Part shown: positions 1 through 31,927 of the stretch, in pieces
Layout: each line of letters begins with the position of its first letter
Numbering within the stretch: position 1 is the stretch's first letter
From: a virus
Reading direction: 5' to 3' (one strand)
DNA: 31,927 bases
Virus record (IMG/VR): IMGVR_UViG_3300048837_000063
Location: 1 to 31,927 of that record
Notes under the pieces: generated by a model
Seen by the model: the letters and a program-made list of their open reading frames with translations, nothing else
Told to the model about the DNA's origin: nothing
Database searches by the model: none
Made by a program: the position numbers and the translations under genes

Positions 1-87
1 TTCGAAGCCCGCGTGGGCATATTCACCGTAGTCGAACGACTGCGCGACTTCGGTGCCTTTCGTGGTCGCTACTTCTTTGCCAGCCAT
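1..87 (-). CDS. N-terminus of an unidentified phage protein, cut by the window edge
   Basis: Only the first 29 codons are in the window; the reading frame is open to the edge. The translation begins MAGKEVATTKGTEVAQSF and continues into an acidic, glycine-containing stretch (DYGEYAHAGFE). The ATG at 87-85 is preceded on the minus strand by a good Shine-Dalgarno (AAAGGAG, about 7 nt upstream), which supports the start. It follows the 157-711 gene in the same direction, so it probably belongs to the helicase-led leftward operon. The short acidic N-terminus reminds me of small phage proteins next to replication genes, but there is too little sequence to name it. Confidence 0.7.
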   Translation of the reverse strand, partial: MAGKEVATTKGTEVAQSFDYGEYAHAGFE

Positions 88-156
88 GATGGCTCCTTTC
101 GGCTATAGTTGATTGACCAGCGGTCAGCTCACCATTGTCCCAGGTGACGGGAACTG

Positions 157-711
157 TCAGTCGAGCTCCTTGATCTTGGCGGTGCGCTGCCGGAAAATGC
201 CGAACGTGTCAGTCGGCAAGTCGACGCCTTCGCCAAGCTGCTCTTTCACCCAGGAGTTCAGGGTGGCGTGGTGGACCGTGTAGTTGGACTTCATGACCAG
301 AGGGCCGAGCTGAAGTGTGCCGATCATTTCGATGAACTTCTTGCAGCGCTTCTCGTCTCCTTTGGGGAACTCGAAGGAAACTTCACGCTTCACGATGTGG
401 CCGTAGCCATTTTCATCGAGCCACTTGATCGCAGGCTCACGCTTCTCACCAGCGATGCTGGACCTGATCTCCTCCTTGACCTGTAGCTCGCGCCCATCGC
501 CAAGGTTGAACTTGCCCTCCATGCCATCCGTGGCCTGCGGCAAGCGGACCTCAGCGATGTCCTTGCGCTTGGCCTTGGCCTCTTCCAGCGCCGCCTCAGC
601 AGCGGCTACCTCTGCATCGGCCGCTTCGAGCTCGTCCGCCAACGTGCGCAATACAGCAGTCAGATTGTCGGAAGCCTTGTCGTCGCGGAATGCAGCGTAG
701 TCATCTTGCAT
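157..711 (-). CDS. Conserved phage protein with N-terminal coiled coil
   Basis: 184 residues. Residues about 10-55 are rich in Ala, Glu and Lys in heptad-like spacing (ADELEAADAEVAAAEAALEE) and should form a coiled coil. The rest is a mixed globular region with a recognisable conserved-looking core (GRELQVKEEIRSSIAGEKRE, then KWLDENGYGHIVKREV). The ATG is preceded by an AAGGGGG ribosome-binding site. It lies between the 770-1108 gene and the window-edge gene, all leftward behind the helicase, so a role in replication or early DNA metabolism is possible. I recall similar proteins in many phage genomes annotated as hypothetical. No catalytic motif is visible and I assign no function. Confidence 0.8.
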   Translation of the reverse strand: MQDDYAAFRDDKASDNLTAVLRTLADELEAADAEVAAAEAALEEAKAKRKDIAEVRLPQATDGMEGKFNLGDGRELQVKEEIRSSIAGEKREPAIKWLDENGYGHIVKREVSFEFPKGDEKRCKKFIEMIGTLQLGPLVMKSNYTVHHATLNSWVKEQLGEGVDLPTDTFGIFRQRTAKIKELD

Positions 712-769
712 GGTGTGGACCCCCTTATCAGCCTAGCCAGTATGCCCCGGCAGCGCCCAAAAGACAAGT

Positions 770-1108
770 TCAATATATCCTGGCGACAATCTCCGTATAC
801 TCGTTATGTCGTCCACTCCATTGAAGAAGACGCACGTTTCCTTCATTGTAGTGAGCGGCAATCGTGGTTGCCATTCCGATAAGACCAGGATTTCCGATCA
901 GCAGAAGGTGGTCCTTGTCACTGAAGTTCTTCAGCTTCTCGTGCATATCGCCCAAGACAAGCTCGGGGTTGAACGGGTTCGCGGAAGGCGACAGGAGATA
1001 GATGATGGCCCCCCAGCGAAGGGCCTTGTTGATCGACGTGAAACGGGGGACGAGTTCCTTGCTCGTCTGATCGAATCTCATCTGTTGCTGGACTGCGTAG
1101 ACTGTCAT
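770..1108 (-). CDS. Conserved phage protein of unknown function
   Basis: 112 residues. The second half has a motif block I recognise from other phage genomes: IYLLSPSANPFNPE, then LGDMHEKLKNFSDKDHLLLIGNPGLIG, then LLQWSGRHNEY near the C-terminus. The hydrophobic-strand/GNP pattern suggests a small alpha/beta fold, but no enzymatic residues stand out. Its ATG overlaps the stop of the GIY-YIG gene by four bases (ATGA), so it is translationally coupled to it. This family usually sits close to a phage helicase, as it does here once the homing endonuclease is disregarded. Function unknown. Confidence 0.8.
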   Translation of the reverse strand: MTVYAVQQQMRFDQTSKELVPRFTSINKALRWGAIIYLLSPSANPFNPELVLGDMHEKLKNFSDKDHLLLIGNPGLIGMATTIAAHYNEGNVRLLQWSGRHNEYTEIVARIY

Positions 1109-1578
1109 GATCTGCCCTCCAGATACTGTTGGGCTTGTCTTTTTACAAACGCAGCCCTTGACCTCTGCATCTTCTCAATTGTTTCAGAAGACATTGCGGG
1201 TTTAGGTTTCCGTCTCTCAGAGATTTCTCCCCAAGTTTTATTTTTCTTTGCAGCACCTATGCGAAGTTTTGCATCTTCAGAGTGTTGAAAACCAGATACT
1301 CCCTCACCACCGTCAGTAAGATTAACAAGAATTCCAGTTCCATTATTTCTACGACCGTAGAATGAGATTTCAATCCGTTCTTTCTCGAATGCCTCATTCT
1401 CTGTCAGATCATCATGAAGAATTCTGACCAACGGCGTCATTCCACAAGAAAATATCTTTCCAGAAATTTTCTTATAGAAATTGCTTCTCCTGCGAAAATC
1501 ATTTGCTCTCTCGAGTGTTCCTTTTCCGATGTAGAAAGGAAGCTCTGTTCGTGGATCAATATGTGCATACACCAGCAT
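1105..1578 (-). CDS. GIY-YIG family homing endonuclease-like protein
   Basis: 157 residues from the ATG at 1578, which overlaps the helicase stop by one base (TGATG); a GTG three codons upstream is the alternative start. The N-terminus carries a degenerate GIY-YIG core (VYAH...PFYIGKG), followed by a conserved Arg region, an acidic helix with the expected catalytic Glu (TENEAFEKERIE, then GRRNNGTG) and the NLTDGGEGVSG segment. After it comes a NUMOD-like DNA-binding tail (GFQHSEDAKLRIGAAKK, and SSETIEKMQRSR). Family members cut DNA site-specifically and promote their own spread. By hand count positions 1141-1380 are about 41% GC, clearly lower than the flanking genes, which fits recent acquisition. 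It is free-standing: the helicase and the next gene are both intact. Confidence 0.85.
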   Translation of the reverse strand: MLVYAHIDPRTELPFYIGKGTLERANDFRRRSNFYKKISGKIFSCGMTPLVRILHDDLTENEAFEKERIEISFYGRRNNGTGILVNLTDGGEGVSGFQHSEDAKLRIGAAKKNKTWGEISERRKPKPAMSSETIEKMQRSRAAFVKRQAQQYLEGRS

Positions 1579-3053
1579 CAGATCCACTCCTTGAGAGCAT
1601 CACCGAGGATTTCTGCAGACACGTTTCGCTTCCCACGAAGGTTGCTGACGATATGCTCGTCGATCGGTGCATCGCTCATGATGTCGATGTAGTTGACCGG
1701 ATGCTCGTCCATGCCACCACGATGAGCGCGATCTTCAGATTGGAGCCTGTCAAGCAGGCGGAAGGAATTCGAATAGTAAACCATCGTCTTCGCCTGCGTC
1801 AGCGTCAGGCCGGAACCTCCCTTTTGGGCATTTCCGACGAACCACTGAACATCACCACGCTGGAATGCGAGCTTGTTCCGTTCGGCTTGATCTTCATCGA
1901 CCCGTCCATCATAGCGGACAGCCTTCTTGCCCAAGAGGTCCATCAGCTGATCGATATCGTGCGAGAACCGCGCCCACACGATGCCGGGAGTGAAGGTCTC
2001 ATCACGGATTTGTTCCATGGCATTCATGCGAGGGTTCTTGTCCGAGAACATATGGACAGGTTCGTCCTCGCCGACAGGAACATAGTTGCAGGCGATCTGC
2101 TGATACCGCAGCAGAGCAACGATCGGCAGTTCTGCAGAGATCACGTGGTCACCGATCTCCAGCATCAGGTTCTCACGGAGTTCCTCCATGGCGATCTTCT
2201 GCTCACGCGACATTTCGAAGTAGCGTTTGGAGTAGAGCTTCGGCGGCAGGTCGAGAACGTCGTCCTTCAGCACCCGATCGCTGATTTCAGCGAGCCACGC
2301 CCCCAGCTTGTCGAGGTTCTGATACTCGATCAGCTTGTCGTAGCCGGGATCGTAGCCTTGATCTCGTTTGCACTGCTCGGCCGTATACCAGACACCGAAA
2401 TAGTTCCGGAATTCGACAGAGCCGTGGATACCGTGGTTCTTCCAGAAATACTCGTCCAGGAACTTGATCTGGCTGTAGATATCGAACGGCCCAATGGCGA
2501 CAGGAGTTCCCGTGAGCAGTCGCTTCATCTTGGCGTATCGCCCAGAGGCGATGATGCTCTTGGTTCGCTTCGCGCTCGGGCTCTTGATATTGTGAGCTTC
2601 GTCGAGAGCATACATGACCTTGCGGGTCTTGAGGAACTTCCAGACAAGTTCCTTGCCTTCTTTGGTCATGAACCCGTTGTAGCTGATGAGCAGCACCGAA
2701 AGCCCATCATGGGTGAACAGGCTGTTCATCGCCCGCTTGTGAGCCTGCGTCGCCTTGCGAGCGGTGCTGAACACTTGGATGCGCGTTTCGAGAGCGACAT
2801 CAGGCGGCAGGTGTTTCGGAAGTTCGTCGGTATTCCAGTTGCGCTCAACGCCGGGAGGGGCGACGACCAGCAGGCCATCGATCTCACCTTGGCGGAACTT
2901 GATTGCGACAGTGTCGATGACCGGCTTGGACTTCGCGGTTCCCTGCTCCCACAGGAGACCCCAAGTAGCATCGTCCACATGCTGCTGAAGATGTTTCAGT
3001 TGGTGCTGAAACGGATCGATCTGATGATCGTAGTTCGAGACGTCGGTAGTCAT
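1578..3053 (-). CDS. SNF2-type DEAD/DEAH-box helicase
   Basis: 491 residues from the ATG at 3053, chosen because AAGGAGA lies 5-8 nt upstream; a TTG at 3098 is in frame but has no ribosome-binding site. Superfamily 2 motifs in order are: motif I EQGTAKSK (36-43), Ib/Ia region around LLVVAPPG (61-68), motif II LDEAH (150-154), motif III LTGTP (180-184), the SGLTLTQA segment (about 415-422) and motif VI QSEDRAHRGG (438-447). This is the phage SNF2-like helicase family, ATP-dependent enzymes thought to act on duplex or branched DNA during replication or recombination. Motif I has Ala where the usual last Gly before Lys stands (GTAKS rather than GTGKS/T). It is the first gene after the 3054-3334 regulatory region and heads the leftward non-structural operon. 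Confidence 0.88.
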   Translation of the reverse strand: MTTDVSNYDHQIDPFQHQLKHLQQHVDDATWGLLWEQGTAKSKPVIDTVAIKFRQGEIDGLLVVAPPGVERNWNTDELPKHLPPDVALETRIQVFSTARKATQAHKRAMNSLFTHDGLSVLLISYNGFMTKEGKELVWKFLKTRKVMYALDEAHNIKSPSAKRTKSIIASGRYAKMKRLLTGTPVAIGPFDIYSQIKFLDEYFWKNHGIHGSVEFRNYFGVWYTAEQCKRDQGYDPGYDKLIEYQNLDKLGAWLAEISDRVLKDDVLDLPPKLYSKRYFEMSREQKIAMEELRENLMLEIGDHVISAELPIVALLRYQQIACNYVPVGEDEPVHMFSDKNPRMNAMEQIRDETFTPGIVWARFSHDIDQLMDLLGKKAVRYDGRVDEDQAERNKLAFQRGDVQWFVGNAQKGGSGLTLTQAKTMVYYSNSFRLLDRLQSEDRAHRGGMDEHPVNYIDIMSDAPIDEHIVSNLRGKRNVSAEILGDALKEWI

Positions 3054-3092
3054 TGGTTCTCCTTTTCTACAGTATATCTTGGTGACACTACC

Positions 3093-3199
3093 TGACAATA
3101 CTTAGATTGCCAGTGTTGAAGTAAGTGATGTCACCAGTTTTGCCTTAGTTTACAACCATTTACTTATCTCTGACAATACTTGACAATACTTACAATACT
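3093..3199 (+). repeat. TGACAATACT direct repeats upstream of the helicase
   Basis: TGACAATACT occurs at 3093-3102, 3171-3180 and 3181-3190, with a fourth degenerate copy (TACAATACT) at 3191-3199. The last three are head to tail with a 10-bp period, one helical turn, as expected for a protein binding cooperatively on one DNA face. A related 11-mer AAGTGATGTCA (reverse complement TGACATCACTT) lies at 3123-3133. Both fit TGACAnnACTT. Operator or iteron function is inference. Confidence 0.7.
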
Positions 3200-3231
3200 A
3201 AAACCCTAGCGGGGTGATACGGCAAAAGGCT

Positions 3232-3252
3232 GGCACCTTGGGCACAGGTGCC
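3232..3252 (-). other. Hairpin downstream of the endolysin gene, possible terminator
   Basis: A 7-bp perfect stem (GGCACCT / AGGTGCC) with a 7-nt loop lies about 80 nt beyond the endolysin stop. It sits inside a wider 11-bp inverted repeat, AAAGGCTGGCA at 3225-3235 and TGCCAGCCTTT at 3286-3296. Read leftward, the outer arm is followed by TTTTGCC, a short U tract. It could terminate late transcripts before the helicase promoter. The U tract is weak, so this is only a candidate. Confidence 0.35.
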
Positions 3253-3265
3253 GCCAGTAGCGCAA

Positions 3266-3328
3266 GTGATGTCATGGACACAATCTGCCAGCCTTTACAA
3301 TGGGTTGACTTTTTGTCCATGACATCAC
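3266..3328. promoter_or_regulatory. 15-bp perfect inverted repeat, operator-like
   Basis: GTGATGTCATGGACA at 3266-3280 is repeated in inverse orientation at 3314-3328, with 33 bp between the arms. Each arm contains a copy of the TGACATCAC motif. The repeat straddles the TTTACAATGGGTTGA block. It could be a looped operator or a cruciform-prone site. Confidence 0.6.
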
Positions 3329-3340
3329 CTGACATCACTT
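3294..3340 (-). promoter_or_regulatory. 47-bp shared control element, copy 1 (reads towards the helicase)
   Basis: On the minus strand the element begins AAGTGATGTCAGGT and ends TCAACCCATTGTAAA with 18 bp between. The same two ends with the same 18-bp spacing occur on the plus strand at 31799-31845; the spacers differ. Its right edge overlaps the last bases of the endolysin gene. Orientation is towards the helicase operon. The identical ends and spacing indicate constrained function such as an early promoter or a regulator site. Confidence 0.65.
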
Positions 3341-4147
3341 TGCCAGCTTCTTGACCACCACGAAGGCCACCACGAGGGCAGCGATAATTCCGATAGCCGC
3401 CGCTGCGTATTGAAGAGGACCATCAGGAAGCGCAGAAGCAGAGGCGATTGCACCGGGAACGACACCGCCACCGATCTTCGCAAGGTTGTCCATATTGATA
3501 GACTCGGCTGCGCGAACGGTGACTTTCGTATCCTCCTCCTCGGCCTTGCCGGGTGCTGCCATCTTGGGTGCTGCCATGTCCGTCTTGCCCTCGAACAACC
3601 ACACACTGCGATCAATCACGCCGTTGTCTTTTCCTGCCTGCACCCCTTCGACGATGTCGCCCATCACGCGCCGGGTCCAGCCCTTGCCGAACGTGGAGAA
3701 CGTGGACAGGGTCTTCATCCAATTCCAGCGTTTGAGGCACAAGGCTTCGATCAGACCCTGAATGTCATTCTTCCGCGAAATGGCACCCAAAGTGACGTTG
3801 CCCATCACGCCGTCCTGCGAGACGCCCAAGAGGGACTGAAGGAACTTGACGGCTTTCGCGACACCGGAGTTGATGGCGAAATCATACATCGCATAGTCGA
3901 GGCCAGCAGGCAGGGCATCGCCAAACACGCGATCCCAATACTGCTCTTTGTAGATTTGCCAGACCTCGGCATTGGTGATCTCTTTCACCGAACGACGCGG
4001 CAGGTCCATGCGATCACGGAAGCCGTCATAGGTGCGCTGGATCACACCTTTGTTCGTGGCTCCGCCGGGGTCTTTCGGATGATTGACATAGCCACCCTCA
4101 TGAACCAGAACCCACGTCGTGCATTGATCGAAGTTCGCCGCAGTCAT
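3335..4147 (-). CDS. Endolysin, GH108 muramidase with C-terminal membrane segment
   Basis: 270 residues. The N-terminus has the glycoside hydrolase 108 signature HEGGYVNHPKDPGGATN (residues 16-32), with Glu17 in the catalytic position, followed by the family's peptidoglycan-binding part (SGVAKAVKFLQSLLGVSQDG). The enzyme cleaves the glycan strands of murein. After a Lys/Glu-rich linker (about 190-215), residues 244-265 form a hydrophobic membrane segment followed by Lys residues (VVVKKLAK). Most GH108 endolysins end near residue 180, so the linker and anchor are additions; they could hold the enzyme at the inner membrane until lysis. The ATG has an AAGGAGT ribosome-binding site. It is the last gene of the late module. 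Confidence 0.88.
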   Translation of the reverse strand: MTAANFDQCTTWVLVHEGGYVNHPKDPGGATNKGVIQRTYDGFRDRMDLPRRSVKEITNAEVWQIYKEQYWDRVFGDALPAGLDYAMYDFAINSGVAKAVKFLQSLLGVSQDGVMGNVTLGAISRKNDIQGLIEALCLKRWNWMKTLSTFSTFGKGWTRRVMGDIVEGVQAGKDNGVIDRSVWLFEGKTDMAAPKMAAPGKAEEEDTKVTVRAAESINMDNLAKIGGGVVPGAIASASALPDGPLQYAAAAIGIIAALVVAFVVVKKLAK

Positions 4148-4151
4148 TCTG

Positions 4152-4601
4152 TCACTCCTTTTCTGAAGTTATTTCGTTCTTGGACTCGAGCCACAGCCGA
4201 AGCCTCTTGGGATAGAAGACGGCGGTGAAAATCGAATATTGCCCCGGTGCCTTATCATCGACAATGATCCAGTAGCCTTTCAGCTTGAACCACACGCCGA
4301 TGATAATAAGAATATTGAAGAACCAGTTGATGTGACTGCCAGTGATACCATAGTCCTCTTTCCAGCTGACATCAAGAACGTCAGGCAGAATGTCCCAGTA
4401 GAACATTCGCATCATTTGGAAAAGCGCCATCATCCAGATGCCGGTCCCGATGAAATCGATGGGTGCTTCACGCGGACGACGGACATACCGACGAAACCCA
4501 AAGATGAGCAGTGCCAGCATTCCGATGGCGATGAAACCAGTGACGTTGGTCATCCAGTCCCAGATGGTGGCCTTGTGAAGCCAGTCAGTGATTACGTTCA
4601 T
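4152..4601 (-). CDS. Multi-pass membrane protein of the lysis cassette
   Basis: 149 residues with three hydrophobic segments: about 19-40 (VTGFIAIGMLALLIFGF), 52-70 (GTGIWMMALFQMMRMFYW) and 90-112 (INWFFNILIIIGVWFKLKGYW). The C-terminus is charged and cytoplasmic-looking. The start overlaps the preceding gene by 17 bp and the stop is 4 bp before the endolysin start, so it is tightly coupled to lysis genes. By position it is a holin or holin-accessory candidate; I do not recognise a named family. Confidence 0.75.
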   Translation of the reverse strand: MNVITDWLHKATIWDWMTNVTGFIAIGMLALLIFGFRRYVRRPREAPIDFIGTGIWMMALFQMMRMFYWDILPDVLDVSWKEDYGITGSHINWFFNILIIIGVWFKLKGYWIIVDDKAPGQYSIFTAVFYPKRLRLWLESKNEITSEKE

Positions 4602-4770
4602 CGCTCTTGCCGTCCTCGATTACTTGTTTCAGTGCGAGCGATAGCTGCTCACGGATTGCCTCTCGTTGTGCAGCCAGACGATCCAGATGCCTCGAGGCTT
4701 GATCGAATTTCTCATCTGCCACTTTTCTGGTAGCCGTGACTGCTTTTGAGGTGAGACCGAAAATCTGCAT
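4585..4770 (-). CDS. Small coiled-coil protein of the lysis cassette
   Basis: 61 residues from the ATG at 4770, which has GGAGGT 7-8 nt upstream; an in-frame TTG further upstream lacks such a site. The sequence is charged and helical (RKVADEKFDQASRHLDRLAAQ, then REQLSLALKQVIEDGK), with no membrane segment. It overlaps the reading frame of the following membrane protein and lies one base after the preceding gene. It may regulate or accompany the holin. Not assigned to a family. Confidence 0.7.
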   Translation of the reverse strand: MQIFGLTSKAVTATRKVADEKFDQASRHLDRLAAQREAIREQLSLALKQVIEDGKSDERNH

Positions 4771-4771
4771 C

Positions 4772-4996
4772 TTACTTACCTCCAAGAGCCCTGACCAAGA
4801 TGGTGAGCTCAGTCAGGATTTTGGTAGTCTCGATTTCACGGTCCGATGCACGATCTATCAGCTCGTTGATCCTGACATCACGAGACTCAATGATCTTGTC
4901 TTTTTGATTGTTTTGATAGATAAGGTATAGCGCCCAGACACCGAGGACGCCGTAACCTGCCAGAACACTTCCGATAGAATCGAGAAATGCTTCCAT
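4772..4996 (-). CDS. Small single-span membrane protein, holin candidate
   Basis: 74 residues from the ATG at 4996, with GGAGGTTG 5-7 nt upstream. A single hydrophobic segment lies at about residues 9-28 (GSVLAGYGVLGVWALYLIYQ) and is followed by a charged helical region (NNQKDKIIESRDVRINELID). One membrane span plus a charged cytoplasmic coil is typical of class III-like holins and of holin partners. The position between the spanins and the endolysin supports a lysis role. Which of the membrane proteins here forms the lethal hole cannot be told from sequence. Confidence 0.72.
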   Translation of the reverse strand: MEAFLDSIGSVLAGYGVLGVWALYLIYQNNQKDKIIESRDVRINELIDRASDREIETTKILTELTILVRALGGK

Positions 4997-4998
4997 TT

Positions 4999-5271
4999 TC
5001 AACCTCCCGTGATTTTCTTGTCACGAGAGGCGTAGAAGTCTTTCAGCGCCTGTTGCCTCTCAGCACATGTGACCAGACTACCTCGATCACGAAGCCAGAA
5101 GCGTTCAACCTCGGATTGTGACAGTTCCCTGTCAGGCAGCAGAACAGGACGGGCGCATGGCTCCGTGAGCGATACAGGTGCAGGAGCCAGCTTGGGCGGC
5201 TCAACGGACCCGATTGAGTCTGCGCACCCCGTCAACAGAGACAGCGGGACGAGCAGCGTTCGGATCGGCAT
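4999..5271 (-). CDS. o-spanin (Rz1-like outer membrane lipoprotein)
   Basis: 90 residues from the ATG at 5271. The N-terminus is a short lipoprotein signal (MPIRTLLVPLSLLTGC) with lipobox LLTGC, Cys16 being the predicted lipidated residue. A Pro-rich stretch follows (PPKLAPAP), typical of Rz1 proteins. An upstream in-frame ATG at 5313 would put 14 extra residues before the signal and is less likely. The first 71 bp overlap the i-spanin gene in a different frame, the classic nested Rz/Rz1 arrangement. The pair bridges inner and outer membranes to disrupt the outer membrane at the last step of lysis. Confidence 0.82.
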   Translation of the reverse strand: MPIRTLLVPLSLLTGCADSIGSVEPPKLAPAPVSLTEPCARPVLLPDRELSQSEVERFWLRDRGSLVTCAERQQALKDFYASRDKKITGG

Positions 5272-5542
5272 CTGCACCAGCTTCAAGATCTGCAATGGTA
5301 GCATTTCGTTCACGCAGTAGCCGGTTCAATTCTGCCTCACGTTTACGAGCTTCCTCTAAGGCATCTTCATTCGCCTTGGTCAGCCGTTCGCGTTCGTTCT
5401 GGATTGCGGTTTCATATTTCAGGGTGGTGACAGCAACTCCATGGTTGTAGCCATTCCACCAGATATAGAATTCTGCTCCCACGAGCAGGACCACGATAAG
5501 GATATAAGGCAAATAGCGCCTAAAGACAACCCCAAGTAGCAT
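5201..5542 (-). CDS. i-spanin (Rz-like inner membrane protein)
   Basis: 113 residues from the ATG at 5542, which has an excellent ribosome-binding site (AAGGAGGTAG). An N-terminal transmembrane segment lies at about residues 9-28 (RYLPYILIVVLLVGAEFYIW). A long charged coiled coil follows (ETAIQNERERLTKANEDALE, then EARKREAELNRLLRERNATI), as in Rz proteins that span the periplasm. The 3' end overlaps the o-spanin gene. It is the first gene of the lysis cassette, placed after a GC-rich gap and a promoter-like sequence overlapping the end of the tail tip gene. Confidence 0.85.
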   Translation of the reverse strand: MLLGVVFRRYLPYILIVVLLVGAEFYIWWNGYNHGVAVTTLKYETAIQNERERLTKANEDALEEARKREAELNRLLRERNATIADLEAGADADPNAARPAVSVDGVRRLNRVR

Positions 5543-5607
5543 GTGACTACCTCCTTGCGAGCTCTGTGGACGTGCTGGTGCCGGGGGCATGGGCTACAGC
5601 CCACCCA

Positions 5608-5631
5608 GCGCGGCCACAGGCGCGGCCACAG
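5608..5631. repeat. Tandem 12-bp repeat in a GC-rich intergenic segment
   Basis: GCGCGGCCACAG occurs twice head to tail (5608-5619, 5620-5631). It lies in the 177-bp gap (5543-5719) between the tail tip gene and the lysis cassette. The gap is much richer in G and C than either neighbour and also contains a TGGGCT/AGCCCA hairpin at 5590-5603 and the 10-mer GGGCAGGGGC at 5638-5647. No gene is supported in the gap. Confidence 0.6.
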
Positions 5632-5709
5632 GGCACCGGGCAGGGGCAGGGCGCTACCCTACCACCCGCCAGCCTGCCACGGCGTTCCTGGACGTCCGTA
5701 GAGGTCGTA

Positions 5710-5738
5710 ACCATACGCATCAGGACCTCGAATACCAA
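5710..5738 (-). promoter_or_regulatory. Possible sigma70-like promoter for the lysis cassette
   Basis: On the minus strand TTGGTA (5733-5738) and TATGGT (5710-5715) are separated by 17 bp, matching four of six bases in each consensus box. It overlaps the last codons of the tail tip gene and would give a leader of about 160 nt before the i-spanin start. The match is moderate. Confidence 0.35.
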
Positions 5739-8700
5739 GGCTGTGGTGTAAAGGAAGAGTCAGAGTTATATCTCCCGACTCCTTTTGTGATGCGAATTTC
5801 GTCAAGCAGCCCGCGCCACATATCGTTCACACCAGCTTGGTTTCCGCCAACCCTAACAGCAGTTGTCCCTCCAACATTCACAGAACCGTATGACGTATTT
5901 TTCAGCTCCATCACGCCGTTAACAAAAATTCTGAGAGTTGACCCATTCCTTGATATAGCGAAGTGGAAGCTATTATTGTTCAAATCTGTTGTTGTTGTTA
6001 GCGCAGGTCCGCCTTGAACAACAAACACCAATCTATTGGAAGCGTCATTGGTCAAAAACACAGACCAAGACCCGGTATTAGAGTTTATGAAATTGCCGAT
6101 AATAGAGTGATACCAAGTTGCATGATTGAAGTTAGATTTAGCCCAACCCTCGATAGTAAAATCTCCAGTTCCGAATTGAAAATCTGCAGAGAAAGCAGCT
6201 TGACAGTAGCCAGTGCTCTCGTTTGCTTGGTTAATCGCAAGAGAAGAAGTATTTGCCAAAGCTCCCGTCGTTTCAATTGCACATGCCCCTGAAAGGGTCA
6301 AAGCCCTCCCCACTGGGCTTTCATCAAGAACAGCAGTTGATCCGTCGGCACCTTCAGCACCAACTAGCAATACGACGTTAGCGATGTATGGATCAGCAGG
6401 AGGAACATAAATCTGATTCAAATCTATCGGATAGATCGCAAGATAGACAGCGTCTTTTGTCGCATCATTATCAATAGCTTTGATCCTGATTTCGGCATCA
6501 AGATTATTTATCGACGTCAGGTTAAATGGAATAACATACGAAGTCACACCAACTCCGACGCTGCCAGAAAGAGTTGTGTTTCTAACGCCAGAAATGTAAA
6601 CGTCAATATCATATTTCTCGTTCCATGGTGGAACTTGATCAGAGGAATTTTCAAGAAAAACAGAAACAGAGTTCGGATTTGAGCGGGACCAAGAAAGAGT
6701 TCTCGAAGCCACAGTATCGATCATATGATCATATTGACGAATTCCATCAAGTTTCAAATTCCTTGGTCGAAGAGGCTTGTTGTTATGATAGGTAGATGCG
6801 CCGACATAAGCAACGGGGGTCACTTCATCAGGCGACTGTTTCACACCACCTGCTCCATCAAGGAAGCGATGGTTATAGGTTTGTCCATCAGGGAAGATGT
6901 TGATAGCGCCGGAGTTGAATGCACCGGTCGGCACAGAATAGACACGAGCGCCGATGCTGTGATCTTCAATCGGACTGCCGAACAGTCCGCGATAGACATT
7001 GGTCAGGGTCCAGTTTCCACTGCCGCCGTCGACTGCGGTTTCGAAAGCCATAAACTCGTTGTTTACGAGAATGATGTTCTCGTAGCCGTTGATAACATCA
7101 CTTGCGGTTACAGTATTGAAAGAGCCAACGACCGAGGTCAACGAGATACCAACAGTCGTATCTTTTCCAGACACGAAACCATTGCTTCTTGGATAAGCGA
7201 TGGACAGCAGACCAGAGCCTTCGTAGATGACGTCCTTAGGATCATCAGACGTATCAGCCAGAGCCTCTCCAGGAAGCTGAACGTTCACGGAATAGGTCGT
7301 CGAGACCCCACTGGGCTTCGCTGCAACTGGCAAAAGACCGACTCTCTCAGAAGTGATGGGGTTCTCCAACTTGTTGGTGAAGAACCTCGGCATCTGAACC
7401 AGACGATACGTGATGATATCGGACGGAGTGAGAGTGACAGGAACCCACCCACTGCTTTGCGGAGAACTGAACACGACATCACTCAGAGCAAACTTGTCCT
7501 GAAGAGCTTCGATGACGATCTTGCCCTTGGTCAGTTCACCAAGATCAAAACGCTGCACCCGCATGACCAGATCAACGATGCCATAGTCAGCCCAAGAGAA
7601 CTTGAAAGGCGATCCAGGACGCAGAGTGTTCGCGTTCCGGTTGACTTCGATCGTGGCGCGGAACAGCGGAACCGACCTTTGGGCTCTCTCACGAGATGCA
7701 ATCTCATTCGCAGTATCAGGATCATAGCAGAACGGGAAGCTGAGCGTGGTAGTGCGGAGCTTACCCAGAGTGGCGACAACTGCCATGTCCTGGGAGATTG
7801 CGACAGCTTCACTTTCACTATCGCGTTGCGGGAAGGACACTTTCACTTGCGATTGAACTTCGTCCCACGACGTGCGGGTGAAGCTGCGAACGACAGCGAT
7901 ATCGTTCTCATCGAATTCAGGGATCAGATCGATATCATAGTCATCGCGGATCAAGCTGATCGTGACTTTGCCACTGTCAGGATCCTGATACATGATGCCA
8001 TCGATCTGGCGCAGAATTTCGCTGATCAGACGAGCACCATCAGACTCCGAGGTAACGAGAATGGATACACCATTCTGTTCTTCCCAGAGGACCTGACCAA
8101 CAGTCTGCAGAGCCACCAGATCAATATCAGAAACAGCGATACCGAGACCTCTCCAAGTATCGACCATGATCTGATAGATTGCCTCAGCCGGGTTCATATC
8201 GACACCGGAGTTGATGGTTCCGTTGTCAGGCAGGCCGAGAGAGTTCGTGTAGCACTCCAGAACGAATGCCATCTTGCGAAGAGAAGCACTCTCTCCGATG
8301 TAGGCGTGTTCGAAGACCATGTGAGCCATGCCATTATAGGCAGGGACGTTCCCCGAGCCGACTTGGCCTTCAACATAGGTATTGACATTCTGCGTGAAGC
8401 TGCCGCTGTAGAACTTGCCGGTGCTTCCCCAGCCACCGCCGTTCTTGTAGCCACCAAACAGATCGCTTGCGCTGATGTTGATAACGGTCTCTGTTCCGCC
8501 AGTCGTATCGCCGGACCATGCAAGAGTCTCATCGATATAGACTTCACGCAGAACGACACCCGGTCCGAGCGCAAGGCCCATATCAAGGCCGAGGTAATAC
8601 TTGTGACCGACGGTCACCCTTTTCGAGCTGAACAAGCCAGTCTTGACTTTCTCCGTGATGGCGACCGCTTCGAAGTCTCCATACCACAGAGTGTTCGGTG

Positions 8701-8872
8701 CATTCAGGCGAACTCGCCCAAGGACAAGAGGGATGGGAGAGTTCTCGCTCGCCATCGGGAAGTTGTTCGGATCAAGCTCGTCAGCACGGGCGTTTTCGAA
8801 TTCCGGCTTGGGAGCCAGAAGAGCCGTGATGACAAACGAAACGAGAAAGAGAGCGAGCGTGAACCAGATCAT
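5720..8872 (-). CDS. Large tail tip/central hub protein with C-terminal LamG-like domain
   Basis: 1050 residues. The N-terminus is hydrophobic (3-20), followed by the segment SPIPLVLGRVRLNAPNTLWYGDF typical of central tail tip (gpJ-like) proteins of siphoviruses. The middle (about 210-520) has hub-like beta-rich sequence with a DUF-style insertion of repeated strands. Residues about 828-1050 form a LamG/concanavalin A-like lectin domain: FTIEGWAKS, HFAISRNGSTLRIFVNGV and WRGLLDEIRITKGVGRY are its usual landmarks. Such domains bind surface glycans, so this end is the likely receptor-binding part. DNA encoding it (about 5720-6700) is visibly more AT-rich than the rest of the gene (one 60-base line counted at 37% GC). 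The start overlaps the previous stop by four bases. Confidence 0.82.
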   Translation of the reverse strand: MIWFTLALFLVSFVITALLAPKPEFENARADELDPNNFPMASENSPIPLVLGRVRLNAPNTLWYGDFEAVAITEKVKTGLFSSKRVTVGHKYYLGLDMGLALGPGVVLREVYIDETLAWSGDTTGGTETVINISASDLFGGYKNGGGWGSTGKFYSGSFTQNVNTYVEGQVGSGNVPAYNGMAHMVFEHAYIGESASLRKMAFVLECYTNSLGLPDNGTINSGVDMNPAEAIYQIMVDTWRGLGIAVSDIDLVALQTVGQVLWEEQNGVSILVTSESDGARLISEILRQIDGIMYQDPDSGKVTISLIRDDYDIDLIPEFDENDIAVVRSFTRTSWDEVQSQVKVSFPQRDSESEAVAISQDMAVVATLGKLRTTTLSFPFCYDPDTANEIASRERAQRSVPLFRATIEVNRNANTLRPGSPFKFSWADYGIVDLVMRVQRFDLGELTKGKIVIEALQDKFALSDVVFSSPQSSGWVPVTLTPSDIITYRLVQMPRFFTNKLENPITSERVGLLPVAAKPSGVSTTYSVNVQLPGEALADTSDDPKDVIYEGSGLLSIAYPRSNGFVSGKDTTVGISLTSVVGSFNTVTASDVINGYENIILVNNEFMAFETAVDGGSGNWTLTNVYRGLFGSPIEDHSIGARVYSVPTGAFNSGAINIFPDGQTYNHRFLDGAGGVKQSPDEVTPVAYVGASTYHNNKPLRPRNLKLDGIRQYDHMIDTVASRTLSWSRSNPNSVSVFLENSSDQVPPWNEKYDIDVYISGVRNTTLSGSVGVGVTSYVIPFNLTSINNLDAEIRIKAIDNDATKDAVYLAIYPIDLNQIYVPPADPYIANVVLLVGAEGADGSTAVLDESPVGRALTLSGACAIETTGALANTSSLAINQANESTGYCQAAFSADFQFGTGDFTIEGWAKSNFNHATWYHSIIGNFINSNTGSWSVFLTNDASNRLVFVVQGGPALTTTTDLNNNSFHFAISRNGSTLRIFVNGVMELKNTSYGSVNVGGTTAVRVGGNQAGVNDMWRGLLDEIRITKGVGRYNSDSSFTPQPWYSRS

Positions 8873-9672
8873 ATCTTACCCGTGAAAGGATTGCGTCCAG
8901 GGACGAGTGGGGTGCCGCCAAAGCGTGGACCATTGGCGAATTTCACCTTACACGTATCGAAGTCATGTGCGCAACCCCTAAGAATTTCGACAGGGTTTCC
9001 GATCTCTAGCTTCGAGAACGGATAGCTCACAGTGATATCAGTTGCAGTGACATTGGTGATCATTCTGCTCTCACCAGATGATACCAGTCTGATCATACCA
9101 GCGAGAATATCGGCAGGTCCGTAGGGATTGCTTCCAACACTGACAATATTGTTGGAGAACCCGGTGACGGTGGTGGAGTGCTTGTTCGCTGCTTCAGAGA
9201 CACCGCAACGAGCATCGTAGAGCAGATGGTTGCACGGCCCCTGATAGCGAGGCGTAGGAGCAGAGCCAGCCATGATATAGCCGAAGATGGCAGGCACCCT
9301 GATCTTTGCCAACTGCCCTTCAACCGTGAAAGAGGTGACGCGACCTTTCCACAGGAGAACAGTGTCATTGAGATCAGTTGCGTGGACACGGAAAATTTCG
9401 CAAACGAGAGTTGGCGGAGCCTGATCGTAGGCATATTCACGAACCATAGGATGCGTGAACGGCATACTGATTTCGAGGGCCAGTTGGTCCTCCTCTTGGG
9501 TCCCCACCTTGAGTGCATCACGACTGATCGTGATGGGAGAATATGTTTCACCATTCACAACGAGAGTGGTAGAAAAACTCGTCATACGATAGGTGTTGTA
9601 GGTTCCAGTGAAGCGATACACTTCTCTGGGACGTCCACCCTGAATACTCGTTTCATCAGTTTGATATGCCAT
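8869..9672 (-). CDS. Minor tail protein of the DUF2163/BR0599 type (gpL-like position)
   Basis: 267 residues from the ATG at 9672, which overlaps the upstream stop (TGATG). The C-terminus has the BR0599-type ending GCAHDFDTCKVKF, then GPRFGGTPLVPGRNPF. Four cysteines are placed as two pairs, Cys147/Cys156 (GPCNHLLYDARCGV) and Cys234/Cys241. The lambda counterpart gpL carries an iron-sulfur cluster on four cysteines; a metal site here is inferred by analogy. The N-terminal half is beta-rich (TYSPITISRDALKVG and onwards). It lies directly before the hub protein, as gpL-like proteins do, and probably forms part of the tail tip ring. Confidence 0.78.
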   Translation of the reverse strand: MAYQTDETSIQGGRPREVYRFTGTYNTYRMTSFSTTLVVNGETYSPITISRDALKVGTQEEDQLALEISMPFTHPMVREYAYDQAPPTLVCEIFRVHATDLNDTVLLWKGRVTSFTVEGQLAKIRVPAIFGYIMAGSAPTPRYQGPCNHLLYDARCGVSEAANKHSTTVTGFSNNIVSVGSNPYGPADILAGMIRLVSSGESRMITNVTATDITVSYPFSKLEIGNPVEILRGCAHDFDTCKVKFANGPRFGGTPLVPGRNPFTGKI

Positions 9673-11384
9673 CAGCCTGCATCCGTTGTGGTGACAGCCC
9701 AAGAGTAGGTCGTATCACGGTGATCGTGACGCCGACGGATCGTATCATCACCACGGACTTTCAGCAAGAAGCTGATCATCTTGATGTTGGCAACTTCAGG
9801 ATCATCGGGCAGAGGAGGAGAGAATGCGAGATCGACATAGCCATCATCACGAGTGGTCGCGCTGGTGACTGTGTGATAAGTCGCAGGAAGATTATCATAC
9901 TGGATCATGATCCGCTTCCACGTATCATACGGGAAGAGAAGAGTCCCATAGTTGATTTCGTTGATCTGGATAACACCGTTCAAAGCAGTGGGGGTCGCGA
10001 TCGGTGCAAGCGTGAGATCGGGGAACCACGTCGGTATCAGCCATGCCTTTTGGGCACCCTTCACCTGATTGATGAATTCACGCATATAGTCTTCTTTTGC
10101 AGAAGGACCATAGCGATTGATCAGCCACTGACGTTGACCAGAAATGATGACGTGAGGGTTCGCAGTCCTGAGAATGGTTTTCACGCCAGTCTCGAAGTCC
10201 ATGACCTCAGCATCGCGAGTAAACAACTCTTCTGCTCCAGCCAGAGGACGGATGGTCATGATATTGTAGCCATCGAGAGTTTCGATGGTCGGCGTTGCGT
10301 TGGGCCTCGGAAGAGTGTAGGCACCGAAGCTCTCAGCCTGAATTTCCAGCTTTCCGGTGACAGTCTGCATCGTCATACCGGAATTTGCCTTGAGGATCAT
10401 CGCATGGGCAGGATAGACATAGTTCCCAGTCGTGAGGGCCTCACCCAAGGAGGAGCCGATATCAACGCCATCCGAATAGATGGTCGTCACGTTGAAGATG
10501 AAAGCCTTCTTGGTTTGGACGTTGATGATCGCGATACCTTCACCAAGTCGCATTTGAGTTTGCGAGGTATCAAAGTAGAGTCTGTTGGAAGCGATCGGTG
10601 AAGGAGCAGTCAGCTTCGCAGCATGATGGTAGTTCGGAACGATAGCCTGCAAAGCCATGTTCTTGAACAGGAGTTCATATTGTTCACGACGATCCTGCAT
10701 ATCGATGATATCGACAGTGAAATTCAACGTGCGACGAGGATCATCGCGCAGGCTAATGCGCTGCTCACTTCCATTATAGGAAGTCATGATATCAGTCAGA
10801 TATTCCCACGTCTCATCAACCGGAACGTCCGGAATGAGATTGAAGGTTTCCGACACGATAGCGATAACAGGGAAGATTGCATCGCCATTCTGATACACGA
10901 AGTCGACCAGCGCGTCCACGTTGGGTTCGCCGGGTCCGATCCGCATCAGGATGGTCTGATACTCAAAGTCCCTGATCGTGCTAATCAGAGGGGTCTTGTT
11001 GAAAGTCAGGACACTCGATCCAGCAACGAGAATGTCCTGGAGGGTATCGATCTTCGGATAGGTGTTCCAGATAACGAACGGAATGTCAGTATCGACCAGA
11101 GGGTTCTGAAGGCGAAGCTCTTCAGGAATTACCCAGAAGCGATAGTGGAAGTCATCATGCTGAGTTGCGACCCTGTTCCACGAGCCAACACCTTTCCACG
11201 ACGTTTCATCAACGACAGTATAGTTGTCACTCATAACAGGATCACCACCGAAAGCAATGCCTTCGATGTTGTCAGGAAATCCTGCCCCCTGATGTGGAAT
11301 TTGGGAGCCACTCAAGACGATCCGATCCCCGGTTGCATCCGAGGACCAGACAGCGGCAATAGGTGCGTCAGCGATGACTGGCAT
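9672..11384 (-). CDS. Distal tail/tail tip protein
   Basis: 570 residues. The segment TWEYLTDIMTSYNGSEQRIS, then LRDDPRRTLNFTVDI (about 190-225), is a conserved block I know from large tail proteins located between the tape measure and the hub. The C-terminal half contains KAWLIPTWFPDLTLAP and beta-rich repeats. The sequence is globular with no membrane segment or coiled coil. The ATG overlaps the previous stop by one base, and the next gene starts within its own stop, so translation is coupled through the tail tip genes. A distal tail role is inferred from position and from this motif; the exact structural equivalent is not certain. Confidence 0.72.
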   Translation of the reverse strand: MPVIADAPIAAVWSSDATGDRIVLSGSQIPHQGAGFPDNIEGIAFGGDPVMSDNYTVVDETSWKGVGSWNRVATQHDDFHYRFWVIPEELRLQNPLVDTDIPFVIWNTYPKIDTLQDILVAGSSVLTFNKTPLISTIRDFEYQTILMRIGPGEPNVDALVDFVYQNGDAIFPVIAIVSETFNLIPDVPVDETWEYLTDIMTSYNGSEQRISLRDDPRRTLNFTVDIIDMQDRREQYELLFKNMALQAIVPNYHHAAKLTAPSPIASNRLYFDTSQTQMRLGEGIAIINVQTKKAFIFNVTTIYSDGVDIGSSLGEALTTGNYVYPAHAMILKANSGMTMQTVTGKLEIQAESFGAYTLPRPNATPTIETLDGYNIMTIRPLAGAEELFTRDAEVMDFETGVKTILRTANPHVIISGQRQWLINRYGPSAKEDYMREFINQVKGAQKAWLIPTWFPDLTLAPIATPTALNGVIQINEINYGTLLFPYDTWKRIMIQYDNLPATYHTVTSATTRDDGYVDLAFSPPLPDDPEVANIKMISFLLKVRGDDTIRRRHDHRDTTYSWAVTTTDAG

Positions 11385-12448
11385 TACACGACTTTCTTAT
11401 ATGCGAGCGCAGCCCTTCCAGAGGATACGAGATCAAGGACTTGCGTCTGAGCCCAAGGAGTGGAGCGCAGCATCGGGAAGATCATCCAGTCTTCACCGCC
11501 GTAGGTCACCACCGAACCCGGCACATAGCTCTCCATTCCACAGGTTCTGACATTCGGGAAAGCCCCGAGATACATGCACTGAGAACTCGTGGTCAGACCT
11601 TGCAACGCGATGAACGGAAGTGGCCCCATCGACAGAGCGCCAGAGTAAGGTGCAGGAATTGCGAAAGGCTGATACGATCCCCAGTAGAATTCAGTAGATT
11701 GAACACGATCATTCGTTCCGATTGAACTCCACGGACCGGAGGAATTCATAATCGTATTGAAAATCTGGTCATCATTGTAGACTGTATCCGGAGAGAACCA
11801 CCCAGCGCCGGGGAACGGATTGACAGTCGGATCGACAATCCACGAAAGAGCATTCAGCCCATGATAGTTCATCCACGAACTGGAGAAACCAGCAGTTCCA
11901 TTGAATGGAGACAGAGATCTTCCATAGTGAGCGCAGTTCCAGTCATCACAAGTATTGTTAGCAGCAGTGCTGATCGAATAGCCACGCTTTGCGGAGCCAG
12001 TCGCATAGACGATCGCAGTGTGAGCCATGCCGTTCTTGTTCAGCTCACCGAACGAGAAGTGGACATAGCAATCACCATTGACGCCATTCGAGAAGTTCGC
12101 AACGACATGGATATAGTCGCACAGAGAAGGATCGGAGAAGATATGCCACGTCGTGAACGTGTAGTGCATATTCGCGACTTGAGCGGAGTTGTCGGTCAGT
12201 GCAGCGTTCGCGATAGCGTTCGCAGGACTGGTCCCGACGGCGATCCTGATATAGCGAACAGTCCGGTTCGCGTTGGTGAACGTGCGATCGAACTCAGTCG
12301 CGGTGTAAGTCGTCCAGTCAACGCCACGAACATTGCCTTTGCTGATCGGCCACGTCCCGCCAGTATCAGACCAGCCATCAGCCTGAGCGTGGGCCAGCAC
12401 CGCAGCCATCAGCGCGACATAGTCTCCGGAACCTGTGGAGTAGCTCAT
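11384..12448 (-). CDS. Tail protein, shorter paralogue of the 12452-13939 product
   Basis: 354 residues, rich in Trp, Tyr, Asn and Ser, as exposed tail proteins often are. The N-terminus (DYVALMAAVLAHAQADGWSD) matches in pattern the start of the neighbouring protein (SELLNKINTHLVANGWTRL). The C-terminus (SVVTYGGEDWMIFPMLRSTPW) matches its ITIGGQDYRVFPNRTRREPI. The middle is beta-rich (CDYIHVVANFSNGVNGDCYV). The ATG has a GAGAGGACTGATCC leader. It is probably an accessory or adhesion protein of the tail tip. I recognise no named domain. Confidence 0.72.
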   Translation of the reverse strand: MSYSTGSGDYVALMAAVLAHAQADGWSDTGGTWPISKGNVRGVDWTTYTATEFDRTFTNANRTVRYIRIAVGTSPANAIANAALTDNSAQVANMHYTFTTWHIFSDPSLCDYIHVVANFSNGVNGDCYVHFSFGELNKNGMAHTAIVYATGSAKRGYSISTAANNTCDDWNCAHYGRSLSPFNGTAGFSSSWMNYHGLNALSWIVDPTVNPFPGAGWFSPDTVYNDDQIFNTIMNSSGPWSSIGTNDRVQSTEFYWGSYQPFAIPAPYSGALSMGPLPFIALQGLTTSSQCMYLGAFPNVRTCGMESYVPGSVVTYGGEDWMIFPMLRSTPWAQTQVLDLVSSGRAALAYKKVV

Positions 12449-12451
12449 GGA

Positions 12452-13939
12452 TCAGTCCTCTCTCACGCAGAACCAAGCAATCGGTTCACGTCTTGTTCTG
12501 TTGGGGAAGACACGATAGTCTTGACCGCCAATGGTGATCACTTGGGTAGGAGTAAGGATGCTCCCAGAAGGGATTGCGAACACACCATCGAGGACTCCGA
12601 TGTTCCCATACGGATCGGTCATGACGATGCAGGGAATGAGTGGAAGCTCATTCTGCTCGGTTGCTCTCATATAGTCGAAGATATGGTTCGCATCATAGTC
12701 CACATAATCCGAACCCATACCATAGGGCCAGACAGGACGGTTCGTCGATCCGAAGTGATACGGCCAGACCCAAGCAGTGTTCGGCGTGTTGAGATACAGA
12801 TTGGAGGCATTGTTGTTCGAACGGTTCTCCGGATATACCAGAGTTCCGTTCCACAGACGAGCACAACCAGCGTTGTAACCCGGATCAGCACACGATGACA
12901 ATTGTGCGTTGGTGGAGATCGAGGTATATGCAGAACGGTTCTGCATCGTCGTCGTGATGCACAGTGGGAACGGATAATCATCTGGAGTGCCGAACGCACT
13001 CATGAAACCGACATAAGAAGACGTATAGTCCTGAGCACCAGAACGGGTGACCAGAACGATGCGTTTCGAGTTGGAATAGAGCCAGAACGTCACAGTGCCA
13101 GCATCCATGAGATGGCTCATCGAGCGAGCAGTGTTCCCCTCTTGGGTATTCCAGACTTTGATGTTGCTGTCATACCCGATAGAGAAATCCCATTCGATCA
13201 CATGCGTCGAAGAGTTCGGTCTGCACTGGGAACGAGCATGAACATAGACACGACGAGTCGCATCATAACCAGGACCTTGCCAAGCCCAGTAATCTTCAGA
13301 CAGAGCACGAAAGTCACTGCTCGACCAATCAGTGTCATCAGGAAGACTTTCGTTGCTTCCCGAGCGACGTGGTTGGGTCGAAGAGACATGGTTCGTGTGA
13401 ACGTAACCATCAGTGACAGTGAACGTCTTGGTCTCTCCGGAGGCCCAAGAAACGCCAGAGTATTCGACCATCGTGGTCCAGGTGAGACCATCGTTCGACC
13501 ATTGGAAAGCGAAGTTCTGCGGCGAGTTGTTGGCGGTCGTATCACCTTGCATCACGAATTCGCGAATGGTGGTCGCGCTTCCGAAATCGTAAGTGACAGT
13601 CCAGATACCACGATTGATATCGGCAGAGCGGAAGTTGGAGCCACCAGCAACGAGGTTGCCGGGTGAACCAGTTCCCGTCGATGAGGACGAGAAATTCGCC
13701 CCGACAGTCGCTTGGTTCGCACCACCAGCAGTAGTCCGAAGATGGAAAAGCTGAATGCCGCGAAAATCGACAGTGACAGATCGCCAGCAGATCAGCCGCC
13801 AGTAACGAGCAGCCTTCGGGCTGGCACACGCGAGATCAGTCTCGCCGCGAAGTCTGGTCCAACCATTCGCGACGAGATGAGTGTTGATCTTGTTCAGCAA
13901 CTCGGAAGGAGTAGCGGCGGTGCCAGTCGTGAAAGGCAT
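12452..13939 (-). CDS. Tail protein with a discoidin (F5/8 type C)-like domain
   Basis: 495 residues. Residues about 43-180 resemble an F5/8 type C jelly-roll carbohydrate-binding module: ARYWRLICW, FRGIQLF, then IWTVTYDFGSATTIREFVMQ, then FAFQWSNDGLTWTTM are its usual strands. The remainder is shared with the 354-residue neighbour at both ends, so the discoidin-like part looks like an insertion into the common scaffold. Binding of a host polysaccharide is a reasonable inference. It follows the tape measure by 12 bp and precedes its paralogue by 3 bp. Confidence 0.78.
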   Translation of the reverse strand: MPFTTGTAATPSELLNKINTHLVANGWTRLRGETDLACASPKAARYWRLICWRSVTVDFRGIQLFHLRTTAGGANQATVGANFSSSSTGTGSPGNLVAGGSNFRSADINRGIWTVTYDFGSATTIREFVMQGDTTANNSPQNFAFQWSNDGLTWTTMVEYSGVSWASGETKTFTVTDGYVHTNHVSSTQPRRSGSNESLPDDTDWSSSDFRALSEDYWAWQGPGYDATRRVYVHARSQCRPNSSTHVIEWDFSIGYDSNIKVWNTQEGNTARSMSHLMDAGTVTFWLYSNSKRIVLVTRSGAQDYTSSYVGFMSAFGTPDDYPFPLCITTTMQNRSAYTSISTNAQLSSCADPGYNAGCARLWNGTLVYPENRSNNNASNLYLNTPNTAWVWPYHFGSTNRPVWPYGMGSDYVDYDANHIFDYMRATEQNELPLIPCIVMTDPYGNIGVLDGVFAIPSGSILTPTQVITIGGQDYRVFPNRTRREPIAWFCVRED

Positions 13940-13951
13940 TCAGAGTTCTCC

Positions 13952-16900
13952 TTACCGAGACCCAGCGATCTGCCTTACAGTCGAGGCATTTCGCTGGAGA
14001 ATATTGATGATCTGCGTGTCGCCACCATTGTTGAACACGCCGATGATATCGTCCGGACTGAGCACAGCCGCCACATTGACCGGAGGAGACTGAACGACAG
14101 TCGTTCCGCCACCATTCCCCTGACCGTCCTTCTGGGCTTGCTGCTGACCCGGCGTGAGTATGTCTACACGCTCATCAGGCCTCTTGGCAAATGCAACCAG
14201 TTGCGAATCGGTCGACCCTGGACCTGTTGGAAGGATGGAGCCGCCAGTCGCAAAGTGAAGTCCGCCACCAGCACCACCAAGACCAGCGCCAGGAATGCCC
14301 AAGAAGCCACCGAGGAAGGACAGAAGGAGACGCTGCGCTGCCAGCTTGAGAAGCTGAGCGAATAGGTCAGCAAAGAACTGACGAATGTTCAGCCGACCGG
14401 TCTTGGCGAACTCAACGATCGCATCGGCGGCCTTGCCAGCCGCGTCGACCAGCACTCCACCAAGAGCCTCACCGAATTGGCTTGCAGACTGGATGCTTCC
14501 AGCAATCGCAGCCCGGAACCCACCACCAATAGTTCCAGAGGCTTTGTCTGCGTTGATTTGCAGTTCGCGGAGTTTGTCGTTGTATTGTCCGAGCGAGATT
14601 GCGCCCTGCTCGAACAGTTGGTTCAGAGCGATCTGTCCGAGCTTCAACTGCTCCTGAGGACCGAGAATGTCCTGGAGGGTCTCACCTTGGATTTTCGCAA
14701 TCTCCAACAGAGCGGTCTGAGTAGCGACCTGCTCTTTCTCTGCGTCAGTCAGCTCGCGCTTGATGGACTTCTCAATGCTGAGAATATTGTTGGTGATCTC
14801 TTTCTGAAGACCGTATTGCTTTTCGAGCTCGATCTTCTTTTGAAGTTCGGCGATCTCCTGAGCGAACGATTTCTCGTTCTTACCACCGCCTCCACCCCCG
14901 CCTCCGCTTCCGGTGCCGGTGCCAGTTCCACCAGCGAGCGGACCAAGTTGACCGGGTGCAGGTTGATTTGCGATGTTCTCACGGGCACGATCAATGATCT
15001 TCTGCCCAACAGGGGCAAGAGCATTGGCGAGACCGTCGATCACGTTCGCGACTTTGCCGCCTTCGTAGATTTCATTGAAGCCATTGACGAATGCGTCGCC
15101 AGCCGCTTTGCCAGCATCGGCAGCAGCACCTTTGAAGCGAGGCAGCGTGACTTCGCTGAGTTCAGTGATCTGTCCTTTGATGCCAAAGAACTCAGCGGCT
15201 TTGTCAGCACCGACAAAGGCCAGCAGAGCGTTCAACGCACCGATCACCTTGTTGATTGCAGCGATTGCTCCATTGGCGAATGCCTCGAAGCCTTCGATAA
15301 GGACGTTGGCGATCCCTTGAGCTACAGCAGCCGCCTGACCGGGCAGAGCTTGGAATGCAGCGATGATGCCGTTCACCACGCCAATCACAACGCGAGGAAC
15401 GAAGGTGAACGCATCGATCATTGCCTCAGCAGCACTGAGGATTGCATCACCCATGATTGCAGCGCCAGCGACAATCGCGTCGCGGGCATAATCGAGACCC
15501 TTGACAATATATTCCCAGGCAGTGCTGAAGAACGGAGAGATTGCTTCCCACATAAGCTGGAAAGCTGCGATCACAGCATCTTTCAGACCGACAACACCGT
15601 CAGCAGTGACTTTGATCTCATTGCCCCAAGTGAAGAACGCCGCCACGAGGGCACCGACGGCCACCACGATAGCGGTGATGGGGTTGGCAAGGAGCAGCGC
15701 CCACAGTCCAGAGAGGGCACTGCCAGCCAGCCTGATGACACCCGTGAGCAGCGGGAAGGAGCCAGCCAGCCGCGCCACCATACCAGTCTGAGCAACCTGA
15801 GCCGTGGCGAGGCGGGTGGTCGCAGCCGCTTGGGCATTCTCAGCCAGCGCAAGCTCACCACGCAGAGCAGTGACACGACCAGCAGCAATCGCTTCTGCAC
15901 GTTCAGCAGCAGTCAGACGGATGGTCGCAGCCGTGAGCCTGTCACGAGCGGCTTCGTTGGCAATGAACCGACCAGTCTGAAGATCACGAGCACGACCATT
16001 CTGGAACGACGCAGTTGCCTCTGCGTATTCAGCCTGAGCATTGGCAAGAGTTGTTCTGATCGCAGTCTGGCGAACCAGAATGTTCTCCAGTTTCGCGCGG
16101 GTGTCGATCGCAGTAGCTTCAGCAGCAGCGACAGACGACCTTGCACTGGCGGTCTGGATAGAGAAGTATCGTGCGACTGCTTCACCAGACTTGGTCAGCG
16201 TATTCGCGAACTCTAAGGCACTGTTGATCGCTCGCGCAGAGAACACTGCGACAGCCACCCCGGCGAGAACGCCCAAGAGGTTCACCAACGTTCCGATGTG
16301 TTCGGAAAGAGTGATGATCGCTCTTGCGAACAGAGCACTCGCACCAGTGGCATCATCGAAGTCGTCAATGAACTTCAAGATGTTGTTTCGTGCGACGTTG
16401 AACGCCTGCTCGATTGTCGGGTTCGTTTGGGCGAACAGAGCGTCCACCTGTTGCTGAGAGTTCTTGATCGCGTCGAACACGATCTGCGCAGTCAGCTTCC
16501 CTTCCTTGCCGAGTTGACGGAGTTCACCACGACTGACCTTGCCGAACTGGCCGGTCTTGTTCAGATAGTCCACAATGAGGTCGGAGACGTAAGGCAGTTG
16601 TTCCAGAACAGAACGAAGTTCGTCGCCGCTCAGGCGGTTCGAGGCGAGGCCCTGCCCAAGCTGGATCAGGGCAGCGTTGGCTTCTCGAGCAGACGCACCG
16701 GAGATAACAGCAGCTTTCTGGAGCGTCTCGGTGACGCTGATCACATCTTGCTGGCTCACCCCGAGGTTCCTTGCAGACAGGGCGACGCGGGTGTAGATTT
16801 CGCCAGTCGCTTCAACCGCAGAGCGGGAACGATTGGCAGAAGCGAACAGAGCGTCTTGAACTGCCTCGAGATTTTGAGTGCTCGAGGAAGTCAGACGGAG

Positions 16901-17104
16901 ACGGTTCTCCATATTGGTGAGAGCATCAGCATAGCTCGCCAGCGTCGACACCAGACCAGCACCGCCGATAACGAACAGAGCCCGCTTGAGGAGGAAGAGG
17001 CCACGAGTGGCGTTGTTCGCTGCTTCACCAATTTCGTCGATCTTGCGTTTGACAACGCGGGCACCGCTCTCTACGAAGCGAATGTTGACGTTTTCAGTCA
17101 CCAT
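13952..17104 (-). CDS. Tail tape measure protein
   Basis: 1050 residues. The N-terminal part (about 50-230) matches the tape measure N-terminal domain (NMENRLRLTSSSTQNLEAVQ and LSGDELRSVLEQLPYVSDLI). Long Ala-rich helical stretches follow, then several hydrophobic segments (about 470-500, 540-640) and a Gly run near residue 725-740. The C-terminus is again helical and hydrophobic (LAAQRLLLSFLGGFLGIPG). The protein sets tail length and is injected; at the usual 1.5 A per residue its length predicts a tail near 150 nm (inference). The ATG overlaps the upstream stop by one base. Confidence 0.92.
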   Translation of the reverse strand: MVTENVNIRFVESGARVVKRKIDEIGEAANNATRGLFLLKRALFVIGGAGLVSTLASYADALTNMENRLRLTSSSTQNLEAVQDALFASANRSRSAVEATGEIYTRVALSARNLGVSQQDVISVTETLQKAAVISGASAREANAALIQLGQGLASNRLSGDELRSVLEQLPYVSDLIVDYLNKTGQFGKVSRGELRQLGKEGKLTAQIVFDAIKNSQQQVDALFAQTNPTIEQAFNVARNNILKFIDDFDDATGASALFARAIITLSEHIGTLVNLLGVLAGVAVAVFSARAINSALEFANTLTKSGEAVARYFSIQTASARSSVAAAEATAIDTRAKLENILVRQTAIRTTLANAQAEYAEATASFQNGRARDLQTGRFIANEAARDRLTAATIRLTAAERAEAIAAGRVTALRGELALAENAQAAATTRLATAQVAQTGMVARLAGSFPLLTGVIRLAGSALSGLWALLLANPITAIVVAVGALVAAFFTWGNEIKVTADGVVGLKDAVIAAFQLMWEAISPFFSTAWEYIVKGLDYARDAIVAGAAIMGDAILSAAEAMIDAFTFVPRVVIGVVNGIIAAFQALPGQAAAVAQGIANVLIEGFEAFANGAIAAINKVIGALNALLAFVGADKAAEFFGIKGQITELSEVTLPRFKGAAADAGKAAGDAFVNGFNEIYEGGKVANVIDGLANALAPVGQKIIDRARENIANQPAPGQLGPLAGGTGTGTGSGGGGGGGGKNEKSFAQEIAELQKKIELEKQYGLQKEITNNILSIEKSIKRELTDAEKEQVATQTALLEIAKIQGETLQDILGPQEQLKLGQIALNQLFEQGAISLGQYNDKLRELQINADKASGTIGGGFRAAIAGSIQSASQFGEALGGVLVDAAGKAADAIVEFAKTGRLNIRQFFADLFAQLLKLAAQRLLLSFLGGFLGIPGAGLGGAGGGLHFATGGSILPTGPGSTDSQLVAFAKRPDERVDILTPGQQQAQKDGQGNGGGTTVVQSPPVNVAAVLSPDDIIGVFNNGGDTQIINILQRNASTVRQIAGSR

Positions 17105-17580
17105 CAGATGTCACCACCCTCATCATCGTTCCTGGGATCGAAGACCCTGAAACCACGGACAACTGCTTGGGCTTCACGAATAGAAACCTCAACGCCGCCT
17201 GCGATCAGTGCTTTGTCGATGTGAGGAACATTGTTCGAAATATAGATGCTGGTAGTCAGACCGACACCGGACTTCCCTCGCACACTGTCGATGCGAGCGT
17301 TGCCTGCGGCAATCGTTGCCTGAGCATTGGCGGTTTCTGAGGCCCCTTGTCCAGCACCTTTGGAGTGCTTGGGATAGGGAGCATATGGCTTGATAACAGC
17401 ACGAGTGGGATTGCCGACACCGACACGCCAGTTGGAACGAGCTTCACCGGTATCGACTTTGGTGTTCACCACGAGTGATGCCAACGTCTTCTTCGCCATA
17501 CTCCGCACGAGCTTCGAGGCGGAGTTCTCCACCTGACGGCCCCTGCGGAACATATTCTTGGAGAATTGGAGGGTGGGCAT
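17104..17580 (-). CDS. Tail completion/minor tail protein, HK97 gp10-like
   Basis: 158 residues from the ATG at 17580; a GTG one codon earlier is also possible. The conserved segment TKVDTGEARSNWRVGVGNPT, then RAVIKPYAPYPKHSKG, is characteristic of gp10-like proteins that act at the neck or tail. A basic N-terminus (FRRGRQ) precedes a helix. Here it lies after the chaperones rather than in the connector block, an order I have seen in related siphoviruses. Overlap with both neighbours shows translational coupling. Confidence 0.7.
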   Translation of the reverse strand: MPTLQFSKNMFRRGRQVENSASKLVRSMAKKTLASLVVNTKVDTGEARSNWRVGVGNPTRAVIKPYAPYPKHSKGAGQGASETANAQATIAAGNARIDSVRGKSGVGLTTSIYISNNVPHIDKALIAGGVEVSIREAQAVVRGFRVFDPRNDDEGGDI

Positions 17581-17897
17581 CACTTACTCTTCGCGGCTTG
17601 ATATCTGAGATACACCGTGTCCATCTGGACGATATGATGGTGCATTGCCTCAGATTGTTCTTCGTCCAGACCTTTCATTACGCAGTATTGCTCGATCGCG
17701 AGCCAAGGGATTGGACCTACACCCATGCCGATTTGACGCGACGAGGTAAGCTCCAGAAACCCTAGATAGTATAGCTCCAGGCCGGGCATAATGCTAGGGG
17801 CATTTTCAATGCGAGCAGGTATGGGCAGGCCAGCTTTCACGGCCTGCTCAATGATCTGCTGCTCTACGTGTCCCTGCTGGAGTTGATACTCCAGCAC
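17580..17897 (-). CDS. Tail assembly chaperone, frameshift extension (T-like part)
   Basis: 105 codons in the -1 frame relative to the upstream chaperone gene. The only plausible independent start is a GTG at 17897 without a clear ribosome-binding site. A slippery heptamer and hairpin (17875-17912) lie just upstream, and the frame is open from the slip site, so the expected product is a fusion of 142 + 3 + 105 residues (about 250). This is the G/GT arrangement of lambda-like siphoviruses, in which the longer form recruits tail tube protein to the tape measure. The sequence is acidic and helical (EQQIIEQAVKAGLPIPARIE, then DEEQSEAMHHHIVQMD). Confidence 0.82.
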   Translation of the reverse strand: MLEYQLQQGHVEQQIIEQAVKAGLPIPARIENAPSIMPGLELYYLGFLELTSSRQIGMGVGPIPWLAIEQYCVMKGLDEEQSEAMHHHIVQMDTVYLRYQAAKSK

Positions 17898-17912
17898 TTC
17901 GGTTAGTTTCCC
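17875..17912 (-). promoter_or_regulatory. Programmed -1 ribosomal frameshift signal
   Basis: On the minus strand the heptamer GGGAAAC (17906-17912) is in the correct phase (TCG GGA AAC TAA) for a -1 slip. It is followed by a 9-nt spacer and an 8-bp perfect hairpin TGCTGGAG-TATCAA-CTCCAGCA (17875-17896). The -1 frame is CTA ACC GAA GTG CTG and runs into the downstream gene. The zero-frame stop directly follows the heptamer. Slippery site, spacing and stem are all canonical. Confidence 0.85.
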
Positions 17913-18331
17913 GAGTCGTCCTCGAGTTCGGCCTTCCGGAAGTTGGCGATGGACTGAGCCTGCTCCTGAATGTCCATGAACAGGTTGGGAAGAGCGGAGA
18001 ACGTCGCGATGACGTTGTCATAGTTGAACGGGAGAATGTCGCCGTCCCGACCTTCGATCCCGGACTTCCAGGCATCGTCGACTTTCACCTGCCAGTCCAG
18101 CACGATGGTCTTGGCGAAGATGTCCGACATGATCGCCAGCGAGCGCTCGTTGGAAACCGCACCGGCTTGCATGGCGCGACGGATCGGCTTCAGAGCTTTC
18201 TCGGCGTAGCGAACGTATTTCTTGTTCCCCTGACCAGCCGACGCGACTTTCAGGCGGAAGTCGCCGTAGTCGAGCCAGATGCCAGTCGTTTCGAGATCTT
18301 CGTCGGTTTCGAAGATATCATACATACCCAT
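17903..18331 (-). CDS. Tail assembly chaperone, short form (G-like)
   Basis: 142 residues. It begins MGMYDIFETDEDLETTGIWL and is followed by DYGDFRLKVASAGQGNKKYV and ALKPIRRAMQ, a pattern I recognise from tail assembly chaperones located between the tail tube and tape measure genes. The ATG has AGGAGAT about 7 nt upstream. The C-terminus is acidic (ELEDDSGN) and encodes the slippery site in its last codons. The protein coats the tape measure during tail assembly and is not part of the virion. Confidence 0.82.
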   Translation of the reverse strand: MGMYDIFETDEDLETTGIWLDYGDFRLKVASAGQGNKKYVRYAEKALKPIRRAMQAGAVSNERSLAIMSDIFAKTIVLDWQVKVDDAWKSGIEGRDGDILPFNYDNVIATFSALPNLFMDIQEQAQSIANFRKAELEDDSGN

Positions 18332-18409
18332 CTTGCATCTCCTATTCTAGGTGGGCGGTGACCGGCTCTTCCCCGGTCGGGGCGTTATTTCAGCCCGTGT
18401 CTTGGACCA

Positions 18410-19972
18410 TTACGCCGCGTTCGGGACATAATGGAAGTAGGTGACCAGGAGCGTGTGATCGAGGTTCTCGTCCACGTCCTGACCCGAAGCCGCATCGGTG
18501 TTGAGCGGCAGGGTGATCGGCTGATCGACTTCAACCTTGAGACGCCCATCGCCCAAGGAGATGAGCGGCATGTCGAAGACCATCGCCGTGTTGTCCTTGA
18601 CGAACGAGACGTCCAGGGTCACGCTGCCGTTGTTGCGAACCTGCTGGGTCGCGGCGACGCTGGCGAAGTAGGCCGTCAGGCTCCCCGAGACGGTGAACGT
18701 CCCGGCCGTCACGTCGAATGCACCGAGAACACCGACCGCCTTGTTGGGCGTGACGTTGTTGTTGATGGTGATCGTCGCTTCGGTAACGTAGGCGAACAGC
18801 GCAGACGGAGCTTCGTTGACATCGGACACGACCGCCAGCCGGATACGACCGATGTCGCTGGAAGTGTTGTATTCCGAAGCCGCGCGAAATTCGGCGACGC
18901 TCGCCTGTTTCGGGCCGGTCGCGCCATCGCGCTGAGCGTTGTCCGTGGCGACGAAGGTCAGATCAACGTTCGCAAGGTTTGCCTGCGGAATGTTGAGCGT
19001 GAACTCGTTCGGCACGGCACCGATCAGCACTTCGGACTGGATTTGCGCCGGAAGCGAGTCGTCGGGAGCACCGAGGGTCCGTTCGACGTTGTAGGTCCGG
19101 CGCTTGATCAGCGAGCCCGTTTCGTTGCGAAGCACATCGCCGTAGAACAGGCGCACCGTCTTGCCAGCCGCAGCGACTTCGTTGGTCATCACGCCGTCCG
19201 ACTTGTCGAACGTGATGCCATCAGCAGCGATCGAGCGGATGCGTTTGAAACCGTTGTTCGTCGCGCCGGCGAAGTTGTTGGCCGAGACATCACCACCGAT
19301 GTAGACCCACTGACCGACCACGAGACCGAGCGTGGTGAAGTCGGCGAGACCGCCGCCATTGGAGACCAGCTTGGGCAGGTTCCCCGTGGCGTCGATTTCC
19401 GCATCAGCATCGCCGAACTGATAGCCGACGACCACGATGTCCGCATCACTGGGCGGCGAGGCCTCCGTGGTGAGCGAGGCATCAGCGACACCGATCGACG
19501 TGTTCAGCGTGACAGCGGTCACGACGTTGACACCATTGTTCGCCGAGTTGCTGAAACCGCGACCTTTGATCAGGTTGCCGACCACGAACCCGGCAGTCGC
19601 CGCGACTTCGTAGACATCGGGAGCACCGGAAGCATCGACGGCAGTCACCGCTTCCTGACCCTTGGCCCGGATATCGGCGAACATGACACCCTGCATCAGA
19701 TCGGTCAGGTTCTCGAACGTGATGTTGTGGTTGAAACCACCGTTCGCGTTCAGGTCAGTCGTCACACCCTTGCGCCGCTGGCGGGAGGGGTTGATCGGGT
19801 TGGGAGCCACGGTCACGACTTCGCCGCCGAAATCGCTGTAGCTGTTGGGATTGAGGCGATACCACTTCGGGGTTCCGCCATAGCCGCCTTCACCGGGGAG
19901 ATAGCCGAGTGCCGCTTCTTCGGCATAGGCGAGGCCGGTGATATTGGAGTCGATCTTCGGGACCGTAGCCAT
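18410..19972 (-). CDS. Major tail (tube) protein
   Basis: 520 residues from the ATG at 19972, with AAGGAGG about 8 nt upstream; a TTG one codon earlier is disfavoured. The N-terminus (MATVPKIDSNITGLAYAEEA) and VAPNPINPSRQRRKGVTTDL are typical of tail tube proteins of this phage type. The C-terminal third is beta-rich (NVTPNKAVGVLGAFDVTAGT, then YFASVAATQQVRNNGSVTLD). At 520 residues it is longer than most tube proteins (about 200-350), with the extra sequence in the middle. A CCCCGGTCGGGG hairpin lies in the following gap (18371-18382), without a U tract. Confidence 0.85.
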   Translation of the reverse strand: MATVPKIDSNITGLAYAEEAALGYLPGEGGYGGTPKWYRLNPNSYSDFGGEVVTVAPNPINPSRQRRKGVTTDLNANGGFNHNITFENLTDLMQGVMFADIRAKGQEAVTAVDASGAPDVYEVAATAGFVVGNLIKGRGFSNSANNGVNVVTAVTLNTSIGVADASLTTEASPPSDADIVVVGYQFGDADAEIDATGNLPKLVSNGGGLADFTTLGLVVGQWVYIGGDVSANNFAGATNNGFKRIRSIAADGITFDKSDGVMTNEVAAAGKTVRLFYGDVLRNETGSLIKRRTYNVERTLGAPDDSLPAQIQSEVLIGAVPNEFTLNIPQANLANVDLTFVATDNAQRDGATGPKQASVAEFRAASEYNTSSDIGRIRLAVVSDVNEAPSALFAYVTEATITINNNVTPNKAVGVLGAFDVTAGTFTVSGSLTAYFASVAATQQVRNNGSVTLDVSFVKDNTAMVFDMPLISLGDGRLKVEVDQPITLPLNTDAASGQDVDENLDHTLLVTYFHYVPNAA

Positions 19973-19983
19973 CAATGGCCTCC

Positions 19984-20403
19984 TTACTTGATTTCAGTGT
20001 ATTCGAAATCAATGAGGACGTTGGTCTGGAAGAAAGTGCCATCCCGGCCAAGCTCATTGATACGAACGTTGCGGAACCAAACTCCGTTGGGTGAAGAAAC
20101 GCCCTCATAGGCGTCGGCCACTACCTTAGCCAAGGCATAGGCGGTTGACAAGCCAGAACCGGATGGAGTGTGGATGGTGACAATGACAACGCCGAGGCGC
20201 AGGAAACTCCTGCCGCCGACACCGCCAAGACTATCTTGCTGACCCGCCGCATGGCGAACAACGACCATCGCCCACGGCGACTGATCCTCATCTCGTTGAT
20301 CCCGTGTGTCCTCGTAGAACAGGGTATACCCGGTCGGGTCCCACGCGGCTTTCAGGAGCTTGAGAATATCGTCGGCCGCTTGGGTGAAAGTGAGGTTGCT
20401 CAT
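19984..20403 (-). CDS. Tail terminator-like protein (DUF4128 type)
   Basis: 139 residues. The patterns YTLFYEDTRDQRDEDQSPWA, RLGVVIVTIHTPSGSGLSTA and GVWFRNVRINELGRDGTFFQ, with DFEYTEIK at the end, match DUF4128-type phage proteins found just before the tail tube gene. Such proteins cap the tail at the head-proximal end. The ATG overlaps the stop of the upstream gene by four bases (ATGA). The assignment rests on motif memory and on position. Confidence 0.8.
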   Translation of the reverse strand: MSNLTFTQAADDILKLLKAAWDPTGYTLFYEDTRDQRDEDQSPWAMVVVRHAAGQQDSLGGVGGRSFLRLGVVIVTIHTPSGSGLSTAYALAKVVADAYEGVSSPNGVWFRNVRINELGRDGTFFQTNVLIDFEYTEIK

Positions 20404-20795
20404 CGTCTCACCCCAATGAAGCCAAGAATTGTGGTGTTCGCAGGTTTCAGCATTTGAACAGCTTCGATAGTGAAATCGACGCCACCATCACGAACGAACG
20501 TAAACTGCTTGAGATCGAGTTCCTCTTGGAACACGACGTAGACAAGTTCAGCAACCGAAACGAGCCCTTGCAACATTCCAGCTTCACCGAGGGCAGAAAG
20601 CCCAAAGACACGCACAGCGTTCGGCAGAAGCTGGACCGCCGGAACGTCATATGTCGTCTCGGTGTTGAGACTTCCATTCCAAGGAGCATTGACATCAGCA
20701 GGCGTCTCGGAAGGGCGGACGAGTTGAACCGTCCGACCATTCTCACTGATAAGACGCTTGGCAGTCAGCGCGAGCTTGGCATAGTTGACAGCCAT
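20400..20795 (-). CDS. Head closure/neck protein, stopper-like
   Basis: 131 residues. YDVPAVQLLPNAVRVFGL, then ELDLKQFTFVRDGGVDFTIE and ML KPANTTILGFIGVRR form the usual core of small phage head-tail joining proteins: a beta-barrel with a conserved FIGVRR-like ending. It probably stabilises the packaged head under the connector. Its ATG overlaps the previous stop (TAATG), and it is coupled to the tail terminator gene. No other activity is visible. Confidence 0.72.
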   Translation of the reverse strand: MAVNYAKLALTAKRLISENGRTVQLVRPSETPADVNAPWNGSLNTETTYDVPAVQLLPNAVRVFGLSALGEAGMLQGLVSVAELVYVVFQEELDLKQFTFVRDGGVDFTIEAVQMLKPANTTILGFIGVRR

Positions 20796-21676
20796 TACCG
20801 ATAGACCCCTCCAACGTCCACCAGCAGATCGATCAGCAGACGATCAGCGGCAGGATACTTCTGGAAGATCTGCATGGACGAACCACCAGCATACCGATAT
20901 TCGGTTTCGAGCGGGCCGACCTTTTCACGAGCATAGGTGCGAGCCGCACCGCTCTCATCGACTGTGGGATCAGGCATCAGCGCCCCAGTGAGCGCTCTTT
21001 CTGCATATTCGGCAACGGCTTGCTTGAGTTGAAGCGGAATGCCTTCCACGAGATTGCCATCACGAGAATAAGCATAGTCGCGAGGCCATTGCAGAACTTG
21101 CTCGGCATCATCGTCTCCACCAGTCAGCTCAGCATAGTCCCAGGCCAGATTGGCAGTGCTCGAAGTGGTGGCAATGGGGTCAGCCAGCGCACCGGCCACC
21201 AGCGCCCGCACAATGACGTCCCCCGGAGCGTCCAGGAGGGCCGCAGAGGCGCTTGGATGGGCCACCGTGCCCACACCCCCACCCGTGCCCAGCACAGCCG
21301 CCACAAGGGCTCCAGCGGCCTCTGAGGAGTCGCTACCAATGGTCACTTCATTGGCCGTGGTGGCGGCAGCGCGGAAAGTGTAGGTGACGGTCCCGATTGT
21401 GACAGTATCACCGTCCGCAGGGGTCGCGCGAATTTGCAGAACGTTGCTGGCGTAGACAGAAAGAGCCGAATAGAGTTTCTGACCCTTGAAACGATGACCG
21501 AAGCGACGATCGATATAATCGGTGGCCGCGATGCAGGCTGCGTCTCTCTGGGCTTCGGTTGAAGCGTCCCACGAGGTTGCGCGGTTGCGTCTCGTCAAAT
21601 AGTCGCGGATGAAACCGCGACCAGCGTAAGCATTCGCCTCGTAGATGCCGGAGCCATTTTCAACGATCAAAGTCAT
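20795..21676 (-). CDS. Head-tail connector (DnaT-like domain) with an inserted domain
   Basis: 293 residues. Residues 1-69 (TLIVENGSGIYEANAYAGRG, then YIDRRFGHRFKGQKL) and 193-293 (LQWPRDYAYSRDGNLVEGIP, then VEYAERALTGALMPDPT) together form the DnaT_2-like family used as head-tail connector in many phages, usually 170-180 residues long. Between them, about 70-190, lies an extra Ala/Thr-rich beta domain (GDTVTIGTVTYTFRAAA, then NEVTIGSDSSEAAGALVAAV) of a type seen as a separate domain in other virion proteins. The insertion is in frame and its flanks read normally across the joint. It adjoins the stopper-like gene. Confidence 0.75.
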   Translation of the reverse strand: MTLIVENGSGIYEANAYAGRGFIRDYLTRRNRATSWDASTEAQRDAACIAATDYIDRRFGHRFKGQKLYSALSVYASNVLQIRATPADGDTVTIGTVTYTFRAAATTANEVTIGSDSSEAAGALVAAVLGTGGGVGTVAHPSASAALLDAPGDVIVRALVAGALADPIATTSSTANLAWDYAELTGGDDDAEQVLQWPRDYAYSRDGNLVEGIPLQLKQAVAEYAERALTGALMPDPTVDESGAARTYAREKVGPLETEYRYAGGSSMQIFQKYPAADRLLIDLLVDVGGVYR

Positions 21677-22053
21677 GTGAACACTCCGGTTGCGATTGCT
21701 GCAGAGCGACGCCAGTCATCGAGATAGTGCAGCGTCGCAGTGCCGGCGATTGCACCAGTGACAGTGAGCGTCACTCCAGGTTCGAAGAACCCCAAGCGGT
21801 GAATGGCATCAGCAGCGAGGTCAGGGACACCCAAGGAGCGACCAGCGCCTGTCTCGATGGTGATCTGTCCAGCAGTGATGCCAGTGCTGAATGAGATACC
21901 GATCACCCCTGCGGCGGGGAGAGCGAGAGCGTTCGGCGAAGGATTGGTTGCACCGACCGTTCCCATATCGAACGGCGAAGCAATCAAGCTCGAAAAGCGG
22001 CTCTTACGAGCCGCCTCCCTACGCCGTTCCGTGGGCTGACGGCCGAGTGCCAT
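21673..22053 (-). CDS. Uncharacterised small structural-module protein
   Basis: 126 residues. A basic N-terminus (RQPTERRREAARKSRF) precedes a beta-rich body (GVIGISFSTGITAGQITIET, then GVTLTVTGAIAGTATLHYLD). The start lies 3 bp after the stop of the 22057 gene and its own stop overlaps the connector start (ATGA), so it is coupled to head genes. I know no named family; a decoration or neck role is possible by location only. Confidence 0.7.
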   Translation of the reverse strand: MALGRQPTERRREAARKSRFSSLIASPFDMGTVGATNPSPNALALPAAGVIGISFSTGITAGQITIETGAGRSLGVPDLAADAIHRLGFFEPGVTLTVTGAIAGTATLHYLDDWRRSAAIATGVFT

Positions 22054-22056
22054 GGA

Positions 22057-22722
22057 TCACCGTCCCGTCGGACGAGCGGTGCCACGCGAGTCCTTGCGGG
22101 CGAACGCCTTGTCGATCGGAGCGCGCGGATCGAGCTTGGCGATGTCCGACGGACGCAGACCACCGAGAGCCGTCTGGATGGCGTTGGCTTTCCGCGCCCG
22201 CGCCTCGTGCGACTTCTTGATGTAGTCCTGGATCGCTTCCTGGTTCGACATATCGTGGATCAGTGACTTGATCCAGGTGCGGGTCGTGGCGAGACCGAGC
22301 TTCAGATTGCGCTTCGCCTCGGCGACCTCCTTCTCGTGGGCCTCCAGCATGGCGAGTTGTTTCTTCAGCACTTCCTCGGCCATCGGAAGCTGCTTGGGCG
22401 GCAGTTTCTTCAGCACCTTCTCGGCGAGATCGGCCGGCGACATCGGCTTGCTGGCTTCCAGATCATCCAGCAGCGAGAAGTCTTCGTCGGAGGCAACCTC
22501 GGCCTCGTCCTGCTTGGTCTCGTCGTTCGGCTTGGTTTCATCGTCCGAAGCGGACGTGTCCGGGTTCTCCCGGGAGAACTTCGGCGCGGCTTCGAGGATT
22601 TCGGCCCGCGTGACCTTGTTCCCGACGAGGTCACTGACCGCCTCGATCTTGGGCGAACCATCCTGGGTCCACAGGTTGTCGTCCAGAGTGTCGAGTTGCG
22701 AGAGTGCTTCCTTGATATCCAT
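22057..22722 (-). CDS. Uncharacterised phage head-module protein
   Basis: 221 residues. The N-terminus (LSQLDTLDDNLWTQDGSPKI, then SDLVGNKVTRAEILEAAPKF) is a pattern I have seen in several phages next to the capsid genes. An acidic low-complexity stretch follows (DDETKPNDETKQDEAEVASD), then a charged helical part (EEVLKKQLAMLEAHEKEVAE). The C-terminus is basic (KDSRGTARPTGR). The ATG has AGGTAG 4-7 nt upstream. The architecture would suit a scaffold-associated or internal head protein, but no function is established. Confidence 0.72.
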   Translation of the reverse strand: MDIKEALSQLDTLDDNLWTQDGSPKIEAVSDLVGNKVTRAEILEAAPKFSRENPDTSASDDETKPNDETKQDEAEVASDEDFSLLDDLEASKPMSPADLAEKVLKKLPPKQLPMAEEVLKKQLAMLEAHEKEVAEAKRNLKLGLATTRTWIKSLIHDMSNQEAIQDYIKKSHEARARKANAIQTALGGLRPSDIAKLDPRAPIDKAFARKDSRGTARPTGR

Positions 22723-22771
22723 TTTCTACCTCATCTGGGTTTGGTGAGGGAGCCCAAGAGGGCTCGCCTCA

Positions 22772-23317
22772 TTAGTTGGGGTTCACCTCGAGAGCGCCAT
22801 CGGTATTGTCCAGAAGGGTCAGCAGAGTGATTTCCGCATACCCGTTGGCCGTGATCACAACCGCCGTATCGTCGACGATGTTGGCCGCGTCCACGAGGAG
22901 GTTGAGGTTCACCTCGAGAGCGCCATCGGTATTGTCCAGGTTGAGCCCGGTGTTGTTGATGACGGTCTTCGTGGGCGAGACCTCGGCCGTCGCGGCGCCG
23001 AGAGCAGTGCTGGCGATCAGGTCCACGTCACCACCCGTGATGGTCGCATCGCTGGCGGGGGTGGAGCCGAGGCCGAAGTCACCATCCCACGTGTCCGTGA
23101 GATTGGCGCTGCCGGGACCAGTGAAGTTCACCACGACAGCAGCCGCGAGGATCTTCAGATAGGCTTCCGGCAAACCACCGATGACGACCGAACCGAAGCC
23201 GATGGCAGCGCCGGTCGCAGTGACGGTGATCTGATGCTTGATCGGCAGACGCAACTTGGTCACAGCTTCCTGCGACTGGTTGCCTCGTGCCAGAGAGCGG
23301 GGCAGTCCTTTGCTCAT
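22772..23317 (-). CDS. Head decoration-like protein with a duplicated C-terminal segment
   Basis: 181 residues. GFGSVVIGGLPEAYLKILAA, GDFGLGSTPASDATITGG and STALGAATAEVSPTKTVINN are landmarks of a protein family commonly encoded right after the phage capsid gene, presumably capsid decoration or stabilisation. Residues 127-137 (LDNTDGALEVN) are repeated exactly at 169-179, and the protein ends two residues later. Family members I recall end in a different sequence, so the second copy probably replaced or capped the native C-terminus. The ATG has GGAGGACG upstream. It lies 45 bp after the capsid gene. Confidence 0.75.
   Translation of the reverse strand: MSKGLPRSLARGNQSQEAVTKLRLPIKHQITVTATGAAIGFGSVVIGGLPEAYLKILAAAVVVNFTGPGSANLTDTWDGDFGLGSTPASDATITGGDVDLIASTALGAATAEVSPTKTVINNTGLNLDNTDGALEVNLNLLVDAANIVDDTAVVITANGYAEITLLTLLDNTDGALEVNPN
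22780..22939. repeat. 34-bp exact direct repeat, in frame, 126 bp apart
   Basis: Positions 22780-22813 and 22906-22939 are identical over 34 bp and diverge immediately at both borders. The offset is 42 codons, so both copies read LDNTDGALEVN in the decoration-like gene. Exact nucleotide identity, including synonymous positions, points to a recent duplication or conversion event. Confidence 0.9.
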
Positions 23318-23362
23318 GTCTTCGTCCTCCAGAAGTTGGAGGGAGGGCCGAAGCCCTCCCGA

Positions 23363-24427
23363 TTACGCTTCGCGGGTGACGAGGCGAGCGAACTTGATCT
23401 GCTTCCGCTCGGTGTAGACCCGGTTCCACGACGCGGCCTCGTCGAGGTCGTCGTTGGCCGTGCCGGTGTTCGCCGGGCCACCATCGTCGGCGGTGCCGAT
23501 CCAGGCGTGACCGGTCGGGTGGATGCACCACATGACGCGCGAGTAGAGCACGTCCTGACCGCCGCCGTTGCCGCCACCAGCCTTGCGATCCATCTCGGTC
23601 GGGACCGGGGGAGTGCCCACGCCGAACTGGGTCGCACCCGAACCGAACAGCCACGTATCGTAGATGGAGCCGGTGCGCGGCAGACCGTCGTCGACGATGA
23701 CCTCACGGCCCAGGAACGTCGGAATCGAGATGGCCTGACCGTTGATGCTGTCCTGAATGAAGTCGATCAGGTTGTTCTTCAGCATCCGGTTGTAGACCAC
23801 CGAGTGGACCGCTACCGCGACGAGGTCTTCCTGCGAGTCGCCCATCGTCTGGGCCGCATCGAGGAAGGCTTCCGCCGAGAAGTTGGTCACACCGTCGACG
23901 AAGCCGCCGCCCGAGATGTTGTTGATGTAATCGCCCGAGTCGTTCGCGGCGTTGTCCGCGATGACACCGTTCCAGGTGGCGATGAAGGCGGCTTGCAGAC
24001 GCCGGGTCCAGTAGGCCGCGACGCGGTCCGCGATGGCGTTCATGGGATCGACGCCGGCGAGGATCGCAGCGAGGTCGGTGCTCGACCAGGAGTTGTTCCG
24101 GTTCAGACGAACAGCGATTTCCTTCTTGCTGCCGATCTTCAGCGGATTGGGCGGACGCGCCACACCGGCCGGGAGCGAAGCGTCGGCATCGGCGAACGGC
24201 ACCGAAGTGTCGGTCGAGATGCGATCGGCATCGTTGTCCAGGTCGTTGAACGACGGCACGTTGAAGGTGATGCCGCCGCCGCCGAGTTTCTCGTCGAGGG
24301 TGGCCGAGCGAGCCAGGAGGCCGGACTGGACCAGACGCGACTTCTGCTCGGTGAGGGTCTGCGTGTAGGGAGTGAAGATTTCGGGGACGATGACGTCGCT
24401 CACCCGAACTGCCGGACCTGCGGCCAT
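23363..24427 (-). CDS. Major capsid protein
   Basis: 354 residues from the ATG at 24427, with AAAGGAAC about 6 nt upstream; twelve further in-frame codons upstream are not needed. The N-terminus AAGPAVRVSDVIVPEIFTPY is characteristic of the Mcp13-like capsid family. The middle has KIGSKKEIAVRLNRNNSWSS, then LAGVDPMNAIADRVAAYWTR, and the C-terminus has MWCIHPTGHAWIGTADDG and RKQIKFARLVTREA. It is the HK97-fold shell protein by family. It is preceded by a promoter and a long hairpin-containing leader, consistent with high expression. Confidence 0.88.
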   Translation of the reverse strand: MAAGPAVRVSDVIVPEIFTPYTQTLTEQKSRLVQSGLLARSATLDEKLGGGGITFNVPSFNDLDNDADRISTDTSVPFADADASLPAGVARPPNPLKIGSKKEIAVRLNRNNSWSSTDLAAILAGVDPMNAIADRVAAYWTRRLQAAFIATWNGVIADNAANDSGDYINNISGGGFVDGVTNFSAEAFLDAAQTMGDSQEDLVAVAVHSVVYNRMLKNNLIDFIQDSINGQAISIPTFLGREVIVDDGLPRTGSIYDTWLFGSGATQFGVGTPPVPTEMDRKAGGGNGGGQDVLYSRVMWCIHPTGHAWIGTADDGGPANTGTANDDLDEAASWNRVYTERKQIKFARLVTREA

Positions 24428-24556
24428 TGTGTGTTCCTTTCGAGTTGGGGATCGCGAACCCACGTTCGCCGGTTCTGGTGATGACCCATGCCATCAGAAA
24501 ACAGGGTCAACATAGCTGGAGCTTGCGGGAATGGCAACAGTGTTTTTGTTGCGAAA

Positions 24557-24719
24557 TGCCCCGGCGACAGGGAGGAGGAAGTCGCCGGGGCACCTACCAC
24601 TCTCCTCGCCAGCCGGACAGCCGGGTCCACGTGAGAGTATACCCAGTGTCCGCTGGGCTCGGTAGAAGTGTCCCCCGGGAGCGCGGTGTGCTCAACCGGG
24701 GGACTGGCAGTTTCCTGCC
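24557..24719 (-). other. Hairpin cluster in the capsid gene leader
   Basis: The 368-bp gap 24428-24795 has no supported gene. It contains a 12-bp perfect stem (24557-24568 with 24581-24592, 12-nt loop), a 9-bp stem GTCCCCCGG/CCGGGGGAC (24670-24678 with 24696-24704) and a small GGCAG/CTGCC hairpin (24706-24719). None is followed by a strong U tract leftward. They would form in an RNA started at the 24764 promoter and could affect stability, processing or partial termination. Confidence 0.6.
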
Positions 24720-24763
24720 GGGCACAGCGGCGGTCGGCTACCACACCCCGCCCCTGCCCTGCC

Positions 24764-24792
24764 TATATACGCCCCGACAGCGCGGGGCGCAA
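24764..24792 (-). promoter_or_regulatory. Sigma70-like promoter for the capsid gene
   Basis: On the minus strand TTGCGC (24787-24792) and TATATA (24764-24769) are separated by exactly 17 bp. The -35 box starts a few bases after the stop codon of the scaffold-like gene. Transcription would begin near 24757 and give a leader of about 330 nt before the capsid start. Confidence 0.55.
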
Positions 24793-24795
24793 GGC

Positions 24796-25632
24796 TCATT
24801 TGCTCGGCTGGGTCGGCCGAGTTGCACCGACACGCGAGTTCGCAGCTTTCGCCGCAAGCTCGGCTTTCGCCATGCCGTGCTCTTTCACGTAGGCACCCTG
24901 CTTCGTGAGGTTCCAGCCCTTCGGCGACCACGGGTTGTCATCGATGTTGTCGAACCCGCCGCCACCGCCAGCACCACCACCCTGCGAAGCAGGCCACCAG
25001 TGAGGACGGAGCTTCTGCATCTCCTTCATGAAGCCCTTGAGATCGCTGCCGGGCGTCACACCCTTGGCGTCGGCCTTCACGATGAATTCGCCGGAAGTCG
25101 GATCGCGTTCGAGGTAGGAAGCAGCCACCATTTCCACATCGGGGATGGCAGTCGCCAGAACCTTCATCTCGGTAGCAACAGCCCGGACGACATCGTTCAT
25201 GTCCCGGCGCTGGATGGCCGCGCGCAGAGCGTCACGCTCCGAAACAGCGGTATCGCGTTCGCCGGCGATGTCCTTGAGCTGACGTTCGAGCGGGGCGGTC
25301 TTCTGCCCAAGGCGAGCCTCCACCAGCTTGTTGATCGCGGCGTCGTCGAGCTTGCCGCCAGCGGCAGCCTCGAGTTCAGCGATGCGATCGAGCTTGGTCT
25401 GCAGAGCATTCGGGTCGTCGCCGAAGGCTTTCCACGGTTTGAACGCATCACGCGTCTTGCCGTGATCTTCGCGCTCTTTGCGGAGCGCTTCCTGGACGTT
25501 GAAAACGTCCTGCTGCGTCTTCATCCCGTTGATACGGGTGAGAACAGCTTTCCCGTCCTTCTCTTCGTAGAGCGGACGGAAGGCCTCAGGCACTGCGTCC
25601 ATTTTGTCGTAGGAAAGTTCAAGCGGATCCAT
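24796..25632 (-). CDS. Scaffold-like capsid assembly protein
   Basis: 278 residues between portal and major capsid genes, the standard place for a scaffold. Charged helical and coiled-coil sequence dominates (ALQTKLDRIAELEAAAGG, then ERQLKDIAGERDTAVSERDA). A Gly-rich linker follows (GGGAGGGGGFDN), then NPWSPKGWNLTKQGAYVKEH, an ending I know from phage scaffold-type proteins. There is no visible protease domain. The ATG has AGGAGAC upstream. A promoter begins directly after the stop codon. Confidence 0.78.
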   Translation of the reverse strand: MDPLELSYDKMDAVPEAFRPLYEEKDGKAVLTRINGMKTQQDVFNVQEALRKEREDHGKTRDAFKPWKAFGDDPNALQTKLDRIAELEAAAGGKLDDAAINKLVEARLGQKTAPLERQLKDIAGERDTAVSERDALRAAIQRRDMNDVVRAVATEMKVLATAIPDVEMVAASYLERDPTSGEFIVKADAKGVTPGSDLKGFMKEMQKLRPHWWPASQGGGAGGGGGFDNIDDNPWSPKGWNLTKQGAYVKEHGMAKAELAAKAANSRVGATRPTQPSK

Positions 25633-25689
25633 ATCCGTCTCCTATCTGCACCGAGATCACCTCGGTTTTGTTATGTCCACAGCGCGGAC

Positions 25690-27228
25690 TTACTTGGGCG
25701 TTCTCCCAGAGGGATTGGTCGTCTGTCCCTTGGGTTTCCCACCGCCCGTGTCTCCCCCATTGGGATTGTTCGGGTCGTTGGGCTGGACGGGGGCTTGACT
25801 TCCCGTCGCAGGCTTCGAAAAGACGAAGTTCTCGTCCTTCTGTTCTTTCTCGGCTTCCTTGAGCTCTTCATCGAAGGTCTTGGTCGTGAGCCGCCGCTTG
25901 CGGGACAGGTCGTGCATCGATTTCGCACTGATCGGCCAGCCAAGGTTGCGAGCCGTTGCGATTTCGACCATCGTCTGGCCGGTGAGCGGCATTTCGCCGA
26001 ATTCTTTGTTCGGAAGGACCTTCACGTCGTCCGGGTTCTCGCCCATCCATTTCGCACAGGTCTTCAGGACCTGTTCGAGACCGGCAGCGCCCGTATCGGC
26101 GATCTGGTTCATGTCCGCAGTTCGTGCAGCGACCCGAATGCGAAGGCTGTCTCCGCTTTCACGCTGTCTGGACGTGCTGTCCAGCGTTTGAGCGCCCATT
26201 GATCCGGCTCGAGATTCGAGCCGTTCCAGTGCCTGACGCTGTTCGCTCAGGCCGCTGCCATTTACGCCGACGTATTTCGCATCACCGCCTTGAGGCACAT
26301 CAATTCGAGCACCGACGCCAGTTCGCACCGCATCAGTTTCATCGAAGCCGCCGCCAATGGTGACGAAAGTATCTTGACCCTGCATGAACAGGTTCTGGCG
26401 ATAGTCTGCCTCACCGCGATAGATCGTCATGCAGGCATTGCCGAGATCGAGCAGGGGAGGATCGTCCACTTCCGGCGTGATATCGCAGGAATTGATGAAG
26501 ACGAAAGGAATTTCCTGAAGTTCGCGGCCACGCCACGTCGGAATCTTGAGACCACCCTCGCTGTATTCGCTCTCTGCGAACACACCTTGGCGGTATTGTC
26601 CGGAAGGGACGTTCTCGTCGGTCTTGCCCAGAACAAGGACGCGATACTTCGTGTCGAGGCTCCAGTTGAAGCCATCGCTGCGCTTCTGCTCGCTCTCGTT
26701 GATCACAACGAGGTTCAGCTTCTGCGGAACAAGCTGCTCGACCCGACCATCGTCCCAGTTGATCAGTCGTTCGGTGTTGTAGGTCGCCAGATACGGCAAG
26801 TCCTCACCGAGGGCTGGGTTTGTCGGCATATCGGCCATCAGACCGATGCGACCAGTCAGCAACTGCTCGGTGTTGATGCGACGCAGGATCACTTGCAGAG
26901 GCTCGCCCATGCGAGAGGTGATCTTCTCCATTGCTTTGGGCAGCTTGATCTCGGCTGGCTGCGAGTGCATCATGCCGATTGCCATCTGAACCGCTTCCCG
27001 GACGAAATTCGGGAAACGAGCACGAAGTTTGTAGGCCTCGTAAGCCTTGAAACCGATCGAGGTCGTGCTGGTGATCGCACCATCAGCCACTTGCGAACTC
27101 GTGAAGGGCAGATAGGTCGTGTTTTTCGACTTGACCTGCCTCTCACCCTTATACGCATCGCGCATGAGGGTCCAGTCCGGTGAAACCAGAGCGTAGGACG
27201 GGTGCTGGGACGAAAGATTGGTGTTCAT
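25690..27228 (-). CDS. Portal protein (DUF4055 type)
   Basis: 512 residues from the ATG at 27228; a TTG three codons upstream is possible. HPSYALVSPDWTLMRDAYKG, GERQVKSKNTTYLPF and MIGMM-like helix region match the DUF4055 group of portal proteins. The middle has IPFVFINSCDITPEVDDPPL and LGNACMTIYRGEADYRQNLF. The C-terminus is a Pro/Asn/Gly-rich tail (NDPNNPNGGDTGGGKPKG). The portal is the dodecameric packaging channel at one capsid vertex. It follows terL by 46 bp. Confidence 0.85.
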   Translation of the reverse strand: MNTNLSSQHPSYALVSPDWTLMRDAYKGERQVKSKNTTYLPFTSSQVADGAITSTTSIGFKAYEAYKLRARFPNFVREAVQMAIGMMHSQPAEIKLPKAMEKITSRMGEPLQVILRRINTEQLLTGRIGLMADMPTNPALGEDLPYLATYNTERLINWDDGRVEQLVPQKLNLVVINESEQKRSDGFNWSLDTKYRVLVLGKTDENVPSGQYRQGVFAESEYSEGGLKIPTWRGRELQEIPFVFINSCDITPEVDDPPLLDLGNACMTIYRGEADYRQNLFMQGQDTFVTIGGGFDETDAVRTGVGARIDVPQGGDAKYVGVNGSGLSEQRQALERLESRAGSMGAQTLDSTSRQRESGDSLRIRVAARTADMNQIADTGAAGLEQVLKTCAKWMGENPDDVKVLPNKEFGEMPLTGQTMVEIATARNLGWPISAKSMHDLSRKRRLTTKTFDEELKEAEKEQKDENFVFSKPATGSQAPVQPNDPNNPNGGDTGGGKPKGQTTNPSGRTPK

Positions 27229-27274
27229 GGCGGTCAAGCTACTCTAGCGCCTGCCTCTTGGCAAGCGGTTTGTT

Positions 27275-28783
27275 TCAATAATGTCCTGTCGTCACACCAG
27301 AAGAACCCGGCGAACCCACCCAGCGAACCAGATATCGGGTTTCGTCAGCGATGTGGTCCTCGGCATCCGTGTTGATATCGTCCATGTCCTTCTCATCACG
27401 AGGAAGGACCGGAATTGTCTCAATGAATGCCTTGCAGGTATCGAAAACGAACAGTCCAGGCTTCTCACGAGGATAAAGTCGCTTCTCTCCATTCACTTCT
27501 TTGATGTTCGGCCATGCGTTTTTCATCTTCTGACGCATTTGGGTCCAACCTGTGGCCCGCGAACCGGGTCTCTTGTCAGCCGGGTTCCACATGATGCCTG
27601 GATATTTGAAGCCATCGTCCAATCGAATACGAACTTTCATATCCGTAGCGATGCAGTTACCGTTCTCAGCAGCGAAAATCTGACTGTCAGCGACACCAGC
27701 CTTCACTCGGCACCAGTTTTCACCCCGGCGACGCCAGCCCCACTCCAGTTCTCTCTTCACAATACCTTCCGAGATGTCGGAGGCGAGCAGGTCCAGTCCC
27801 TCATTGGGCTTCCCAGTGGAGCCATACCACTCACGAACGCGAAATACATCGCCGCGAACCGTCGATCGCCAGAGGTTCTGCCCAAGAGAGACGTCACTGC
27901 CATCCGAAATCGCCCACCAGCCGACGGAGAACGGCTTGGAAGCGCCCCAGTCGAAGCTCCGAACGATCTTCCACGACTCGGGGATCTCAAACGATGAGAG
28001 CAGATTGAACTTCGGGTTCCACACATCGTCAAACATGCCCCCGGAGACGATGTCCCACGAACCCTCGAGCCACGCTTTCTTCTCCGCCTCGTTCCGCGCA
28101 GCAGCAGCGATACGATCGATGTAGTCCGGATCGCTCTCGAGCAGAGCTTTGTTCTCGTTGATGTGGCTGTGAATGCTGAGACGAGGAGGTTCCTTGCGTC
28201 CCTCCTCGTCTACAAGGTCCCGACGCACGATCATGTTCATCGTGTTCGGCTTGTAGCGATGCTTCACCCAGTTGTGACCGGGGCCATACGGGTTCGTCGT
28301 GGCACGAACCATACGAGGCATTCCTTTTGTCGAAGATCGACAACAGGAAAACATTCGCTTGTAGCCTTCGTCGGTCGCCCAGTTGCAGAGTTCCTCCCAG
28401 CCGATCCACGGATATTCGTGGCCGTGATAGTTCCAGTAGTCGTCAGGCTTGGCGAATTGACGCAGCAGCAGGCTCTCTCCGCTCGGCCACGTCCACACAT
28501 GCTCCGAGTGGTTGAACTTCGCCTCCGGCCAAATCTGCGGGATCCATTTCTTCGTCTTGGTGATGACGTCCGTAAGCTGCTTGTAGGTCTGCCGAAACAG
28601 AATGCCTTTCCAGGCAGCGCCGAAACCCTTTCCAACGTGCATACAGAACGACATGAGCAGACTGTCCGTCTTCCCGCCACCTCGCGTCCCTTGAAACAAC
28701 ACTTCGAAGATAGGCGTCGCACTCAGGAACGCTTCCTGACTGCCTGCCATCGGTTTCCAGATTACGTTATCGGGATATTTCAT
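27275..28783 (-). CDS. terL: Terminase large subunit
   Basis: 502 residues. The ATPase has Walker A GTRGGGKT (32-39) and a Walker B-like YPWIGWEE (124-131), followed by a motif III-like ATTNP (161-165). The nuclease has FDWG (Asp278), VADS (Asp366) and the late acidic cluster DAEDHIADETRY (about 473-484). It drives DNA into the prohead and cuts concatemers. The ATG has only a weak ribosome-binding site. The gene is separated from terS by more than 2 kb of small and unusual genes rather than lying next to it. Confidence 0.93.
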   Translation of the reverse strand: MKYPDNVIWKPMAGSQEAFLSATPIFEVLFQGTRGGGKTDSLLMSFCMHVGKGFGAAWKGILFRQTYKQLTDVITKTKKWIPQIWPEAKFNHSEHVWTWPSGESLLLRQFAKPDDYWNYHGHEYPWIGWEELCNWATDEGYKRMFSCCRSSTKGMPRMVRATTNPYGPGHNWVKHRYKPNTMNMIVRRDLVDEEGRKEPPRLSIHSHINENKALLESDPDYIDRIAAAARNEAEKKAWLEGSWDIVSGGMFDDVWNPKFNLLSSFEIPESWKIVRSFDWGASKPFSVGWWAISDGSDVSLGQNLWRSTVRGDVFRVREWYGSTGKPNEGLDLLASDISEGIVKRELEWGWRRRGENWCRVKAGVADSQIFAAENGNCIATDMKVRIRLDDGFKYPGIMWNPADKRPGSRATGWTQMRQKMKNAWPNIKEVNGEKRLYPREKPGLFVFDTCKAFIETIPVLPRDEKDMDDINTDAEDHIADETRYLVRWVGSPGSSGVTTGHY

Positions 28784-28851
28784 GCCGTCGAGGGTCCCAA
28801 ATAGCGCCTGCGCGTGGCAGAACTCACCAAAAGATCAAGGGGTGTCTTTGG

Positions 28852-29073
28852 TCACTGTAGCTGGGACTTGTCGCAAGTGCAACACTCAAATTCCGGCGAA
28901 CCTTCATGGATCGCCATGTAGTCCCAGTCCGGGCAGAGATGCACCTTTGTTCTCTTGCTCAGCAGCAACTCCTCGTGATCGAAGTTTTCTGACGAGTTCA
29001 CGGGAAGAGAGAGGGACCGCGCCATTTCTGATGGCTTGGTCCCTCTTCCCTTTCGAGATGTCGAAGTGCTCAT
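28852..29073 (-). CDS. Small Cys-containing protein, overlapping the broken DUF4031 gene
   Basis: 73 codons from the ATG at 29073, which overlaps the stop of the truncated DUF4031 frame (ATGA) and has AAGAAGGA 9 nt upstream. The C-terminal part LCPDWDYMAIHEGSPEFECC (then TC) resembles small phage proteins with a CPDWD...CTC ending and could bind a metal. The N-terminal part (MSTSTSRKGRGTKP...) is read in a different frame over DNA that encodes DUF4031 residues, so the native start may be further downstream at a non-ATG codon. Function unknown. Confidence 0.5.
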   Translation of the reverse strand: MSTSTSRKGRGTKPSEMARSLSLPVNSSENFDHEELLLSKRTKVHLCPDWDYMAIHEGSPEFECCTCDKSQLQ

Positions 29074-29180
29074 AGAGCGTGTCCTTCTTCTGTATCCATT
29101 TCCTCTCGGGTGTCAGCGACCATATGGCACATTATCATCCTACGGTATGGATGAACAGCTTGGTCCACGTAGACTGTCAT
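28904..29180 (-). pseudogene. DUF4031 gene disrupted by a small deletion and frameshift
   Basis: From the ATG at 29180 (AGGGGGGAT upstream) the translation starts MTVYVDQAVHPYRRMIM, the hallmark of DUF4031, but stops after 36 codons at 29070. The +1 frame then continues the family: RKWIQKKDTLYEHFDIS, GKRDQAIRNGAVPLSSRELV and RKLRSRG, down to a stop at 28904-28906. The expected linking segment of about ten residues (LHxxAxRIGV-like) is missing. The simplest reading is a deletion of roughly 30 nt, not a multiple of three, at about 29100-29107, where the junction reads GAGAGGAAATGG. The biological role of DUF4031 is unknown. Confidence 0.75.
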
Positions 29181-29330
29181 TGTCACGATCCCCCCTTGGT
29201 CTCTGGTTTCTTTTCTAATTTTGGATGTTGATATGCTAATAGCGATCTGAATGAGTTCCAGGTAGGTCCGCTCGAGGCCGGGCTGGGTGGCCGGGTCGGG
29301 TCGGCGCGCCCTTGGGGTGGGGTGGGGGTG

Positions 29331-29353
29331 GGCCTGCCGCAGCGCAGCAGGCC
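29331..29353. other. GC-rich hairpin between the broken DUF4031 gene and a small membrane protein gene
   Basis: GGCCTGC (29331-29337) pairs with GCAGGCC (29347-29353) around a 9-nt loop. It lies 22 bp beyond the stop of the 29376 gene, reading leftward, inside a very G-rich gap (29181-29375). There is no U tract, so termination is only possible, not shown. Otherwise I see nothing in that gap. Confidence 0.45.
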
Positions 29354-29375
29354 GAGCGCCGCAGCGCAGCACGGG

Positions 29376-29564
29376 TCAGGGCATGGCGTGGGTCAGGACC
29401 TCGCCGATGTGGGCCACAACGGGGACCAACATCTCATAGGCCAGCGCCACCGAGCCGATGGCAAGGGCCACCTGCAAGGCCACGAGGCCGAGGGCAGGGG
29501 CGGCACAGGAGCGGGCGTAGGAGCGGCGGGTGGTGTGGCGGGTGGGGTGGTAGCGGTAGGGCAT
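29376..29564 (-). CDS. Small membrane protein in a GC-rich cassette
   Basis: 62 residues. A basic N-terminus (MPYRYHPTRHTTRRSYARS) precedes a hydrophobic helix at about 24-48 (LGLVALQVALAIGSVALAYE) and a short mostly apolar end. The ATG has AGAGG about 9 nt upstream. It follows the 29641-30027 gene in the same direction, with a strong hairpin between them, and both have base composition far above the window average. Alternative longer readings in the same frame would be Pro/Thr-rich and look non-coding. Function unknown. Confidence 0.5.
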   Translation of the reverse strand: MPYRYHPTRHTTRRSYARSCAAPALGLVALQVALAIGSVALAYEMLVPVVAHIGEVLTHAMP

Positions 29565-29610
29565 GGCGTGGGCCTCTGTGGCACCCCTGAGGGGCGTGGG
29601 TGGTGGGGGT

Positions 29611-29633
29611 GGGCGGGGGTGGTGCCCCCGCCC
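29611..29633. other. Very stable GC-only hairpin after the 29641-30027 gene
   Basis: GGGCGGGGG (29611-29619) pairs with CCCCCGCCC (29625-29633) around a 5-nt loop, starting 8 bp after the stop codon. There is no following U tract. It may protect the 3' end of the upstream transcript or reduce readthrough to the 29376 gene. Confidence 0.6.
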
Positions 29634-29640
29634 GGTGGGC

Positions 29641-30027
29641 TTACTTGCTGACCGGCACGAGCCACGCCTGCTTGGCGTTGGCGAACCAGTTGGCGTGGGA
29701 GTGGGCCGCGCCGTTGGGCTTGGCTTCGGTGCCCCAGCCGGTGGACGGCTGCTTGTAGGTGGACCCCGCCGCGTTGGCCGCAAGGGCGGCGGCGAACTGG
29801 GCGGCGGTGAACCCGCCCTTGTGCTGCTCGGCCAGCTTCTTGGCGACCGTGTAGCAGTAGGCGCGGATGCTGTTGCCCGTCTGGGCCTTGACCGGCCACC
29901 CCTGCTTGGTCGCCGGGTCGTAGCTGCGCAGCAGGTAGGTAGGCGCGGCGGGGGCGGCGGCGAGGGCGGCGACCGGCGCGGTTTTCTTGGCGACGGTGGC
30001 GACGGGGGCGGTTTTGGTGGTAGCCAT
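29641..30027 (-). CDS. Small Ala-rich protein with a histone-H1-like N-terminal tail
   Basis: 128 residues from the ATG at 30027, with AGAAGGAAG upstream. The first 30 residues are Ala, Lys, Pro, Thr and Val only (TTKTAPVATVAKKTAPVAAL), like the basic tails of histone-like proteins. The rest is a compact globular domain (YLLRSYDPATKQGWPVKAQT, then AYCYTVAKKLAEQHKGGFTA) with many aromatic residues. The GC content is much higher than in the terminase genes. A good promoter lies about 50 bp upstream and stable hairpins follow, so it is an autonomous unit between terS and terL. I do not recognise the family; DNA binding is a guess from the tail. Confidence 0.75.
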   Translation of the reverse strand: MATTKTAPVATVAKKTAPVAALAAAPAAPTYLLRSYDPATKQGWPVKAQTGNSIRAYCYTVAKKLAEQHKGGFTAAQFAAALAANAAGSTYKQPSTGWGTEAKPNGAAHSHANWFANAKQAWLVPVSK

Positions 30028-30078
30028 TTGGAACTTCCTTCTTGGGTTGGTAGGCAGCACCGCGCTGCCTATGACCTA

Positions 30079-30107
30079 CATATACGCCCACCCCGCACCG
30101 ACTGCAA
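30079..30107 (-). promoter_or_regulatory. Sigma70-like promoter for the 29641-30027 gene
   Basis: On the minus strand TTGCAG (30102-30107) and TATATG (30079-30084) are separated by exactly 17 bp, five of six and four to five of six matches. The start codon lies 52 bp downstream of the -10 box. The arrangement resembles the 24764 promoter; both read GGGCGTATAT or GGGGCGTATAT around the -10 box. Confidence 0.6.
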
Positions 30108-30337
30108 GCCCTAATTGCGACCGGAAGATAAAAAGTTTGTTGCCTGTTTGCGAACGGCGGGGGCGAGCGCGACTAGCCGAAGAATGTGGCGAGAATAAGG
30201 CGGAAGAAGATTTTGAGGAGTGTTGCACGAACGACACGATTTCACGATTGTGGCAAGATTGTGGCAGGATCATGGCGGACGAAGAAGAAGATGAGGACCG
30301 ATCGAGGGAGGACCGCGTCTTCTTCTTCCTCTTCGAG

Positions 30338-30398
30338 TTAAGTCACTCGGTCGATTGGCGTCTTCTTCATCGTCGTCGGATTAAGTCACTCGGTCGAT
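30338..30398. repeat. 18-bp direct repeat in a non-coding stretch
   Basis: TTAAGTCACTCGGTCGAT occurs at 30338-30355 and 30381-30398, 43 bp apart. It lies in the 30108-30467 gap, which has no supported gene and is otherwise filled with purine-rich GAAGAAGATGAGGA-like strings on alternating strands. The repeat could be a regulator site or a scar of recombination. Confidence 0.75.
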
Positions 30399-30467
30399 GG
30401 ACGAATTTGAAGATGTCGGTCGAGGAAGAAGATCGGAAGATGATGAGGAGGGATGCCCAAAGAAAGA

Positions 30468-30501
30468 GCAGGCGGTCCTCGGGTCGGGAAGGACCGCCTG
30501 C
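30468..30501 (-). terminator. Rho-independent terminator after the 30516-30752 gene
   Basis: A 12-bp perfect stem (GCAGGCGGTCCT, 30468-30479, with AGGACCGCCTGC, 30490-30501) has a 10-nt loop. Read leftward it is followed by TCTTTCTTT. It starts 15 bp beyond the stop codon of the 30516-30752 gene and is the clearest intrinsic terminator in the window. Confidence 0.82.
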
Positions 30502-30515
30502 CGTCGGCGCTCTGC

Positions 30516-30752
30516 TTAGACCGTGAGTGGTGACTGAGCGCCGACGATGCTGTTGCGCGGATGCTTGTTCGGGGTGAAGGAGGCGCCGACCGCGACACCG
30601 GGGCGGCAGACGTGGATCACACCGTTGTCACGCGAGTAGGCGGCGGTGAGCATGGCGACCTCGGCGCGGAGCGAGGCCTTGTCGTCGGCCAGCTTGCCGG
30701 TGAACACCGAGCGACCAGCCGCGTGGGAGAGGGTCAGGGACTTGCGGATCAT
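30516..30752 (-). CDS. Small protein of unknown function with its own terminator
   Basis: 78 residues from the ATG at 30752, with AAAGG about 8 nt upstream; an ATG ten codons earlier is also possible. The sequence (MIRKSLTLSHAAGRSVFTGK, then ADDKASLRAEVAMLTAAYSR) is globular, mildly basic, with no membrane segment or known motif. It ends in a strong intrinsic terminator and begins 250 bp after terS, so it is expressed as a separate unit, like a moron. I do not recognise it. Confidence 0.7.
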   Translation of the reverse strand: MIRKSLTLSHAAGRSVFTGKLADDKASLRAEVAMLTAAYSRDNGVIHVCRPGVAVGASFTPNKHPRNSIVGAQSPLTV

Positions 30753-30926
30753 GGGACTTGCCTTTCTGTTCTTGGGCACCATTGCCCTACCATCACACTA
30801 CCACGGGGAGTTTGCGAATTACAGTCATATTTGTCTTCCGCAGACTTTTATCTGGACATCTTATCTCTCCATCCGCATCTTCATCTTCTTTATCCTCCCA
30901 TCCCATCTCGTCATCCTCCTATCCGA

Positions 30927-31021
30927 GGAAGAAGATGAGGATTATATAGAAGAGCATCAGATGAGGACCATCGGATAGATCGTATCGGTCAATTTGTATC
31001 GGTCAATCCTCATCCTCTTCC
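30927..31021. repeat. 17-bp near-perfect inverted repeat linking the end of terS to downstream DNA
   Basis: The last codons of terS (31005-31021) are repeated in inverse orientation at 30927-30943 with one mismatch, which in RNA is a G-U pair. The loop is 61 nt. The 30753-31002 gap otherwise carries low-complexity pyrimidine-rich sequence and no supported gene. Confidence 0.7.
30982..31007 (-). promoter_or_regulatory. Direct repeat with promoter-like spacing at the end of terS
   Basis: GTATCGGTCAAT occurs at 30982-30993 and 30996-31007, a 14-bp period. On the minus strand each copy supplies TTGACC, and the first is followed after 16 bp by TACGAT. This could be a promoter for the 30516-30752 gene or a regulator site. 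The promoter match is moderate. Confidence 0.35.
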
Positions 31022-31671
31022 GGAGGCCGCATGAGTTCGTGGACGACCTCCGCTTCGGGAGTGACGTCCTTCGCTTTGTTGAAGCGGCTCTCCCAGTCTT
31101 CAATGGAGCCCATCTCCGCAGGAGCGACCAGAACACCGCCGGAATGGTTGACAGCGATCTCCTGCTTCTCTCTGTAGCCGCTATCATGCTTTTTGAGCTC
31201 CAGCTCAATAAGCCTGATAGGGAATATCTGCTCCTTGGAGACAATGTTCCCGTTGCGATCGTAGCTCACCTTCTCGGTGCCGTTGAAGACGAGGTCCTGA
31301 TGGTGAGAGATGAGCTTCTCGGTGTATTCCTTCTCACACTCGAGGAAGGCGGTAGCGAAGTCTTCATCATCCTCCATGTGACGACGGACGGTTGCGGTGG
31401 TGATCCCGACCTTCGCCGCAGCTTCACCGATCCGGCCCCATTTCCGATATTCGTCGAGGAAGACTCCCTTCGCTTTATCGTCGAATTTTATCCGCTCCAT
31501 CTTTATCCTCGATCTCCAGTTTCCATCCTCATCCTGATATTCGACAAGAACAGGTTTGGAGCCTCGGCAGAGGAGAGAGCGAGGGCGTTTCGCGAGCCGG
31601 AAGGCGCGGTCATAGTCGTCCGCTGGGTCTCGTCCGAAGTCGCGGGTTTCTTCATTGTCGTCAGTCGGCAT
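31003..31671 (-). CDS. terS: Terminase small subunit
   Basis: 222 residues. A helix-turn-helix lies at about 79-100 (GRIGEAAAKVGITTATVRRH), followed by DDEDFATAFLECEKEY, the usual DNA-recognition and oligomerisation layout of phage small terminases. The C-terminus is very acidic (RPPEEDED). It recognises the packaging site on concatemeric DNA and stimulates terL. The ATG has AGGTG upstream. It is the first gene of the leftward late module but is split from terL by about 2.2 kb. Assignment is from the HTH, length and position. Confidence 0.75.
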   Translation of the reverse strand: MPTDDNEETRDFGRDPADDYDRAFRLAKRPRSLLCRGSKPVLVEYQDEDGNWRSRIKMERIKFDDKAKGVFLDEYRKWGRIGEAAAKVGITTATVRRHMEDDEDFATAFLECEKEYTEKLISHHQDLVFNGTEKVSYDRNGNIVSKEQIFPIRLIELELKKHDSGYREKQEIAVNHSGGVLVAPAEMGSIEDWESRFNKAKDVTPEAEVVHELMRPPEEDED

Positions 31672-31777
31672 TCGTCACCTGTGTTCGTTCGAAGATGAAA
31701 CAGAAGAGATCTCCCGCTTAAGAGGTATATCACAGCCCAAGGAGGCAGAGCAACCACCTATCATCCCGACTAGCTTT

Positions 31778-31809
31778 AAGTGATGTCACTGGTCAGTCAA
31801 GTGATGTCA
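31778..31809 (+). repeat. Two AAGTGATGTCA repeats upstream of terS
   Basis: AAGTGATGTCA is at 31778-31788 and 31799-31809, 21 bp apart, two helical turns. The same 11-mer and its reverse complement recur at 3123-3133, 3264-3274 and 3330-3340. The 31672-31927 gap has no supported complete gene and is AT-rich near its right end. Confidence 0.8.
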
Positions 31810-31845
31810 GGTCAACCATCTGATTACCCCTCAACCCATTGTAAA
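31799..31845 (+). promoter_or_regulatory. 47-bp shared control element, copy 2 (reads rightward)
   Basis: The element starts AAGTGATGTCAGGT and ends TCAACCCATTGTAAA with 18 bp between, identical in both ends and spacing to the minus-strand copy at 3294-3340. Directly after it lies TATACT (31847-31852), a possible -10 box. It points to the rightward gene expected beyond the window. Confidence 0.65.
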
Positions 31846-31917
31846 CTATACTCTTTATTTCTTCCTTAAAGAGGAATAAGGGTTGAAATACTAATACCAC
31901 CATGACCACGGAAAAAC

Positions 31918-31924
31918 GGAGGAG
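31918..31924 (+). promoter_or_regulatory. Shine-Dalgarno of a rightward gene starting beyond the window
   Basis: GGAGGAG lies 3 bp before the window end on the plus strand, preceded by AAAAAC. A start codon would be expected at about 31929-31935, outside the window. An ATG at 31902 has no ribosome-binding site at a useful distance. If correct, the 31672-31927 region is a divergent promoter region. Confidence 0.4.
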
Positions 31925-31927
31925 TGC

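Follow-up and report, generated by a model that had tools for sequence, protein, structure and literature searches.

Paired repeat elements upstream of the helicase and terminase genes of YuA-like phages as putative origin-plus-promoter regions

The stretch of DNA analysed here (the window) is an entire virus record of 31,927 bases and is part of a YuA-like phage genome of ~62 kb; the phage is a siphophage, and its ~62-kb genome is circularly permuted. On the minus strand, matches to PHROG families were obtained for terS, TerL, portal, scaffold, tail genes, spanins and endolysin, and then for helicase. The terminase small subunit gene (terS, 31003..31671, minus strand; phrog_4044, E=2e-21) opens the late block and the endolysin gene (3335..4147, minus; phrog_315, E=6.5e-52) closes it, while the early block is opened by the helicase gene (1578..3054, minus; phrog_62, E=8e-90), whose product is of SNF2 type as judged by the closest annotated matches. 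The best isolate matches of TerL, to YuA-like phages and their kin, are 55-58% identical, and the helicase shares at most 47% identity with those of isolates. No DNA similarity to isolate phages was found for the left region of the window, and a scan of the window for known RNA or tRNA returned none.

Two contigs from a single sample, G001 and G002, encode a helicase and a TerL 99% identical to those of the window, and overlaps of 216 and 127 bp join them into a 62,053-bp circle, a near-identical relative referred to below as the composite. The conserved genes of the composite all lie on the minus strand, with the sole exception of gene X, which reads rightward from a start ~400 bp beyond the right side of terS; an earlier note on this DNA had presumed a rightward gene at this end, and in the near-identical relative X is that gene. 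The remaining plus-strand entries of the composite either run across minus-strand genes that are conserved or are weakly supported, by a single genome. Because the conserved genes run one way except X, the genome consists of two co-directional blocks, a late block from terS to endolysin and an early block from helicase onwards, each headed by one copy of an element. This element had been described as bracketing the late module; it does lie at both ends of that module, but is better seen as heading the early and the late block. The early block encodes DNA polymerase, primase, ligase, a thymidylate-synthase-type enzyme and a 5-hmdU DNA kinase domain, a set suggesting that thymine is hypermodified in this phage.

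The helicase-side element (H, 3055..3334), which heads the early block, lies between the endolysin stop codon and the helicase ATG. The terS-side element (T, 31672..31927), which heads the late block, is incomplete in the window, whose end cuts through it; in the relative L145/G002 it is uncut and measures ~400 bp. Each element carries one copy of the 47-bp block AAGTGATGTCAGGT-N18-TCAACCCATTGTAAA at the place given in the earlier note, 3294..3340 on the minus strand in H and 31799..31845 on the plus strand in T. No third copy exists in the window at 3 mismatches, the shuffle expectation being 0.00. Both blocks had been called intergenic; the intergenic region on the helicase side itself spans ~3055-3334, but the block at 3294-3340 extends into the endolysin stop codon. 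Each block is a single arm of a roughly symmetric element of 300-400 bp, and because of this symmetry the outward pointing of the two blocks, to which weight had been given, means little; in PaMx11 the orientations of the two copies are opposite.

The arms are built of two kinds of short sites. The TGACAnnACTT repeat (R box), TGACANNACTT, has eight exact copies in the window against 0.17+/-0.38 expected, and a scan of the window places all of them within 3093-3340 and 31778-31809, that is, in the two intergenic regions, as had been claimed; a near copy, TGACATCACCT at 3320, adds to the earlier list. In H, the R boxes are TGACAATACTT (3093..3103, plus), TGACATCACTT (3123..3133, minus), two in tandem with a 10-bp period, TGACAATACTTGACAATACTT (3171..3191, plus), followed by a degenerate third unit, TACAATACT, a further TGACATCACTT (3264..3274, minus) and two in tandem, TGACATCACCTGACATCACTT (3320..3340, plus). 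The last pair lies 13 and 23 bp from the second kind of site, the C box ACAATGGGTT (3297..3306, plus), and belongs with it to the 47-bp arm of H. In T, the C box ACAATGGGTT occupies 31833..31842 (minus), with R boxes at 31778..31788 (minus) and 31799..31809 (minus), 44 and 23 bp from it, respectively.

Sigma70-type hexamers accompany both elements. The predicted helicase promoter TTGTCA-N16-TATACT (3071..3098, minus) has 10 of 12 consensus matches, and its -35 hexamer, the complement of part of the R box at 3093..3103, lies within that box; its promoter function is presumed. The helicase most likely starts at the ATG at 3054 rather than at the listed TTG at 3098, because the predicted promoter covers 3098-3071, with the TTG ahead of its -10 box, and because the ATG has a ribosome-binding site in front of it. 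On the terS side the consensus is weak: a candidate promoter, TTGCTC-N18-TATACC (31724..31753, minus), was read by eye and was not called in the promoter scan. Its spacer holds CTTGGGC, a word that is found at the matching terS-side place in relatives. As a genome-wide promoter motif CTTGGGC was rejected, being located mostly in genes and not among the words above Markov expectation; it has 25 copies against ~5 by base composition, which is a rough estimate. A hairpin seen in the middle of H, GGCACCT..AGGTGCC (3232..3252), is a possible terminator of the late block; terminator prediction did not call it.

The comparison set comprised 17 genomes, namely 13 near-complete relatives and the isolates YuA, MW2, PaMx11 and Simon, and the regions upstream of helicase and of terS were taken as their elements. 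The pair is conserved throughout this set: every genome has two elements, one before helicase and one before terS, and an H-like region of similar build is present in all 17. All regions of the relatives hold short repeats and an AT-rich stretch, and most also hold a C box, ACAAnRGGTT; tandem R arrays with a 9-10-bp period lie beside the AT tract in relatives as well, on the helicase side in most of them. In YuA, Bordetella phage MW2 and PaMx11, every annotated gene is on one strand, and the two block starts are the same. Scattering inside genes was not seen, the exact sites of the window all lying in its two elements and the clusters of the relatives lying in theirs, with other matches single. 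An exact 15-mer scan of viral contigs gave 83 stretches, most of them presumably due to chance and one from the near-identical relative. Phage RDJL3 was rejected as a comparison genome, since its genes are organised differently and nothing above background pairs with its least stable intergenic region.

The repeats of the relatives are mostly of the form AGTnnnGTCA, and those of G015 are GTCGAGC-like. The repeat core is ATG in G004 and G010, AGA/AAA/GAA in G005, G006, G008 and G009, AAA in G012, and ATT/GAT in G014 and the composite. The core thus varies between phages and tends to be common to both copies of a genome (cosine of 0.57 for own pairs versus 0.13 for other pairs; 12 genomes, permutation p=2e-5). 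In the isolates, H and T form the best window pair of the whole genome (rank 1 of 122-229), with scores of 69, 141, 274 and 148 in YuA, MW2, PaMx11 and Simon against 42, 35, 33 and 81 for the next-best pair. The H-T match extends over ~370 bp in PaMx11, where it is inverted, and is identical over the first 60 bp in MW2. Plain alignment does not place H-T first in several relatives (G004, G007, G008 and G011), which reflects the shortness and degeneracy of the shared units.

The distances between C and R boxes fall into the groups 4-5, 13-16, 22-24, 33-34 and 44 bp; for a period of 10 bp the Rayleigh R is 0.90 (n=32, with dependence among the sites, since tandem units recur every ~10 bp and some elements are close kin). 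The fixed 18-bp spacing emphasised in the earlier note holds for both blocks of the window, but the box-to-repeat distance of 23 in T becomes 34 in the terS element of the nearest relative, an increase of one helical turn. The constraint is helical phasing in place of a fixed spacer, and the proposal of one dimeric or two-part protein that contacts both ends across 18 bp gives way to an arrangement in which the proteins bound at C and at R would lie on the same face of the helix.

Duplex stability was compared over whole genomes with GC contents of 43 to 64%. In 14 of the 17 genomes, H and T hold the two 60-bp windows of lowest stability genome-wide, and in the other three T ranks first and H ranks 4, 8 and 10; in G011 the helicase-side peak lies just beyond the preset coordinates and is still within the element. 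The least stable 60-mer of T is also that of our window (31838..31897), and the least stable of H (3144..3203) is second in it; their counterparts in the near-identical relative rank first and second genome-wide, and both are candidate unwinding regions. The AT stretches differ in sequence, from (TATC)n in the terS copy of YuA and in MW2 to mixed AT. A palindromic AT core was considered and rejected, the hairpin z values being mostly near 0, with Simon and single copies in G014 and G015 as exceptions. Some AT-richness is to be expected of long intergenic regions that bear promoters. Among the intergenic regions of YuA longer than 60 bp, the elements, at -63.5 and -67.3, are clear outliers, the next value being -76.3, and they are less stable than the intergenic regions holding its other annotated promoters, including those of the sigma54 type (-24/-12).

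Two proteins may bind the repeats. All 17 genomes encode a double helix-turn-helix (HTH) protein beside primase, its gene being flanked by those of a small helicase and of primase; its YuA version is gp25, labelled 'putative repressor' in the record, and its family matches are regulator families, no known initiator family being recognised in the family searches. The distance between repeat types correlates with the distance between double-HTH proteins (partial r of 0.42 after removing TerL distance) and also with that between helicases (partial r of 0.35), so that the co-variation is not specific to the former; it does not correlate with TerS (Mantel r 0.06) or X. Taken together, these correlations point to a partner encoded in the early module, without naming which. 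X, a protein of ~212 aa, has a predicted winged helix followed by long helices (pLDDT 87). Its one significant match is to an unnamed viral model, and it has no Pfam or PHROG match; a MarR-like nature was not supported, the best PDB matches including many MarR types at E>0.2. X is present in the composite and in 11 other relatives and is missing from YuA, MW2, PaMx11, Simon and G015, which rules it out as a universal binder. The double-HTH protein beside primase is perhaps the best candidate, and X, divergent from terS, may be an additional binder in the nearest relatives.

The preferred explanation of these features, which we hold with roughly even confidence, is that H and T are paired origin-plus-promoter elements resembling oriL and oriR of the Bacillus phage SPP1 and bound by a phage DNA-binding protein. 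Computation shows the pairing of the elements, the phage-specific cores common to both copies, the phasing, the minimal duplex stability and the position, and the promoter activity at both YuA sites is taken from a database annotation; the binder, the DNA opening, the replication and the switch are the parts that we infer. A phage-encoded DNA-binding protein would coat the phased R repeats at both copies and would aid opening of the AT stretch, leading to theta replication from one or both copies, and the same binding event would also control the promoters embedded in the array, which fit a second, transcriptional role. Each of the functions suggested in the earlier note, namely an early promoter, the operator of a phage regulator and the iterons of an origin, may hold in part. 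Several results speak against origins. Raw GC skew differs between the early and the late half in all 13 genomes compared; replication-linked skew was not found at fourfold degenerate sites in these genomes, and GC skew was dropped as origin evidence because the late excess is missing there. Inspection by eye revealed no DnaA box, and the family searches recognised no initiator. Also counting against this reading are the unspecific co-variation of repeat type with the double-HTH protein, the lack of X in five genomes, the H-T alignments that do not rank first, the AT-richness to be expected of promoter-bearing intergenic regions and the position of one PaMx74 element away from the start of the early block.

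The strongest alternative is purely transcriptional, and we allow it a substantial minority chance. The repeats would then be operators through which a phage regulator, with the double-HTH protein (YuA gp25) and X as candidates, co-ordinates early and late promoters, and the AT tract would be a promoter feature; for example, the early block and the regulator's own gene might be shut while the late block is released or activated. The GenBank record of YuA (NC_010116), from whose annotation the activities are taken, lists measured promoters with activities of ~1000 Miller units at the positions of both elements, ahead of helicase gp02 and terS gp50 (489-568 and 33014-33160). The -35 sequence TTAGGT of both falls in a CTTAGGTTACTT repeat unit, and GTTTAAGGTAAGTAAGTTAAGTAAGTTAAG is common to both elements; the record annotates the promoters only, and pairing, phasing and instability are absent from it. 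The R box that overlaps the helicase promoter -35 in the window and abuts the -35 in relatives, the divergence of X from terS across the element together with its predicted winged-helix fold, and the annotation of the families of the conserved double-HTH protein as regulators are consistent with such a role. However, both YuA copies are less stable than its other intergenic regions, sigma54-type promoter regions included, and the distance from repeat to -35 varies from 0 to about 14 bp, which is unusual for an activator. In addition, PaMx11 shows that the copies can be inverted relative to transcription, and PaMx74 has one element upstream of the major head gene, away from the start of the early block.

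We consider it very unlikely that the elements are packaging (pac) or recombination sites, with TerS binding to the terS-side repeats and the second copy serving either as another start of packaging or for recombination during concatemer formation. One copy always adjoins terS, and circularly permuted genomes fit headful packaging (PMC11946847). However, the helicase-side copy is far from terS, and the repeat type does not track TerS divergence (Mantel r 0.06). Extreme low duplex stability is, to our knowledge, no feature of pac sites. The least probable alternative, ordinary AT-rich intergenic DNA with unrelated promoters in which the shared repeats reflect a recent functionless local duplication, would suit the fact that the elements are the longest intergenic regions in YuA and that the H-T alignment is weak in some relatives, but it is already disfavoured by the stability, core-sharing and phasing results, since architecture, phasing and minimal stability persist despite strongly differing element sequences and both copies of a genome keep one repeat core.

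The preferred reading, paired origin-plus-promoter elements, draws on SPP1, in which one phage protein, the initiator gp38, binds both oriL and oriR, transcription proceeds mainly from one strand and concatemers are packaged by a headful mechanism (PMC6316719, PMC3485210). The elements described here resemble these origins in being found as two similarly organised copies per genome, each with direct repeats (here tandem, of 9-11 bp, phased and putative binding sites) and an AT-rich unwinding element (here a candidate one, the least stable 60-mers by computed stability). They differ in that the copies start the early and late blocks and overlap promoters, that no copy is known to sit within an initiator gene, that the 9-11-bp repeats are phage-specific, and that the candidate binders are a double-HTH or a winged-helix protein, whereas the SPP1 initiator is gp38. 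In mycobacteriophage L5 and its relatives, dispersed operators (stoperators) are scattered over the genome. Both systems have short asymmetric repeated sites, possibly matched to the DNA-binding protein of each phage, but the sites here are confined to two intergenic elements; scatter of the L5 type was not found, the exact sites of the window occurring only in those elements and other matches in relatives being single. Sphingomonas phage vB_StuS_MMDA13, a siphophage of comparable size, has 12-bp direct repeats in a non-coding region of 1186 bp that is GC-poor and also holds promoters; this is a single divergent region, however, with no paired copy or function reported (PMC7472734). In a paper on the evolution of the Mesyanzhinovviridae (PMC11946847), the terms promoter, intergenic and origin of replication do not occur. 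No description of the element pair was found in the literature searched; the YuA genome paper, which may mention the similarity, lay outside it.

More speculatively, the twin elements, one per block, might couple the start of replication to early and late expression via one shared phased array, with a repeat specificity that diversifies fast between phages while the copies stay matched within each genome; we put this forward tentatively, as possible and not as probable. If true, related phages would not cross-read each other's elements. The start of replication and the early/late switch of YuA-like phages are apparently unreported in the literature searched despite the many cultured Pseudomonas relatives, and the present analysis, which locates both sites exactly, states a rule for the phasing and names two candidate proteins, makes this a directly testable question in YuA or PaMx11. 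If the paired-origin reading is true, the plan known from SPP1 would extend to a large group of phages of Gram-negative hosts, in which it would be physically linked to the early and late promoters.

In phage PaMx74 (L275/L276), two intergenic stretches, at 15893-16383 and at 58228 to the end plus 1-274, form an alike, inverted pair with a match score of 67 against a background of 32. The two least stable 60-bp stretches of this phage, in terms of duplex stability, both lie within the pair, and one member of the pair is found upstream of the major head gene. The gene order of PaMx74 differs from that of the YuA-like phages having the pair of helicase-side and terS-side elements. In the isolate phage Simon (L265/L266), a 76-bp stretch at about 4250 that contains AGAAAAGGAGCAA and lies 5' of another gene is similar to part of the region 5' of Simon's helicase block.

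The word CTTGGGC, present in the spacer of the candidate terS promoter, was found repeatedly near the -10 of promoters. It occurs at 25 places in the window, mostly within genes, which is about five times the prediction from base composition; under a Markov model, no excess of the word stood out in the window.

Immediately downstream of the helicase gene, the window carries a homing-endonuclease-like gene (1105-1587, minus strand; phrog_314). Putative HNH-like endonuclease ORFs, so labelled from our reading of the sequence, appear immediately 5' of the helicase gene in several relatives (L087, L092, L095, L112 and L115), within or adjoining the helicase-side element.

In the composite relative (G001 joined with G002), a one-base frame change near a five-G run splits the gene of the double-HTH protein (48313-48362, minus strand), which is uninterrupted in the remaining genomes of the comparison; the split may be an assembly error or a real shift. 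The early gene products of G001 (L200:12439-16319) include an enzyme of the thymidylate-synthase type, together with an HD-domain protein and a 5-hmdU DNA kinase domain, and this gene content suggests that the DNA of this phage contains hypermodified thymine.
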